Shown: positions 1 through 54,369 of the stretch, in pieces
Position numbering within the stretch: the first letter of the stretch is position 1
How the letters are laid out: every line of letters begins with the position of its first letter
Source of the DNA: an uncultured Oscillospiraceae bacterium
GTDB lineage: Bacteria; Bacillota; Clostridia; Oscillospirales; Acutalibacteraceae
Length of the DNA stretch: 54,369 nucleotides
NCBI GenBank assembly: GCA_948471095.1
Contig: CAOKRG010000011.1
Span: forward strand, 1 to 54,369
Reading direction: 5' to 3'
The notes under the pieces: model-generated
Database searches by the model: none
Seen by the model: only the letters and a program-made list of their open reading frames with translations
What the model was told of the DNA's origin: nothing
Translations under genes and position numbers: made by a program

Positions 1-49
1 AAGGCCTCTCACGCCTTAAACGTGGGTTCGATTCCCGCACGGGTCACCA
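1..49 (+). tRNA. tRNA-Glu (CTC), 3' part only
   Basis: The window opens inside a tRNA. An anticodon stem AAGGC/GCCTT encloses the loop CTCTCAC, giving anticodon CTC (Glu). It is followed by a T arm with loop TTCGATT and an acceptor end ACGGGTC-A-CCA with CCA encoded. The 5' half lies outside the window. Only 29 bases separate it from the next tRNA, so both are probably on one transcript. Confidence 0.85.
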
Positions 50-78
50 TGAGTTCCACATATGTGGAACTCAAATAT

Positions 79-154
79 TCCTCCTTAGCTCAGTTGGTAG
101 AGCATGCGGCTGTTAACCGCAGGGTCGTTGGTTCGAGTCCAACAGGGGGAGCCA
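79..154 (+). tRNA. tRNA-Asn (GTT)
   Basis: A complete cloverleaf can be drawn. The acceptor arms TCCTCCT/AGGGGGA pair over 7 bp. The D arm contains AGCTCAGTTGGTAGAGC. The anticodon stem TGCGG/CCGCA holds the loop CTGTTAA with anticodon GTT at 112-114. The T loop is TTCGAGT, and the discriminator G is followed by an encoded CCA. It decodes AAC/AAU. Confidence 0.96.
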
Positions 155-184
155 AAGCTTACAGTTTATTCTGTAAGCTTTTTT
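155..184 (+). terminator. Rho-independent terminator after the tRNA genes
   Basis: A perfect 10-bp stem AAGCTTACAG/CTGTAAGCTT (155-164/171-180) with loop TTTATT runs into a T tract (179-184). It begins directly after the CCA of tRNA-Asn, so it ends the tRNA transcript. Confidence 0.92.
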
Positions 185-482
185 GTTTCGTGTCGAGATT
201 TTTCTCTTTGAAATTGCCTGGATACGAATCCGCGATTCTCTTCATCGCTCTTGAATGAGAAGGGGGACAAGAATAAATGAATTTAGTAGACGGCCCTCCT
301 TTTGGACGCAAAAAGGGACGGCATAGCCGAAGCTCTGCCGTCCAAATTGGTTTCTTGCCATTTGGGACCCCGTTGGGGAGTTCTCTTACGAACCTCTCCC
401 GAGAGAGCGCTCGTCAAGGAAGATTTCATCTTTGTGGGTGAAATCTCCCTTGATAAATGGGGATTTACTAAAAAACAGTCCG
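185..482. other. Non-coding gap with two hairpins
   Basis: No credible gene is seen here. Two inverted repeats stand out: GGACGGCA/TGCCGTCC at 316-323/336-343, and AGATTTCA/TGAAATCT at 421-428/439-446 flanked by CAAGG/CTTG, which extends the stem to 415-452. Neither is followed by a clear T run on the plus strand. They may protect or end the transcript of the convergent vanZ-like gene, whose 3' end is at 483. They do not match the large repeat family found elsewhere in the window. Confidence 0.5.
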
Positions 483-1007
483 TTATCTTGTTTCCAAGCG
501 TTCCAAGACCCAGAAAGTGAGCGGCTTAAAGATAGCGTAAAGGCCATAGCCCAACACTCCGCCGATCACATTCGTAATCAGGTCCGTGATGTCGGAGGAA
601 CGGTTGAAGAACGGTTGTAAGATCTCGATACCCAAGCTCATCAAGAAGCAGGAAAACACTGTCACGCTGAATTTGGCCCTTTTATCCCGGGTCAGAGGAA
701 AAAGAAAGCCGAAGGGGAGAGTCATGATAACATTCAAGACCACTTGCCTAAAAAAATCCCCTCTGCCCAAAGAAACGTCAATAAACGGTACCAGATTCAT
801 AGGTTCATAGGGATGGTCCAGCACAGATGGGATGGATGCAATTACCGGCATCATGGTAAAAAAGAGCACGAACGAGAGATAGGAGTACATTAGCGTATTG
901 ACAAGTAGGACACCTTTGCCCTGGGGCCTCCACTTCCTAAAAAAGATGAACGCATACAGCAGCACTAACACCGTAAAATCTATACAATATTTTATCAAGT
1001 ATTTCAT
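483..1007 (-). CDS. VanZ-family membrane protein
   Basis: This 174-residue protein has the VanZ-family layout: an N-terminal hydrophobic helix, a second segment ending in FFTMMPV, a loop with the family-like NLVPF motif near residue 93, then three more hydrophobic segments with NVIMTLPFGFLFPL and ITNVIGGVLGYGLY. VanZ itself gives low-level teicoplanin resistance in enterococci; most family members have unknown roles. The start is supported by a purine-rich site (GGAAAGG) upstream and a near-consensus promoter at 1052-1080. It is a single-gene unit and is visibly more AT-rich than its neighbours. A second VanZ-like gene lies at 49634. Confidence 0.85.
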   Translation of the reverse strand: MKYLIKYCIDFTVLVLLYAFIFFRKWRPQGKGVLLVNTLMYSYLSFVLFFTMMPVIASIPSVLDHPYEPMNLVPFIDVSLGRGDFFRQVVLNVIMTLPFGFLFPLTRDKRAKFSVTVFSCFLMSLGIEILQPFFNRSSDITDLITNVIGGVLGYGLYAIFKPLTFWVLERLETR

Positions 1008-1051
1008 TGCGGCCCTTTCCTAATTTTCGGTTGTCGAATGGGGATGAGCAA

Positions 1052-1080
1052 AGTATACCATCATTGCAGACCGCTGTCAA
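1052..1080 (-). promoter_or_regulatory. SigA-type promoter of the vanZ-like gene
   Basis: Read on the minus strand: TTGACA (1075-1080), a 17-base spacer, then TATACT (1052-1057). The -35 is perfect and the -10 has one mismatch. The start codon lies about 45 bases downstream. Confidence 0.88.
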
Positions 1081-1202
1081 CCTTCCTTTATAGGAGTCGG
1101 CAGTAGTAGCAAACAATGTCCTGATATATACCTGGCGCAGCATCGTCCGATGCACAAGCCGCCGGTGGCGTCTGCTGGCCTATCCATACTGGGCAGGGAC
1201 GG

Positions 1203-1240
1203 CAAAAAGAACGGAGCGCCCGGGTCATCCCCGGACGCTC
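1203..1240 (-). terminator. Terminator of the malQ-glgP operon
   Basis: On the minus strand a GC-rich stem, GAGCG-CCGGG pairing with CCCGG-CGCTC (1214-1240) around a short loop, is followed by TTCTTTTTGCC. It lies about 145 bases beyond the glgP stop. The rest of the gap 1008-1384 shows only a small CTGGT/ACCAG hairpin near 1330 and a possible degenerate tail box (gccgccggtggc) near 1160. Confidence 0.75.
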
Positions 1241-1384
1241 CCGCTTCGGTTCCCTTCTGCCGGTAAACTACCACACCTCCAGCCTGTGTCATTTTGCCAC
1301 AGACGAACCTCAGTCAACGTATAGCAGCGGTCTGGTGAAACCAGCCTTTATACATTACCTCACGGCAGGGCTTTTTTCTGAAAT

Positions 1385-3652
1385 CTACCTCAAGTGCCAC
1401 ACATCCTGGTCGTACTGGGCGATGGCCCGGTCGGAGGAGAAGAACCCGGCTTTGGCGATGTTGACCAGCATCTTCTTGGCCCAGGCCTGGCGGTCCTCGT
1501 AGCTTGCCAGCAGGGCCTCCTTGGCCTGGATATACTCTTTCACGTCCAGCAGGGCCATGAACCAGTCCTTGCGGCTCATGTCCTTGTAGAGGCGGCCCAG
1601 GTTCTCCGGGTCGCCCAGGCGCATCATCGTGGGGCTGATGATGAAGTCCAGCAGCTCCTCGATCTCCGGGTCCTCCGGGTAGAAGGCGGCGGGGCTGTAG
1701 CGGCCCTCGCCCTCCTTGTAGAGTTCGATGACCTCTTCGCTGGACTTGCCGAAAATGCAGATGTTCTCGTCTCCTACCAGCTCGTGGATCTCCACATTGG
1801 CCCCGTCCTCGGTGCCCAAGGTGACCGCGCCGTTGAGCATGAACTTCATGTTGCCGGTGCCGGAGGCCTCCTTGGAGGCCAGGGAGATCTGCTCGGACAC
1901 GTCGCAGGCGGGGATCAGCTTTTCCGCCCAGGTGACGTTGTAGTTCTCCACCATGCGCACCTCCAGCCAGGGGCTGACTTCCGGGTCCTTGGCGATCAGG
2001 TCGCTAAGACACAAGATAAGGTGAATAATGTCCTTGGCGATGATATAGGCGGGCGCGGCCTTGGCCCCGAAGAGCAAAGTGAGCTTCCGGGCGGGCTTGT
2101 GTCCGGCCTTGATCTGCTTATACTTCCAGATGATATACAGGGCGTTCATCTGCTGGCGCTTGTACTCGTGCAGGCGCTTGACCTGGATGTCGAAGATGGA
2201 TTCCGGGTCCAGCTCCACCCCGGCCCGCTCTTTCATATACCCGCAGAGCTGGGCCTTCTTCCGCGCCTTTATCGTTAAGAGCGCCTCCAGGGCAGCCGGG
2301 TCGTCCTTGAACTCCAATAGCTTCTCCAGCTCGTCCGCGTTGTGCTTCCAGCCGTCCCCGATCTTTTCGGTGACGAACTCCGCCAGCTCCGGGTTGCAGT
2401 GCATGAGCCAGCGGCGGAAGGTGACGCCGTTGGTCTTGTTGTTGAACTTCTCCGGGTAGGCCTGGGCAAAGGCTTTCAGCTCGGCCTCCTTGAGAATGTC
2501 CGTGTGCAGGGCCGCCACGCCGTTGACGGAGAAGCCGTAGTGGATGTCCATGTTGGCCATGTGCACCAGGTTGTGCTTGTCGATGATGTGCAGCTCCTCC
2601 TGGTCCGGGAACTTCCGCCGCACCCGGGCGTCCAGCTCCTTGATAATGGGCACCAGGTCCGGCACGGCCTGCTCCAGGTAGTGGAGGGGCCACTTTTCCA
2701 GGGCCTCGGCCAGAATGGTGTGGTTGGTGTAGGCGCAGGTCTGCGAGACGATGGAGACGGCCTCGTCCATATGGATGCCGTCCTTCTGCATCAGCCGGAT
2801 GAGCTCGGGGATGATCATGGAGGGATGGGTGTCGTTGATCTGTACCACCGCGTGCTTGTGCAGGTCCCGCAGGGCATAGCCCTTGGCGGAGAGCTCCTTG
2901 ATCATCAGCTGAGCCGCGTTGCTGACCATGAAATACTGCTGGTAGACCCGCAGCAGCCGCCCCGCGTCGTCGCTGTCGTCCGGGTAGAGGAACAGGGTCA
3001 GGTTGCGGGCAATGTCCTTTTTGTCAAAGTTGATGCCGTCCTTGACCAGGGATTCGTCCACGGTTTCCAGGTCGAACAGGTGCAGCCGGTTGGTTCCGCC
3101 CTCATAGCCGGAGACCGCCAGGTCGTACATCACGGACTTTACCGCTCCGCCGGGGAAGGGCACGGTGAAGCTTACGTCCGTCTTTTCGGCCCAGCAGTCC
3201 GGCGAGAGCCAGGCGTCGGGCTTTTCATACTGCTTATGCTCCCAAAAGCTCTGGCGGAACAGGCCGAAGTGGTACAGCAGCCCCACGCCGTCCGCGGGCA
3301 GGTCCAAAGTGGCGGCGGAGTCCAGGTAGCAGGCGGCAAGCCTGCCCAGCCCGCCGTTGCCCAGGGAGGGCTCGGGCTCGCAGTCCTCGATCTCCGAAAG
3401 GGATTTGCCCGCCTCCTCCAGCGCGGCCCGGACCTGGTCGAACAGGCCCAGGTTGATCAGGTTGTTGGAGAGCAGTTTGCCGATCAAAAACTCGGCGGAC
3501 ACATAGTAGAGCTTCCGGTCCCCGGCGATGCGGGGGGCCTCTGCCAGCTTTTCTTTGGTGAAAGCCAGCAGGGCCTGGTAGACCTCCCCGTTTTCCGCCT
3601 CACTTAGACTTTTTCCGTTTAGCTTTTTTTCCAGTGCTTCTTTTACCGTCAT
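1385..3652 (-). CDS. glgP: Glycogen/maltodextrin phosphorylase
   Basis: This enzyme removes glucose-1-phosphate from alpha-1,4-glucans using phosphate and PLP. The 755-residue protein is a full GT35 phosphorylase, slightly shorter than the roughly 800-residue enzymes of E. coli. Diagnostic stretches are [19 protein letters not shown] near residue 95 and [14 protein letters not shown], where the lysine near residue 603 is the expected PLP Schiff-base residue. The start has a strong site (CGGAGGAAACCC-ATG) inside the end of malQ. The two genes overlap by 53 bases, so they are translationally linked. With MalQ it would turn stored glycogen or imported maltodextrins into glucose and glucose-1-phosphate in the cytoplasm. 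Confidence 0.97.
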
Positions 3653-5162
3653 GGGTTTCCTCCGTTTTTGCCCGGGCGGTGATCTCCGTCAAGCGGGCGA
3701 TTTTTTTGGCAAGTTCTTGGCTGGCCGCGCCCTTTTCCATGCGCCAGCTCCAGTTCAGGGGGCTCACGGTGGAGGGCGTGTTCATCCGCGCCTCCGAGCC
3801 CAGCTCCAGGTAGTCCTGCATGGGGATGATGGCCAGGTCGCCCACGCTGGACAAGGCCGCCCGGATAAAGCACCACACGCCCTGCTTTTCATCGGTGAAG
3901 CCCAGATAGTCCTGGGCCATCTCCAGGTCCCCCTCCGGGGCGTGGCGGATCCAGCCCAGGGTGGTGTCGTTGTCGTGGGTGCCGGTATAGACTACGCAGT
4001 GGTTCTGGTAATTATGAGGCAGGTAGCTGCTGTCCTCCCAAGAGGTGAAGGCAAAGTGCAGCACCTTCATGCCCGGGTAGCCGCTGCGCTTTTGCAGGGT
4101 CTTCACCGCGGGGGTCAGGTAGCCCAGGTCCTCGGCAATGATGGGCGCGCCGGGCACGGCGTTGTTAATGGCCTGGATAAAGTCGTACCCCGGCCCCTTG
4201 ACCCATTTGCCGCCCCGGGCGGTCTTGTCCCCATAGGGAATGGACCAGTAGCTCTCAAAGCCCCGGAAATGGTCGATGCGCAGCACGTCGAACATGGAGA
4301 GCTTGGCCTTCACGCAGCCGATCCACCAGGAGAAGCCGTCCTGGGCCATTTTGTCCCAGCGGTAGATGGGGTTGCCCCAGAGCTGGCCGTCGGCGGAGAA
4401 GGCGTCCGGCGGGCACCCGGCCACCTTAATGGGCACATTGTTCTCGTCCAGCTGGAACTGGCCGGGGTTGGCCCACACGTCCGCGCTGTCGCCGGAGACG
4501 TAGATGGGCATGTCGCCGATGATGGACACGCCCCGCTTGTTGGCGTACTTCTTCAGTTTGCCCCATTGCTGGAAGAATAAATACTGGGCGAACACATAAT
4601 AATCGATCTCTTTGGAAAGGTCCTTGCGGGCCTTCTTCATGGCGGCGGGCTCCCGCAGGCGCACGCCGTCCTCCCACTGGGACCAGGGCCGGCCCTCGTG
4701 GGCGGACTTCAGGGCCATGAAGAGGGCGTAGTCCTCCACCCAGGCGGCGTTTTCCTTGCGGAAGCGGGCGAGGGCCTTGGGCTTCTTAAAGTTTTCGAAG
4801 GCCTTGCGCAGAATGGGCTCCCGCTCCTTCCGGACGGCGTCGTAGTCCACCCGGCCGGGGTCTTCGCCCCACTCGGCCTTTTTCAGGCGCTTCTCGCTGA
4901 CCAGGCCGTCTTCGGCCAGGATGTCCAGGTCGATGTAGAGGGGCTCTCCGGCAAAGGCGGAGAAGCTCTGGTAGGGGCTGTTTCCAAAGCCCGTGGGGCC
5001 CATGGGCAGCACCTGCCAGCAGCTTTGGCGGGCGGCGGCGAGAAAGTCCACCCATTCCTTGGCGGCCTTGCCCAGCGAGCCCATGCCGTATTTGGAGGGC
5101 AGGCTGCTGACCGGCAGAAGAATGCCGGCCTGGCGGGTGATCCAGGATTGTTTGGTTGGCAT
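3600..5162 (-). CDS. malQ: 4-alpha-glucanotransferase (amylomaltase, GH77)
   Basis: It transfers alpha-1,4-glucan segments between chains, lengthening short maltodextrins so that the phosphorylase can act on them. The 520-residue protein shows the GH77 catalytic motifs: nucleophile Asp297 in RIDHFRGF, acid/base Glu344 in IAEDLG and Asp397 in GTHDNDTT. The start has a good ribosome site (AGGGAGGAACCATC-ATG). The last 25 or so residues are a Lys-rich tail ([10 protein letters not shown]) encoded by the stretch that also carries the glgP ribosome site and start. That tail is outside the family core and probably arose from the gene overlap. First gene of the malQ-glgP operon. Confidence 0.97.
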
Positions 5163-5208
5163 GATGGTTCCTCCCTGTTGGAGATGGTGGTAGAGCGTTT
5201 ACAGGGTA

Positions 5209-5217
5209 AGTATACCA
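5209..5217 (-). promoter_or_regulatory. Extended -10 promoter candidate for malQ-glgP
   Basis: On the minus strand TGGTATACT contains a TATACT -10 box (5209-5214) with the upstream TG of an extended -10. No good -35 is present at 17-18 bases. The surroundings are AT-rich, unlike the rest of the region. The malQ start lies about 47 bases downstream. Confidence 0.55.
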
Positions 5218-5364
5218 TATTATTCCGAATTTTTCCATATATTTTCGGGACTTTCGAAAAAATACTGAAAGAGGGAAGAGGGAGACCGGTTTTTTGCCCA
5301 GGAGGGGGCCCCGCGCGGGACCGTTTCCGCCTCCCCCGCCTTCCTTTTTCGTCCGCCCATACGC

Positions 5365-5393
5365 TTGACCCGTGGGCCGATCTGTAGTAAAAT
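5365..5393 (+). promoter_or_regulatory. SigA-type promoter of galT-comF
   Basis: TTGACC (5365-5370), a 17-base spacer and TAAAAT (5388-5393), with the galT start at 5440. It is divergent from the malQ promoter, about 150 bases away. Confidence 0.8.
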
Positions 5394-5439
5394 GAAAGCG
5401 GAAAGGCATGTTTTTCAATTCGGAAAGGATGACGCCGCT

Positions 5440-6942
5440 ATGGAAATCAACGTCAATTTGGAAATCAGCCGTTTAGTCGAGTACGGCGTGCAAAAGGCCC
5501 TCATCGCCCCCGAGGACCGGGCCTATGCCGCCAACCGCCTGCTGGCCCTGCTGGGCGCGGGGGATTTCTCTCCCGTGCCCGGGGCGCAGGCCCCCCGCTG
5601 CCCTGCCGAACCCTTAGAGCGCCTGTGCGCCTGGGCCGTGGAACAGGGCAGGCTGGAGGACAACCAGGACGCCCGGGACCAGTTCGACACCGAGCTCATG
5701 GCCTGCCTGACCCCCTGGCCCTCCCAGGTGATAGGCCGCTTCCGGGCCCTGTACCGGGAGGACCCGAAGGCCGCCACCGATTATTACTACGGCCTGAGCC
5801 GCGCCACCAACTACATCCGGGTGGACCGCATCGAAAAGGACCGCCTGTGGACCGCCCCCACGCCCTATGGGGAGCTGGTGGTCACCATCAACCTCAGCAA
5901 GCCCGAGAAGGACCCCAAGGCCATTGCCGCCGCCAAAAACGCCCCCAAGTCCGGCTACCCGGCCTGCGCCCTGTGCCGGGAGAACGAGGGCTACCGGGGC
6001 AGCGCCAACCAGGCCGCCCGGGGCAACCACCGGCTCATCCCCCTGGAGCTGTGCGGGGAGCGTTGGTTTTTGCAGTATTCGCCCTATGTGTACTATAACG
6101 AGCACTGCATCGTCCTCAGCGAGGAGCACCGGCCCATGAAGGTCAGCCGGGAGAGCTTCCAGCGGCTGCTGGAATTCGTCACGGTGCTGCCCCACTATTT
6201 CCTGGGCTCCAACGCCGACCTGCCCATTGTGGGCGGCTCCATCCTGACCCACGACCACTTCCAGGGCGGGCGCTTTGAGTTCCCCATGGCCAAGGCTCCC
6301 CTGCGGGAGGAGCTGAGCTTCCCCGGCTTTGAGGACGTGAACGCCGGCGTCGTCCACTGGCCCATGTCCGTCATCCGCCTGCGCTGCGGGGACAAGGCCC
6401 GGCTGGTGGACCTGGCGGACCGCATCCTTGCCGCCTGGCGGGGCTACAGCGACGAGAGCGCGGATATTCTGGCCTTTACCGGGGACACGCCCCACAACAC
6501 CATCACCCCCATCGCCCGGCGGCGGGGGGAGGACTTTGAGCTGGACCTGGTTCTGCGCAACAACCGCACCACGGAGGAGCACCCCCTGGGGCTGTTCCAT
6601 CCCCACAGCGAATACCACCATATCAAAAAGGAAAACATCGGCCTCATCGAGGTCATGGGCCTGGCCATTCTGCCGCCCCGGCTGCTGACGGAAACGGAGC
6701 TGCTGGCTCAGGCCCTGCGGGAGCCTCAAAAGGCGGAGGAGATTCTGAGCCGCCCGGAAATGGAAAAGCACCGGCCCTGGTATGAGGAGCTGAAAGCCCG
6801 GAACCGGGCCCCCGAGGAGGCGGACCGGGCCATTCAGGAGAGCATCGGCGAGATCTTCGGGAAAATTCTGGGCAATGCCGGGGTCTATAAGGACGGCGAG
6901 GCCGGACGCGCCGCCTTCCGGCGGTTCTGCGCCAGCCTGTGA
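5440..6942 (+). CDS. galT: UDP-glucose--hexose-1-phosphate uridylyltransferase (class II GalT)
   Basis: This Leloir-pathway enzyme moves UMP from UDP-glucose to galactose-1-phosphate. The 500-residue length and sequence match the long class II GalT of Bacillota, not the roughly 350-residue E. coli type. The conserved region HPHSEYHHIKKENIGLIEV lies near residue 387. GGSILTHDHFQGG lies near residue 266 and carries the His-x-His-like active-site segment. An upstream in-frame start exists at 5365, but it falls on the -35 box. ATG 5440, with GGAAAGG upstream, is preferred. No galK or galE is in the window. The stop overlaps the comF start (GTGA). Confidence 0.95.
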   Translation: MEINVNLEISRLVEYGVQKALIAPEDRAYAANRLLALLGAGDFSPVPGAQAPRCPAEPLERLCAWAVEQGRLEDNQDARDQFDTELMACLTPWPSQVIGRFRALYREDPKAATDYYYGLSRATNYIRVDRIEKDRLWTAPTPYGELVVTINLSKPEKDPKAIAAAKNAPKSGYPACALCRENEGYRGSANQAARGNHRLIPLELCGERWFLQYSPYVYYNEHCIVLSEEHRPMKVSRESFQRLLEFVTVLPHYFLGSNADLPIVGGSILTHDHFQGGRFEFPMAKAPLREELSFPGFEDVNAGVVHWPMSVIRLRCGDKARLVDLADRILAAWRGYSDESADILAFTGDTPHNTITPIARRRGEDFELDLVLRNNRTTEEHPLGLFHPHSEYHHIKKENIGLIEVMGLAILPPRLLTETELLAQALREPQKAEEILSRPEMEKHRPWYEELKARNRAPEEADRAIQESIGEIFGKILGNAGVYKDGEAGRAAFRRFCASL

Positions 6943-7616
6943 GCCAACGCTACCCCCTGAGCTGGTCCCGGCGGCTGGCCTGTCTGTTCTTCCCGGAGCG
7001 CTGTCTGCTGTGCGGCCGGGTGGTGCATCCGGGGGTGTTGTTTTGCGCCGCCTGCGAGGAGGCCCTGCCGCCGCGCCCGGCATTGCGCCGGATTGGGATG
7101 CCGGGCCGGGAGCCCCTGCCCACCGCCGCCGTGATGCCCTACCGGGGCCGGTGGAGGCGCTGCCTTTTGCGCTACAAATTCCAGGGCTGCCGCTCCCTGG
7201 CCCGCCAGCTGGGCTGGCTGATGGCCCAGGCCGGAGCGGACCTGCTGGGCGGGGAGTTTGACGCGGCGGTCTACGTGCCCCTGGGCAAAAAACGCCGGCG
7301 GGAGCGGGAGTATGACCAGAGCCAGCTTTTAGCCCGGAACATAGGGCTGTTTCTGGGCGTCCCGGTGCTGGACGCCCTGGAAAAGGTGAAGGACACCAAG
7401 ACCCAGCACGAGCTGGGCCGGGCGGAGCGCCTGCACAACCTGGACCAGGCCTTTCGCTGTTCCATGGACCTGACCGGCAGGCGGGTGCTGCTGGTGGACG
7501 ACATCGTCACCACCGGGGCGACCTTACGGGAGTGCGCGAAAGAGCTATACCGTGCGGGCGCTATAGAAGTCTGCTGCCTATGCACGGCTACCGCTAGGTT
7601 CGCAGCGAAGCCATAG
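6939..7616 (+). CDS. comF: ComF-family phosphoribosyltransferase-like protein
   Basis: The family is needed for DNA uptake in naturally competent bacteria, though its exact biochemical role is unclear. The 225-residue protein has the two expected parts: an N-terminal Cys pair motif (CLLCGR ... CAACEE) likely to bind zinc, and a C-terminal PRTase loop (VLLVDDIVTTGAT) near residue 185. Start is GTG in a GTGA overlap with galT, so it is translationally coupled to galT. Such pairing with a sugar gene has no obvious functional logic. dprA, the other competence gene here, lies at 34544. Confidence 0.85.
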   Translation: MSQRYPLSWSRRLACLFFPERCLLCGRVVHPGVLFCAACEEALPPRPALRRIGMPGREPLPTAAVMPYRGRWRRCLLRYKFQGCRSLARQLGWLMAQAGADLLGGEFDAAVYVPLGKKRRREREYDQSQLLARNIGLFLGVPVLDALEKVKDTKTQHELGRAERLHNLDQAFRCSMDLTGRRVLLVDDIVTTGATLRECAKELYRAGAIEVCCLCTATARFAAKP

Positions 7617-7649
7617 AACCTGTCAGAACCTGTAAGAATCTGTGTTCAT

Positions 7650-7845
7650 AGTTACTCAGCCAATGTAAGTAATGGGGAGGCTTGGTCGGGACTGCGTCCC
7701 GAAGGAGGGCCTACGGCCCCGTAAAAGAATGTATTGGCCTCCGGCGGCTTAAGGGCTCTGCCTTAAGAATCCGCCAGGGGCCTAACGCCCCTGGACCGCG
7801 TACATTGCTCACCATTAGCTGGTGGTGATTATCTGGCCGTGAATA
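7650..7845. repeat. Dispersed hairpin repeat, comF-folE gap
   Basis: The whole 7617-7881 gap is non-coding. It holds an inverted tail box (gcctccggcgg), a stem CTTAAGG/CCTTAAG with loop gctctg near 7750-7768, and an 'empty' P hairpin CCAGGGGC-ctaac-GCCCCTGG (7774-7794) followed by accgcgtacattgct and ccattagctggtgg. The same order recurs at 28790 and 36160. No clear terminator for comF was found. Confidence 0.75.
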
Positions 7846-7881
7846 CGGGTTCTAAATCTCATTGATCGGAGCGTGATACCC

Positions 7882-8439
7882 ATGGACATGGAAAAAATTG
7901 AGGCCGCTGTCCGCGACATTCTGGAGGCGGTGGGCGAGGACCCCCGGCGGGAGGGCCTACAGGAGACCCCGGCCCGGGTGGCGAAGATGTACGCTGAAAT
8001 CTTCTCCGGCCTGGAATCGGACCCCAAGGAGCACTTGAAAATCTTTCATGAGGAGGGCCGCCACGACGAGCTGGTGCTGGTCAAGGACATCCCCCTTTAC
8101 TCCGTGTGCGAGCACCACCTGCTGCCCTTTATCGGGCGGGCTCACATCGCCTACATCCCCAAAAACGGGCGGATCATCGGCCTTTCCAAGTTCTCCCGCA
8201 TTGTGGACTGCTTCGCCCGCCGCCCCCAGGTGCAGGAGCGCCTGACCGGCCAAGTGGCGGACTTCCTCTATGAGAACCTACAGCCCCTGGGCGTGGCCGT
8301 GTTTATAGAGGCGGAGCACCTGTGCATGACCATGCGGGGGGCCCGGGCCGCCGGGGCCGTGACCCGTACTTCCGCCCTGCGGGGCTGCATGCGCACCGAC
8401 GCCAAGACCAGGGGCGAAGTCATGTCCCTGCTGGGCTGA
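7882..8439 (+). CDS. folE: GTP cyclohydrolase I
   Basis: It opens GTP to give 7,8-dihydroneopterin triphosphate, the first step of folate synthesis. The 185-residue protein is the usual size. Motifs: [10 protein letters not shown] with the zinc ligands Cys and His, [20 protein letters not shown], and [11 protein letters not shown] with the second conserved Cys. Starts possible at GTG 7873, ATG 7882 and ATG 7888. The CGGAG at 7867-7871 is best spaced for 7882. First of four folate genes; folP follows after 9 bases. Confidence 0.97.
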
Positions 8440-8448
8440 GGTGGGGCC

Positions 8449-9273
8449 ATGAGCGCTTCTCTTTTTCGTGCCAGGGGGCGGGAGTTCCCCTTGACGCGCA
8501 CCTATGTGATGGGCATTCTCAACGTGACCCCCGACTCCTTCTCCGACGGCGGCGCCTACCTGGACCCGGAAGCCGCCCTGGCCCACGCCCTGGACATGGC
8601 GGCTTTGGGCGCGGACATTATCGATGTGGGGGGCCAGTCCACCCGGCCGGGGTACGAGGCAATCCCCTGGGAGGAGGAGTGGGCCCGGTTGAAGCCGGTT
8701 CTGCCTGGCTTGGCGGCGGCGGGGCTGACTCTCAGTGTGGACACCTTTTACCCCCAGGTGGCCCAAAAGGCTCTGGAAGCCGGGGCCCGCATCATCAACG
8801 ATGTGTCCGGCTTTGGGGATGAGATGCTCCGGGCCGTGGCTGGGTCCGGCTGTGGCTGCGTGGTGATGCATCCCCGGGGCAGCGGGGGCGGCGGGATTTT
8901 GGAGGAGGTACGGGCGTTTTTCCTGGAGCGGCGGGAGGCCGCGGCAAAGGCGGGCATCGGCCCGGAGCGGCTGTGCTTTGACCCAGGCATCGGCTTTGGC
9001 AAAACCGTGGAGGAAAACCTGCTGCTTATGGCCCAGGTGGGCCGGACCAAGCTTCCGGACAGCGCCTATCTGATGGCCGCTTCCCGGAAGCGGGTAACCG
9101 GGACGGTGTGCGGGAACCCGCCCTTTCGGGAGCGGCTGGCGGCAACCCTGGCGGCGCATACGGCGGCGGTGCTGGGCGGAGCGGACCTGGTGCGGGCCCA
9201 CGATGTAAAGGAAGCCGCGCAAGCCGCCAAAATGGCCGACGCGTTAAAAGAAGCTAAAAACCGAGCACAATGA
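8449..9273 (+). CDS. folP: Dihydropteroate synthase
   Basis: It joins 6-hydroxymethyl-dihydropterin pyrophosphate to p-aminobenzoate, the step targeted by sulfonamides. The 274-residue TIM-barrel protein carries the signature MGILNVTPDSFSDGG near residue 22, SVDTFYP and INDVSGF strands, DPGIGFGKT and ASRKR near the C-terminus. The GAGGTGGGG site is directly upstream of ATG. It is separated from folB by a 415-base repeat-filled gap although the pathway genes continue on the same strand. Confidence 0.97.
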   Translation: MSASLFRARGREFPLTRTYVMGILNVTPDSFSDGGAYLDPEAALAHALDMAALGADIIDVGGQSTRPGYEAIPWEEEWARLKPVLPGLAAAGLTLSVDTFYPQVAQKALEAGARIINDVSGFGDEMLRAVAGSGCGCVVMHPRGSGGGGILEEVRAFFLERREAAAKAGIGPERLCFDPGIGFGKTVEENLLLMAQVGRTKLPDSAYLMAASRKRVTGTVCGNPPFRERLAATLAAHTAAVLGGADLVRAHDVKEAAQAAKMADALKEAKNRAQ

Positions 9274-9295
9274 AGAATAATCAAAAAGAGCAAGG

Positions 9296-9513
9296 CGCAG
9301 TAAAAGTCTTTGAAGATTCTGCGACTTCATTTTAATGAAGTCGGGAACTTCTTCAGAAAGTTCCTTAACCCGCCGGAGGCCAGCGTGACGCTGGACCCAA
9401 TCCGCGGGGCGCTCCTTCCAGTCGCGGAAGGTGTGGGGGGAGTAAGCCTGGATAACGCGTAGGGGATAAACTACCGTAAGCTTGCCTCAACCCAAGGGGA
9501 GCCGCAAGCCCCT
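9296..9513 (+). repeat. Dispersed repeat inside the folate gene set (H-S-T-A order)
   Basis: Head box gtaaaagtctttgaagattc at about 9300 is followed by two hairpins: CGACTTCATT/AATGAAGTCG (about 9322-9342) and GGAACTT/AAAGTTCC. Then come the tail cccgccggaggc and a block from 9380 that matches module A of the 18017 and 18255 copies, with scattered substitutions. Tail-then-A is the same junction seen between the tandem copies. The remainder of the gap to 9688 has no recognisable gene. Confidence 0.85.
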
Positions 9514-9688
9514 CGTCACAAAAAGCCCCGTGTGCCGCGTAATGCCGCGCCGCCGTTTTTTGCCTACCTCCACCCCATACCAGCGCCTTTGCGCGAAGGG
9601 AAAAACGCTGGCCCGCCCCCGCCCGGCGAGCTTTTTTCCCTCCCGTGAAGACGTCCCCACAAAAACCACTTATCTTTCTGAGGCAACT

Positions 9689-10063
9689 ATGGAAAAAATC
9701 ATCATCAAAAACCTTGAAATCTTCGCCTACCACGGCGTAAACCCGGAAGAAAAGCAAAACGGCCAGCGCTTTCTGCTGGACCTGACCCTCTGGGCCGACC
9801 TGTCCCAGGCACGCCAAAGCGACCGCCTGGAGGACACCGTGAACTATGCCGCCGTGCGCAAGACCGTGCAGCGGGCCTTTACCAGTGAAAGCTTCGACCT
9901 CATTGAGCGGGCGGGCCATGTGGTGTGCCAGGCGGTGCTGGCGGAGCATCCCCAGGTCCGCCGGGTAGACCTGCTGCTGAAAAAGCCCGAGGCCCCCATG
10001 AACGCTGTGTTCGACTACGCGGCGGTGGAGCTCTCCGCGGAAAGGGGGAGCGCCCCATGCTAG
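9689..10063 (+). CDS. folB: Dihydroneopterin aldolase
   Basis: It converts 7,8-dihydroneopterin to 6-hydroxymethyl-dihydropterin. The 124-residue protein starts MEKIIIKNLEIFAYHGVNPEE, typical of FolB, and has DTVNYAAVRK and LIERAGHVVCQAVL, where Tyr, Glu and Lys positions match the family. ATG 9689 is preceded by TGAGG. An open frame runs further upstream, but that extension is repeat DNA. The end overlaps folK by 7 bases. Confidence 0.95.
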   Translation: MEKIIIKNLEIFAYHGVNPEEKQNGQRFLLDLTLWADLSQARQSDRLEDTVNYAAVRKTVQRAFTSESFDLIERAGHVVCQAVLAEHPQVRRVDLLLKKPEAPMNAVFDYAAVELSAERGSAPC

Positions 10064-10533
10064 CCGTGTTGGGCCTGGGCTCGAATTTGGGGGACCGGGA
10101 GGCAAACTTGGCCGGGGCCCTGGACCGGCTGGAACAGCTGCCGGGCACGAAAATCCTGGGCAATTCCAACGTGTATGAAACCGCGCCCTTCGATGTGCCC
10201 TCCCACCAGGAGGACTACTTAAACTGCTGCGTAAAGCTGGAAACCGGGCTGGACCCGGAAACCCTCTTGGACCGCTGCCTGGAGATCGAGGCCCAGCTGG
10301 GCCGGGTCCGGGTGGAACACCATGGAGCCCGGACTTTGGACGTTGACCTGCTGGTCTGCGAGGGCCATTTCAGCCAAACGCCCCGGCTGACCCTGCCCCA
10401 TCCGGGCATTTTGGAGCGGGCCTTCGTCATGGTCCCCCTTTCGGACCTGTTTCCCACCCACAGCGCTTTGGGGCTGGACTTTGCCGCCGCCTACGAGGCC
10501 GTGGACAAGTCCGGGGTGCGGCTTTATAAATAG
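10057..10533 (+). CDS. folK: 6-hydroxymethyl-7,8-dihydropterin pyrophosphokinase
   Basis: It activates the pterin with ATP for dihydropteroate synthase. The 158-residue length is standard. Motifs: VLGLGSNLGDRE at the N-terminus, NVYETAPFD, and HHGARTLDVDLLV with the Mg-binding Asp pair, followed by LPHPGILERAFVMVPL. ATG 10057 has AAGGGGGAG upstream and lies inside the folB end, so the two are coupled. The gene closes the folate set and ends before a strong two-way terminator. Confidence 0.96.
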   Translation: MLAVLGLGSNLGDREANLAGALDRLEQLPGTKILGNSNVYETAPFDVPSHQEDYLNCCVKLETGLDPETLLDRCLEIEAQLGRVRVEHHGARTLDVDLLVCEGHFSQTPRLTLPHPGILERAFVMVPLSDLFPTHSALGLDFAAAYEAVDKSGVRLYK

Positions 10534-10555
10534 GAACCCACGCCCAGGCGTGAAA

Positions 10556-10588
10556 AAGCGGAGGACGGCTTGGTCCTCCGCTTCTTTT
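10556..10588. terminator. Bidirectional terminator between folK and the GH25 gene
   Basis: The stem AAGCGGAGGAC/GTCCTCCGCTT (10556-10566/10573-10583) is followed by CTTTT on the plus strand. A run of five A at 10553-10557 gives T residues on the minus strand. It sits between two convergent genes and can serve both. Confidence 0.85.
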
Positions 10589-10594
10589 GGCGGT

Positions 10595-11512
10595 TTATTT
10601 GTAGGGCTTAAAGCACAGGTTCAGGTCCACCGTGGTCTCAATGCCCGGCACCGTGCCGCCGTCGGTGTACTGCCACATGCGGAAGCCGTAGCAGCAGGCG
10701 GGGAGGGGGTTGTACTCGGCGTACCAGAAATCGTAGTCCTTCACCAGGTCCAGGTCGTAAAAGAAATAGGCCTGGTGCTTGTTAAAGTAGACGCTGGGCG
10801 TGTACCCGGCCTTTTTAATCTCCTGGCAGAAGGCCAGCGCGCACTGGCTTACCGTCTCGCCGGAAAGCTCATAGGCCCGCAGGGTGCCCGCGGGCAGCTC
10901 CTCGGTGGGAACCGGGTCCTCCCAGTCGAACACCACCGGGTAGCTGAGCTCCGCGCCGTCCAGCTGCTCCACCACGAACTCCGCCTCGGCCTTGGCCTCC
11001 TCCGGAGTGACGGCCTGGGAGAAGAAATAGACCCCCACCTTCAGCCCAGCGTTGGCCGCGCCCTCCAGGTTCTGGCGGAAACACTGGTCCTCCTTGAGCA
11101 GGCCCTGGGTCATGCCCCGGTAGCCGGTGCGCAAAATGGCGAACTCAATGCCAGCGGCCTTCACCGCGTACCAGTCCACCTCCCCCTGAAACTCGGAAAC
11201 GTCCACGCCCAAAACCGCCCCCTCATAGGCCAGGCGGCCCTCCGCGTCGGCGGTAAAGCCCTCCATGTCCAGCTTGTTGTCGGGAACGTCGAAATCCGGG
11301 ATAATGACCTCCCCCTCGTACAGATCCTGGAACAGGCGCATGCCCTCGGGGATGACCGGGCCCTCCGCGCCGGAACTGGCCGGGGGCGGGGCGTCTTCCT
11401 CCCCGCCGCTGGTGAGGAAGACGATGAACAGGGTGATGACCACCACCGCCAGCGCCACGGCGGCGCAGATTAGGGAAAGCTGGCGGAGCTGCCGTTTTTC
11501 TAAATGTAACAT
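10595..11512 (-). CDS. GH25 lysozyme-type muramidase, membrane-anchored
   Basis: GH25 enzymes cut the MurNAc-GlcNAc bond of peptidoglycan. The 305-residue protein has a short cytoplasmic start, one hydrophobic segment (about residues 11-35) with no obvious cleavage site, a low-complexity linker (DAPPPASSGAEG) and a GH25 domain from about residue 98. The catalytic set is intact: Asp104 in GVDVSEFQG, and Asp196 and Glu198 in FDWE. It probably acts outside the membrane in wall remodelling. ATG 11512, preceded by AAAGGAGGGC, is preferred over an upstream TTG. A diverged paralogue lies upstream at 11985-12872. Confidence 0.9.
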   Translation of the reverse strand: MLHLEKRQLRQLSLICAAVALAVVVITLFIVFLTSGGEEDAPPPASSGAEGPVIPEGMRLFQDLYEGEVIIPDFDVPDNKLDMEGFTADAEGRLAYEGAVLGVDVSEFQGEVDWYAVKAAGIEFAILRTGYRGMTQGLLKEDQCFRQNLEGAANAGLKVGVYFFSQAVTPEEAKAEAEFVVEQLDGAELSYPVVFDWEDPVPTEELPAGTLRAYELSGETVSQCALAFCQEIKKAGYTPSVYFNKHQAYFFYDLDLVKDYDFWYAEYNPLPACCYGFRMWQYTDGGTVPGIETTVDLNLCFKPYK

Positions 11513-11589
11513 CCTGCCCTCCTTTATTTTCAAACAAGCCTTAGGGTGAGATTTGGCGGCGCGCCCTTAGAGCGCTCTGTGTTCACAGT

Positions 11590-11945
11590 CGAAAAATTAC
11601 CACTCAGTTAATGGTAGCCAATGTGCGTGGTCCAGGGGCTTACAACATTCGCTCCGCGAAGTTGACGTTTGCCCCGTGAAGTCGTGGCCCCTAAGTAAGG
11701 TGTGGGGTCGACTTGGCAAAACCAACATCATGAGCCCCAAACCGAGCGCAGAGCTGGCGCATCCCGCCCCACCCAAACGTGTAAAAGTTTTGTCCACTTT
11801 TTTAAAAGTGGTGCGGGTGGAGGCCAATACATTCCTTCAAAGGGCCGTCGGCCTTGGCTTCGCGAAGCCGTGCCCCCTTCGGGACGACTTGGCGAAGCCA
11901 ACGTTGACTTGGCGAAGCCAACGTCATAAGTCCCGGCCTCAGAAC
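11590..11945. repeat. Dispersed repeat mosaic between the two GH25 genes
   Basis: The gap 11513-11984 has no gene. Inverted P module: taatggtagccaatgtgcgtgg, then a 'filled' hairpin with outer stem AGGGGC/GCCCCT (11634-11639/11687-11692) around about 47 extra bases (acaacattcgctccgcgaag). Next come module B (ccccaaaccgagcgc at about 11733), head box acgtgtaaaagttttgtcc with stem CCACTTTT/AAAAGTGG, and two copies of TTGGCGAAGCCAA near 11890 and 11909. Confidence 0.8.
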
Positions 11946-11984
11946 CTCGGCGGTTATTGGCCGAGTAAGGATGAATCCGGCTTC

Positions 11985-12872
11985 TTACTTTTTGTACTCC
12001 TTCAGGGCGATGGTCACAGGCACCTTTTCCGGCACTCCGGGCACTTGGGCCTCCTCGGTGTACTGCCACATCTGGAAATTATAGTAAAAGCTGGGCTGGG
12101 GCTTGTACTCCGCGTACCAGAACTCAAAATTGGAAAGGCGGGACAGGTTCAGGCTGTCATAGGCCATGGACTTGCTGGCCAGATAGCAGGGGGTGAAGCC
12201 CGCCGCTTTGATCTTTTTGCAGAAGGTCTCAATAAAGCCTGTGACCTGTTCGCCGTTGCAGCGCACGCTGCGGGAGTTGGGGTCCTGGGTGCCGTCCTCG
12301 TTCACAGCGTATTTCCAGTAGATGGCGATGGGGTAGGCGATGGAATAGTCCCGGATCTGCTCCAGCACGAACTGGGCCTCCGCGCCGGCCTCCGCGTCGG
12401 AAACCGCCTGGGAGAAGAAATACACGCCCACGGGCAGGCCGGCGGCCTTGGCGCCCTCCATGTTCTGCCGGAATTTGGGGTCGGGCTGGATGCGGCCCTT
12501 GATCTGCTCCCGGAAGCCCACCCGGATCATGGCGAAGTCCACGCCGCTGGCGGCTACCTGCTCCCAGTCGATGTCCCCCTTTTTGTCGGTGACGTTGATG
12601 CCGATAAAGGAGTCGCCCGCCAGGTACTTGACCGCCCCGTCCTTTTCCAGGAACTGGTCGGGCTCATACTGGGCGGTGGGCAGGCCCGCGTAATAGGGAA
12701 TGGTCATCCGGCCGTCGTTCAGGTCGTCCACCTGGGCGGAGGAGCCGTCCTGGGAGATTAACTCCACCATGCTGGTGCGGGGCCCCTGGGACAAAATGGC
12801 CGCGGAGAGCAGCACGATGGCGGCAACCAGAATCAGCGTGGCGGAAAGGAAGATCGCACGGTTTATTTTCAT
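11985..12872 (-). CDS. GH25-fold protein lacking the catalytic residues
   Basis: The 295-residue protein is a paralogue of the neighbouring muramidase: N-terminal membrane segment (about residues 7-27), then a GH25 domain with matching blocks such as VGVYFFSQAVSDAEA and FEFWYAEYKPQPSFYYNFQMWQYT. The three catalytic acids are replaced: the DVS Asp is Asn93 (GINVTDKKG), and the DWE pair is Tyr185 and Lys187 (IYWKY). It is therefore unlikely to hydrolyse glycan by the GH25 mechanism. The frame is open and has a strong promoter, so it looks like a maintained binding or regulatory protein rather than a decayed gene. Start ATG 12872 with AAAGGA upstream. Confidence 0.85.
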   Translation of the reverse strand: MKINRAIFLSATLILVAAIVLLSAAILSQGPRTSMVELISQDGSSAQVDDLNDGRMTIPYYAGLPTAQYEPDQFLEKDGAVKYLAGDSFIGINVTDKKGDIDWEQVAASGVDFAMIRVGFREQIKGRIQPDPKFRQNMEGAKAAGLPVGVYFFSQAVSDAEAGAEAQFVLEQIRDYSIAYPIAIYWKYAVNEDGTQDPNSRSVRCNGEQVTGFIETFCKKIKAAGFTPCYLASKSMAYDSLNLSRLSNFEFWYAEYKPQPSFYYNFQMWQYTEEAQVPGVPEKVPVTIALKEYKK

Positions 12873-12949
12873 GGAATCGGGTCCTTTCTTCAAAAAACCG
12901 GCGCGGGGCGGAACGGGGCCGGGAGGCCCGACGGCCGGGATTACTAAGT

Positions 12950-12978
12950 ATTATACATGAAATTTGTCGAAAAGGCAA
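12950..12978 (-). promoter_or_regulatory. SigA-type promoter of the degenerate GH25 gene
   Basis: On the minus strand: TTGCCT (12973-12978), 17-base spacer, perfect TATAAT (12950-12955). The start codon is about 77 bases downstream. It is divergent from the promoter at 13050. Confidence 0.85.
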
Positions 12979-13049
12979 CACCAAGAGTGGGAACAAAGCT
13001 GGAATTTCCCCCCAGGAGCCCCGCAAGGCAAAAACTCTCATTTTGCGCC

Positions 13050-13078
13050 TTGCCCTTCCCGGCGGTTTTTGGTACAAT
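13050..13078 (+). promoter_or_regulatory. SigA-type promoter of the GNAT gene at 13140
   Basis: TTGCCC (13050-13055), 17-base spacer, TACAAT (13073-13078). The start codon follows about 60 bases later. Confidence 0.8.
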
Positions 13079-13139
13079 ATAGAAGGAGGGGCGGAAGCGC
13101 CGGCAAAATATTTTTTTAGAAGGTATAGAGCAGGGAATT

Positions 13140-13763
13140 ATGGAACTAAAAATATGGACAATAGAAGAGCTGCGGGCATTTTACCGGCCCTGCCTGGGGC
13201 GGGATTTTCCCCCCGACGAGCTGATGCCCCTGGCCCGCATGGAGGAGCTGACCCGGGCCGGGGGGCAGTCCGCCCTGGGATTTTACCGGGCCGGGGAGCT
13301 GGCCGCTTATGGGGTTTTCATTCAAAACGGGCGGGAGGCCGCGCTGCTCAACTATTACGCGGTCCAGCCCCGGCTGCGGGGCCAGGGCGTGGGCACGCGG
13401 TGCCTGGGCCTGCTGCGGCAGGCGGCGGACCGGATGAACGCCCGGTGGATCATTTTCGAGGTGGAGGCCCCGGAAGACGCGGCTTCGCCGGAGGAGGCGG
13501 AAACCCGCGGGCGCCGGGTGGCCTTTTACCGGCGGGGCGGGGCCCTGGCCACGGGGGTGGACTCGGAGCTGTTCGGGGTGCACTACCACATTATGCTGCT
13601 GCCCGCCGCCAGCCTGGGGCCGGAGCCCGCCCCGCCGGAGGACCAGGAAGTCCGGGACAGCCTGGAGGGCCTGTACCGCACGGCCATCACGGACCGGCCC
13701 GGGCCGGAACTGCGTTTTCAGGACGTGTGCCGGGTGTGGCTGCGGGACGGGGAAGCCCTCTAA
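13140..13763 (+). CDS. GNAT-family N-acetyltransferase
   Basis: This 207-residue protein has an acetyl-CoA-binding motif of the GNAT type (VQPRLRGQGVGTRCL, about residues 76-90) after a strand ending LLNYYAV. Substrate unknown. The C-terminal part is more Pro/Glu-rich and not recognised. Single-gene unit with its own promoter. The 3' end runs into an inverted copy of the dispersed repeat, and no conventional terminator is visible. Confidence 0.8.
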   Translation: MELKIWTIEELRAFYRPCLGRDFPPDELMPLARMEELTRAGGQSALGFYRAGELAAYGVFIQNGREAALLNYYAVQPRLRGQGVGTRCLGLLRQAADRMNARWIIFEVEAPEDAASPEEAETRGRRVAFYRRGGALATGVDSELFGVHYHIMLLPAASLGPEPAPPEDQEVRDSLEGLYRTAITDRPGPELRFQDVCRVWLRDGEAL

Positions 13764-13810
13764 AAAGCAAGAAGCCCGGTTTGGCGCAAAAAGCCGCAAA
13801 ATTTTTAAAA

Positions 13811-13880
13811 AAGGCGGCTTAAGAAACTTCTTGAAAGAAGTTTCTTAAGAATCTTCAAGAACTTTTACACGCTTTACGGG
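13811..13880 (-). repeat. Dispersed repeat, inverted orientation
   Basis: Reads ggcggcttaag, then stem TTAAGAAACTTCTT/AAGAAGTTTCTTAA, then aatcttcaagaacttttacac. This is the reverse complement of the H-S-T part of the family. It sits 48 bases after the GNAT stop. Confidence 0.85.
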
Positions 13881-13904
13881 GGTAAAAGGAGTAAGCTGGG
13901 CGCC

Positions 13905-14190
13905 TGGTTCGCAGTTTGTTGGCAGACGCGCACCCTTTTTAAAGGCGGACGAAACTTTTCATGTTACGTTTTTGGGGTTTTCCGCTCTATCAAACCGCGC
14001 GGTTTTTTAGATATTTTAACTGCGCTGACGAAGGGAAATGGGTTGGGCAGCGGGCCAGCAAAAGTTTTGCGCTTCCTGCCCCAAACCGAGCGGAAAGCCT
14101 GCGCCTCACACTCACGATAAACGTTTAAAAGTTTCGTCAACCTTTTCAAAGGTTGCGGGGTTTTCAGGGGCAGAGCCCCTGAACCGCCGG
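13905..14190 (+). repeat. Dispersed repeat mosaic upstream of the marR-like gene
   Basis: The gap 13764-14305 has no gene. After a ggttcgcagtttgttggcagacg block, module B (ccccaaaccgagcgg) occurs near 14081, a head box acgtttaaaagtttcgtc near 14120, stem AACCTTT/AAAGGTT, then stem TTCAGGGG/CCCCTGAA with loop cagag, and the tail accgccggaggc. A short AAACC-GCGC-GGTTT with a T run near 13992-14008 could be a weak terminator. Confidence 0.75.
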
Positions 14191-14305
14191 AGGCCTGCGC
14201 AGCGAAGCGAGCACTACTAAAACTGACACGTCTATGCCCAACCGGGCAGTCCCACCAAAACACTGGCAAAAACAGCGGCGTTCCGCGCGAAAAGGAGGCT
14301 GGGAG

Positions 14306-14761
14306 ATGGAGCGCAAAGAAGAAGCCGGAACCATGCGCTTTACCCGGGAGCTGGGCCGGGCGCTGACCTGCCTGTTCCGGGGGCGGCGGCGGTTTATGGA
14401 CGAAAAGCTGCGGGAGCATGAGTTCACGGGAAATATGTACATGATTCTGCTCCATGTGGACCGGCACCCGGGCACCAGCCAGGACAGCATCGCGGCCCAC
14501 ATGTACCTGGACAAGTGCAGCGTGGCCCGGCGGGCAAAGCGGCTGGAGGAGCTGGGGTGCATCCGCCGGGAGACCGACCAGCTGGACCGGCGGCAGAACA
14601 AGCTCTACCTGACGGAGAAGGGCCGGGCCCTGGCCCCGGTGATCCGGGAATATTTAGGCCAGTGGGGCAGCCAGGCCACGGCGGCGCTGAGCCCGGAGGA
14701 GAAGGAGGAGCTCATCCGCCTGCTGATGAAGATGATGCCTCAAAGGGGCGGGAAGGATTAG
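14306..14761 (+). CDS. MarR-family transcriptional regulator
   Basis: The 151-residue protein has the MarR winged-helix layout: an N-terminal helix, a DNA-binding region around PGTSQDSIAAHMYLDKCSVA (about residues 52-71), and the wing ETDQLDRRQNKLYLTEKG. ATG 14306 has a strong AAAGGAGG. It lies 54 bases before an ABC exporter on the same strand, a common arrangement in which the regulator represses its own operon and the exporter until a ligand binds. The ligand is unknown. Confidence 0.9.
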   Translation: MERKEEAGTMRFTRELGRALTCLFRGRRRFMDEKLREHEFTGNMYMILLHVDRHPGTSQDSIAAHMYLDKCSVARRAKRLEELGCIRRETDQLDRRQNKLYLTEKGRALAPVIREYLGQWGSQATAALSPEEKEELIRLLMKMMPQRGGKD

Positions 14762-14815
14762 GGGCCTGGGCCCATATGTTTTGGAAATACTCTTAGAGAA
14801 GGAAAAGGAGCTGTT

Positions 14816-16585
14816 ATGGATTCCATACCGTCAAACAAGGGGCGCAAGGGCCTGGTGCGGCGCTTTCTGCCCTATTTCAGCAAGTATAAAGCGATTTTGA
14901 TATTCGACCTGTTCTGCGCGGCCCTGACCACGGTCTGCGAGCTGGTCCTGCCCCTTCTGGTCCGCTATGTGACGGACCTGGGCATCAACGACCTGGGGGC
15001 CCTGACCCTGGGGCTGGTGCTGAAGATCGGGGCCCTGTACCTGTTCCTCTGCCTGGTGGACGCGGGGGCCACCTTTTTCCGGGCCTCCATCGGGCATATC
15101 ATGGGCGCGAAGATGGAGACGGACATGCGCTCGGATCTTTTCGCCCACCTGCAAAAGCTCAGCTTTCAATATTTTGACAACATGAAGGTGGGGCAGATCA
15201 TGTCCCGCATCACCTCGGACCTGTTCGACGTGACGGAGTTTGCCCACCACTGCCCGGAGGAGATCTTTATGGCGGGCGTGAAGATCATCGGGGCCTTTGC
15301 CATCCTCTGCGGCGTCAACGTGCCCCTGACCTTGATTGTGTTCTCCGTGGTGCCCTTCATGGTGCTGGCCGCCGCCTATTTCAACCTGAAGATGCGGGAC
15401 CAGTTCCGGCGGCAGCGGTCCCAGATCGGCGAGATCAACGCCCAGGTGGAGGACAGCCTTCTGGGCGTGCGGGTGGTCAAGTCCTTTGCCAACGAGGCCC
15501 TGGAAACCGAGAAATTTGAAAAGGGCAACCGGCTTTTTTACAACATCAAGCGGGTGCGGTACTACCTGATGGGCGGCTTTGAGGCCAGCAACCGGATGTT
15601 TGACGGGCTGATGCACCTTTTGGTGCTGCTGGTGGGCGCGCTCTTTTTGATGAACGGCAGCGTGCGGCCCGCGGACCTGGTTGCCTACATGCTCTATGTG
15701 GGCACCCTGATCGCCTCCGTGCGCCAGCTGGTGCAGTTCGCCGAGCAGTTCCAGCAGGGCATGACGGGCATCGAGCGGTTCTTCCAGATTATGGACGCGG
15801 ACGTGGACATCTTTGACGGGCCCGGGGCCCGGCCCTTGAAGATCACGGCCGGAGGCGTGCACTTTGAGCATGTGGGCTTCTCCTACGCCGACGACGGGAA
15901 GCAGGTGCTCTCGGAGATCAACCTGGACGTGAAGCCCGGCCAGAACGTGGCACTGGTGGGGCCCTCGGGCAGCGGCAAGACCACCCTGTGCAACCTGATC
16001 CCCCGGTTTTACGATGTGACCGAGGGCCGCGTCCTCATTGACGGCCAGGACATTAAAAACGTGACCTTGAAATCCCTGCGGGAGCAGATCGGCTTTGTGC
16101 AGCAGGACGTGTACCTGTTCTCCGGCACGGTGTTTGAGAACATCCAGTACGGCCGGCCCGGAGCCAGCCGGGAGGACGTGATAGAGGCCGCCAAGCAGGC
16201 GGGGGCCCATGAATTTATAATGGACCTGAGCAATGGCTATGATACCTATGTGGGCGAGCGGGGCGTGAAGCTCTCCGGCGGGCAGAAGCAGCGGGTCAGC
16301 ATTGCCCGGGCCTTCCTCAAAAACCCGCCCATCATGATTCTGGACGAGGCCACCAGCGCCCTGGACAACGAGAGCGAGAAGATCGTGCAGGAGTCGCTGG
16401 AGAAGCTCAGCAAGGGCCGCACCACTTTCACCATCGCCCACCGGCTTACCACCATTCAGAACGCCGCGGTGATTTTGGTGCTGACGGAAAAGGGCATCGA
16501 AGAAAAGGGCACCCACCAGGAGCTGATGGCAAAAGGCGGGGTATACTATCACCTATACAGTACATACAGCGGCGAGAAGGAGTGA
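14816..16585 (+). CDS. ABC transporter, fused permease and ATPase (exporter type)
   Basis: The 589-residue half-transporter has an N-terminal six-helix membrane domain (about residues 15-310) and a C-terminal ATPase: Walker A GPSGSGKTT near residue 382, Q-loop in QIGFVQQDVYLFSG, signature LSGGQKQR near 483, Walker B IMILDEATSALD and the switch His in IAHRLTT. This is the MsbA/LmrA-like multidrug or lipid exporter class, acting as a homodimer or with a partner not seen here. It is probably controlled by the MarR protein upstream. Its stop overlaps the possible GTG start of murD. Confidence 0.93.
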   Translation: MDSIPSNKGRKGLVRRFLPYFSKYKAILIFDLFCAALTTVCELVLPLLVRYVTDLGINDLGALTLGLVLKIGALYLFLCLVDAGATFFRASIGHIMGAKMETDMRSDLFAHLQKLSFQYFDNMKVGQIMSRITSDLFDVTEFAHHCPEEIFMAGVKIIGAFAILCGVNVPLTLIVFSVVPFMVLAAAYFNLKMRDQFRRQRSQIGEINAQVEDSLLGVRVVKSFANEALETEKFEKGNRLFYNIKRVRYYLMGGFEASNRMFDGLMHLLVLLVGALFLMNGSVRPADLVAYMLYVGTLIASVRQLVQFAEQFQQGMTGIERFFQIMDADVDIFDGPGARPLKITAGGVHFEHVGFSYADDGKQVLSEINLDVKPGQNVALVGPSGSGKTTLCNLIPRFYDVTEGRVLIDGQDIKNVTLKSLREQIGFVQQDVYLFSGTVFENIQYGRPGASREDVIEAAKQAGAHEFIMDLSNGYDTYVGERGVKLSGGQKQRVSIARAFLKNPPIMILDEATSALDNESEKIVQESLEKLSKGRTTFTIAHRLTTIQNAAVILVLTEKGIEEKGTHQELMAKGGVYYHLYSTYSGEKE

Positions 16586-16590
16586 GGACA

Positions 16591-17982
16591 TTGGAGAAGG
16601 AGCGGTTTTATAAGAGCCTGAAAGGCAGGCGCGTGGCCCTGTGCGGCATAGGCCGCACCCACATGCCCCTGGCGGAGCTGTTTTTGCGCTGCGGGGCCAT
16701 CGTCTCGGCCCGGGACAGGCGGGAGTTTTCCCAGCTGGGCCAGGACGGGGAGAAGCTTCGGGCCCTGGGCGTGGAGCTGGTGCTGGGAGAGGACTATTTG
16801 GAAAATCTGACCGAGGATGTGGTCTTCCGCACGCCGGGCATGAAATTTCACCTGCCCCAGCTGGCACAGGCCCGGGAGCGCGGCAGCGTGGTGACCAGCG
16901 AGATGGAGGTCTTTTTTCAGCTGTGCCCCTGCAAGATCTACGCCGTGACCGGCAGCGACGGGAAGACCACCACCACCAGCATCCTGGCCCGTTTTTTGGA
17001 GGCCCAGGGGAAGACCGTCCACCTGGGCGGGAACATCGGCAGGCCCCTTTTGCCGGAAATTGGGACCATCGGCCCGGAGGACGCGGCCGTGGCGGAGCTT
17101 TCCAGCTTCCAGCTGATCTCCATGCGCCAGAGCCCGGACGTGGCCGTGGTGACCAATCTGGCCCCCAACCACCTGGACTGGCATAAGGACATGGCAGAAT
17201 ATGTGGACGCGAAAAAGAATATTTTTGTGCACCAGAACGCCTTTTCCCGCACCGTTTTGAATTTTGACAACGAGATTACCGCCGGCTTCGCGCCCCAGGC
17301 GCGGGGGGACCTGTGGGGCTTCAGCCGGAAGGAGCGGCCCCGGCGGGGCGTTTTCTGCGATGGGGAGAGCATTTTGGTGAACGGGGAGCCGCTGTTGCCC
17401 GTCTCCAGAATCAAGCTGCCCGGCTGGCACAATGTGGAGAACTATATGGCCGCCATAGCCGCCGCCTGGGGGGACGTGGACCCGGCGCGCATGATCGAGG
17501 TGGCGGAAGAATTTGGAGGTGTGGAGCACCGGATGGAGTTTGTGCGGGAGCTGGATGGGGTAAAATATTACAACGACTCCATTGCCAGCTCCCCCAGCCG
17601 GACCATTTCCGGCACCCTGGCCTGCTGTGAAAAGAACCTGGTGCTTTTGTGCGGGGGCTATGACAAGCACATCCCCTACGAGCCCCTGGGGCCCGCCATC
17701 TGCGGCAAGGCCAAGGCGCTGATCTTGATGGGCGACACCGGCCCGAAGATCGAGGCGGCGGTACGGGCCGCGGAAAATTACCGGGAGGGCGCGCCGGTCA
17801 TCCTCCACGCCAAGGACATGGAGGAGGCCGTGGCCCTGGCCCGGAAAGCCGCCCAGCCCGGGGACCTGGTATCCCTGTCCCCCGCCTCCGCCTCCTTTGA
17901 CCTATACCCCAATTTCGAAGCCCGCGGCAGGCACTTCAAGGACCTGGTCCACCACCTAGCGGTGGGCACACGCGCGTGCTGA
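16591..17982 (+). CDS. murD: UDP-N-acetylmuramoylalanine--D-glutamate ligase
   Basis: MurD adds D-Glu to UDP-MurNAc-L-Ala in the cytoplasmic phase of peptidoglycan synthesis. The protein of about 463 residues has an N-terminal Rossmann-like domain, the ATP loop TGSDGKTTTT near residue 118, AELSSFQL, TNLAPNHLDWH, the central domain and the C-terminal ligase domain (EHRMEFV, YNDSIASSPSRT, LSPASASFD). TTG 16591 has AAGGAG at 8 bases. GTG 16582 overlaps the exporter stop but is too close to the site. It stands apart from any dcw cluster and follows a transporter operon, which is unusual. The 3' end abuts a repeat region. Confidence 0.95.
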   Translation: MEKERFYKSLKGRRVALCGIGRTHMPLAELFLRCGAIVSARDRREFSQLGQDGEKLRALGVELVLGEDYLENLTEDVVFRTPGMKFHLPQLAQARERGSVVTSEMEVFFQLCPCKIYAVTGSDGKTTTTSILARFLEAQGKTVHLGGNIGRPLLPEIGTIGPEDAAVAELSSFQLISMRQSPDVAVVTNLAPNHLDWHKDMAEYVDAKKNIFVHQNAFSRTVLNFDNEITAGFAPQARGDLWGFSRKERPRRGVFCDGESILVNGEPLLPVSRIKLPGWHNVENYMAAIAAAWGDVDPARMIEVAEEFGGVEHRMEFVRELDGVKYYNDSIASSPSRTISGTLACCEKNLVLLCGGYDKHIPYEPLGPAICGKAKALILMGDTGPKIEAAVRAAENYREGAPVILHAKDMEEAVALARKAAQPGDLVSLSPASASFDLYPNFEARGRHFKDLVHHLAVGTRAC

Positions 17983-18016
17983 CGTTGGGGGATTATCTAG
18001 CGAAGCCGCCCGCAAA

Positions 18017-18254
18017 CCAGCGTGACGCTGGACCCAATCCGCGGGGCGCTCCTTCCAGTCGCGGGAGGTGTGGGAGGAGCAAGCACGGATAACGCGCAGG
18101 GGACAGGCTACCGCAAGCCCGCCTCGGCCTGAGGGAGAACCGCAAGCCCCAAACCGAGCGCTAAGCCAACGCCTCCCACCCCCATAAAACGTGTAAAAGT
18201 CTTTGAAAATTCTTAAGAAACTTTCTCTCAGAAAGTTTCTTAAGCCGCCGGAGG
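18017..18254 (+). repeat. Dispersed repeat, full unit (tandem copy 1)
   Basis: Complete A-B-H-S-T unit of 238 bases: CCAGCG-tga-CGCTGG, a GC-rich block, ccccaaaccgagcgc at about 18148, aaacgtgtaaaagtctttg, stem CTTAAGAAACTTTCT/AGAAAGTTTCTTAAG and tail ccgccggagg. The next copy follows without any spacer. No gene is seen in 17983-18516. Confidence 0.95.
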
Positions 18255-18491
18255 CCAGCGTGACGCTGGACCCAATCCGCGGGGCGCTCCTTCCAGTCGC
18301 GGGAGGTGTGGGAGGAGCAAGCACGGATAACGCGCAGGGGACAGGCTACCGCAAGCCCGCCTCGGCCTGAGGGAGAACCGCAAGCCCCAAACCGAGCGCT
18401 AAGCCAACGCCTCCCACCCCCGTAAAACGTGTAAAAGTCTTTGAAAATTCTTAAGAAACTTTCTACAGAAAGTTTCTTAAGCCGCCGGAGG
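18255..18491 (+). repeat. Dispersed repeat, full unit (tandem copy 2)
   Basis: Nearly identical to 18017-18254. The differences I see are one A/G change just before the aaacgtg head box and a change in the hairpin loop (ctc versus a). Its tail ends about 25 bases before the rnr start. Such near-identity implies a recent duplication or ongoing homogenisation. Confidence 0.95.
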
Positions 18492-18516
18492 CGACCGAAG
18501 AAAGGATGAAGATTAT

Positions 18517-20718
18517 ATGAAGAGAAATTCGAGACCGCCCAGAAGGAACGCTGGGCCCAGGGAGTTTTCCGGGCCTTCCAGTGCGGAGAGCTACTCTCCC
18601 ACCAGCGCGGCCCTTAGCCTGGAGGAAAAATTCATTGTGGCCGCTTTAAAGCGCTGCGGCGGCGAGGGCGTGCCCTCCCGGTCCCTGCAGCGGGAGTCCG
18701 GCATACGGGACAAGGACGCCTTTTATGGGGCGCTCCACCACCTGGAGGAGGCCGGAGAGGTGCTGGTGGACAAGGACCACTGGGTCAAGCTGGCCCCGCC
18801 GGTAAAAGAGATCGAGGCCACCTTGGTGTCCATTTCCGAGCGCTTCGGCTTTGCCAAGCCCACCAAAATGGGAGAGGACATCTTCATCCCCGGCCGGGAC
18901 CTGAACGGGGCCTTCGTGGGGGACACGGTGATCCTCTGCGGCCTGCAAAAGCGGGACCGGGGCCCCAGCGGCCGGGTGAAGCGTATTGTGCAGCGGGGAG
19001 AAAATAAGATCACCGGCACGGTGCACATAGACGAGCACGGGGCCCGCGTCACCCCGGACGGGCCCATCCGCTACGATTTGGAGGTGCCCCAGTCCCTGCT
19101 GGGGGGTGCCAAGGACCGGGACAAGGCGCTCATCGAGCCCCGGCAGGACGGCCGCGGCGACTGGCGGCAGGCGGCGGTGAAGATGGTCTTTGGCTGCGGA
19201 GACCGGGCCCGGGTCTGCGCGGATGCCATCATTGAGCGCTGCGGCATCCCCACAGAGTTCCCGCCGGAGGTGCTGGCCCAGGCCGAGGAGATCAGCCGTA
19301 TGACCGTGACGGAGGCGGATATCCAGAGCCGCCTGGACCTGCGGGACGAGCCCATCTTCACCATTGACAGCGCGGACGCCAAGGACCTGGACGACGCGGT
19401 CTCCGCCCACAAAACCGTGGACGGCTACACCCTGGGGGTGCACATTGCGGACGTGTCCCACTATGTAAAGGCCGGGACCCCCATGGACCTGGAGGCCTTC
19501 CGGCGGGGCACCTCGGTCTATTTCGCGGACCGGGTGATCCCCATGCTGCCCGAGGCCCTGTCCAACGGGGTCTGCTCCTTGAACGCGGGCACGGAGAAGC
19601 TGACCTTCTCCGCCCTGATGGACTTTGACCAGCAGGGCAACATGACCGGCTACCGCTTTGAGAAGACGGTGATCGACTCCAAGGTGCGGGGCGTTTACAG
19701 CGAGGTCAACGCGATCCTCGCGGGCACGGCCGGCCAGGAACTTATGGACAAGTACGCCCCGGTGATGGAGAGCCTGCGCACGGCCAAGGAGCTGGCGGAC
19801 ATTCTGGCCGCCAACGGCAAGGGCCGGGGCCAGATGGACCTGACCAGCGACGAGATCAAGTTTGTGCTGGACGAGGACGGCGTCTGCGTGGACATTCTGC
19901 CCCGGACCCAGGGGGCCTCGGAGGAGATGATTGAGCAGCTGATGGTGGCGGCCAACTGCGCGGCGGCCAAGGCCTCGCTGGACGCGCGGATCCCCTTCCT
20001 CTACCGGGTGCACGAGCACCCCTCCCCGGACAGGGTGGTGGAGCTGTGCGGCCTGCTGGAGCGCCTGGGCGTGTCCTGCAAGGAGCTGACGAAGGGCAAT
20101 CCCCAGGCCAAGGACTTCGCCGCCGTGCTGGACCGGGTAAAGGGCACGGGAAAGGAATCGGTGGTGAACCAGCGCATTCTGCGCACCATGGACAAGGCCC
20201 GGTACGACCACCGGGAGCTGGGCCACTTCGGCCTAGCCTTGGCGGAGTACAGCCACTTTACCTCGCCCATCCGCCGGTATCCGGACACCTCCATCCACCG
20301 CATTCTCAGCGACCTGGTAAAGGGCGTGGACCCGGAGGCCATCGGCAGGCGCTACCGGACCTTTGCCGAGGAGTCGGCGGCGGAGTCCTCCAAAACGGAG
20401 GTGCGGGCCGTTACCGGCGAGCGGGACGCGGAGGACTGCTACACCGCCGAGTATATGCGGCAGCATCTGGGGGAGCACCATGTGGGGGTCATCAACGGGG
20501 TGACGCCCAAGGGGGTTTTCGTAAAGCTTTCGAACAACGCCGAGGGCTTTGTGAGCTTGCAGGATTTTGAGGACTGCGACTTTGAGTACGATGGGGAGAT
20601 CATGCACCGGGACCTGCGCAGCGGCCGGGTGCTGATGATGGGCCAGGAGCTGCCCATCATCGTGGCCGCGGCCGACGTAGCCACCGGCCGCATTGATTTC
20701 ATGCCAGTGGAGGGATAA
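18517..20718 (+). CDS. rnr: Ribonuclease R
   Basis: This processive 3'-5' exoribonuclease degrades structured RNA. The 733-residue protein has an N-terminal winged-helix-like part (about 35-95), cold-shock domains, the RNB catalytic domain with FTIDSADAKDLDDAVS (the Asp cluster, about residues 285-300) and VHIADVSHYV, HFTSPIRRYPD near 588, and a C-terminal S1 domain (GVINGVTPKGVFVKL). It lacks a long basic tail. The start has GAAAGGATGAA upstream, just beyond the tail of a dispersed repeat. In many Bacillota rnr sits with secG and smpB; neither is here. Confidence 0.96.
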   Translation: MKRNSRPPRRNAGPREFSGPSSAESYSPTSAALSLEEKFIVAALKRCGGEGVPSRSLQRESGIRDKDAFYGALHHLEEAGEVLVDKDHWVKLAPPVKEIEATLVSISERFGFAKPTKMGEDIFIPGRDLNGAFVGDTVILCGLQKRDRGPSGRVKRIVQRGENKITGTVHIDEHGARVTPDGPIRYDLEVPQSLLGGAKDRDKALIEPRQDGRGDWRQAAVKMVFGCGDRARVCADAIIERCGIPTEFPPEVLAQAEEISRMTVTEADIQSRLDLRDEPIFTIDSADAKDLDDAVSAHKTVDGYTLGVHIADVSHYVKAGTPMDLEAFRRGTSVYFADRVIPMLPEALSNGVCSLNAGTEKLTFSALMDFDQQGNMTGYRFEKTVIDSKVRGVYSEVNAILAGTAGQELMDKYAPVMESLRTAKELADILAANGKGRGQMDLTSDEIKFVLDEDGVCVDILPRTQGASEEMIEQLMVAANCAAAKASLDARIPFLYRVHEHPSPDRVVELCGLLERLGVSCKELTKGNPQAKDFAAVLDRVKGTGKESVVNQRILRTMDKARYDHRELGHFGLALAEYSHFTSPIRRYPDTSIHRILSDLVKGVDPEAIGRRYRTFAEESAAESSKTEVRAVTGERDAEDCYTAEYMRQHLGEHHVGVINGVTPKGVFVKLSNNAEGFVSLQDFEDCDFEYDGEIMHRDLRSGRVLMMGQELPIIVAAADVATGRIDFMPVEG

Positions 20719-20721
20719 GGC

Positions 20722-21065
20722 CGTGGGGGCTTCGCCCCCACATCCCTACCACTTTTGAAAAAGTGGACAAAACTTTTATATTACTTCAGAGTCAAATGGT
20801 AGGAAAAATTACGCGGTCCAGGAGCTTACAACATTCGCTCCGTGAAGTTGGCACCTGGTAGGGTTCTTAGGGGGACTTGGCGAAGTCAATGTCATAAGCC
20901 CCTAAGCCGCCGGAGGCCAAACATTGCAAAAAGGGGCCGTTAGGGGTCTCGCCTGCCGACTCGGTCGGTTCGCAGCTTGGTCTGCTGTACTTGGCAAGCC
21001 AAGTACCCGGCAGACGCTCACCCCCTTCGGGACGACTTGGCGAAGCCAACGTCATAAGTCCCGAC
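20722..21065. repeat. Dispersed repeat mosaic after rnr
   Basis: The gap 20719-21185 begins with a hairpin GTGGGGGC-ttc-GCCCCCAC (20723-20741) lacking a T run. Then come an inverted head box with stem CCACTTTT/AAAAGTGG, an inverted P module (acgcggtccagg) filled with acaacattcgctccgtgaag, a tail box ccgccggaggc, and a tctcgcctgcc...cggcagacgctcaccc block. A palindrome GTACTTGGCAAGCCAAGTAC (20987-21006) interrupts that block, and TTGGCGAAGCCAA occurs near 21037. No promoter for bofA could be fixed with confidence. Confidence 0.8.
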
Positions 21066-21185
21066 CCAGACGTTCCCCCTTATCTACTGGTACAGCAATT
21101 TATGAATACAGCTTCTAAGCCCTTGGGGACGGGCATAAGATTGGGGTAGGCAATTAATAAACCTGATCCGAAAGGAATCCTCCCC

Positions 21186-21362
21186 ATGAAGAGCTTTCTG
21201 CTTTCCGCCGTGCTGGGGTTTTTGGCCCTGGCGCTGGTGAACCTGACCGCCCCCTACACCGGGGTGCTCATCCCCCTAAACCGGCTCAGCTTGGCGGCGT
21301 CCGGCGTGCTGGGTGTGCCGGGGGTCACGCTTCTTGTCATATTGAACACGATACTGCTCTGA
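21186..21362 (+). CDS. bofA: BofA-like sporulation membrane protein
   Basis: BofA is a small forespore-surrounding membrane protein that, with SpoIVFA, holds back cleavage of pro-sigma K in Bacillus. The predicted protein has only 58 residues: an N-terminal hydrophobic segment (SFLLSAVLGFLALALVNL), a turn with PLNRLSLAASG and the family's C-terminal hydrophobic motif GVLGVPGVTLLVIL. ATG 21186 is preceded by AAAGGA at a suitable distance. It lies 27 bases before nagA on the same strand. It is shorter than B. subtilis BofA (87 residues), mainly at the N-terminus. This is the clearest sign in the window that the organism forms spores. Confidence 0.8.
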   Translation: MKSFLLSAVLGFLALALVNLTAPYTGVLIPLNRLSLAASGVLGVPGVTLLVILNTILL

Positions 21363-21389
21363 GAAAACGCATAGAAGGGAAGTAAAAAT

Positions 21390-22550
21390 ATGTATCTGAT
21401 CAACGCCAAATATTTGGACAAGGACTTCCGCCTGGCCCAAGGGGACATTCAGGTGGAGGGGGGCAAAATCGTCCAGACCGGCCCCGCCCTGCCCCGCAAA
21501 GAGGAGGACATGGCCGTGGACTGCCAGGGCTATACCATTGTCCCCGGCTTTGTGGACGTGCACATTCACGGCTGCGACGGGGCGGATACCTGCGACGGCA
21601 CCCCCGAGGCCCTGCACGCCATGGCCCGCTTTTTGCTGTCCCACGGCGTGACCTCCTTCTGTCCCACCACCATGACCACGGGCCGGGAGGTCATCGAGAG
21701 GGCCCTGCTGGCGGCAAAGGGCTTTCACGACGCGCCCTTGGAGGGCGGGGCGAAGGTTGTGGGCGTGAACATGGAGGGGCCCTTCATCTCCAAGGAGCGC
21801 AAAGGCGCGCAAAAGGAGGAGGACATCGTCGCGCCCAATTTCCCCCTGTTCCGGGAGCTGTTCGACCTGAGCGGCGGTTTGGTGAAGCTGGTGGATATTG
21901 CCCCAGAGCAGCCCGGCGGCGAGGAGTTTGTGAAAAAGGCCAGGGAGCTGTGCACCGTGTCCATTGCCCACACCACCGCCAACTATGACCAGGCCAAGGA
22001 GGCCTTTGACTGGGGCGTGACCCACGCCACCCATCTGTTCAACGCCATGAACGGCCTGCACCACCGGGACCCCGGCGTGGTTGGCGCCGTGTTCGACGAC
22101 GGGCGGGTTCGGGCCGAGTTGATCTGCGATGGGCAGCACATCCACCCGGCGGTGCTGAGAACCGCCTTCCAGGCGCTGGGCGACCGGGCACTGATCGTCA
22201 GCGACTCCATGCGGGCCAACGGCATGCCCGAGGGCGCGGCCTTTGACCTGGGAGGGCAGATGGTCACCGTGTCCGGCGGCAAGGCGACTTTGGCGGACGG
22301 CACCATTGCCGGGTCTGTGAGCAACCTGCACCAGGAGGTCAAGAACCTGGTAAGCTGGGGCGTGCCCTTTGAGCAGGCGGCGAAGGCCGCCAGCCTGGTT
22401 CCCGCCAGGGCCATTGGGCTGGACGGGGAGATCGGCAGCATCGCCCCGGGCAAAGCCGCCGACCTGGTGGTGCTGGACGAAAACCTGGATATTGTATCCG
22501 TGTGGAAGTCCCAGGGCGGGGAGACCAAGATGCTGGCCTTTGAAAAATAA
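21390..22550 (+). CDS. nagA: N-acetylglucosamine-6-phosphate deacetylase
   Basis: It removes acetate from GlcNAc-6-phosphate, feeding amino sugars from wall recycling or the diet into glycolysis. The 386-residue amidohydrolase shows VDVHIHG near residue 56, NMEGPF near 127, HLFNAMNGLHHRDPGVVGA near 213 with the metal-binding His, and SDSM near 270 with the catalytic Asp. The start has AGAAGGGAAG upstream. nagB is not in the window. A strong terminator follows. Confidence 0.96.
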   Translation: MYLINAKYLDKDFRLAQGDIQVEGGKIVQTGPALPRKEEDMAVDCQGYTIVPGFVDVHIHGCDGADTCDGTPEALHAMARFLLSHGVTSFCPTTMTTGREVIERALLAAKGFHDAPLEGGAKVVGVNMEGPFISKERKGAQKEEDIVAPNFPLFRELFDLSGGLVKLVDIAPEQPGGEEFVKKARELCTVSIAHTTANYDQAKEAFDWGVTHATHLFNAMNGLHHRDPGVVGAVFDDGRVRAELICDGQHIHPAVLRTAFQALGDRALIVSDSMRANGMPEGAAFDLGGQMVTVSGGKATLADGTIAGSVSNLHQEVKNLVSWGVPFEQAAKAASLVPARAIGLDGEIGSIAPGKAADLVVLDENLDIVSVWKSQGGETKMLAFEK

Positions 22551-22572
22551 GCGCCGCGCAGGCGCGGGAAGG

Positions 22573-22610
22573 GAGCGGGGAGGATTTTTTCCTCCGCGCT
22601 CTTTGTTTTT
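22573..22610 (+). terminator. Terminator after nagA
   Basis: A stem GAGCG-GGAGGA pairing with TCCTCC-CGCTC (22573-22584/22590-22601) with one mismatch and a T loop is followed by TTTGTTTTT. It ends the bofA-nagA transcript. Confidence 0.88.
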
Positions 22611-22641
22611 GGAGCGGGGCCCAAGGAAAACGCAAAAAGAA

Positions 22642-22694
22642 TTGACAAATTTGGGCAAACAGGGATAGCTTTCTGAGCCCGGTTGTGGTATGAT
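22642..22694 (+). promoter_or_regulatory. Promoter region of ispDF (two candidate -10 boxes)
   Basis: A perfect TTGACA at 22642-22647 has only a weak ATAGCT 17 bases on. Further on, TGGTATGAT (22686-22694) forms an extended -10 without a good -35. Either could drive ispDF, which starts at 22806. Confidence 0.5.
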
Positions 22695-22706
22695 GGAGCC
22701 AACAGG

Positions 22707-22736
22707 CCTAGAGTCTGTTTTAAAACGGACTCTAGG
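22707..22736 (+). promoter_or_regulatory. 30-base palindrome in the ispDF leader
   Basis: CCTAGAGTC-TGTTTTAAAACG-GACTCTAGG is self-complementary along its whole length except for one wobble pair. It lies just after the extended -10 candidate and 70 bases before the start codon. It could be an operator for a dimeric regulator or an RNA hairpin. It lacks a T run, and it does not resemble the dispersed repeats. Confidence 0.6.
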
Positions 22737-22805
22737 GGCAGGGCGGGGGCTTCCCCCCCTTGTATGCCCGGCCTGATTCTTTATGAAAGCAAGGGGGCTT
22801 TCTCC

Positions 22806-23981
22806 ATGAATGACCGGTTTGGCGCGGTCCTTCTGGCGGGCGGGGACTCCACCCGCATGGGAGGGGGGCGCTCCAAGGTCTTGGCCCCACTGGGGGGGCA
22901 GCCCGCCCTGCTGCGGCCCCTGCGCGTCCTGTGTGCCTGCGGGCATGTGAAAACGCTCTGCCTGGTGTGCCGGGAGCGGGAGATGGACGAGCTGGCCCGC
23001 CTGGTGCGGGAGGCCGGACCCCTGGGGGGGCGGACCATCCGCTTTGCCCTGGCCGGGCGGGACCGCCAGGATTCCGTATGGAACGGGGTCCAGGCCCTGG
23101 GGGACGAGTGCGGCTATGTGCTCATCCACGACGGGGCCCGGCCCCTGGTGGACCCTGCCACCGTGGAGGCTGTGTGCCGGGACGCGTTGGAGTACGGCGC
23201 GGCCACGGCGGCGGTGCCCAGCAAGGACACCTGCAAGCTGGCCGGGCCGGACGGCTTTGTGGAGGGCACCCCGGACCGGGACCGGCTGTGGGCGGTGCAG
23301 ACGCCCCAGGCTTTCCGCCGGGAGCTGTACCTTTACGGCCTGGAGCGGGCCAGGGCCCAGGGCCGCCGCTACACGGACGACTGCCAGCTGGTGGAGGCGG
23401 CGGGGGGCCGGGTGCGGCTGACCAAAAGCGGGTATCACAATTTCAAGCTCACCACCCCGGAGGACCTGCTGCTGGCCCGGGCTATGGTGGGGGAAAGGAG
23501 CGGAGCCATGCGCGTGGGCTCTGGGTACGACGTACACCGGCTGGCAGAGGGCCGGGACCTGATTTTGGGAGGGGTGAAAATCCCCTATGAACGGGGGCTT
23601 TTGGGCCACTCGGACGCGGACGTGCTGGCCCACGCCATAGCGGACAGCCTTTTGGGCGCGGCGGCGCTGGGGGACATCGGCCAGCTCTTCCCGGACAGCG
23701 ACCCCCGCTATGCCGGGGCGGACAGCCTGGGGCTGCTCTCCACGGTCTGCGGGCTGGTGCGGGGGCAGGGGTATGAGATCGGCAACATCGACGCCACCCT
23801 CATTGCCCAAAAGCCCAAGCTGGCCCCCCACATCCCGGCGATGCGGGAGCGGCTGGCCGCGGCCTGCGGGCTGGAAGTGGGCCGGGTGAGCGTAAAGGCC
23901 ACCACCGAGGAGGGCCTGGGCTTCACCGGCCGGGGCGAGGGCATTGCCGCCAGCGCGGTGTGCCTGCTGGCGGAGGCTTGA
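22806..23981 (+). CDS. ispDF: Bifunctional IspD-IspF (MEP isoprenoid pathway)
   Basis: It is a fusion of two MEP-pathway enzymes, 391 residues. Residues 1 to about 230 are IspD (CDP-methylerythritol synthesis): [27 protein letters not shown] and TPQAFRREL. From Met235, [12 protein letters not shown] begins a complete IspF (cyclodiphosphate synthase) with the metal-binding [16 protein letters not shown] and [16 protein letters not shown]. The IspE step between them is missing from the window. ATG 22806 has AAGGGGG upstream. An internal AAAGGAG lies 7 bases before Met235, so a separate IspF may also be made. Such fusions are well known in some proteobacteria. Confidence 0.95.
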
Positions 23982-24145
23982 GCTTGGCGAAGCCAACGCC
24001 ATTAAGAGCCTGTATTCACAACCAGCGAACGGTTCCTGACAGTTAACAGTAAGCAAAATACGCGGTCCAGGTGCGTCGACGTTCGCTCCGCGAAGTCGCG
24101 GCACCTGGCGGATTCTTAAGGCAGAGCCTTAAGCCGCCGGAGGCC
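23982..24145. repeat. Dispersed repeat after ispDF
   Basis: Contains TTGGCGAAGCCAA directly after the ispDF stop, an inverted P module with filled hairpin (outer stem CCAGGTGC/GCACCTGG at 24067-24074/24101-24108), then stem CTTAAGG/CCTTAAG with loop cagag and tail ccgccggaggc. A TATACT at 24151-24156 just past the tail may be the -10 of the next gene. Confidence 0.8.
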
Positions 24146-24179
24146 ATAAATATACTAAGAGAATAAGGAGTGATAAGCT

Positions 24180-24632
24180 ATGCTTCACTTAGAGCCGGTC
24201 ACGGCGCAAAACTGGCGGGACGGGGTCTTCCTCACCACGGACCCGGACCACCGGAACCCCTTGGATGAGGAGTGGGTCACCAGCACGGCCTTTTCCATGC
24301 TCCAGGCGGTCTATGAGGAAAACTGGGACTGCCGGATCATTTATGACGGCGAGACGGCGGTGGGCTTTGTGTTCTACGGCCTATGGAAGGAGGACCGCCC
24401 CCTGCTGTGCCGGTACACCATTGACGCCGACTGGCAGGGCAAGGGGTATGGGCAGAGGGCTTTGCCACTGATCGTGGAGCAAATCAGCCGGCAGTATGGC
24501 AGCCGGAAGGTGTACGTCACCCTGGAAAAGAAAAACGCCCGGGCGGTCCATCTGTACGAGAAGTTCGGCTTTCGCAGCGCCGGGGAGACCGATGAGGGCG
24601 AAAGCGTGTATGTGTACGAAACAGAATCATAA
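24180..24632 (+). CDS. GNAT-family N-acetyltransferase
   Basis: A 150-residue protein with a complete GNAT core: strand RYTIDADWQGKGYGQRALPL (about residues 79-98) holds the acetyl-CoA pyrophosphate loop, followed by VYVTLEKKNARAVHLYEKFGF, the typical C-terminal motif B. The substrate is unknown. It resembles the diamine (spermidine) acetyltransferase branch only in general form. ATG has AAGGAG upstream. The fucosidase starts 14 bases after its stop, so they form one operon. Confidence 0.88.
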   Translation: MLHLEPVTAQNWRDGVFLTTDPDHRNPLDEEWVTSTAFSMLQAVYEENWDCRIIYDGETAVGFVFYGLWKEDRPLLCRYTIDADWQGKGYGQRALPLIVEQISRQYGSRKVYVTLEKKNARAVHLYEKFGFRSAGETDEGESVYVYETES

Positions 24633-24646
24633 AAAGGAGCAAAATC

Positions 24647-25969
24647 ATGTATCAATTCAACCGTGAAGAGTACGAAGAGCGCATGGAATGGTACCAAGAG
24701 GCCCGGTTCGGCCTGTTCATCCACTGGGGCATCTATTCCATCCCGGCCCGGGGCGAGTGGGTGCGCAGCCCCGAGCAGATGCCTGAGGAGGACTATCTGC
24801 CCTTCTTCCGGGAGTTCAACCCGGTGGACTTCGACCCCAAGGCCTGGGCCAAGGCCGCCAAAGCGGCGGGCATGCGGTACGCGGTGCTGACGGCCAAGCA
24901 CCACGACGGCTTCTGCCTCTTTGACAGCGCGCTGACGGACTATAAATCTACCAACACCCCCTTTGGCCGGGACATCGTGCGGGAGTTCCTGGACGCTTTC
25001 CGGGCCGAGGGCCTGAAGGTGGGCCTCTACTTCTCCCTGCTGGACTGGCACCACCCGGACTACCCCCACTATGGGGACATGTACCACCCCATGCGCAGCA
25101 ACCCGGCCTGCTCCAACGAGAACCGGGATTTTGACCGGTACTTAGACTACCTCCACGGCCAAGTACGGGAGCTGTGCACCAACTATGGCAAGCTGGACAT
25201 CATGTGGTTCGACTTCTCCTACGGCGAGGGCGAGGACGCCATGCGGGGCGAAAAATGGCGGGGCACGGAGATGGCCACCATGGTGCGGGAGCTGCAGCCG
25301 GGCATTATTTTGGACAACCGGCTGGAGGTCAGCGGCGAGGGCTTCGGCTCTTTGGCCGAAGGGGACCCCAAGCCCTACCACGGGGACTTCGTCAGCCCGG
25401 AGCAGATCATCCCGCCCAACGGCCTGCAGGACAAGCAGGGCCGGGAGCTGGTGTGGGAGGCCTGCGTCACCATGAACAACAACTGGGGCTACTGCCAGAA
25501 CGACCATTTCTTCAAGCCCGCCTCCATGCTCATCAAAAAGCTGGTAGAATGCGTCTCCAAGGGCGGCAACCTGCTGCTGAACGTGGGCCCGGACGCCCGG
25601 GGCAATATCCCGGAGGAGTCCCTGGAGATTCTGGCGGAGATCGGCTGGTGGATGAAGAAGAACGGCGAGAGCATCTATGGCTGCGGCAAGCCGGAAATGC
25701 CCAAGCCGGACAGCGGGCGCATCACCCGCAAGGGCAACACCTTGTATTACCATCTGTTCGAGAATACCATCGGCTGTATGCCCTTGCAGGGCCTGCGCCG
25801 GGAGCAGGTGGAGTCGGTGCGCTGGCTGGAAACCGGGGCGGAGATCCGCATTGCCAAAAACTGGATTTACGACAACTACCCGGACGTGGTCTTCGCGGAC
25901 CTGGGCCCGGACCCGGTGCTGCCGGACCCGGTGGACACCGTGCTGAAAGTAACCTTGAAGGATGAGTGA
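24647..25969 (+). CDS. Alpha-L-fucosidase (GH29)
   Basis: GH29 enzymes release terminal L-fucose from glycans such as mucin, milk oligosaccharides or plant xyloglucan. The 440-residue protein starts with ARFGLFIHWGIYSIP and has LTAKHHDGFCLFDS near residue 82 and the nucleophile region LDIMWFDFSYG near residue 182. It has no signal peptide, so it would act on sugars already imported. Its length covers the catalytic domain plus a small C-terminal beta domain. It is coupled to the transglutaminase-like gene (a GTG start overlaps its stop). Confidence 0.93.
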   Translation: MYQFNREEYEERMEWYQEARFGLFIHWGIYSIPARGEWVRSPEQMPEEDYLPFFREFNPVDFDPKAWAKAAKAAGMRYAVLTAKHHDGFCLFDSALTDYKSTNTPFGRDIVREFLDAFRAEGLKVGLYFSLLDWHHPDYPHYGDMYHPMRSNPACSNENRDFDRYLDYLHGQVRELCTNYGKLDIMWFDFSYGEGEDAMRGEKWRGTEMATMVRELQPGIILDNRLEVSGEGFGSLAEGDPKPYHGDFVSPEQIIPPNGLQDKQGRELVWEACVTMNNNWGYCQNDHFFKPASMLIKKLVECVSKGGNLLLNVGPDARGNIPEESLEILAEIGWWMKKNGESIYGCGKPEMPKPDSGRITRKGNTLYYHLFENTIGCMPLQGLRREQVESVRWLETGAEIRIAKNWIYDNYPDVVFADLGPDPVLPDPVDTVLKVTLKDE

Positions 25970-25971
25970 TC

Positions 25972-28293
25972 ATGTTTTCTAGGGAGTTTGAACGCTGGGC
26001 CCTGGCGGGCTGGCAGGCCCGGGGATGGCTATGGGAGAGGGTTCCGGCCTGGCCGGAGGTCCTGGACACGCTGGAAGGGGCGGAGCGGGCCGCTTTTCAA
26101 GCTGCGGGGGCCACGCTGCCCGCCACGGACCTGGGGGATTACCCGCCGGAGCTGGTCCTCTCCGTCCTGCGGGACGGGCTGACCGCGCGGGAGGATTTTC
26201 CCTGGTGCCGGGCCCTGCCCGAGCGGGTGTTCTGGAAGGACGTGCTCTGCCCCCGGGTGAACAACGAGGAACTGAGCGGCTGCCGGGGGCTGTTCCGGCA
26301 GGAGCTGGAGCCCCGGGTGGCGGGGCTGGCCCTGCCCCAGGCCATTTTGGAGGTAAACCGCTGGTGCGCGGAGAACGTAACCTACCGCTCCACGGACGAG
26401 CGGACCGCCTCCGCCCTGGCGGTGTACCGCTGCGGCTGGGGGCGCTGCGGGGAGGAGTCCCTCTTTGCCGTGAACGCCCTGCGCAGCGTGGGCATTGCCG
26501 CCCGGCAGGTCTATGCCCCCCGGTGGTCCCACTGCGACGACAACCACGCCTGGGTGGAGGCCTGGGACGGGGAGCGCTGGCGCTTTTTGGGGGCCTGCGA
26601 GCCCGAGCCCCGGCTGGATATGGGCTGGTTCCCCCCGGCGGCGGGGCGGGCCATGCTGGTCCATACCCGGGTTTTTACCGGGGACGCGGACGGGCGCTGG
26701 CTCTTTCCCGAAACGGACCCCCTGGACCTGGATATCCGGGAGGGGGTGGCTTATGAGAGCGTCACCGGCCGGTATGCCCCGGTAAAGCCGTTCCAGGCGC
26801 GGGTCCTGGGCCCGGGAGGCCCGGCGGCGGGGGCCCGGGTGGGCTTCTACGTGCTCAACGAGGGGGCCCTATGGCCCATTGCCCAACGGGTGGCGGACGG
26901 GGCCGGACGCGCCGCCCTGAACCTGGGCCAAGGCAGCGTGTGGGTGCTGGCCCAGCTTCATGGGCGGACCGCCGAGGCGCTGGTCCACACCGGCCAACAG
27001 GACCAGGTGGACCTGACCCTGAGCGAAAGCCGGGTGGGCGAGGGCGCCTTTGACTTTTTCGCCCCGCCGGACCGGGGGATCACGGCCCCGGCGCTCACTC
27101 AGGCGGAGCGGGAGGCCAAGAAGCGGGCCCTGGAAGAAGCCCGGGCCCGCCGGGAAGCCCGGGGGTCTCTGGTAAAGGAGGAACCGGGAACGGAGTGGGC
27201 GGACCTACTGGGCACATTGACGGAAAAGGACCGGGCCCAGGGCGTGGACCCGGCGGTGCTGGCGGACAGCCAAAAGGTCCTGTTTTCCGGCGCTTGGCCA
27301 GAGAACGTGTACCGGGAGGCGCTGCTTTCGCCCCGGTTCGGCACGGAGCCTCTGGCCCCCTGGCGGGCCCTTCTGGCCGGAGCGCCGGACCTGGCCCCGG
27401 AGGACCTGTGGCCGTGGCTGCAAGCACATATGGAAAGGTTGGACAGGAGCTTTCAGGATTTACCCCAAACCCCGGCGGGAGCCTGGGCCCTGCAAGCGGC
27501 CAATGCCCAAGGGTTGGCGGCGCTGTACTGCGCCTTGTGCCGCGGGGCGGGGGTTCCGGCCCGGCCGGGCGGGGGAGGCTGGCCCGAATATTGGCGGGAC
27601 GGCGCGTTCCGCTTGGCGGACGGCCGGGAGCATGTCTGGCTGGCGGTTTCCGGCGAACCGGGCGGCGGGCGGAAGCTGGGCCTCATGGCCCTGGGGGAGG
27701 AGGGGTGGAAGCCCCTGCCCGCCCCCCGGCCCGGACGGGCCGTGCCTCTGCCCCCGGGCGCGTACCGGCTGATCTGCTCCACCCGCCTGCCCAACGGAAA
27801 CCAGCTGGCCCATGTCCGGGACTTTTGCCTGGCGCCCGGCCAGCGGCTGGAGCTGGAGGCGGAGTTCCGCACCGCCCAGGCGGAGGAGTTGGTCCACCGG
27901 CTGGCCCTGCCCCAGGCGGCTCTGGAGCGGGACGGGGAAGAGGCCTCCCTGGCGGAACTGCTGGGGCGCTCCCCCTATACGCTGCTTTGCTGGCTGGACC
28001 CAGGCTCGGAGCCCACGGAGCACCTTTTGGGCGAGGTGGAGGCCGCCTCCGCCAAGCTGGCGGCCGTAGGGTGCCAGACCGTTTCTATTGGCTCCGGCCC
28101 CGGCCTGTGGCGCTGCGCCGGGGAGCTTCCGGAGGCCGTGGCCCGGCGGTTCTATTTGGAGCCGGGGGTCCTGCCCCTGGCGGTTCTGGCAGACCGGCAA
28201 GGGGGTGGACTTTACGCCTGCGCGGGCTACAATGTGGGATCGGTGGAGCTTGTGGCGGGCATTGCCGGGACCTTGGGGGTGGCGGGAAAGTAA
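25972..28293 (+). CDS. Large transglutaminase-like protein with thioredoxin-like C-terminus
   Basis: The 773-residue protein has a transglutaminase-like core at about residues 125-240: Cys159 in GRCGEES, His192 in DDNHAWVEAW and an acidic third position in FLGACEPEP. A beta-rich domain and a charged helix follow (about 365-395, EREAKKRALEEARARREARG). The final 120 or so residues look like a thioredoxin fold, with LLCWLDPGSEPTEHLL where a redox CxxC would sit. No signal peptide is seen. Function unknown; a cysteine protease or peptide cross-linking role is possible. ATG 25972 is preferred over GTG 25966 by spacing to AAGGA. It is co-transcribed with the GH29 fucosidase. Confidence 0.75.
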   Translation: MFSREFERWALAGWQARGWLWERVPAWPEVLDTLEGAERAAFQAAGATLPATDLGDYPPELVLSVLRDGLTAREDFPWCRALPERVFWKDVLCPRVNNEELSGCRGLFRQELEPRVAGLALPQAILEVNRWCAENVTYRSTDERTASALAVYRCGWGRCGEESLFAVNALRSVGIAARQVYAPRWSHCDDNHAWVEAWDGERWRFLGACEPEPRLDMGWFPPAAGRAMLVHTRVFTGDADGRWLFPETDPLDLDIREGVAYESVTGRYAPVKPFQARVLGPGGPAAGARVGFYVLNEGALWPIAQRVADGAGRAALNLGQGSVWVLAQLHGRTAEALVHTGQQDQVDLTLSESRVGEGAFDFFAPPDRGITAPALTQAEREAKKRALEEARARREARGSLVKEEPGTEWADLLGTLTEKDRAQGVDPAVLADSQKVLFSGAWPENVYREALLSPRFGTEPLAPWRALLAGAPDLAPEDLWPWLQAHMERLDRSFQDLPQTPAGAWALQAANAQGLAALYCALCRGAGVPARPGGGGWPEYWRDGAFRLADGREHVWLAVSGEPGGGRKLGLMALGEEGWKPLPAPRPGRAVPLPPGAYRLICSTRLPNGNQLAHVRDFCLAPGQRLELEAEFRTAQAEELVHRLALPQAALERDGEEASLAELLGRSPYTLLCWLDPGSEPTEHLLGEVEAASAKLAAVGCQTVSIGSGPGLWRCAGELPEAVARRFYLEPGVLPLAVLADRQGGGLYACAGYNVGSVELVAGIAGTLGVAGK

Positions 28294-28377
28294 AATGCCT
28301 TTACATCGACTTAATTAGATGGGGAAGCTGGCAAGTTGATAGGCCTTACATCGATAAAAGCGAAAACTTCCTGAGCG

Positions 28378-28860
28378 CAACAGTAAAAGTTTTGTCCACT
28401 TTTTCAAAAGTGGCAGAGCGCGAGACGGCGTCTCGCGACCTTGCCCTTAAAAGGCGGCGCACTAAAAAAGCTAAGCCTGACAAGCTAAATCATCACCCAA
28501 AAGCTCAACTTAGCGCTGCCCAGCTGCGCCGCCGCCCTTAGAAAGCGCATTTAAGCGAAGCGCCAAACAGCGGGCTGTTCGATGCGGCTAACTTCCTTGC
28601 GTAACAGGCGGCTCATCCCACAAAAGGCAGCCGCAGGAAACCGGCCACTGTTATTCGCTTCGCTCTAAGGCGTTACCAAGGGCGGCGGCGCAGCATGGGG
28701 GCGCTATAGATGCCTGGGGTGGTGCTCAGGCGGTGTGCTCTATCGTTTTTTACTGCGCCGCCTTCAAAGGTCAAGGTCGCCGCCGGCGGCTTAGGGCTCT
28801 GCCCTAAGAACCCGCAAGGGGCCTAACGCCCCTTGACCGCGTATATTCCTACTACTAAAC
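28378..28860. repeat. Nested fold-back repeat between the transglutaminase and oxidoreductase genes
   Basis: The gap 28294-28891 is non-coding. Order: head box acagtaaaagttttgtcc with stem CCACTTTT/AAAAGTGG, then GAGACGGCGTCTC, then a long inverted repeat with arms at 28436-28461 (cgaccttgcccttaaaaggc) and 28753-28779. Inside it is a second one with perfect 16-bp arms, CTGCGCCGCCGCCCTT (28524-28539) and its complement (28678-28693). After it come an inverted tail box, stem CTTAGGG/CCCTAAG and an empty P hairpin CAAGGGGC/GCCCCTTG (28815-28835) leading into TTGACC (28833-28838). The outer arms match those at 35919-36035. Confidence 0.85.
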
Positions 28861-28891
28861 ATTTGAGTAATTAATAGAAAGGATGATCACT

Positions 28892-30094
28892 ATGGACCAC
28901 AGTCCAGTAAAAGTGGCGATGATCGGCGTGGGAGCCATCAGCGGCATTTACCTACAGAACATCACCCACACCTTCCGGGAGGCAGAGCTGGTGGGCGTGT
29001 GCGACCTGATCCCCGAGCGGGCCCAGAAGGGCGCGGCCTATGTGAAGGAGGCCGTCGAACAGGGCGCGCAGGTTCGGGAGCCGAAAATCTACCAGGACAT
29101 GTACGAGGCCTTCAACGACCCGGAGGTGGAGGTCGTTTTGAACCTGACCCGGCCCTATGAGCACTTCGAGGTGACCAAGCAGGCCTTGCTCCACGGCAAG
29201 CATGTGTACAGCGAAAAGCCCCTGGGCGTGGACATGGACGAGGCCAATGAGCTCATCGCCCTGGCGGAGGGGAAGGGCCTGCAGATCGGCGGCGCGCCGG
29301 ACACCTTTATGGGCGCGGGCATCCAGACGGCCCGGCACTTGATTGACAGCGGCATGATCGGGGACGTGGTGGGGGCCAGCTGCGCCATGGTGTGCCACGG
29401 GCACGAAACCTGGCACCCGGACCCGGAATTCTACTATAAGCGGGGCGGCGGGCCCATGCTGGACATGGGGCCCTACTACATCACCGCTCTGGTGCAGCTT
29501 TTGGGCGAGGCCAAGGGGCTGATGGGCATGACCAAGCGGTCCTTCCCCCAGCGGCTGATTACTTCGGAGCCCCACCGGGGGGAGATCATTGACGTGGACG
29601 TGGACACCTGGCTTTCCGGCAACATTGAGTTTGCCAGCGGGGCCATCGCCCAAGTGTTCACCACCTTTGATGTACATTATACCGCCCAGTCCCGGTTCGA
29701 GGTGTACGGCACCAAAGGCAGCATGATGGTGCCCGACCCCAACACCTTCGGCGGGCCGGTGCTGCTGCTGCGGCCCGAGGACTTTGCGGCGGCCCCCAAG
29801 ACCGACCCGGGCCTTGCCCGCCACGGTGTGCCGGACTTCTACCAGGGCTGGAAGGAGATGCCCCTGCTCTACGACTACCCGGAGAACAGCCGGGGCCTGG
29901 GGCTGGCGGACATGTGCAAGGCCCTGCGCACCGGCCGGGACCACCGGGCCAACTACCAGCAGCAGCGCCACGTGCTGGAGATCATGACGGCCTTCAGCAA
30001 GTCCTGCGAGAGCAAGGCCTATGTGCCCATGCAGACAAAGTACGCCCGCACCGCGCCCATGGAGAACAACCCCATGCACGGCGTTTTGGATTAG
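28892..30094 (+). CDS. Gfo/Idh/MocA-family oxidoreductase
   Basis: These NAD(P)-dependent enzymes oxidise or epimerise sugars and inositols. The 400-residue protein starts with a Rossmann motif (VAMIGVGAISGIYLQN), has SEKPLGVDMDEA near residue 108, and RGGGPMLDMGPYYITAL near 186, the conserved catalytic region that usually carries the D-x-G-x-H/Y pattern. The substrate cannot be read from sequence. ATG 28892 has GAAAGG at 9 bases; an ATG at 28883 is too close. The sugar isomerase-like gene two places on suggests a shared carbohydrate route. Confidence 0.9.
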   Translation: MDHSPVKVAMIGVGAISGIYLQNITHTFREAELVGVCDLIPERAQKGAAYVKEAVEQGAQVREPKIYQDMYEAFNDPEVEVVLNLTRPYEHFEVTKQALLHGKHVYSEKPLGVDMDEANELIALAEGKGLQIGGAPDTFMGAGIQTARHLIDSGMIGDVVGASCAMVCHGHETWHPDPEFYYKRGGGPMLDMGPYYITALVQLLGEAKGLMGMTKRSFPQRLITSEPHRGEIIDVDVDTWLSGNIEFASGAIAQVFTTFDVHYTAQSRFEVYGTKGSMMVPDPNTFGGPVLLLRPEDFAAAPKTDPGLARHGVPDFYQGWKEMPLLYDYPENSRGLGLADMCKALRTGRDHRANYQQQRHVLEIMTAFSKSCESKAYVPMQTKYARTAPMENNPMHGVLD

Positions 30095-30181
30095 CGCAGA
30101 ACGCCGGGGGCCTACTTTTGCGCCGCTTGTTCTCCGGCTTTAACGCTATAGCCCAATATTTATTTTGAAAAGGGAACAAGC

Positions 30182-30793
30182 ATGGAAAACAAACCGTTCT
30201 GGGAACAGACCTATGGGGACAAAAGCGTTTCCACGTTCTCGAAAGGCCCCACTGTGGACGTGAAGGAGTTTTACGGCATCTTCCCGCCCCATTCCTTGGT
30301 GCTGGACGTTGGCTGCGGGGAGGGCCGCAATTCCATCTTCTTGGCGGGAGAGGGCCACAAAGTGGAGGCCTTTGACCTTTCGGAAAACGGCGTCGCCAAG
30401 GCCCGGGAAATCGCCCGGGAGCAGGGGGTAGAGGCCGCCTTCTTCCAGCAGGACTTGGGGGAATTCGCCTTTCAGAAGGACTATGACGTTATCCTCTCCC
30501 ACAGGGTGCTGCACCTCCCCCGTAAAGCTGTGCGGGACGCGTTTATTCAAAAAATGCAGAGGCACACCAAGCCTGGGGGCTACAATGTAATCGGGATTTT
30601 TACCAACCGAAAGCCCGCCACTCCGGATAACGCGCCTTATACCCACAGCCTGTTTTATGTGGGGGAGCTGCCGGAGAAATACGCGGGCTGGGAGATCGTC
30701 CACCACGCGGAGGGCGTATTCACGGACACGCACCCTGGCGGGATCCATCACGAGCACGCCTATGAGAGAATCATTGCAAGAAGATTAGCATAA
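30182..30793 (+). CDS. Class I SAM-dependent methyltransferase (TehB-like)
   Basis: The 203-residue protein has SAM motif I as VLDVGCGEGRNSIFLAGEG near residue 41, motif II with FDLSENGVAKA, then DYDVILSHRVLHL and KPGGYNVIGIFT. The opening WEQTYGDKSVSTFSKGPT resembles TehB-type tellurite and small-molecule methyltransferases. The substrate is unknown. AAAAGGGAAC precedes the start. It lies between an oxidoreductase and a sugar isomerase-like gene on the same strand (gaps 87 and 28 bases), and its link to them is unclear. Confidence 0.85.
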   Translation: MENKPFWEQTYGDKSVSTFSKGPTVDVKEFYGIFPPHSLVLDVGCGEGRNSIFLAGEGHKVEAFDLSENGVAKAREIAREQGVEAAFFQQDLGEFAFQKDYDVILSHRVLHLPRKAVRDAFIQKMQRHTKPGGYNVIGIFTNRKPATPDNAPYTHSLFYVGELPEKYAGWEIVHHAEGVFTDTHPGGIHHEHAYERIIARRLA

Positions 30794-30821
30794 AACATAA
30801 TTTGAAAGGAAGATAAGAAAT

Positions 30822-31646
30822 ATGAAAGCAGCATACACAGGATGGACCTGGATTCACGGAGACGCGGAGACCGCAAAAAGGCAGCTGGAGCAGAGCTTTA
30901 AGGAGTGCAAGTTCTTGGGCTACGACACGGTGGAAAACTTCGCCTTTATCCGGGACTACTATAAGGACGACCCCAGCGAGCTGAAAAAGCTGGCGGCGGA
31001 CTGCGGCGTGGAGCTGGTGAACCTTTACGGCCACTTTACCCTGGACGTGGAGGAGTCCCTGCGCATTGCCAGGGAGCAGGTGGACTTCCTTGCCGAAATT
31101 GGCGGCAAATGGTACAACTGCCAGCACGGCGGCTTTGACGGGGAGCCCTATGAGCGGCCCACGGACCCGGAGATGCTGGACAAAATCTGCGAGATCGCCA
31201 ACCGGCTGGGCGAATACGCCAAGGAGAAGGGCGTCACCGTGTGCTTCCACCCCCACTATGGCACCTGCGTGTTCAGCCAGAGCGATATCGACTACTTTGC
31301 CGCCCACACCAAGCCGGAGTTCGTCTCCTTCTGCCTGGACACCGCCCACACCACCCTGGCGGGCATGGACCCGGCTGCGCTGGTCCGGCAGTATGGGAGC
31401 CGCATCGCCTACATGCACCTGAAGGACGTAGATACCTACGCCCTCTCCAAAGCCCAGGGCCGGGACAAGATGGCCACCTTCCGGGCCTTGGGCCACGGCA
31501 CGGTGGACTTCCCCGCCGTAAAGGCCGCTTTGGAAGAGGCGGGCTACGACGGGGTGCTCTGCGTGGAGCTGGACCGGCCCGAGGTGTGCAACTTCCACTC
31601 GGCGGAGGTCTCCCGCATCTACCTGCGGGACGTGCTGGGCATTTAG
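30822..31646 (+). CDS. Sugar phosphate isomerase/epimerase-like TIM-barrel protein
   Basis: The 274-residue protein belongs to the xylose isomerase-like (AP endonuclease 2) superfamily that includes IolE and IolH. Metal-ligand positions are visible: Glu and His in TVCFHPHYGT (near residue 138), FCLDTAHTTLAG near 174, IAYMHLKDVD near 198 and a final LCVELDR near 245. With the Gfo/Idh/MocA gene upstream, an inositol or keto-sugar pathway is plausible, but no other iol gene is present. It has GAAAGGAAGA upstream of ATG. The gene ends 36 bases before the infC promoter. Confidence 0.85.
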   Translation: MKAAYTGWTWIHGDAETAKRQLEQSFKECKFLGYDTVENFAFIRDYYKDDPSELKKLAADCGVELVNLYGHFTLDVEESLRIAREQVDFLAEIGGKWYNCQHGGFDGEPYERPTDPEMLDKICEIANRLGEYAKEKGVTVCFHPHYGTCVFSQSDIDYFAAHTKPEFVSFCLDTAHTTLAGMDPAALVRQYGSRIAYMHLKDVDTYALSKAQGRDKMATFRALGHGTVDFPAVKAALEEAGYDGVLCVELDRPEVCNFHSAEVSRIYLRDVLGI

Positions 31647-31682
31647 CGGCAGGATTTTGAGGACCCCGCCCAAAATTTTTCT

Positions 31683-31711
31683 TGACAAAGCCTGTGGGAA
31701 AGCGTATAATG
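31683..31711 (+). promoter_or_regulatory. Consensus SigA promoter of infC-rpmI-rplT
   Basis: TTGACA (31683-31688), a 17-base spacer and TATAAT (31706-31711): both hexamers are perfect. It is the strongest promoter in the window, fitting a translation operon. Confidence 0.95.
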
Positions 31712-31897
31712 GCATGGAAAACAAAGCGGGGCTTCGGTGAAGCCGGCCCCCACCCGTGCGGCCGGGCCGCCACAGGTCAATAGTCCCAATGGGCCCGGAA
31801 CGGGTCCGTTTTGGCGCGATTGAACTGCGGGCGGAGGTTTTCCGCCCGCTTTTTTTCGCAAGTTTTTGAGGATACCGTTTGATGGAGGTGCTGAACC
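31712..31897 (+). promoter_or_regulatory. infC leader, probable L20-type autoregulatory attenuator
   Basis: About 180 bases of untranslated leader lie between the consensus promoter and infC. It contains GC-rich pairing segments (for example gcttcggtgaagc near 31731 and ggcccgg/cgggtcc near 31788) and then an intrinsic terminator. In Bacillus this operon is controlled by L20 binding its leader and causing early termination. The arrangement here fits that model, but I cannot assign the L20-binding pseudo-rRNA structure with certainty. Confidence 0.75.
31827..31856 (+). terminator. Attenuator terminator in the infC leader
   Basis: A perfect 9-bp stem GCGGGCGGA/TCCGCCCGC (31827-31835/31841-31849) with a five-base loop runs into seven T. 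It lies upstream of infC within its own transcript, so readthrough must be regulated. Confidence 0.92.
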
Positions 31898-32416
31898 ATT
31901 AGCAGCAAGGAGCTACAGATCAACGAGCAGATCCGCGACAAGGAAGTTCGGGTCATCGATTCCGACGGCTCGCAGCTGGGCGTGATGCCGGGGAAAAAGG
32001 CCCTGGAATTGGCCGAGCAGAAGAACCTGGATCTGGTAAAGATCGCCCCCCAGGCCGCCCCTCCCGTGTGCAAGATCATCGACTACGGCAAGTACCGCTT
32101 CGAGCAGTCGAAACGGGAGAAGGAGCAGCGGAAAAACCAAAGGGTGGTGGAGGTCAAGGAGGTCCGGCTTTCCTTGAACATCGACACCCACGATTTCGAG
32201 ACCAAGAAGAACCACGCCGCCCGGTTCATTGCCGAGGGCAACAAGGTGAAGGCTTCCATCCGCTTCCGGGGCCGGGAAATGGGCCACCCGGAGCTGGGCA
32301 TGGAAATCATGCGCCGCTTTGCCGAGGCCATGGCCGAGACAGCCAATGTGGAGCGGCAGCCCAAGCTGGAGGGCAGGACCATGCTTATGTTCCTTGCGCC
32401 CAAGCCCGCCAAATAG
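31898..32416 (+). CDS. infC: Translation initiation factor IF-3 (AUU start)
   Basis: IF-3 binds the 30S subunit and rejects wrong start codons. The 172-residue protein begins ATT-agc-agc-aag, giving a canonical IF-3 N-terminus (SSKELQINEQIRDKEVRVID) only if ATT is the start. A TGA stop lies 3 bases before it in frame, and the next standard codon (GTG 31982) would remove the conserved N-domain. GGAGGTG lies 7 bases upstream. AUU starts are known for infC and let IF-3 repress its own translation. The C-domain shows IRFRGREMGHPELG. Followed by rpmI and rplT in the usual order. Confidence 0.95.
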   Translation: MSSKELQINEQIRDKEVRVIDSDGSQLGVMPGKKALELAEQKNLDLVKIAPQAAPPVCKIIDYGKYRFEQSKREKEQRKNQRVVEVKEVRLSLNIDTHDFETKKNHAARFIAEGNKVKASIRFRGREMGHPELGMEIMRRFAEAMAETANVERQPKLEGRTMLMFLAPKPAK

Positions 32417-32476
32417 CTCCCCGGCCCCGCGCCGGAGGGCAAGGAGTACGCACAACATTTCAAGGAGGAAACAAAA

Positions 32477-32680
32477 ATGCCGAAGCTCAAAACACATAGC
32501 GGCGCAAAAAAGCGCTTTAAGCTTTCGAAAAACGGAAAAGTGATCCGCGCCCACGCGTTTACCAGCCATCTGTTCAACGGCCATGGCAAGACCCCCAAGG
32601 TCAAGCGCCACGCCAGAGGCACCACCGTGACCGACAAGACCAACACCGCCGCCGTCAAGCGGATGCTGCCCTATAAATAA
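32477..32680 (+). CDS. rpmI: 50S ribosomal protein L35
   Basis: A 67-residue basic protein, MPKLKTHSGAKKRFKLS at the start and TAAVKRMLPYK at the end, matching L35 over its full length. AAGGAGG lies upstream of ATG. Second gene of the infC operon, 60 bases after infC. Confidence 0.97.
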   Translation: MPKLKTHSGAKKRFKLSKNGKVIRAHAFTSHLFNGHGKTPKVKRHARGTTVTDKTNTAAVKRMLPYK

Positions 32681-32813
32681 GGCCCGCCCCCTCGGGGAGC
32701 CGAGAGGCGTTTTCGCCGCGGCGCATATTGGATATAGAAAAGATTACTGGGCGGCCGGCGGATGAGGCCGGACCGCAGAAAGCCGGCGGGAGCCGGGAAA
32801 GGAATGGATCAAT

Positions 32814-33167
32814 ATGGCTAGAGTAAAGGGCGCGATGATGACGCGCAAGAGAAGAAAAAAGGTACTGAAGCTGGCAAAGGGCTATTGGGGCTCCAAGAGC
32901 CGCCACTTTAAAATGGCCAAACAGGCCGTGATGAAGTCCGGAAACTATGCGTACATCGGCCGCAAGCAGCGCAAGCGGGACTTCCGCCGCCTGTGGATTA
33001 CCCGCATCTCCGCCGGATGCCACATGAACGGCGTGAACTACTCCACCTTTATGAACGGCCTGAAGAAGGCCGGCGTGACCCTGAACCGCAAGATGCTCTC
33101 CGAGATCGCCATTGCGGACCCCCAGGCGTTCACCGCCCTGGTGGAGAAGGCCAAGGCCGCGCTGTAA
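32814..33167 (+). CDS. rplT: 50S ribosomal protein L20
   Basis: A 117-residue protein with full-length L20 sequence ([45 protein letters not shown]). L20 is an early 23S rRNA binder and the usual autoregulator of this operon through the leader at 31712. The spacer from rpmI is 133 bases and holds GGAAAGGA before the ATG. A terminator follows at 33261. Confidence 0.97.
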
Positions 33168-33260
33168 AGGGGTCTGCCGCAAAGGGAAGCCGCTTTACAC
33201 GGTGCGGGGCAAAGCGCCCCGCGCGCCAGCCTTTTGGGCTGGAACAGCAAGCAAAAACGG

Positions 33261-33292
33261 GCCCAAGGCAGTTTGCCTTGGGCGTTTCCGTT
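33261..33292 (+). terminator. Terminator after rplT
   Basis: A perfect 10-bp stem GCCCAAGGCA/TGCCTTGGGC (33261-33270/33274-33283) is followed by the moderately T-rich GTTTCCGTT. It ends the infC-rpmI-rplT operon. Confidence 0.75.
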
Positions 33293-33306
33293 GTATCGTT
33301 AACGCG

Positions 33307-33700
33307 GTTCAAAAGAGGTAGGATGCCTCTTTTGAACTTAATTAGAGTTCTTGTGGAAATGTTTTTTTGAGTATTATAAGGCCTCCGGCGGCCAAGTTCA
33401 TCTTTGATGAACTTGCGGGACGTTGGGTCTCGCCTACCGGCTCGGTCGGCGACGGGAGAATCGCTCTACTTGGCTTTGCCAAGTAGCTGGCGATTGTCGC
33501 CCCCTGAGGACCCCACAACTTTTGAAAAGGGCGCTAATCGCCAGTGGCGATTGTCCAGCGCCGACCGAGATGGCAGTCGAGAATGACGAAACTTTTACTG
33601 TTGCACTCAGGGAGCTTTCTTCTTGTCAAAACGCGCGTTTTGGCCACTCCCCGTTGTAAGCCCCTGGACCGCGCAATATTTTCTACCATTAAGTTCCCAG
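33307..33700. repeat. Dispersed repeat mosaic between rplT and the RNA methyltransferase gene
   Basis: First a perfect 12-bp hairpin GTTCAAAAGAGG/CCTCTTTTGAAC (33307-33318/33326-33337). Then inverted tail gcctccggcgg, stem AAGTTCATC/GATGAACTT, a tctcgcctaccggctcggtcgg block interrupted by the palindrome CTACTTGGC-ttt-GCCAAGTAG, an inverted head box (gacgaaacttttactgttgc) and a P-type ccctggaccgcgc at about 33663. No gene is seen from 33168 to 33728. Confidence 0.75.
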
Positions 33701-33728
33701 GTAATATTACAGAAAGGAGGGGGAGGCT

Positions 33729-34547
33729 TTGGAGCATCCACGGCTGACCAGCCGCCGGAACCCGGCGGTAAAAGCGGCGGCGGCGCTGGCGGGCTCGGCC
33801 CGGGCGCGCCGGGAGCAGGGGGCCTTTTTGTGCGAGGGGGCCCGCCTGTGCCGGGACGCGGCGCTTTCCGGCGCGGAAATACAGGCCTGTTTCTATACGG
33901 ACGAGGCGGCGGAAAAGTACCGGGCCTATCTGGAGCCCGTTTGGCGGGCCTGCGGGGAGGCCTTCGTGGTGGACCCGCCGGTGGCCCAGCTGCTCTCCTC
34001 CACCAAGAGCCCCCAGGGCGTCTTCTGCGTGTGCGGGCGGAAGGAGGTTCTGGCCGAGGGGCTGGTTGGCTTTGCACCCAAGAGGCCCTGCCTGGTTTTG
34101 GAGAACGTCCAGGACCCGGGCAATTTGGGCGCGGTCCTGCGCACGGCCGAGGCCCTGGGCGGCTTCCAGGTCTTCCTGCTGGGCGACTGCTGCGACCCCC
34201 TATCCCCCAAGGCCCTGCGTGCCTCCATGGGGGCGGTGTTCCGCATGGGCCTGGCGGCGGAGCCCTCGGCCCCGCGGCTTTTCGACATGCTGGCCCGGCT
34301 GGGCTACGCCTGCCATGGGGCCGTGCCGGACCGGGAGGCCTTGCCGGTCCACCAGCTGGACTTCACCCGGGGAAGCCACGCGGTGTGCATCGGCAACGAG
34401 GGCGGCGGCCTGACGCCGGAGTCCCTGCGTCTTTGCACGGACCGGATCACCATCCCCATGGGCGGGCGGGCCGAGTCCCTAAACGCGGCGGCGGCCTCCA
34501 CCATTTTGCTATGGGAGATGGCCCGGAAGGGAGGGGCGCGGCCATGA
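33729..34547 (+). CDS. TrmH/SpoU-family RNA 2'-O-methyltransferase
   Basis: The 272-residue protein has an N-terminal substrate-binding part (LTSRRNPAVKAAAALA) and a SPOUT domain with the knot motifs: LVLENVQDPGNLGAVLRTAEA near residue 119, HAVCIGNEGGGLTPE near 218 and IPMGGRAESLNAAAASTILLWE near 239. It methylates a ribose in rRNA or tRNA; the exact target is not predictable. The start is TTG 33729 with a very strong GGAGGGGGAGG. It overlaps dprA by 4 bases. Confidence 0.92.
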   Translation: MEHPRLTSRRNPAVKAAAALAGSARARREQGAFLCEGARLCRDAALSGAEIQACFYTDEAAEKYRAYLEPVWRACGEAFVVDPPVAQLLSSTKSPQGVFCVCGRKEVLAEGLVGFAPKRPCLVLENVQDPGNLGAVLRTAEALGGFQVFLLGDCCDPLSPKALRASMGAVFRMGLAAEPSAPRLFDMLARLGYACHGAVPDREALPVHQLDFTRGSHAVCIGNEGGGLTPESLRLCTDRITIPMGGRAESLNAAAASTILLWEMARKGGARP

Positions 34548-35731
34548 TTGACCCGAACCTGTACTGGGTGTGGCTGCAGCACGCCTTTGGCGAGGGGAGC
34601 CCGATCCCCTACCGGATCTACCGGGAGTTTCCCGGCGGGCCGGAGGGCTTTTACCGGGCGGGGCCCGTGTGCTGGAACGCCCTGGGCTATGTGAGCGAGC
34701 AGCAGGCAGTGGCCCTGGAGGGCTTTCCCCTGGCCGCGGCCCAGTCCCGGCTGGAATACGCCGCGGGCATGGGCTGGGAGGCGCTGACGCCGGAGTGTGA
34801 GAAATATCCCGAGGCTTTGAGGAATATTTCTGACCCTCCTGCGGTACTGTATATCAAAGGCAGGCTTCCAGACCTGAACCGCCTGCCGGCCATCGGCGTG
34901 GCGGGGGCCAGGGACGCCCTGCCCGCCAGCGAGGACGCGGCCAAGCAGCTGGGCTACCAGCTGGCGGCGGGAGGCGCCGTGGTGGTCAGCGGCGGCGCGG
35001 TGGGCGTGGACGGCTGCGCCATTGCCGGGGCCCTGAGCGCCATGGGCCGGGTGGTGAGCGTGCTGCCGGTGGACCTTTCCAGCCCCTACCTGGCCCAGAA
35101 CGCCGGGCTGCGGAAGAGGATACTGGACCAGGACGGCGCGCTGGTGACGGAGTACTTTTCCCAGCGGAACCCGGGCCGGGGGAGCTTCCAGGTGCGCAAC
35201 AGGCTGATTCCCGGCATGTGCCAGGGCATGGTGCTGGTGCAGGCCGCCAAAAAGAGCGGCTCCATGCTGTATGCCCGCCACGCGGCGGACCAGGGGCGGA
35301 GCCTGTACGTCTACCCCGGCCCGGAGGGCGCGCCGGAATACGAGGGCAGCCGCCTGCTGCTGGACCAAGGGGCTCTGCCTGTGTGGGACGGCGCGGCGGT
35401 GCTGGAGGACCGGGGCCGCTGGACCGGCTACCGCCCCGCCCCGGCAAAGGGAAGAGCGAAACGCTCCCGCCGGCCCGGGCCCGCGCCGCGGCTTATGCCG
35501 GAGCCCGCGCCCATGCCCCGGCCGGAGCGCGCCCTGGCGGACGCGGGCCATGACCTGCCGCCGGAGCAGAAGCGCATTTTGGACCTTCTGGCAGCGGGGG
35601 AGCGGTCCATCGGCCAGCTGGAGGAGGCCCTGGGCCAGCCCGCCGGGAAGCTGATGGCCCAGATGACGGTGCTGGAGCTGGACGGGCTGGTGGAGTCCCT
35701 GCCGGGCAAGCGCTACAAGCTGCCTGGGTGA
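34544..35731 (+). CDS. dprA: DNA processing protein DprA
   Basis: DprA protects incoming single-stranded DNA and loads RecA during transformation. The 395-residue protein has an N-terminal helical part, a Rossmann-like core (AIGVAGARDALPASEDAA near residue 121, AVVVSGGAVGVDGCA near 145, SGSMLYARHAADQGRSLYVYPG) and a C-terminal winged helix (LPPEQKRILDLLAAGE). Motif I is GAR where GSR is common. A Pro/Arg-rich linker (about 305-335) joins the core and winged helix. ATG overlaps the previous stop. dprA-topA-trmFO is the usual Bacillota order, here split by repeat DNA. Confidence 0.92.
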   Translation: MIDPNLYWVWLQHAFGEGSPIPYRIYREFPGGPEGFYRAGPVCWNALGYVSEQQAVALEGFPLAAAQSRLEYAAGMGWEALTPECEKYPEALRNISDPPAVLYIKGRLPDLNRLPAIGVAGARDALPASEDAAKQLGYQLAAGGAVVVSGGAVGVDGCAIAGALSAMGRVVSVLPVDLSSPYLAQNAGLRKRILDQDGALVTEYFSQRNPGRGSFQVRNRLIPGMCQGMVLVQAAKKSGSMLYARHAADQGRSLYVYPGPEGAPEYEGSRLLLDQGALPVWDGAAVLEDRGRWTGYRPAPAKGRAKRSRRPGPAPRLMPEPAPMPRPERALADAGHDLPPEQKRILDLLAAGERSIGQLEEALGQPAGKLMAQMTVLELDGLVESLPGKRYKLPG

Positions 35732-35749
35732 GGGTGGATGAGCGGCCAA

Positions 35750-36235
35750 GTGTGCGTGTTATGGAAGAGGAAAGCCAGCTAAGCGCAACAGAAAAAGTTT
35801 CGCCCTTCTCGACTGCCGTCTCGGTCGGTTCGCGGCTTGTCTGCCACTGGCAGACGCTCACCCTTTTCAAAGGCCGCAGAGCACGACTTCGCAAGGCGAA
35901 GTCGCCGACAGAGTCTCGCGACCTTGACCTTAAAGGCGGCGCAGCATAAATACCGCTATAGATGTTTAGAGGGATGTTCAGGCGGTATGCTCTATCGGTT
36001 TCTGCTGCGCCGCCTTAAGGGCAAGGTCAAGGTCGGGTCTCGCCTGCCGGCTCGGTCGAGTTGACAAAGTCAACTCGTGGTCAGAACGGTCCCCACCGGG
36101 GACCTTCCCCCTCGGTCGGTTCGCAGCGTGCTGGCAGACGCTCACCCCCCTAAGAACCCTGCAAGGGGCCGCGACTTCGCGCAGCGAAGGTCGACGCCCC
36201 TTGACCGCGTACATTGCTTGCCATTAGCTGGTAGC
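35750..36235. repeat. Fold-back repeat mosaic between dprA and topA
   Basis: No gene is seen in 35732-36316. Head box gcaacagaaaaagtttcgcc near 35782; a tctcggtcggttcgcgg...ggcagacgctcaccc block; CGACTTCGC/GCGAAGTCG; and a long inverted repeat with arms 35919-35944 and 36005-36035 around a centre holding ataccgctatagatg and ggcggtatgctctatcgg. Then a tctcgcctgccggctcggtcg block carrying palindromes AGTTGAC/GTCAACT and GGTCCCC/GGGGACC, and a filled P hairpin CAAGGGGC/GCCCCTTG (36162-36169/36196-36203). Confidence 0.85.
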
Positions 36236-36316
36236 GTACGGGGTCTAAGAAGAGCAGACCGTCCGCACGCGGAACCGCGCTGGGGATGTGCTTGATAGAA
36301 AGGAAAGGAATCGGCA

Positions 36317-38401
36317 ATGTCAAAATTGGTGATTGTGGAGTCGCCCTCCAAGGCGAAGACCATACAGAAATATTTGGGCCCGGGCTACAAGGTGGTGGCC
36401 TCCATGGGCCATGTGCGGGACCTGCCCAAGGCCCGGCTGTGCGTGGACGTGAAGGACAACTTCAAGCCCAAATACACGGTGATAAAGGGCAAGGAACAGC
36501 TGGTGAAGGACCTGAAGGCCGAGGCCGCCAAGGCCGACGGCGTGCTGCTGGCCACGGACCCGGACCGGGAGGGGGAGGCCATCTCCTGGCACCTGGCCTA
36601 TCTGCTGAAGCTGGACGAGGACGCCCAGGACCGGGTGACCTTTAACGAGATCACCAAAACCGGCGTGGCGGAGGGCATGGCCCACCCCAGGGCCATCGAC
36701 ATGGACCTGGTGAACGCCCAGCAGGCCCGGCGCATTTTGGACCGGCTGGTGGGCTACACCCTGAGCCCCTTTCTGGTGAAAACCATCCGCAAGGGGCTTT
36801 CCGCCGGCCGGGTGCAGTCCGTGGCCGTGCGGATGATCGTGGACCGGGAGGAGGAGATTCGGGCCTTTGTGCCCAAGGAGTACTGGACTCTGGACGCCAA
36901 GCTCACCGCCCCGCCCTCCCGCTCCGTGTTCGCCGCGTCCTTTTATGGGGACGAAAACGGCGAGATCGAGATTCACAGCCAGGAGGAGTCGGACAAAATC
37001 CTGGCCCAGCTGGAACAGGCGGAATTTGTGGTGGGCCCGGTGAAAAAGGGCAGGCGCACCCGCCAGCCCGCGCCGCCCTTCATCACCTCCACCTTGCAGC
37101 AGGAGGCCAGCCGGAAGCTGGGCTTCCAGGCCTACCGCACCATGCGGGCCGCCCAGGAGCTGTATGAGGGCGTGGACGTGGAGGGCCACGGGGCCGTGGG
37201 CCTGATCACCTATATGCGTACCGACTCCCTGCGGGTGTCCGAGGACGCGGTTCGGGACGCGGCCCAGTATATCGAGACCCGGTGGGGCGGGAAATACCTG
37301 ACCCCCAAGCCCCGGCACTACAAGTCTCGGGCCGGGGCCCAGGACGGCCACGAGGCCATCCGGCCCTCCACCATCGAGCTGACCCCGGAGCTGGTGAAGC
37401 CCTCCCTGACGGCGGACCAGTATAAGCTATACAAGCTGATCTGGGAGCGGTTTATGTCCAGCCAGATGGCCAACTGCGTGCTGAACACCACCCAGGCCAG
37501 CATTCTGGCGGGGGACTATATCTTCAAGGCCAGCGGCTTCAACGTGGCCTTCGACGGCTTTACCGTCCTGTATGAGGAGGCCAAGGACGAGAAGGAGGAG
37601 GCCGGCAAGGACCTGCCCCCCCTGGAAGAGGGCATGAAGCTGAGGCTCCGGGAGCTTTTGGGCAACCAGCACTTCACCCAGCCCCCCCCGCGCTACACCG
37701 AGGCCTCCCTGATCAAGGGCCTGGAGGAGAACGGCATCGGCCGCCCCTCCACCTACGCGGCCACCATCTCCACCATCACCATGCGGGAGTATGTGGCCCG
37801 GGAGGGCAAGGCCTTTAAGCCCACGGAGCTGGGGGAGGTCATCACCAAGCTGATGAAGGAGCAGTTCCCCAAGATCGTCAACGTGAAGTTCACCGCCCAG
37901 GTGGAGGACGACCTGGATGCGGTGCAGCGGGGCGACGAGGAGTGGGTGGACGCCCTGCGGACCTTTTACGACGACTTCGACAAGACGGTCCAGAAGGCCA
38001 AAAAGGCCATGGACGGGGTGAAGATCCACCTGAAGGAGGACGAGACCGACGAGATCTGCGACAAGTGCGGCAGGCCCATGGTGGTCAAGCACGGCCGCTT
38101 CGGCAAGTTCATCGCCTGTTCGGGCTACCCGGAGTGCCAGAACATCAAGAAGATCGTCAAGCACACCGGGGCCGAGTGCCCCAAGTGCGGGGGGAACATC
38201 ATTGAGCGCAAGTCCAAAAAGGGCCGGGTCTTCTATGGCTGCGACCGGTACCCGGAGTGCGGCTTCGTCAGCTGGGACCCGCCCACCAAGGAGAAATGCC
38301 CGGTCTGCGGCAAGACCCTGATGCAGAAGAAGACCAAGGACAAGCGCATTTACTGCGTAACCGAAGGCTGCACCTTTCCCGGGAAGGTACCGAAGGAATA
38401 A
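36317..38401 (+). CDS. topA: DNA topoisomerase I
   Basis: It relaxes negative supercoils by cutting one strand. The 694-residue protein has the TOPRIM start (LVIVESPSKAKTIQKYLG, with the catalytic Glu8), DPDREGEAISWH near residue 76, the active-site Tyr299 in LITYMRTDS, GIGRPSTYA near 474, and three C-terminal Cys-rich zinc modules (CDKCGRP, CPKCGGN, CPVCGKT) with YPEC motifs, the last one shortened. It follows dprA in order but is separated by a 585-base repeat region. GAAAGGAAAGGAA lies before the ATG. Confidence 0.97.
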   Translation: MSKLVIVESPSKAKTIQKYLGPGYKVVASMGHVRDLPKARLCVDVKDNFKPKYTVIKGKEQLVKDLKAEAAKADGVLLATDPDREGEAISWHLAYLLKLDEDAQDRVTFNEITKTGVAEGMAHPRAIDMDLVNAQQARRILDRLVGYTLSPFLVKTIRKGLSAGRVQSVAVRMIVDREEEIRAFVPKEYWTLDAKLTAPPSRSVFAASFYGDENGEIEIHSQEESDKILAQLEQAEFVVGPVKKGRRTRQPAPPFITSTLQQEASRKLGFQAYRTMRAAQELYEGVDVEGHGAVGLITYMRTDSLRVSEDAVRDAAQYIETRWGGKYLTPKPRHYKSRAGAQDGHEAIRPSTIELTPELVKPSLTADQYKLYKLIWERFMSSQMANCVLNTTQASILAGDYIFKASGFNVAFDGFTVLYEEAKDEKEEAGKDLPPLEEGMKLRLRELLGNQHFTQPPPRYTEASLIKGLEENGIGRPSTYAATISTITMREYVAREGKAFKPTELGEVITKLMKEQFPKIVNVKFTAQVEDDLDAVQRGDEEWVDALRTFYDDFDKTVQKAKKAMDGVKIHLKEDETDEICDKCGRPMVVKHGRFGKFIACSGYPECQNIKKIVKHTGAECPKCGGNIIERKSKKGRVFYGCDRYPECGFVSWDPPTKEKCPVCGKTLMQKKTKDKRIYCVTEGCTFPGKVPKE

Positions 38402-38402
38402 G

Positions 38403-38612
38403 GCTGGGCCATCTGCCCGAGGACGAGGCTAACGCCTTCAACCAACCCCACCCCGGGGCAAAAGTTTTTGAAGGGTGCAGGGAAACTTTTCTCAAAAATG
38501 TTCCCGCAAGCCAACGCCCCGCCGGAGCCATCTGCCCGTGGACGAGGCTAACGTCTTCCCCCAACCCACCCCGGAGTAAAAGTCTTTGAAGATTCTTAAG
38601 CCGCCGGAGGCA
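38403..38612 (+). repeat. Two tandem partial dispersed repeats between topA and trmFO
   Basis: Two units about 119 bases apart share ccatctgcccg, then gacgaggctaacg, cttc, ccaaccccaccccgg and a head box. The first (38409) keeps a weak hairpin gggaaactttt/aaaatgttcccg. The second (38527) goes straight from gtaaaagtctttgaagattc to taagccgccggaggc without the stem. It is the only copy seen that lacks any S hairpin. Confidence 0.8.
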
Positions 38613-38637
38613 TTGGAGGCGACCTTAAGGAGGCCAC

Positions 38638-39951
38638 ATGGAAACCATAACAGTAGTAGGCGCGGGCCTGGCCGGGTGCGAGGCGGCGTGGCAGATCGCG
38701 AAAGCGGGGATCGGGGTGGAGCTTTATGAGATGAAGCCCCAGAAGTTCTCCCCGGCCCACAAGAGCGCCGGGTTCGCGGAGCTCATCTGCTCCAACTCCC
38801 TGAAAGCCGCCCGGCTTGAGAGCGCGGCGGGGCTCTTAAAGGAGGAGATGCGGCAGTTTGGCTCCCTGCTGATGGACTGCGCGGACAAGTCCCAGGTCCC
38901 GGCGGGGGGCGCGCTGGCGGTGGACCGGGAGGAATTCTCCCGGCTGGCCACCGAGGCCATTGAGGCCTGTCCGCTGATTACTGTGCGGCGGGAGGAGCTG
39001 GAGCGCCTGCCCCAGGGCCCGGCCGTCATCGCCACGGGCCCCCTGACCGCCGAGGCTCTGTCTCAGGACATCCAGCGGCTGTGCGGGGGCGGGCTCAGCT
39101 TTTTTGACGCGGCCGCGCCCATTGTCAGCCGGGAGAGCCTGAACATGGAGCGCTGCTTCACCGCCGACCGCTATGGCCGGGGCGAGGGAGAGGGCGACTA
39201 CATCAACTGCCCCATGAACAAGGCGGAGTATGAGGCCTTCATCGAGGCCCTGCTGGGCGCGGAGCGGGCTCCCCGGCACGATGTGGACGTGCAGAATCCC
39301 AAGGTCTATGAGGGCTGCATGCCCATCGAGGTGCTGGCCTCCCGGGGCCGGGACGCCATCCGCTATGGCCCCATGAAGCCGGTGGGCCTGGTGGACCCCC
39401 GGACGGGCCACCGCCCCTGGGCGGTGGTGCAGCTGCGCACGGAGAACCGGGCGAACAGCCTCTACAACCTGGTGGGCTTTCAGACCAACTTGAAATTCGG
39501 GGAGCAGAAGCGGGTGTTCGGGATGATACCGGGCCTGGAAGACGCGGAGTTCGTCCGCTATGGGGTGATGCACCGGAACACTTTCCTCAATTCCCCCCAG
39601 CTTCTGGACGCGGACTACTCCCTGCGCCAGCGGCCCCAGCTGTTTTTCGCGGGGCAGATCACCGGCGTGGAGGGCTATATGGAGTCGGCCTCCTCGGGCA
39701 TTCTGGCAGGGCTCAACGCGGCCCGGCGGCTGCGGGGCCAGGAGACCCTGATTCTGCCCGAGACCACCATGATGGGGGCCCTGAGCCGGTACATCTCCGG
39801 CTACGCGGGCAAGGACTTCCAGCCCATGGGCGCCAACTTCGGCATTTTGCCGCCCCTCCCAGAACGCGTCCGGGACAAGCGCGAACGCTACCTTGCCCTG
39901 GCAGTGCGTGCCTCCGGCGGGTTAAGGAACTTTTTGGAAAAAGTTCCTTAA
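38638..39951 (+). CDS. trmFO: tRNA (uracil-5-)-methyltransferase TrmFO (folate and FAD dependent)
   Basis: It makes ribothymidine at tRNA position 54 using methylene-tetrahydrofolate. The 437-residue protein opens with the FAD motif ITVVGAGLAGCEAAWQIAKAG and has KSAGFAELICSNSLKA, the catalytic-region NCPMNKAEYEAF near residue 195, LVGFQTNLKFGEQKRVF and GQITGVEGYMESA. The last 13 residues (ASGGLRNFLEKVP) are encoded by an inverted dispersed repeat, so the natural C-terminus was probably replaced. Start ATG 38638 has AAGGAGG. It links to the folate genes at 7882-10533 through its cofactor. Confidence 0.95.
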   Translation: METITVVGAGLAGCEAAWQIAKAGIGVELYEMKPQKFSPAHKSAGFAELICSNSLKAARLESAAGLLKEEMRQFGSLLMDCADKSQVPAGGALAVDREEFSRLATEAIEACPLITVRREELERLPQGPAVIATGPLTAEALSQDIQRLCGGGLSFFDAAAPIVSRESLNMERCFTADRYGRGEGEGDYINCPMNKAEYEAFIEALLGAERAPRHDVDVQNPKVYEGCMPIEVLASRGRDAIRYGPMKPVGLVDPRTGHRPWAVVQLRTENRANSLYNLVGFQTNLKFGEQKRVFGMIPGLEDAEFVRYGVMHRNTFLNSPQLLDADYSLRQRPQLFFAGQITGVEGYMESASSGILAGLNAARRLRGQETLILPETTMMGALSRYISGYAGKDFQPMGANFGILPPLPERVRDKRERYLALAVRASGGLRNFLEKVP

Positions 39952-39985
39952 CGATCTTCAAAAACTTTTACGCCGTGACGGGGGG
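39911..39985 (-). repeat. Inverted dispersed repeat overlapping the trmFO 3' end
   Basis: cctccggcggg, stem GTTAAGGAACTTTTT/AAAAAGTTCCTTAAC, gatcttcaaaaacttttacgc. The first 40 or so bases lie within trmFO and provide its stop codon. Confidence 0.9.
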
Positions 39986-40126
39986 TGGAAGGAGGAGGCT
40001 GGCGGGTCGGTGGGCGGTTTTCTGGAAGGTGGGACCTTGCATGAGGGGGCCGGTGGGAGCTTGGCCGGTAGAGCCTCCAAGCGAACGCGCCCCGCATAGC
40101 CAAAAAATGAGCACTTAGCCCGCTCC

Positions 40127-40207
40127 CAAACCCAAGCGTAACGTTTCAAAAGTTCTTGAAAGTCCTTAGAAAACTTCTTTCAAGAAGTTTTCTAAGCCGC
40201 CGGAGGC
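40127..40207 (+). repeat. Dispersed repeat before plsX
   Basis: cccaagcgtaacgtttcaaaagttcttgaaag head, stem CTTAGAAAACTT/AAGTTTTCTAAG with loop ctttcaag region, and tail ccgccggaggc. It is in the opposite orientation to the copy at 39911. The 140 bases between them are GC-rich without a gene. Confidence 0.88.
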
Positions 40208-40242
40208 AAACAGATGTGTGAATACAGAAGGGGGATTATGGG

Positions 40243-41265
40243 ATGAAGATTATTGTGGATGGATTTGGCGGGGACAATGCGCCGGGGGAGATTCTTTTGG
40301 GGTGCGCCCAGGCCATGGAGGAGCTGGGCGTGGACATCGCCCTGGCCGGGGACAAGGACAAGCTGCTGGCCTGCGCCAAGGAGAAGGGGCTGGAAGCCGC
40401 CTTTGGCAAGATGGAGGTGCTCCACTGCCCGGACGTGCTGACCATGGAGGACGAGCCGGGAAGCGTGCTCAAGGAGAAGTCCGAGAGCTCCATGGCGGCA
40501 GGCCTGCGGGCGGTGGCCCAGGGCCAGGGGGACGCCTTTGCCAGCGCCGGGAACAGCGGGGCCCTGACCGTAGGCGCGACCATGATCGTCAAGCGCGTGA
40601 AGGGCGTCAAGCGGGTGGCCTTCGCGCCGGTGCTGCCCAGCACCCAGGGCTTTTTTATGATCTCCGACGCGGGGGCCAACGTGGAGTGCCGTCCGGAGAT
40701 GCTTTTGCAGTTCGGGCTGATGGGTTCCATCTATATGGAGCAGGTGATGGGGGTAAAGGCCCCCCGGGTCGGCCTGGTGAACGTGGGGACCGAGTCCCAC
40801 AAGGGCGACCCCCTGCGCCAGAGCGCCTATGCCCTTTTGAAGGACTGCCCCGGCCTGAACTTTGTGGGGAACGTCGAGCCCCGGGACATTCCCTATGGCC
40901 TGTGCGATGTGGCGGTGGCGGACGGCTTTACCGGCAACACGGTGCTCAAGCTCTACGAGGGCACGGCCCTGGCCATGATGGGCATGGTGAAGGATATTTT
41001 CAAGAAGTCGGCCAAAAATAAGCTGGCGGCGGCTATGATTTATGGAGACCTGCAAGGCCTTAAGAAAACCATGGATTACAACACCTATGGCGGCGCAGCC
41101 ATTTTAGGCGCGGCGAAGCCGGTTTTTAAGATGCACGGCAACGCCAAGGCCCCGGCAGTGAAAAACGCCCTGCGCCTGGTCCGGGACTGCACCCAGTCCC
41201 GCTATGTGGATAAAATGCGGGACGCCCTGGCTGGCGGCAGCGCGGGAGAGAATGGGCAAGGATAA
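40243..41265 (+). CDS. plsX: Phosphate acyltransferase PlsX
   Basis: PlsX turns acyl-ACP into acyl-phosphate for the PlsY step of phospholipid synthesis. The 340-residue protein has IIVDGFGGDNAPGEIL at the N-terminus (the family's D-x-x-GGD-x-AP), GNSGALTVGAT near residue 103, LGLVNVGTE-like RVGLVNVGTESHKGD and VADGFTGNTVLK near 226. The start has AAGGGGGATTATGGG upstream. Contrary to many Bacillota, no fab genes or acpP follow. Instead two repeats and rnc do. The last codons are echoed in a partial duplication at about 41385. Confidence 0.96.
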   Translation: MKIIVDGFGGDNAPGEILLGCAQAMEELGVDIALAGDKDKLLACAKEKGLEAAFGKMEVLHCPDVLTMEDEPGSVLKEKSESSMAAGLRAVAQGQGDAFASAGNSGALTVGATMIVKRVKGVKRVAFAPVLPSTQGFFMISDAGANVECRPEMLLQFGLMGSIYMEQVMGVKAPRVGLVNVGTESHKGDPLRQSAYALLKDCPGLNFVGNVEPRDIPYGLCDVAVADGFTGNTVLKLYEGTALAMMGMVKDIFKKSAKNKLAAAMIYGDLQGLKKTMDYNTYGGAAILGAAKPVFKMHGNAKAPAVKNALRLVRDCTQSRYVDKMRDALAGGSAGENGQG

Positions 41266-41380
41266 GGCGGCAGGAACAAGCCCCAAACCGAGCGCCCAGC
41301 AGCCTCTCCCCACCCGCAACAGACGTGTAAAAGTTTTTGAAGGTTCTTAGGGAACTTTTTTCAAAAAGTTCCCTAAGGGC
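41246..41380 (+). repeat. Dispersed repeat after plsX, unit 1
   Basis: From gggagagaatgggcaagg (the plsX end) through ggcggcaggaacaagccc, module B ccccaaaccgagcgc (about 41280), head agacgtgtaaaagtttttg, to stem CTTAGGGAACTTTTT/AAAAAGTTCCCTAAG. It has no full tail; the next unit starts at once. Confidence 0.85.
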
Positions 41381-41527
41381 GGGAGAGAAGAATGAGCAGA
41401 AATAAAGCGGCGGGAGCAAGCCATACAATGAGCACACTGTGCGCGTTCCAGGTCCAGCGTCACGACATAAAGTTTTTTGAAGATTGTTAAGGAGCTTTTT
41501 TCCAAAAAAGTTCCTTAACCCGGAGGC
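41381..41527 (+). repeat. Dispersed repeat before rnc, unit 2
   Basis: Repeats the layout of unit 1: gggagagaagaatgagcag, ggcgggagcaagcc, a diverged middle, head aaagttttttgaagattg, stem GTTAAGGAGCTTTTTT/AAAAAAGTTCCTTAAC (with one G-T pair) and tail cccggaggc. The GGAGG of its tail lies 7 bases before the rnc ATG. Confidence 0.88.
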
Positions 41528-41532
41528 AAACT

Positions 41533-42213
41533 ATGAGACCCATTGAGGAATATGAGAAGAAGATCGGCTATACCTTTCAAAACAAGCGGCTTTTGGAGAC
41601 AGCGCTGACCCACTCCTCTTATGCCAACGAGCACAAATGCGGCAGCTATGAGCGGCTGGAATTTTTGGGCGACTCGGTGCTGGGCTTTGTAACGGCGGAG
41701 TATCTGTTCACCCATTACTCCGACCTGCCGGAGGGCCAGCTGACCAAGACCCGGGCGGCGCTGGTGTGTGAAAAATCCCTGTGCGGGTTTTCCAAGAGCC
41801 TGGAGGCAGGCACTTTTCTGCGCCTGAGCCACGGGGAGATGCACTCTGGAGGCCGGGAGCGGGCCAGCATTTTGGCGGATGTGTTTGAATCCACCACGGC
41901 GGCCATTTACCTGGACAGCGGGGACTTGGGCCAGGCCAAGGCCTTTATTCTGCGGTTTGTGGCCCCTGCCGCCAAGACCCGGGGCAGCAAGGCCTTTAAA
42001 GATTATAAAACCACCTTGCAGGAGATCATCCAGCAGAACCCGGAGGAACGGCTGGAGTATGTGCTCACCGGGGAGAGCGGACCGGACCACCAGAAGCATT
42101 TTACGGTGGAGGTGCACCTAAACAGCAATGTCATCGGCAAAGGGGGCGGGCGCAGTAAGAAAGAGGCCGAGCAGCAAGCCGCCCGGGAGGCCCTGGAGCT
42201 GATGGGCTATTGA
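41533..42213 (+). CDS. rnc: Ribonuclease III
   Basis: It cuts double-stranded RNA, chiefly rRNA precursors. The 226-residue protein has the catalytic signature ERLEFLGDSVLGFVTAEYLF near residue 40, ILADVFESTTAAIYLDSG near 116 with the second Glu/Asp set, and a C-terminal dsRNA-binding domain (DYKTTLQEIIQQN to KKEAEQQAAREALELMG). The only ribosome site is the GGAGG of a dispersed repeat tail. Its stop overlaps the TTG start of the radical SAM gene. Confidence 0.97.
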   Translation: MRPIEEYEKKIGYTFQNKRLLETALTHSSYANEHKCGSYERLEFLGDSVLGFVTAEYLFTHYSDLPEGQLTKTRAALVCEKSLCGFSKSLEAGTFLRLSHGEMHSGGRERASILADVFESTTAAIYLDSGDLGQAKAFILRFVAPAAKTRGSKAFKDYKTTLQEIIQQNPEERLEYVLTGESGPDHQKHFTVEVHLNSNVIGKGGGRSKKEAEQQAAREALELMGY

Positions 42214-43217
42214 AGCACGCCAATATCGCCATCTTTGTGCCCCATTTGGGGTGCCCCCAGCAGTGCAGCTTCTGCGAGCAGCGGGCCATCACCGGCCGGG
42301 TCCAGGCCCCGCCGCCCCGGGCCGCTGATGTGGAGGAAGCCGCCCGGGCCGCCTCCGCCTCTCTGGGAGAGCGGCGGAGGGAAACGGAGATTGCCTTTTT
42401 TGGGGGAAGCTTTACCGCCATCCAGCAGGAGTATATGCTGGAGCTGCTGGAAGCCGGAGCCCAGGCGGTGGCCCGGTATGGCTTTCGGGGCATTCGGTGC
42501 TCCACCCGGCCGGATGCGGTGGGCCGGGAGGTGCTGGACATTTTGAAAGCCTACCCCGTCACCGCCGTGGAGCTGGGGGCCCAGTCCATGGACGATGGGG
42601 TCCTTGCCGCCAACCGGCGGGGACATACCGCCCGGGACACGATGGAGGCGGCGGAGCGCGTCCATAAGGCGGGCATGGAGCTGGGCCTGCAAATGATGAC
42701 CGGGCTCTACCAGGACACGCCGGAAAAGGCCTTGAAGACGGCGGAGGCATTAATCGGGCTGGAGCCAAAGACAGTGCGAGTTTACCCCACCCTGGTGCTT
42801 CCGGGCACGGAGCTGGCCCGGCTGTACGGGGCGGGGCTCTACCGCCCCCAAAGCCTGGAAGAGGCGGTGGAGCTGTGCGCCAAGCTGCTGGAACGGTTCG
42901 AGGGAGCGGGCGTGCGGGTGATCCGCATGGGGCTGCACCCGGGGCCGGAACTGGAGCGAAAGCGGCTGGCGGGGCCCTATCATCCGGCCTTCCGGCAGCT
43001 GGTGGAGAGCTGGAGGTTTCTGAGGCGGCTCTGCCAGGAGCTTGGAGGGCGGGGGGAGTACCGGGTCCTTGTAAACCCCCGGGACGTATCCACGGCGCTG
43101 GGGCAGGGGAAGGAGAACGTGAAGCGGCTGGAGGAGCTGGGGTATGCGGTGACGTTCGTCCAGGACGGCGCTGTGGAGCGGGGGAGCATAAAATGCTTCT
43201 TTGACTTCCCTTCGTGA
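42210..43217 (+). CDS. Radical SAM protein (Elp3-like N-terminal type)
   Basis: The 335-residue protein binds a [4Fe-4S] cluster through Cys15, Cys19 and Cys22 (GCPQQCSFC). It has FFGGSFTA near residue 64, RCSTRPDAV and ELGAQSMDDGVL near 117, all features of the Elp3/oxygen-independent coproporphyrinogen oxidase-like group. Genes of this type often sit between rnc and smc in Clostridia; their substrate, possibly tRNA, is not known to me. It starts with TTG in a TTGA overlap with rnc, implying coupling. Confidence 0.88.
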   Translation: MKHANIAIFVPHLGCPQQCSFCEQRAITGRVQAPPPRAADVEEAARAASASLGERRRETEIAFFGGSFTAIQQEYMLELLEAGAQAVARYGFRGIRCSTRPDAVGREVLDILKAYPVTAVELGAQSMDDGVLAANRRGHTARDTMEAAERVHKAGMELGLQMMTGLYQDTPEKALKTAEALIGLEPKTVRVYPTLVLPGTELARLYGAGLYRPQSLEEAVELCAKLLERFEGAGVRVIRMGLHPGPELERKRLAGPYHPAFRQLVESWRFLRRLCQELGGRGEYRVLVNPRDVSTALGQGKENVKRLEELGYAVTFVQDGAVERGSIKCFFDFPS

Positions 43218-43258
43218 AGCCCCGCCTTTTCAAAGGTTGTAGGAGCTTTCATCCAAGG

Positions 43259-43297
43259 CAAAAAAGTCAGGTATTCCACTCGGTGAAATACCTGACA
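43259..43297 (-). terminator. Terminator of the PNPOx-like gene
   Basis: The stem GTCAGGTATT/AATACCTGAC (43267-43276/43288-43297) has further pairing CAC/GTG at the loop. On the minus strand it is followed by TTTTTTG. It ends the minus-strand gene at 43303 and could also slow the convergent radical SAM transcript. Confidence 0.85.
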
Positions 43298-43302
43298 GCC
43301 CA

Positions 43303-43740
43303 TTACAGTTCCCCTCTGACCTCAGTGAAGTCCACCCACAAGCTATAGCTCTTCGTGGTGAACCGGAGCACCGCAAGATTCTCGTCCTCCGGCCCGGAGA
43401 AGTGGTTGGCAAGCCCCTCGTACCACATGTCCCGCTTCGTCTCGAGGCCGGTGCAGATCTCGACCTCGCCCATGAGGGCTATGTGGTACATGCGGTCCCC
43501 GTCATAGTTGAAGCAGACGCAGGCTTTCGGATTGGACCGAAAGCGCAGCGCGCTGGGCGCGCCTACCCCGGTGCACAGGGTAAGCCAGCGGACGCCCTCG
43601 GACTTTGCGACGCTGATGGTGGTGGAGGCGGGAAAGCCGTCGGAGCCGATGCTTGTGAGGGTGCAGTAGTTGTGCTCCCCGGCGGCGCGCTGGGCGATGA
43701 TCTCCCCGGCTTTTGCGATGATTTCCTGGTTGCTTGGCAT
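43303..43740 (-). CDS. Pyridoxamine 5'-phosphate oxidase-like FMN-binding protein
   Basis: The 145-residue protein has the split-barrel layout of small PNPOx-like flavoproteins: NYCTLTSIGSDGFPASTTIS near residue 25, WLTLCTG, RFRSNPKACVCFNYDG and a C-terminal FTTKSYSLWVDF. Members bind FMN, heme or F420 and act as reductases or stress proteins; the substrate here is unknown. AAGGAGGG lies 8 bases before the ATG. It is transcribed against the rnc-smc direction, breaking that gene order. Confidence 0.88.
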   Translation of the reverse strand: MPSNQEIIAKAGEIIAQRAAGEHNYCTLTSIGSDGFPASTTISVAKSEGVRWLTLCTGVGAPSALRFRSNPKACVCFNYDGDRMYHIALMGEVEICTGLETKRDMWYEGLANHFSGPEDENLAVLRFTTKSYSLWVDFTEVRGEL

Positions 43741-43772
43741 GAGAATGCCCTCCTTTTTGGGTTAATGAGTTT

Positions 43773-43778
43773 ATTATA
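43773..43778 (-). promoter_or_regulatory. -10 box of the PNPOx-like gene
   Basis: A perfect TATAAT on the minus strand, 33 bases before the start codon. The -35 region (CTGTTG at 17 bases) is weak. The same AT-rich spot also reads TATAGT on the plus strand and might serve the divergent kinase-like gene. Confidence 0.6.
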
Positions 43779-43828
43779 GTGGATGTAACAGGACAACAGC
43801 ATGTCGTGTTTCGAGGAGAGTGAAAAAT

Positions 43829-44326
43829 TTGCAGAAGTTAATAATTCTCAGCGGTTCGCCCTGCGTGGGAAAGTCCGCGGCGGGGGACCTGCTCTTTCAA
43901 ATGTACGAGAACGCGGCCTATCTGGACGGCGACTGGTGCTGGTGCGTCAATCCCTTCCGGCTGGACGACCCCAGGCTCCGGGAGGGGGACAAGGCCATGT
44001 CGGCGGTGCTCTCAAACTATCTGCGGCTGGGCTTTGACTATGTAGTGTTCTGCTCGGTGGTGGCCATGTATGGGAACATCCGGGAGGGCATCCTGAGGGA
44101 CATCGCCCAGGAGGGCTATCAGGTGATAGGCTTTACGCTGACCTGCACGGAGGAGACCCTGCGCCAGCGGCACAGGGCTCGGGGCGATCAGAACGAGTGC
44201 TCAATGGAGTGGCTGCGCCTGCCCCACTACCCCGGGGACCATGTGATACATACCGACGGCAAAACGCCCGGCCAGGTGGCGCGGGAGATGAAGAACATCA
44301 TCGACCTGCGGGGGGAGAACCCATGA
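43829..44326 (+). CDS. P-loop nucleotide kinase-like protein
   Basis: A protein of about 165 residues with an N-terminal Walker A GSPCVGKSA directly after a hydrophobic strand (LIILS), a DGDWCW motif near residue 33 where kinases have a DxD-like substrate site, and RQRHRARGDQNE, resembling the LID of small-molecule kinases. The substrate is unknown. TTG 43829 is spaced 10 bases from GAGGAG; GTG 43820 would touch it. The stop overlaps the next GNAT gene by 4 bases. Confidence 0.75.
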   Translation: MQKLIILSGSPCVGKSAAGDLLFQMYENAAYLDGDWCWCVNPFRLDDPRLREGDKAMSAVLSNYLRLGFDYVVFCSVVAMYGNIREGILRDIAQEGYQVIGFTLTCTEETLRQRHRARGDQNECSMEWLRLPHYPGDHVIHTDGKTPGQVAREMKNIIDLRGENP

Positions 44327-44850
44327 TACGGCTTGAGACCCCAGACCTGGTCCTGCGCACGGCGGGGCCGGAGGATTTGGGCGAAATCGCGCGGATGTGG
44401 GACTTTGAGAACGGCCCGATACCCCAGGACGAGGCCGGGAAGGTGCTGGAGCGCATGGAGCGAAACCATGGGAAAAACCGCCCGGGGCGAATCTACCACC
44501 TATGCCTGGCGGTCACGAGAGCGGACGAGCCCGATAGAATCATCGGCTGGTGCGGGCTGGACGGGACCGCCGGGGACCGGCTGCACCTGTTCTACTCCAT
44601 CGCGCCGGAGCGCCGGGGCAGGGGCTATGCCACCCAGGCGGCCCGGGCCCTTTTGGAGTACGCCTTCCGGACGGCGGAGGTCCCCTTTGTCAACGGCGGC
44701 TGCTACCGGGACAACCGGGCCTCTTACCGGGTGATGGAAAAGGCCGGCATGCGCCGGGCCGGAGAAGAGGCGAACGGCGACCCACTTTTTTATATAGATA
44801 GGGAGACATACCTGGATGATTTTAAAATCACTGGAACTGCAAGGCTTTAA
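44323..44850 (+). CDS. GNAT-family N-acetyltransferase (RimJ/RimL-like)
   Basis: A 175-residue protein with RLETPDLVLRTAGPEDL at the start, GWCGLDGT, the acetyl-CoA loop SIAPERRGRGYATQAARALL near residue 96 and NRASYRVMEKAGMRRAGE near 131, typical of the RimJ/RimL-like group that acetylates protein N-termini or small amines. It starts in an ATGA overlap with the kinase-like gene. Its last 12 codons overlap the smc start by 35 bases, so smc probably depends on this upstream transcript. Confidence 0.88.
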   Translation: MIRLETPDLVLRTAGPEDLGEIARMWDFENGPIPQDEAGKVLERMERNHGKNRPGRIYHLCLAVTRADEPDRIIGWCGLDGTAGDRLHLFYSIAPERRGRGYATQAARALLEYAFRTAEVPFVNGGCYRDNRASYRVMEKAGMRRAGEEANGDPLFYIDRETYLDDFKITGTARL

Positions 44851-47800
44851 GACCTTTCCGGACAAGACCACCCTTTCCTTCGAGCGGGGCATCACCTCGG
44901 TGGTGGGGCCCAACGGCAGCGGGAAGAGCAACATCAGCGACGCCATGCGCTGGGTGATGGGGGAGCAGTCCCTGCGCACCCTGCGCTGCTCCAAGATGGA
45001 GGACGTGATTTTCGGCGGCACCCCGGAGCGCCGGGCCCTGGGCTTTGCCGAGGTCACCCTGACCATTGACAACGCCGACCGGGCCCTGCCCTTTGACAAC
45101 GACCAGGTGGCCATCACCCGGCGGTACTACCGGTCCGGGGAGAGCGAGTACCTGATTAACAAGACCACCGTACGCCTGCGGGACGTGAACGAGCTCTTTA
45201 TGGACACGGGCCTGGGCCGGGACGGCTACTCCATCATCGGCCAGGGCAAGATCGACAGCATTGTGGGGGCCAAGTCCGAGGACCGGCGGGAGATTTTCGA
45301 GGAGGCGGCGGGCATTTCCCGGTTCCGCTACCGGAAGGAGGAGTCCGAGCGGCGGCTGGCGAAGGCCGAGGAAAACCTGGTGCGCCTGCGGGACATTCTC
45401 GCGGAGCTGGAAAGCCGGGTGGGCCCTTTGAAGGAGCAGGCGGAAAAGGCCGAGCAGTTCATTCGGTACGACGGGGAGAAAAAGGGGCTGGAAATCGGCA
45501 TTTGGCTGGAAACTTTGGATCGGGCCGGCCGGGCTTTGCGGGAGCAGGAAGAGAAGATCGGGACCATCCGGGCCCAGCACCAGGAGATCGAGGAGGAGCT
45601 GGCGGACATTGCCCAGCGCGCGGAGCAGAACTTTCGGGAGACCAACGACCGCACCGCCGCCATGGACCGGCTGCGGGGCGAGGCCGCAGCCCTGGACGAG
45701 CAGGCCCTGCGGATGGAGGGCGAGGTGGGCGTTCTGCAAAACGAGATTGCCCACAACGCCCAGGACGCCCAGCGCCTGGAGGGGCAGATCGAGGCGGCGC
45801 AGCAGACCCACGAGGAGGCCCGGAAGGAGATGGACCGGAAGCGGGAGGACATGGCCCGGCAGGAGGCCCGCATCGCCCAGAGCCGCCAGGAACTGCTGGA
45901 CTACGCCGCCCGGTTGGAGGAACTGCGCCGGGGCGCGGACCAGGCCACCCGGGAGATTGAGAAAGCGGCCCTGGAGCTGGCCGGGGTCAACGCCAGCCTC
46001 TCGGAGGAGCGGGTGAAGCTGAGCTCGGCCCAGTCCTCCCGCCGGGAAATTGAACTGCGGGCCGGGGCTCTGGAAGAGACCGCGGCCCAGACCGCCCAGC
46101 GGGAGGCCGCGGCCCGCCAGGAGGCCGAAGAGCTGCGGCAGATGCTGGAAGAGACCCAGCGGGAGCTGGAAGCCCAGGAAAACGCGGTCCGGGGCTACCA
46201 GCTCCGGCTGGAGGGCCGGAAAAAGCGGGCCCAGGCCGCCCGGGAGGAGCTGGACCGGCTGACCCTGGACGCCAACGAGCAGCTGCGCCGGGCCAAGCTC
46301 TTGGAGGACCTGGAGCGGAACCTGGAGGGCTTTGCCCAGAGCGTGAAGGCCGTGATGCGGGAGGCGGGCCGGGGGATGCTCCGGGGAATCTGCGGGCCGG
46401 TGACCCGGCTGCTGAACGTGCCCCGGGACTATGCCGTGGCCCTGGAAACCGCCCTGGGCGCGGCCATGCAGAACATCGTGGTGGAGACCGAGCAGGACGC
46501 CAAGGGGGCCATCCAGTTCCTCAAGCAGCGGGAGATCGGCCGGGCCACATTTTTGCCCCTGACCACCATTCGGGGCAATGTGCTGGACCCCCGGGACATG
46601 GAGAAGATGCCCGGCTTTGTGGGCGTGGCCTCCCGGCTGTGCGGCTGCGACCCCAAGTATCACGGCGTTCGGGACTCCCTTTTGGGCCGGGTGGCCGTGG
46701 CCGAGGACCTGGACAGCGCCGTGGCCATTGCCAAGCGCACGGGCTACCGCTTCCGGGTGGTGAGCCTGGACGGCCAGGTGGTGAACGCGGGCGGCTCTTT
46801 GACCGGCGGGGCCCGGGCCAAAAACTCCGGGCTTTTGAGCCGTTCGGCGGAGATCGAGCGCATCCGGGAAAAGGCGGCGGGCCTGCAGGCCCAGGCAGAC
46901 CAGGCGGCCCAGGCCCGCAAGGAGGCCCAGGAGGAGCTTTCCGCCTGCGAGGCTCAGTTGGACGCGGCCTTTGGCGAGCTGAACGCCCGCCAGGAGGAGC
47001 GGACCCAGCTTTCCGCCCAGCTGGCCCAGTGCCAGCGGGAGCTGGAAAGCGTACGGGAGAGCGGGCTGGCTTTGGAGCAGGAGCGGGCCGGGGCCCAGGA
47101 ACGGCTGGAGTCCCTGGCCAAGGCCGAAGCCGCCAGCCAGGAGGCGTTGACCCGGTTGGAGGCCGAAGCCGCCGGCTGGGACGAAAAGAGCCGGGAGCTC
47201 ACCGGCGACCGGCAGGAGCGGCTGGACCGGTGCGAGGAGATCAACGAGACGGTCCAGGGGCTGCGGATGGAGGAATTCTCCGCCCAAAAGGACCGGGACG
47301 CTTTGGCGGAGGCCCTGGCCGGGCTGGAGGCCCGCCAGCGGGACTCCCAAGGGGTCCAGGCCCAGCTGCGGCAGGAGATTGAGGCCATAGCGCGGCGGAC
47401 GGAGGCCCTGGAAGGGGAGATTCTGCAAAAGCGGGACCAGACCGCCGCCCTGCGCCAGGAGGCCCAGGGAAAGCGGGAGGACGTGGAACGGTCCGCCCAG
47501 CGGCGGGCGGAGCTGGAACAGGAATCCGCCGCGCTGCGGGAGCGGGAGCGGGACGCGGCCAGCCGCCGGGAGAACGCGGGCCGGGAGCTGGCCCGCCTGC
47601 AGGAGCGTTCGGACGGCCTGCAAAAGGAGTACGACGGGGTCATCACCCGGCTGTGGGAGGAATATGAGCTCACCCGCCGGGAGGCCGAGGAGGTGGGCGC
47701 GGAGATTGAGGACCTGCCCGCCGCCCAGCGCAGGCTTTCGGAGCTGAAAAACAAGATCAAGGCCCTGGGGGCCGTGAACGTGGGGGCTGTGGTGGAGTAT

Positions 47801-48379
47801 CAGGAGGTGTCCCAGCGGTACGAGTTCCTCAACCAGCAGGTGGGGGACGCGGAGAAGTCCAAGGGGGAGCTGCTGTCCCTGATCACGGACCTGACCAGCC
47901 ACATGAAGGAGCAGTTTGAGGAGAAGTTTGCCCAGATCAACCAGAATTTCGGCTCCATCTTCCGGGAGCTCTTCGGCGGGGGCGGGGCGGAGCTGAGCTT
48001 CACGGACCCCGGCGACCCGCTGGCCTCGGGCATCGACATCAAGGTCCACCCCCCGGGGAAGATCGTCACCCACATCGAGTCCCTTTCCGGCGGGGAAAAG
48101 GCCCTGGTGGCCATCTCCATCTACTTTGCCATTATGCGGGTGAACCCGCCGCCCTTCTGCGTTTTGGACGAGATCGAGGCCGCCTTGGACGACGTGAACG
48201 TGGCCCGCTTTGCCCAGTACTTACGCCGGATGACCGGCAGGAGCCAGTTCATCACCATCACCCACCGCCGGGGCACCATGGAGGGCAGCGACATGCTCTA
48301 CGGCGTGACCATGCAGGACCAAGGCGTCAGCAAGCTGCTGGCCCTCAAGACCGACGAGGCGGCGGAGTACTCCGCTTAA
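44816..48379 (+). CDS. smc: Chromosome segregation protein SMC
   Basis: It is the ATPase of the bacterial condensin with ScpA and ScpB. The 1187-residue protein has Walker A GPNGSGKSN near residue 32, a long coiled coil (about 170-500), the hinge (about 525-665, with LNVPRDYAVALETALGAA and ending at GGSLTGG), a returning coiled coil (about 670-1010), signature LSGGEKALVA near 1090 and Walker B FCVLDEIEAALDD near 1114. MILKSLELQGFKTF is the typical N-terminus. It starts inside the GNAT gene. It ends at an inverted repeat. ftsY lies two genes further on. Confidence 0.97.
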   Translation: MILKSLELQGFKTFPDKTTLSFERGITSVVGPNGSGKSNISDAMRWVMGEQSLRTLRCSKMEDVIFGGTPERRALGFAEVTLTIDNADRALPFDNDQVAITRRYYRSGESEYLINKTTVRLRDVNELFMDTGLGRDGYSIIGQGKIDSIVGAKSEDRREIFEEAAGISRFRYRKEESERRLAKAEENLVRLRDILAELESRVGPLKEQAEKAEQFIRYDGEKKGLEIGIWLETLDRAGRALREQEEKIGTIRAQHQEIEEELADIAQRAEQNFRETNDRTAAMDRLRGEAAALDEQALRMEGEVGVLQNEIAHNAQDAQRLEGQIEAAQQTHEEARKEMDRKREDMARQEARIAQSRQELLDYAARLEELRRGADQATREIEKAALELAGVNASLSEERVKLSSAQSSRREIELRAGALEETAAQTAQREAAARQEAEELRQMLEETQRELEAQENAVRGYQLRLEGRKKRAQAAREELDRLTLDANEQLRRAKLLEDLERNLEGFAQSVKAVMREAGRGMLRGICGPVTRLLNVPRDYAVALETALGAAMQNIVVETEQDAKGAIQFLKQREIGRATFLPLTTIRGNVLDPRDMEKMPGFVGVASRLCGCDPKYHGVRDSLLGRVAVAEDLDSAVAIAKRTGYRFRVVSLDGQVVNAGGSLTGGARAKNSGLLSRSAEIERIREKAAGLQAQADQAAQARKEAQEELSACEAQLDAAFGELNARQEERTQLSAQLAQCQRELESVRESGLALEQERAGAQERLESLAKAEAASQEALTRLEAEAAGWDEKSRELTGDRQERLDRCEEINETVQGLRMEEFSAQKDRDALAEALAGLEARQRDSQGVQAQLRQEIEAIARRTEALEGEILQKRDQTAALRQEAQGKREDVERSAQRRAELEQESAALRERERDAASRRENAGRELARLQERSDGLQKEYDGVITRLWEEYELTRREAEEVGAEIEDLPAAQRRLSELKNKIKALGAVNVGAVVEYQEVSQRYEFLNQQVGDAEKSKGELLSLITDLTSHMKEQFEEKFAQINQNFGSIFRELFGGGGAELSFTDPGDPLASGIDIKVHPPGKIVTHIESLSGGEKALVAISIYFAIMRVNPPPFCVLDEIEAALDDVNVARFAQYLRRMTGRSQFITITHRRGTMEGSDMLYGVTMQDQGVSKLLALKTDEAAEYSA

Positions 48380-48384
48380 AGACC

Positions 48385-48760
48385 GCCTCCGGCGGGCAGG
48401 GAAACTTTTTTAAGGAAAAAGTTTCCCTGCACCCTTCAAAAACCTTTGAGTCATGACGCTGGGGACGGGGAGTGGGCTGGGCGCTCGTTTTGAGGCAGGG
48501 GCTTTCGAAAACTTTTGGGCTGCGGCGCTGGGGATGGGGGCGTCCAGAGGAAAGAGTTGAACCAAAAGGCCTCAGAGAGCAAACAGTAAAAGTTTCGTCA
48601 ACCTTTACAAGAGGTTGACGAGTTATCCAAAAGATAACTCGTGGGTTCTTAGGGACGGAGTCCCTAAGCCGCCGGCGGCCAAACCATTTCTTCAAAAGGG
48701 ACGCAGTCCCGACCAAGCGGTCCCTGTTATATATTGGCAGGGTAATTATGAATACAAGCA
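48385..48760. repeat. Dispersed repeat mosaic after smc
   Basis: No gene in 48380-48820. Inverted copy first: gcctccggcggg, stem GCAGGGAAACTTTTT/AAAAAGTTTCCCTGC, cacccttcaaaaacctttg. Then a forward copy: aacagtaaaagtttcgtc head, stem CAACCT/AGGTTG, a palindrome ACGAGTTATC/GATAACTCGT, stem CTTAGGG/CCCTAAG with loop acggagt, and tail gccgccggcggcc at about 48667. Then an agcggtccctgttatatattggc stretch resembling a decayed P module. Confidence 0.82.
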
Positions 48761-48820
48761 CTAAGCACTTTCAAGAATTTTTGTGGCTTGGCGCTGGGGC
48801 GAAAACAAAGGAGGAACGGT

Positions 48821-49582
48821 ATGGATCGGGCTATTGTTGAGGCGAACCGGGAATACTGGAATAAAAACGCGGACGCCTGGTTCGGGACCACGGCTCTGCC
48901 GGTCTATGGGGAGATGTGCCCCACGGAGGACCAGCTGCGCCTGTTTGGGGACGTGAGGGGCAAGCGGCTGCTGGAAATCTGCTGCGGCAGCGGGCACTCC
49001 CTTTTATACCACGCCCAGCGGGGGGCCGGGGAGCTGTGGGGCCTGGACCTCTCGGAAAGGCAGCTGGAAAACGCCCGGCGGCTTCTGGCGGAAAACGGGC
49101 AGAGCGCCCGGCTTTTCTGCGGGGCCATGGAGGAGGACCTGGGCCTGCCCCGGGAGTATTTCGACTGGGTCTACTCCATCTACGGCATAGGCTGGGCCAC
49201 GGACCTGGAAGGGGTCTTCCGGCGCATCGCCTCTTATTTGAAGCCCGGGGGGACGTTCCTTTTCAGCTGGGGCCACACCCTCAATTACTGCGCGGGCTGG
49301 ACCCCGGAGCAAAGCCACGGCTGGCAGGGGGAGCGGATTCCCCTGACCCGCAGCTATTTCGACGAGGAGCCCTTCCGGATGCCGGTGCACGGCATGGAGG
49401 TGGTTCTGCGCAACCGGAAGATATCCACCTATGTGAACGCGCTGGCCGGGGCGGGGTTCTGTCTGGAACGGATGGTGGAGGAGACGGACCGGGCGGTCCT
49501 GGCGGCAAAGCCGGAGACCTTCAAGGAGAAAAAGGCCCATATGCTGCCCATTTCGATGATTTTTAAGGCCAGGAAGCTGTAG
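48821..49582 (+). CDS. Class I SAM-dependent methyltransferase
   Basis: A 253-residue protein with motif I LLEICCGSGHSLLYHAQRG near residue 48, acidic GLDLSERQLENA (motif II) and LKPGGTFLFSWGH (motif after strand 5). The opening NREYWNKNADAWFG is typical of small-molecule methyltransferases of the UbiE/ArsM-like group. Substrate unknown. AAAGGAGGAACGGT gives a strong start at 48821. It stands between smc and ftsY with a VanZ-like gene, as an accessory pair. Confidence 0.85.
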   Translation: MDRAIVEANREYWNKNADAWFGTTALPVYGEMCPTEDQLRLFGDVRGKRLLEICCGSGHSLLYHAQRGAGELWGLDLSERQLENARRLLAENGQSARLFCGAMEEDLGLPREYFDWVYSIYGIGWATDLEGVFRRIASYLKPGGTFLFSWGHTLNYCAGWTPEQSHGWQGERIPLTRSYFDEEPFRMPVHGMEVVLRNRKISTYVNALAGAGFCLERMVEETDRAVLAAKPETFKEKKAHMLPISMIFKARKL

Positions 49583-49633
49583 GGCTTTCAGGAATCATTC
49601 CGGCGGGAACAGCCGGGTAGGGAGGGGTCCTCT

Positions 49634-50173
49634 GTGGTTTCCAGAAAAAGGCAAATTATTATAAATTGCCTGCTGTATAGCGTGTTGGCTTTCTATATCG
49701 TGCTCTTGCTATGTATCCTATTCCGGCAGAGACATGAGGCCAGGCAGGCAAACCTGATTCCCCTGCGTGGAATCATCAGCTTTTTGACGGGCGTCGATTT
49801 GGTATCCGGCACAACGGATCCCGCGTTTTTAAGAGGGCTTGCCCTGAGTAACCTGCTGGGGAACATCGTTATCTTTGTGCCGATGGGCGTGTATGCCAAT
49901 TTGCTGAGTAAGAAGAAGGCGGTATGGAGAAGCGTTCTGCTTGTGGTGATCATCAGCATGGCCGTAGAGGTTGTACAGTATGTTTTTATGCTGGGGATAG
50001 GAGATATAGACGATGTCATTCTGAATGGCATAGGCGGTTTGGCGGGCGTCCTGCTGTATCAGGGGATTTACAGGCTATGTAAGGCAGATGACTGGAAGGC
50101 CCGCTGTATTACGGCGGCCGCGGCGCCCGTTGCGGGGGCTTTGAGCTTTTTGATATTGATCGGGATGAACTGA
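49634..50173 (+). CDS. VanZ-family membrane protein
   Basis: The 179-residue protein has a first hydrophobic helix (LLYSVLAFYIVLLLCIL), the family-like NLIPLRGI motif near residue 40, NLLGNIVIFVPMGVYANLL, SVLLVVIISMAVEVVQYVF and a final helix. DIDDVILNGIGGLAGVLLY is the conserved VanZ C-terminal motif. Role unknown; it may affect sensitivity to glycopeptides. Start GTG 49634 has AGGGAGGGG upstream. It is more AT-rich than smc and ftsY on either side, hinting at later acquisition. Confidence 0.88.
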   Translation: MVSRKRQIIINCLLYSVLAFYIVLLLCILFRQRHEARQANLIPLRGIISFLTGVDLVSGTTDPAFLRGLALSNLLGNIVIFVPMGVYANLLSKKKAVWRSVLLVVIISMAVEVVQYVFMLGIGDIDDVILNGIGGLAGVLLYQGIYRLCKADDWKARCITAAAAPVAGALSFLILIGMN

Positions 50174-50195
50174 CACAGGGTAAAGGAGAATTCTT

Positions 50196-51446
50196 ATGGG
50201 ACTGTTTGAAAAAATACGCCAGGGATTGAAAAAGACCCGGGACAGCATCAGCGGGCAGATCAGCCAGATGGTGAACTCGTTTACCAAAATTGACGAGGAC
50301 CTGTTCGAGGAGCTCACGGAGCTGCTGGTCATGGGCGATGTGGGCATGGACGCCGCGGAGTTTATCACCGGGGAGCTGCGGCGGCACATCAAGGAAAAGG
50401 GCATTACGGACCCCGGCCTCATCATGGGCGAACTCAAGGACATTGTGGCGGAGCTTTTGCAGGGGGACTGCCAGCTGCACATTGGCACAAAGCCCTCGGT
50501 GGTGCTGGTCATCGGCGTGAACGGCGTGGGCAAGACCACCGCCATTGGCAAAATGGCGGCTATGCTTAAGGCGGAGGGCAAATCCGTCATTTTGGGCGCG
50601 GCGGATACCTTCCGGGCCGCTGCCATCGAGCAGCTGCAGGTCTGGGCGGACCGGGCTGGAGTGCCCATGGTCAAGCACGGGGAAGGGGCGGACCCGGCGG
50701 CGGTGGTGTTCGATACCATCGCCGCAGCCAAGGCCCGGCACTGCGACGTGGTCATCTGCGACACGGCGGGGCGGTTGCACAACAAGAAAAACCTGATGGA
50801 CGAACTGGCGAAAATCTCCCGCATCATCGACCGGGAGCTGCCTGGCTGCGACCGGGAAAACCTGCTGGTGCTGGACGCGGCCACGGGCCAGAACGGCGTG
50901 AACCAGGCCCGGGAGTTCATGAGCGCGGCGGACATTACGGGCATTGTCCTCACCAAGCTGGACGGCACCCCCAAGGGCGGCGTGGTGCTGCCCATCAAGC
51001 GGGAGCTGGGCCTGCCGGTGAAGTTCATCGGCGTGGGGGAGCAGATCGACGACCTGCAGCCCTTTGACCCGGAGGCCTTTGCCGCCGCCCTGTTTAACCT
51101 GGAGGACGCCCAAACGGCAGCGGCCCCGGAGACGGAAGCTCCGGAGGCAGAGGCCCAGGCGGCGGAAGAACAGAAGCCCTCCGCGCCCAGCGCCCAAGCT
51201 GCTCCCAGCCTGTTTATGGCCGCGCCCGCCCAGGAAAAGCCGGAAGAGGATCAGGAGGCCCCGGAGGACAAGCACGCCCGGTTCCGGCGCTTTGCCGGGG
51301 AGCTGATGGAGCGGCTGGACCGGGACGAGAGCGTCCAGGACCTGATTCCAGAGCTGACCGCCTGGCGGGACGACCGGGACCTGGACCGGGACGACCAGCG
51401 CCTGGTGCGCAACCTGCTGCTGACCACGGCCAGTTTGGGGAATTGA
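50196..51446 (+). CDS. ftsY: Signal recognition particle receptor FtsY with C-terminal extension
   Basis: FtsY is the SRP receptor GTPase at the membrane. The N and G domains occupy about residues 1-303: MGLFEKIRQGLKKTRDSISG, GVNGVGKTTAIGKMA near 108, AADTFRAAAIEQL, DTAGRLHNKKNLMDEL, TKLDGTPKGG and FIGVGEQIDDLQPFD. FtsY often has an acidic A domain before N. Here that is absent, and about 110 extra residues follow: an Ala/Glu/Pro-rich linker and a charged helical end (HARFRRFAGELMERLDRDES). The extension is open in frame and not repeat-derived. AAAGGAGAA lies before the ATG. Confidence 0.95.
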   Translation: MGLFEKIRQGLKKTRDSISGQISQMVNSFTKIDEDLFEELTELLVMGDVGMDAAEFITGELRRHIKEKGITDPGLIMGELKDIVAELLQGDCQLHIGTKPSVVLVIGVNGVGKTTAIGKMAAMLKAEGKSVILGAADTFRAAAIEQLQVWADRAGVPMVKHGEGADPAAVVFDTIAAAKARHCDVVICDTAGRLHNKKNLMDELAKISRIIDRELPGCDRENLLVLDAATGQNGVNQAREFMSAADITGIVLTKLDGTPKGGVVLPIKRELGLPVKFIGVGEQIDDLQPFDPEAFAAALFNLEDAQTAAAPETEAPEAEAQAAEEQKPSAPSAQAAPSLFMAAPAQEKPEEDQEAPEDKHARFRRFAGELMERLDRDESVQDLIPELTAWRDDRDLDRDDQRLVRNLLLTTASLGN

Positions 51447-51467
51447 GAAAGAAGGGAACGTAGCGAA

Positions 51468-51950
51468 ATGATTAGTATTGCTCTGGTGGTTCTGCTGGCC
51501 GGATATGGTTGGGCTGTCAGTTGGAGGTTGAGAGACTGCCGTGTGGAAAGACGAACGGCTAAGATTGTAACGATACTGTCAAAAGCAATTCTGTTTTCTC
51601 CGCTGCTGGGAATTGCGGTTTTTGCTCCTCTGTTTGCCTTTGTATTAAAGGGGGAGCTGCCTCAAAGGGCCTCTCATGCCATTTTAGTCTTCGCGCTGTG
51701 GATGGCCGCGACCCAGTTTTACCTGTATGGGCTGGCCTATTATAAGCAGCGGGGGAAGGTCCTGTGCTCTGGCATCGGGATGATGTTCTCAGTGGCTCTG
51801 GCAGTTCTGCTCACACCCCTTGACCGGTATATCCATTTGATTTATTCCCATATAAACAGGTATGCATTCCTTTTGGGGTGCGGACTGCTTGGCGTTTTTT
51901 ACGCGATGGCATTTGTGCGGCAAAAAGAGCAAAACAAGGCAAATCAATAA
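51468..51950 (+). CDS. Hypothetical multi-pass membrane protein
   Basis: I do not recognise this 160-residue protein. It has about five hydrophobic segments (ISIALVVLLAGYGWAV; ILFSPLLGIAVFAPLFAFVL; ILVFALWMAATQFYLYGL; GIGMMFSVALAVLL; FLLGCGLLGVFYAMAF) and a short charged tail. It lies 21 bases after ftsY and 19 before rdgB on the same strand, so it is probably co-transcribed. Its base composition is more AT-rich than both. GAAGGGA lies upstream of ATG. Confidence 0.7.
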   Translation: MISIALVVLLAGYGWAVSWRLRDCRVERRTAKIVTILSKAILFSPLLGIAVFAPLFAFVLKGELPQRASHAILVFALWMAATQFYLYGLAYYKQRGKVLCSGIGMMFSVALAVLLTPLDRYIHLIYSHINRYAFLLGCGLLGVFYAMAFVRQKEQNKANQ

Positions 51951-51969
51951 ATCATGAAGGAGATTCCCA

Positions 51970-52557
51970 ATGAAATTTGTGATCGCGACCCATAATAAGG
52001 GCAAGCTGGTGGAGTTTCAGCGGCTGCTGGAGCCCATGGGCATCGAGGCGGTGACCATGGACATTTCCGAGCCCGAGGAGACGGGAACCAGCTTTGCGGA
52101 AAACGCCTACATCAAAGCGGCGGCAGCCTGCCGGGAGACCGGTCTGCCCGCCGTGGCGGACGACTCCGGCCTGTGCGTGGACTACCTGGACGGCGCGCCG
52201 GGCATCTACTCCGCCCGGTTCGCCCAGCCGGGCAAGCGGCGGCTGACCGTGCTGGAAAAGCTGCGGGGCGTGCCCATGGAGCGGCGGGGGGCCCACTTTG
52301 TCAGCGCCGTTTGCTGCGTGTTCCCCAACGGGGACAGGATCGAGGCCGAGGGCAAGTGCTTTGGCAAGATCGGCTTTGAGAGCCGGGGCGAAAACGGCTT
52401 TGGCTACGACTCCATCTTCGAGCAGGACGGGGTGACCTTTGGCCAGCTGACGGCGGAGGAAAAGGACGCCCGCAGCCACCGGGGCCACGCCTTCGCGGCG
52501 TTTGAGAAGAAGCTGCGGGATTATTTGGAGCAGAGGGGGAACGGCAATGACCAGTAA
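51970..52557 (+). CDS. rdgB: XTP/dITP pyrophosphatase (RdgB/HAM1)
   Basis: It removes non-canonical purine triphosphates (XTP, dITP) from the nucleotide pool. The 195-residue protein has FVIATHNKGKLVEF at the N-terminus, TSFAENAYIKA near residue 41, ADDSGLCVDYLDGAPGIYSARFA near 64, and GFGYDSIF near 139 with DARSHRGHAF. AAGGAG precedes ATG. It opens the rdgB-yhbY-nadD-yqeK cluster; the stop overlaps yhbY by 11 bases. Confidence 0.96.
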   Translation: MKFVIATHNKGKLVEFQRLLEPMGIEAVTMDISEPEETGTSFAENAYIKAAAACRETGLPAVADDSGLCVDYLDGAPGIYSARFAQPGKRRLTVLEKLRGVPMERRGAHFVSAVCCVFPNGDRIEAEGKCFGKIGFESRGENGFGYDSIFEQDGVTFGQLTAEEKDARSHRGHAFAAFEKKLRDYLEQRGNGNDQ

Positions 52558-52840
52558 ACAGAGGGCCTACCTGCGGGGGCTGGCCGTGAATTTGGAGACC
52601 ATCCTCACCGTGGGTAAGGGGGGCCTGGGCCCCCAGGTGGTGAAGGAGGCGGACGAGGCCCTGCAAAAGCGGGAGCTCATCAAGGGCCGGGTGCTGCCCG
52701 AGACCTGCCCCAGCTCTCCCCGGGAGGCCGCCGAGGCCATTGCCGCCGCCACCCGCAGCCAGGTGGTCCAGGTGATCGGCTCCCGGTTCGTGCTCTACCG
52801 GCGCAACCCCAAGCAGCCCAAGATCAGCTTTCCCCGGTAA
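52547..52840 (+). CDS. yhbY: YhbY-family RNA-binding (CRM domain) protein
   Basis: The 97-residue protein is a single CRM domain: MTSKQRAYLRGLAVNLETIL, VGKGGLGPQVVKEADEAL with the GxxG-like loop, LIKGRVL and QVIGSRFVLYRRN. The family is associated with the large ribosomal subunit precursor. ATG 52547 has AGAGGGGGAAC upstream, inside the rdgB end. nadD follows after 4 bases. Confidence 0.95.
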   Translation: MTSKQRAYLRGLAVNLETILTVGKGGLGPQVVKEADEALQKRELIKGRVLPETCPSSPREAAEAIAAATRSQVVQVIGSRFVLYRRNPKQPKISFPR

Positions 52841-52844
52841 GGCC

Positions 52845-53456
52845 ATGCGCACGGGGGTATATGGAGGCACGTTCAACCCCATCCACCTGGGGCATGTGCA
52901 TATATTAAAAGAATTCATCGCCCGCCTGGCTTTGGAACGGGTCCTGTTGATTCCGGCGGGCACGCCCCCCCACAAGCCGGCCCCCCATCTGGCGGCTGGG
53001 GCGGACCGGGCGGCCATGTGCCGGCTGGCGGCTGAGGCTCTGCCGGAGGCCCGGGTGGAGGTGAGCCTCATGGAGCTGGAGCGGCGGGGGAAGAGCTTCA
53101 CCTCCGACACTTTGGCCCAGCTACATGGGGAATACCCCCAGGACGAATTCTTCTTTTTGATGGGAGAGGACATGTTTTTGACTGTGGACCGCTGGCACGA
53201 GGCGGAGGCTATCTTCCGGCTGGCCAGCCTGTGCGCCTCCCCCCGCAGCCCGGACGGCATGGAAAAGCTGCTGGCCAAAAAGGCGGAGCTGGAGGCCCTG
53301 GGGGCCCGGTGCTTTGTGGAGGATATCCCCTTTTGGGACGTGTCCTCCACAAGGGTCCGGGAGCTGGCGGCGGCGGGAGAGGACGTGGCCCATCTTGTCC
53401 CCCCAAAAGTGGCGGAGTATATCGCGGCCCATGGCATTTACGCAAAAAGTGAGTGA
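52845..53456 (+). CDS. nadD: Nicotinate-nucleotide adenylyltransferase
   Basis: It joins nicotinate mononucleotide and ATP to deamido-NAD. The 203-residue protein has GGTFNPIHLGHVHIL (the HxGH nucleotidyltransferase motif) at residues 7-21, IPAGTPPHK near 36, GEDMFLTVDRWHE near 106 and the C-terminal ISSTRVRE-like DVSSTRVREL. It is tightly packed between yhbY and yqeK, the usual order in Bacillota. Confidence 0.96.
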   Translation: MRTGVYGGTFNPIHLGHVHILKEFIARLALERVLLIPAGTPPHKPAPHLAAGADRAAMCRLAAEALPEARVEVSLMELERRGKSFTSDTLAQLHGEYPQDEFFFLMGEDMFLTVDRWHEAEAIFRLASLCASPRSPDGMEKLLAKKAELEALGARCFVEDIPFWDVSSTRVRELAAAGEDVAHLVPPKVAEYIAAHGIYAKSE

Positions 53457-53521
53457 AAGACCGTTTTTCAAAAAGAATAGCGAGGACGGGGCAGCGCCCC
53501 GCCGCCGAAAAGGAGGCCCAC

Positions 53522-54106
53522 ATGACATACCAGGAATATGAACAGGAAGTGCGAAAGCACCTGACCGAAGAACGATTTTACCACAGCCAGTGCGTGGCCC
53601 AGTGCGCGGCCCAGCTGGCCGAAAAGTACGGCGCGGATGTGGAGAAGGCCCGGCTCTGCGGCATCCTCCACGACATTATGAAGAACACCCCGCCGGAAGA
53701 ACAGTTGAAAATCATCGAGAAATATGGTATCATGCTCACAGAGGCCGAGCGCCGGAACGTGAAGCTCTGGCACGGGGTGTCCGGGGCGGCCTATGTGGAG
53801 CATGTGCTGGGCGTGAAGGACCGGGAGGTCATCGACGCCATCGCCTGCCACACCGGGGGTAAATCCGGCATGACGCTGCTGGACAAGGTGCTTTTCGTGG
53901 CCGACTACATCTCCGCCGACCGGGACTACCCCGGGGTGGAGGAGCTGCGGGTTTTGGCGGAAACCAGCCTGGAAGAGGTAATCATCGGGGGCATCGCCTT
54001 CACCATCCCCGAGCGCATGGGCGCCCGCCTCACCCTGGAGCCCCGCTCCATCGAGGCCTACAACGAAGCCCTCTGGCTGCTGGAAGCCCAAAAACCGGCA
54101 ACTTAA
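53522..54106 (+). CDS. yqeK: YqeK-type HD-domain dinucleoside tetraphosphatase
   Basis: YqeK hydrolyses Ap4A symmetrically and binds metal through an HD domain. The 194-residue protein shows FYHSQCVAQCAAQLA with the first His (near residue 19), GILHDIMKN with the HD pair near 49, LWHGVSGAAYV with His near 81, and CHTGGKSGMTLLDKVLFVADYIS near 107 with the late His and Asp. ATG 53522 has AAAAGGAGG at 6 bases. Upstream in-frame codons overlapping nadD lack a site. rsfS, the usual next gene, is not seen before the window ends. Confidence 0.94.
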   Translation: MTYQEYEQEVRKHLTEERFYHSQCVAQCAAQLAEKYGADVEKARLCGILHDIMKNTPPEEQLKIIEKYGIMLTEAERRNVKLWHGVSGAAYVEHVLGVKDREVIDAIACHTGGKSGMTLLDKVLFVADYISADRDYPGVEELRVLAETSLEEVIIGGIAFTIPERMGARLTLEPRSIEAYNEALWLLEAQKPAT

Positions 54107-54165
54107 GGAACTTTCTTATAAGAAAGTTCCTTAAGAATCTTCAAAGAATTTTACACGTTTTTGAG
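54104..54165 (-). repeat. Inverted dispersed repeat after yqeK
   Basis: The stem CTTAAGGAACTTTCTT/AAGAAAGTTCCTTAAG begins at the yqeK stop codon and is followed by aatcttcaaagaattttacacg, the reverse of the head box. The usual tail box (gcctccggcgg) is missing on the yqeK side. Confidence 0.88.
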
Positions 54166-54279
54166 GGGTGGAAGATAGGGGCCTTTGGGCTCGGAAGGGA
54201 GCTTTGGGTAAAACGGTAGAGGTTAGGCTTGCCGGGCTTTAGACCAGGAAACAAGCGCTGTGTAAAAGTTGGCCCCCAA

Positions 54280-54369
54280 CCTCGCGGGGCCCCAAACCGT
54301 TCCCCAGCCCACCCTACCCTCCTTGCATAACGTGTCAAAAGTTTTTGGGAGTTCTTAGAACCCTTTTTT
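54280..54369 (+). repeat. Dispersed repeat cut by the window end
   Basis: Module B-like gccccaaaccgttccccagc, then aacgtgtcaaaagtttttggg and the start of a stem, ttcttagaaccctttttt. The second arm and tail lie outside the window. The gap 54166-54279 holds no gene. Confidence 0.78.

Follow-up and report, generated by a model that had tools for sequence, protein, structure and literature searches.

Type A, a small dispersed repeat found in the window (the whole 54,369-nucleotide stretch of DNA that was analyzed) and elsewhere in its host genome, is probably a small mobile DNA element in which what is conserved is the folding of one strand into a three-stranded structure. We put the probability of this reading, made from sequence comparison, at roughly 0.55. 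Type A is non-coding, about 50-62 bp in size, and is made up of AAAAG followed by a head of 12 nt and a nearly perfect hairpin of 15 bp (consensus AAAAG-TTTTTGAAGATT-CTTAAGAAACTTTTT-TC-..). Head and stem sequences change together in mirror order, with the head reading parallel to the 3' arm, which is the geometry of a Hoogsteen third strand. Copies are dispersed and nested, the two arms of the stem covary with each other as well as with the head, gaps between genes hold the element in one genome and lack it in another, and there is no RNA-strand signature. That the head and hairpin really form a triplex is our inference.

It has long been debated whether DNA triplexes play any part in the living cell. 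If the element is indeed selected for the proposed fold, this would, as far as our searches show, be the first DNA triplex in nature for which three-way covariation has been recorded across an order, and the triplex element would belong to a hairpin system that nests within itself and occupies much of the intergenic DNA of some Oscillospirales. The many natural variants in which head and stem have changed together make the claim directly testable with matched and swapped oligonucleotides.

Hairpin modules in the window and its genome

The host genome of the window is 2.5 Mb in size and Acutalibacter-like, and small dispersed hairpin modules are abundant in it. The tail CCGCCGGAGGC occurs 315 times (158 and 157 by strand) compared with 8 times (4 and 4) for a reversed-pattern control, so the abundance of the module is not due to chance. 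Several core types (A, B, and C) have this tail in common, and modules are nested within one another's loops. Type B has the head AAAAGTTTYGTC and type C the head CGCGGTCMAGG, and many B and C copies carry the same tail as A. A sequence-only reading of the window had described one repeat with the head as a part of it; the "one repeat" is a set of interchangeable, nested hairpin modules, and the covariation of the head with the stem had been missed.

The nesting shows in the loop lengths. Among tail hairpins, 15 copies have a 5-nt loop, 6 have a loop of 24-26 nt, and 10 have one of 59-62 nt. A parse of the tail hairpin with fixed 9-nt arms left 145 of 232 tail-like matches unparsed, comprising tails that occur in genes by chance, hairpins with short stems, and nested copies. 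Type B loops measure 3 nt in 39 copies and 51-138 nt in 14, GTTAG makes up 20 of the 34 type C loops counted, and type A loops are variable (TC, AC, CC, GA, CTC, ATC, CCTTA, CCTCA). When modules upstream and downstream were typed, many were left as "other". Cyanobacterial SDRs, which are very small mobile repeats, and the double-hairpin elements of fungal mitochondria are likewise tiny hairpins that have inserted into one another and into further repeats. Their likeness to type A is one of description (nested tiny hairpins), and we know of no third-strand relation described for either. In common gut bacteria, loop-in-loop nesting of tiny hairpins preserves the order in which they were inserted.

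A covariance model of the core gave 27 matches in the window. Thirteen are type A sites, found on both the + and - strands as the sequence-only reading had it, and the remainder either match only the hairpin, on the opposite strand, or match B or C modules weakly. That reading had placed the same ordered parts at 15 or more sites; the full order of head, stem, and tail is found at 7 of the 13 A sites, one of which (38578) has lost its hairpin, while about 15 gaps do hold some part of the hairpin system. Its statement that nearly every gap is filled was too strong, as several gaps in 9296-54369 have no A, B, C, or tail match (e.g. 12.9-13.1, 31.7-31.9, and 43.7-43.8 kb). All four stems that it quoted (at 18220, 39921, 40165, and 41350) are present there.

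The intact type A copy at 18195..18255 (+ strand, 82.1 bits) comprises AAAAG (18195-18199), the putative third-strand head TCTTTGAAAATT (18200-18211), the 5' arm (18212-18226), the loop CTC (18227-18229), the 3' arm (18230-18244), and the tail (18245-18255). The copy at 18433..18492 (+, 85.6 bits) is the second copy of a 238-bp tandem duplication upstream of rnr. TTCTT variants are found at 40148..40207 (+, 78.4 bits; head TTCTTGAAAGTC, stem AGAAAACTTCTT/AAGAAGTTTTCT, with tail) and at 13807..13866 (-, 74.2 bits), where the tail is cut to CCGCC and a T-run follows. TTTTT variants lie at 39910..39969 (-, 85.3 bits), within which the trmFO reading frame ends (stop 39951), and at 41329..41387 (+, 73.0 bits), which has no tail. 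Directly upstream of rnc, the copy at 41469..41530 (+, 61.4 bits) has the truncated tail CCCGGAGGC. A copy with tail at 48385..48447 (-, 71.3 bits) combines a GCAGGGAAAC stem with the head TTTTTGAAGGGT and the loop CCTTA, the one at 54091..54152 (-, 63.2 bits) is tailless, and the one at 54337..54369 (+, by the covariance model) is cut by the end of the window, its head TTTTTGGGAG adjoining the 5' arm GAACCC. Three more + strand sites are altered: 9302..9380 (28.5 bits) has the nested hairpin GCGACTTCATTTTAATGAAGTCGG within its stem and retains a tail, 38460..38518 (35.7 bits) is decayed, and at 38578..38611 (38.9 bits) the head is fused directly to the tail.

Cores of types B and C were located at 7.7, 11.8, 14.0-14.1, 20.8, 24.1, 28.4-28.8, 33.4-33.7, 35.8-36.2, and 48.6 kb. 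The type B copy at 14127..14194 (+) has the head AAAAGTTTCGTC and the hairpin CAACCTTT/AAAGGTTG, followed by the GGGGCAGAGCCCC hairpin and the tail; at 28385..28413 (+) the head and first hairpin of type B, in the TTTT/CCACTTTT variant, are followed by a GCGCGAGAC..GTCTCGCG module in place of the tail; and the type B copy at 48588..48680 (+) carries an extra nested hairpin, ACGAGTTATCC..GGATAACTCGT, and the tail GCCGCCGGCGGC. Type C, all with tail, is found at 7737..7800 (-) with its GTTAG loop unoccupied, at 24061..24144 (+) with a 26-nt hairpin nested in the usual GTTAG loop, and at 20812..20917 (+) with nested hairpins in the loops of both the hairpin and the tail hairpin. A mosaic at 33381..33673 (-) joins a C head, a B head with a nested D module, and the tail.

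Stem pairing and strand preference

The covariance model that the sequence-only reading had proposed recovered copies, and the compensatory stem changes on which it had built its case are real: 12 of the 15 type A pairs have changes on both sides, and covariation among 33 rows picked for intact stems was 0.581, compared with 0.203 when shuffled and at most 0.224 when slid. When four strands (both strands of one copy and one each of two others) were folded as DNA, z ranged from -3.7 to -4.4, and for each strand 0 of 200 shuffles were as stable as the native sequence. Among the 84 A stems having 13-15 of 15 pairs, 69 are perfect. Such near-perfect arms, together with the rarity of intermediates, would suit a stem symmetry that arose as a by-product of replication template switching in palindromes and gene conversion between copies, with no structural selection. 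This origin is extremely unlikely, as template switching yields direct or inverted copies and not the mirror relation between head and stem.

The sequence-only reading had left it open whether the element acts as RNA or as a DNA cruciform. An RNA element kept for its transcribed hairpin, such as a terminator, attenuator, or mRNA stabilizer, could draw on the high stability of the hairpin in folding, on the T-run after the window copy at 13807-13866, and on type C modules, which lie mostly on the gene strand (16 vs 3 opposite) and at 3' ends (24 vs 8). Type A matches, however, fall 20 on the same strand as the gene and 17 on the opposite strand (by a loose pattern and rough gene calls), type B likewise has no preference (19/21), and full-tail copies have no T-run behind the hairpin. 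Mismatches in imperfect A stems are G·T in 14 cases, A·C in 11, and other in 17; with no clear excess of G·T over A·C and no gene-strand bias, an RNA role is disfavored for A, and we consider it very unlikely. Above the gathering cut-off, Rfam gave only tRNA in the window and no family for the repeats, in line with the earlier view that no named family matches, and a search of 18000-18520 at relaxed threshold gave a chance-level match. Gene-context counts are rough: with ORFs of at least 90 aa, 22 of 59 A sites fell inside ORFs, which reflects spurious reading frames called in GC-rich DNA, and with 200-aa ORFs 50 of 108 loose A matches, many of them chance matches, still did so.

Mirror relation between head and stem

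In the parallel register, columns 6-9 agree with columns 39-42 in 132 of 132 cells, and columns 7-10 with 40-43 in 99.2%. Heads matched the mirrored 5' arm with z 13.3 (0/5000 shuffles) over 96 distinct matches, collected by a finder that fixed only AA[AG][AG]G and a hairpin, so that some are chance hairpins. The same rule gave z 6.7 (0/5000) for 25 matches from other species and genera and z 5.7 (0/5000) for 39 matches from other families of the order, which were fetched after the rule had been noted; a hold-out on further contigs of G025 alone was weak (z 2.7, 11/2000). A CTTTT head with a TTTTC arm recurs in G000, G424, and G534, which are three families by their genome labels. The pyrimidine run of the head is mostly 5 nt long (4-6) and is followed by G and purines. 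A head of six Ts accompanies 5 of 6 arms with six Ts, but a head of four Ts accompanies only 2 of 5 arms with four, which is evidence against the mirror. An exact mirror match is missing in 30 of 141 elements, including both wrong head assignments and real exceptions such as L154 and L275. The purine half by itself gives a less distinct result, with z 3.1 for the mirror and z 3.7 for the direct relation in G000.

The head might instead pair antiparallel with the loop and 3' arm in an ordinary helix (e.g. TTCTTGA/TCAAGAA), with no triplex; the element would then be two hairpins in competition, or a strand-exchange switch, at the DNA or RNA level. This pairing is available in most variants and, in those of the TTCTT and TTTTT kinds with a TC loop, extends over seven complementary bases in a row; 89.2% of 231 cells are paired when the loop is included. 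In free register the antiparallel rule scored z 9.0 for the whole head (mirror 11.3) and z 11.2 for its first six bases (mirror 12.0), the raw score there being higher for the antiparallel rule. In fixed register it fails at every asymmetric run: among 24 elements with asymmetric pyrimidine runs the mirror rule held in 22 and the antiparallel rule in 0 (0/17 distinct), with few independent origins, since TCTTT, the variant that mainly separates the two rules, is a single subfamily of 19 elements from 4 genomes. The helix also meets a C·A clash at columns 7-42 in 13 of 33 rows, where the parallel rule holds in all 132 cells, and the loop sequence is not conserved. On balance we regard the antiparallel helix as unlikely. 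A scan of all perfect hairpins, with 28 bases upstream and matches of 8/9 or better, returned 22, 20, 14, and 3 of 299 for the mirror and other relations (shuffle values 3.8, 4.9, 5.3, and 3.4); it lets the register float, and since a free register rewards runs, the scan is a weak discriminator and register-fixed tests were used instead.

In the three-stranded fold that we favor, the 15-bp hairpin would form and the 12-nt head directly 5' of it would settle in the groove. Near the tip the head would run parallel to the purine-rich 3' arm in T•A:T and C•G:C triplets, then pass a G opposite C, and from there its purines would lie beside the purines of the 5' arm. The putative triplex is short and of mixed type, with about 5-6 pyrimidine and 3-4 purine triplets, and its C triplets would need protonation. 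Hairpin arms with a mirror-order tract able to form canonical triplets, which is the general intrastrand-triplex motif, can be recognized in type A, the purine half being weaker.

The closest known kinds of element are the intrastrand-triplex repeats (BoxC/PIT/TMECO) and REP-like elements, a shift from the cruciform or REP comparison toward the former; earlier work on intrastrand-triplex repeats was reportedly published by Hoyne and Maher. As Holder et al. 2015 (PMC4666352) describe them, BoxC/PIT/TMECO are short dispersed intergenic repeats in which one strand has three tracts foldable as a hairpin plus a third strand, with copy number differing strongly among near relatives and no strand bias. 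The consensus given there, CCCTCNCCCN3-6GGGNGAGGGN3GGGNGAGGG, has no counterpart in the type A consensus when compared by eye. The order at the tip of type A (5' Hoogsteen, pyrimidine, purine) corresponds to class IV of that paper's scheme, while the uninterrupted homopyrimidine third strand of at least 6 triplets of strict class IV is absent from type A. TMECO is described in the same source as a G/C-rich class II purine motif with a 3' third strand and near-identical copies in proteobacterial genomes, whereas type A has a putative 5' third strand, mixed pyrimidine then purine, is variable in sequence with three-way covariation, belongs to a nested mosaic, and is found in Oscillospirales. The reportedly extraordinary likeness of BoxC/PIT/TMECO copies (PMC4666352) leaves little covariation with which to show that the third strand matters. 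A search of the open-licence PMC literature returned no paper dealing with hairpin repeats of Acutalibacter or Oscillospirales, or with covariation in intrastrand triplexes.

Distribution and mobility

Copies beyond the window, on which the sequence-only reading staked its claim, are spread through the genome and the order: type A matches occur in 21 of 29 genomes of the genus and 48 of 295 of the order, and among 398 genomes drawn from the phylum in the window's genome only. The comparison of orthologous gaps that it had suggested also came out in its favor, since most gaps examined in sister species are without the insertions, including those of the topA-trmFO-plsX-rnc run. The mur-rnr gap measures 537 bp in the window and contains two A copies, and an A, B, C, or tail match was found there in 0 of 25 readable relatives. 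A target-site duplication, which together with the terminal inverted repeats of a resident transposon would mark a MITE or transposon derivative, was not resolved for type A. Type A is apparently a mobile dispersed DNA element, with only a candidate for its mobilizing enzyme.

The triplex would form in single-stranded DNA, on the lagging strand or in an excised intermediate, and the folded hairpin could serve as the recognition signal for a trans-acting enzyme or recombination process, which would copy the element into gene gaps and into the loops of other hairpins. Modules B, C, and D and the small hairpins may travel by the same or a similar route, producing the mosaic. That the family is selected for a three-stranded hairpin, with the triple helix itself as the signal read by the mobilizing machinery, is a tentative and somewhat doubtful suggestion. 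The system hints at mobility machinery acting on folded single-stranded DNA, for which an IS200/IS605-type Y1 transposase is a candidate and no more than that.

A REP/REPIN-type or IS200-derived element would be read by such a Y1 (HUH) tyrosine transposase as a hairpin on single-stranded DNA, with the head as a guide or tag and not a third strand. Type A resembles REP/REPIN elements and their RAYTs, as portrayed in PMC3116915 and PMC3733652, in being a short palindrome that carries an unpaired tag on its 5' side and is scattered through gaps, with compensatory stem changes like those reported for REPINs (PMC3116915) and a proposed mobilization as single-stranded DNA. It differs in having neither the GTAG nor the typical CGTC tag and no identified RAYT, and in that its flanking tag covaries with the stem, a mirror relation that this explanation does not account for. 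CGTC REPs are described as almost always having AT in the first two stem positions (PMC3733652); type B has CGTC/TGTC, but its stems start with CC or CA. We consider this origin distinctly unlikely.

The Y1 survey, made with one Pfam model over the 29 genus genomes, bears on both readings. Y1 presence was weakly related to the number of A matches (Spearman 0.41, p 0.027), which raised the REP/IS200 explanation slightly and lowered the three-stranded mobile element slightly, and with a threshold of 30 A matches that was set post hoc, a Y1 match was found in 5 of 6 genomes above and 4 of 23 below (p 0.0055). Y1 number also tracks genome size (Spearman 0.46), which confounds the relation, and a Y1 match is absent in G005 (99% complete, 15 A matches) and G025 (60% complete, 67 A matches). 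No RAYT gene flanked by the repeat was seen in the genomes surveyed. The R1 search found no A element in 10 Y1 loci, where one loose A pattern (L069) and one tail (L070) were present. The sole Y1 of G000, the one protein typed with NCBIfam, is a 94-aa piece that fits IS200 (109.5 bits, cut-off 55) and scores below the cut-off of the RAYT model (29.2 bits, cut-off 80).

Host genome and module anatomy

The window corresponds to contig 11 in a genome assembly of 2,518,603 bases in 83 contigs (86.6% complete). The host is an Acutalibacter-like bacterium, since the nearest named relatives of its PlsX protein are an Oscillospiraceae isolate (84%), Acutalibacter sp. 1XD8-33 (79%) and Acutalibacter sp. 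1XD8-36 (77%); its order we take to be Oscillospirales. Stems quoted from the intergenic hairpins of the window in a sequence-only reading were recovered where that reading had placed them. The tail CCGCCGGAGGC occurs 158 + 157 times in the genome, against 4 + 4 for the reversed control pattern. Few of 28 genomes from the same genus have it in number (G021, 111; G001, 109; G025, 97; G005, 54; G011, 46); in the remainder it is found at most 31 times, mostly near the genome's own control.

Across 710,749 sampled bases of the genome (the window and 34 further stretches), three head types have this tail in common. Type A consists of AAAAG, 12 nt and a 15-bp hairpin, type B of AAAAGTTTYGTC, an 8-bp hairpin and a G-rich hairpin, and type C of a CGCGGTCMAGG hairpin and a G-rich hairpin. 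Upstream and downstream pieces are swapped between the cores, in 39 combinations counted with many pieces unclassified. The hairpin loops are places of insertion: among pattern-fitting copies, the B loop measures 3 nt in 39 and 51-138 nt in 14, the C loop 5 nt in 20 and 25-128 nt in 14, and the loop of the G-rich hairpin 5 nt in 15, 24-26 nt in six and 59-62 nt in ten. Hairpins lie inside the larger inserts, and in some copies second-level hairpins lie within those.

About four tandem TTCGCTCCGCGAAGTTGAC-like units expand one C-type loop on contig 9 of the host genome (stretch L025, 10209) to 85 nt, and at a contig end in G025 (contig 20; L098, 10443-10549) at least four tandem 32-bp units each contain the tail. 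Two face-to-face B heads at 10436-10475 of stretch L076 form a single 19-bp perfect palindrome, AAAAGTTTCGCCGGCCTTT and its complement. Larger inverted structures around GGCGGCGCA..TGCGCCGCC, accompanied by TAGATG..GCTCTATCG, were read by eye at 28450-28780 and 35930-36030 of the window; they resemble one more dispersed module placed between elements.

Stem covariation and the order of the type A head

That the stems change in compensation, as the sequence-only reading had proposed, was borne out for type A. Thirty-three elements were aligned, of which 20 are the host's and 11 belong to G025, while G001 and a Neglectibacter contribute one each; their selection for intact stems accounts for part of their 100% pairing. 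Of the 15 pairs, 12 are changed on both sides and three are invariant, with a covariation of 0.581 compared to 0.203 for shuffled and at most 0.224 for slid alignments. Taken regardless of stem quality, 355 pattern hits in the scanned loci include 69 stems with all 15 pairs, 13 with 14 and two with 13; lower-scoring hits are mostly chance hits, nested copies or decayed copies.

The first bases of the type A head repeat the tip of the 5' arm in reverse order (TCTTT with TTTCT, TTCTT with TTCTT, CTTTT with TTTTC, and five or six T with an equal number), and after the pyrimidine run G stands opposite C. A strand running alongside the purine 3' arm in parallel, like the third strand of a pyrimidine-motif triplex, has this order. 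This mirror rule was set down before further data were scored. Hits came from a finder whose only fixed parts were AA[AG][AG]G and a hairpin, and chance hairpins are among them. For 75 hits (62 distinct) the mirror relation reached z 11.0 (0 of 2000 shuffles) and other relations at most 2.5; a small second batch of G025 contigs gave 2.7 (11 of 2000), and 96 distinct hits gave 13.3 (0 of 5000) compared to 4.5 for the direct relation. The corresponding values were 6.7 and 2.3 for 25 hits from other species and genera, and 5.7 and 1.6 for 39 from other families of the order. Scored as parallel column pairs, columns 6-9 against 39-42 pair in every one of 132 cells, 20 of them doubly changed, and columns 7-10 against 40-43 are 99.2% paired. 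Across 141 elements from 46 genomes the mirror is exact in 111, and T-run length matches between head and arm in five of six six-T arms and two of five four-T arms.

An ordinary antiparallel helix of the head with the loop and 3' arm, requiring no third strand, scores almost as high. With free register and the loop included it reaches z 9.0 against 11.3 for the mirror over the whole head, and 11.2 against 12.0 over the first six bases, where its raw score is the higher; most head variants are compatible with both. At fixed register, however, it fits none of the 24 elements with asymmetric runs, 22 of which follow the mirror, and it is 89.2% paired with the loop and 89.4% without, the former with a C·A break in 13 of 33 rows. 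The deciding variants are a TCTTT subfamily (19 elements, four genomes), which may have a single origin, and CTTTT in three families, for which a shift by one would likewise permit antiparallel pairing. In the purine half of the head the mirror exceeds the direct relation in other species and genera (z 5.0 and 2.8) and in other families (4.3 and 1.9), and the two are not distinguishable in the host genome (3.1 and 3.7). Exceptions to the mirror include L154 (TCTTT head) and L275 (TTCTT head), each with a TTTTT arm. Because of the free-register score, the few deciding variants, the host's purine half and these exceptions, the triplex is taken as the better, not a proven, reading of head and stem.

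Were the fold maintained at the RNA level, G·U would be expected on the RNA's own strand more readily than A·C. This signature is absent or weak: 21 distinct imperfect type A stems (11-14 pairs) contain 14 G·T, 11 A·C and 17 other mismatches, and earlier tallies in the host genome gave 25 G·T and 20 A·C. By rough gene calls, hits in tandem gene gaps lie 20 on the gene strand and 17 opposite for type A, and 19 and 21 for type B. If a third strand, the purine half of the head would need the purine motif, which, according to Holder et al. (PMC4666352), cannot form in RNA. As a G·T excess is moreover not clear and strand bias is lacking, a DNA-level fold is favored for type A; of the RNA or DNA cruciform proposed in the sequence-only reading, the RNA option is the less favored. 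Unlike A and B, C-type hairpins prefer the gene strand (16 and 3 opposite) and 3' gene ends (24 and 8) in the host-genome sample by rough gene calls, and may act in transcription.

Distribution among relatives and orthologous gaps

A covariance model of type A found copies well beyond the window, in 21 of 29 genus genomes. The host has at least 144 (150 candidates scored, some perhaps hairpin-only matches of the other strand), followed by G025 (67), G021 and G011 (56 each), G001 (47) and G027 (31). Matches came from 23 of 300 genomes in the family at E 0.001 and, under stricter filters, from 48 of 295 in the order at E 0.0001; in an even draw of 398 phylum genomes, with still fewer candidates scored, the host itself was the sole match. 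From these searches the type A family seems to be a trait of the order, expanded here and there within it.

Orthologous gaps differ in presence and absence, which we read as differences between species and not observed jumps. The topA-trmFO-plsX-rnc gaps of the window are filled with elements (236, 291 and 267 bp). In three relatives' loci (L031, L032, L033) they measure 6-7, 14-26 and 28-54 bp by tblastn ends and hold no elements, and in L030 they measure 146, 29 and 52 bp with no pattern matches. In L029 the outer gaps are 12 and 100 bp, and the 495-bp trmFO-plsX gap has one (+) type A element where the window has (-) and (+) copies, orthology of the copies not being implied. The topA-trmFO gap of a Neglectibacter locus (L037) holds B-like hairpins and a tail-like end. 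No target duplication was resolved. At 39910-39951 the trmFO frame ends inside a type A element, and the last 11 plsX codons (41230-41265) are not covered when most relatives are matched; both genes thus seem to have had their 3' ends rewritten by insertions.

Directly upstream of rnr, a 537-bp gap contains two type A copies within a 238-bp tandem duplication (18010-18464). Its 217-nt copies lie at a spacing of 238 and are 98% identical, with a type A element at or near the end of each, which points to a recent amplification. A, B, C and tail matches were absent from the mur-rnr gap in all 25 readable relatives of 28 (gaps of 41-360 bp), and that of G011 (L216) contains a D-like module, a further nested kind. 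Elsewhere in the window, a 942-aa open frame at 21276-24104 (-) had no Pfam or NCBIfam match and may be a spurious antisense frame.

Known repeat systems and candidate enzymes

Intrastrand-triplex repeats are a known kind in BoxC, PIT and TMECO (PMC4666352). Type A shares their principle, and its tip has the class IV order, but its sequence, tract order and host group are different, its third strand is of mixed type, and it also departs from them in variability and nesting. REPs and REPINs resemble type A in size and compensatory stem changes (PMC3116915), but are associated with RAYTs (REP-associated Y1 transposases), of which none was identified here in a Y1 search of the genus genomes and a typing of the host's Y1 protein.

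As the elements are small, gene-free, dispersed, lineage-specific and nested in the loops of like elements, type A and its kin would be non-autonomous DNA worked on by trans-acting factors, probably while folded as single strands. Y1 (IS200/IS605-type) transposases are the obvious candidates. The host's single Y1 is a 94-aa piece that fits the IS200 and not the RAYT model; G005 and G025 gave no Y1 match, and the covariance model found no type A element near ten fetched Y1 loci. Over the 29 genus genomes, with Y1 counted as matches, Y1 and type A numbers rise weakly together (Spearman 0.41, p 0.027), and Y1 number also rises with genome size (0.46). At a cut of 30 type A matches, chosen afterwards, Y1 occurs in five of six genomes above and four of 23 below (p 0.0055).
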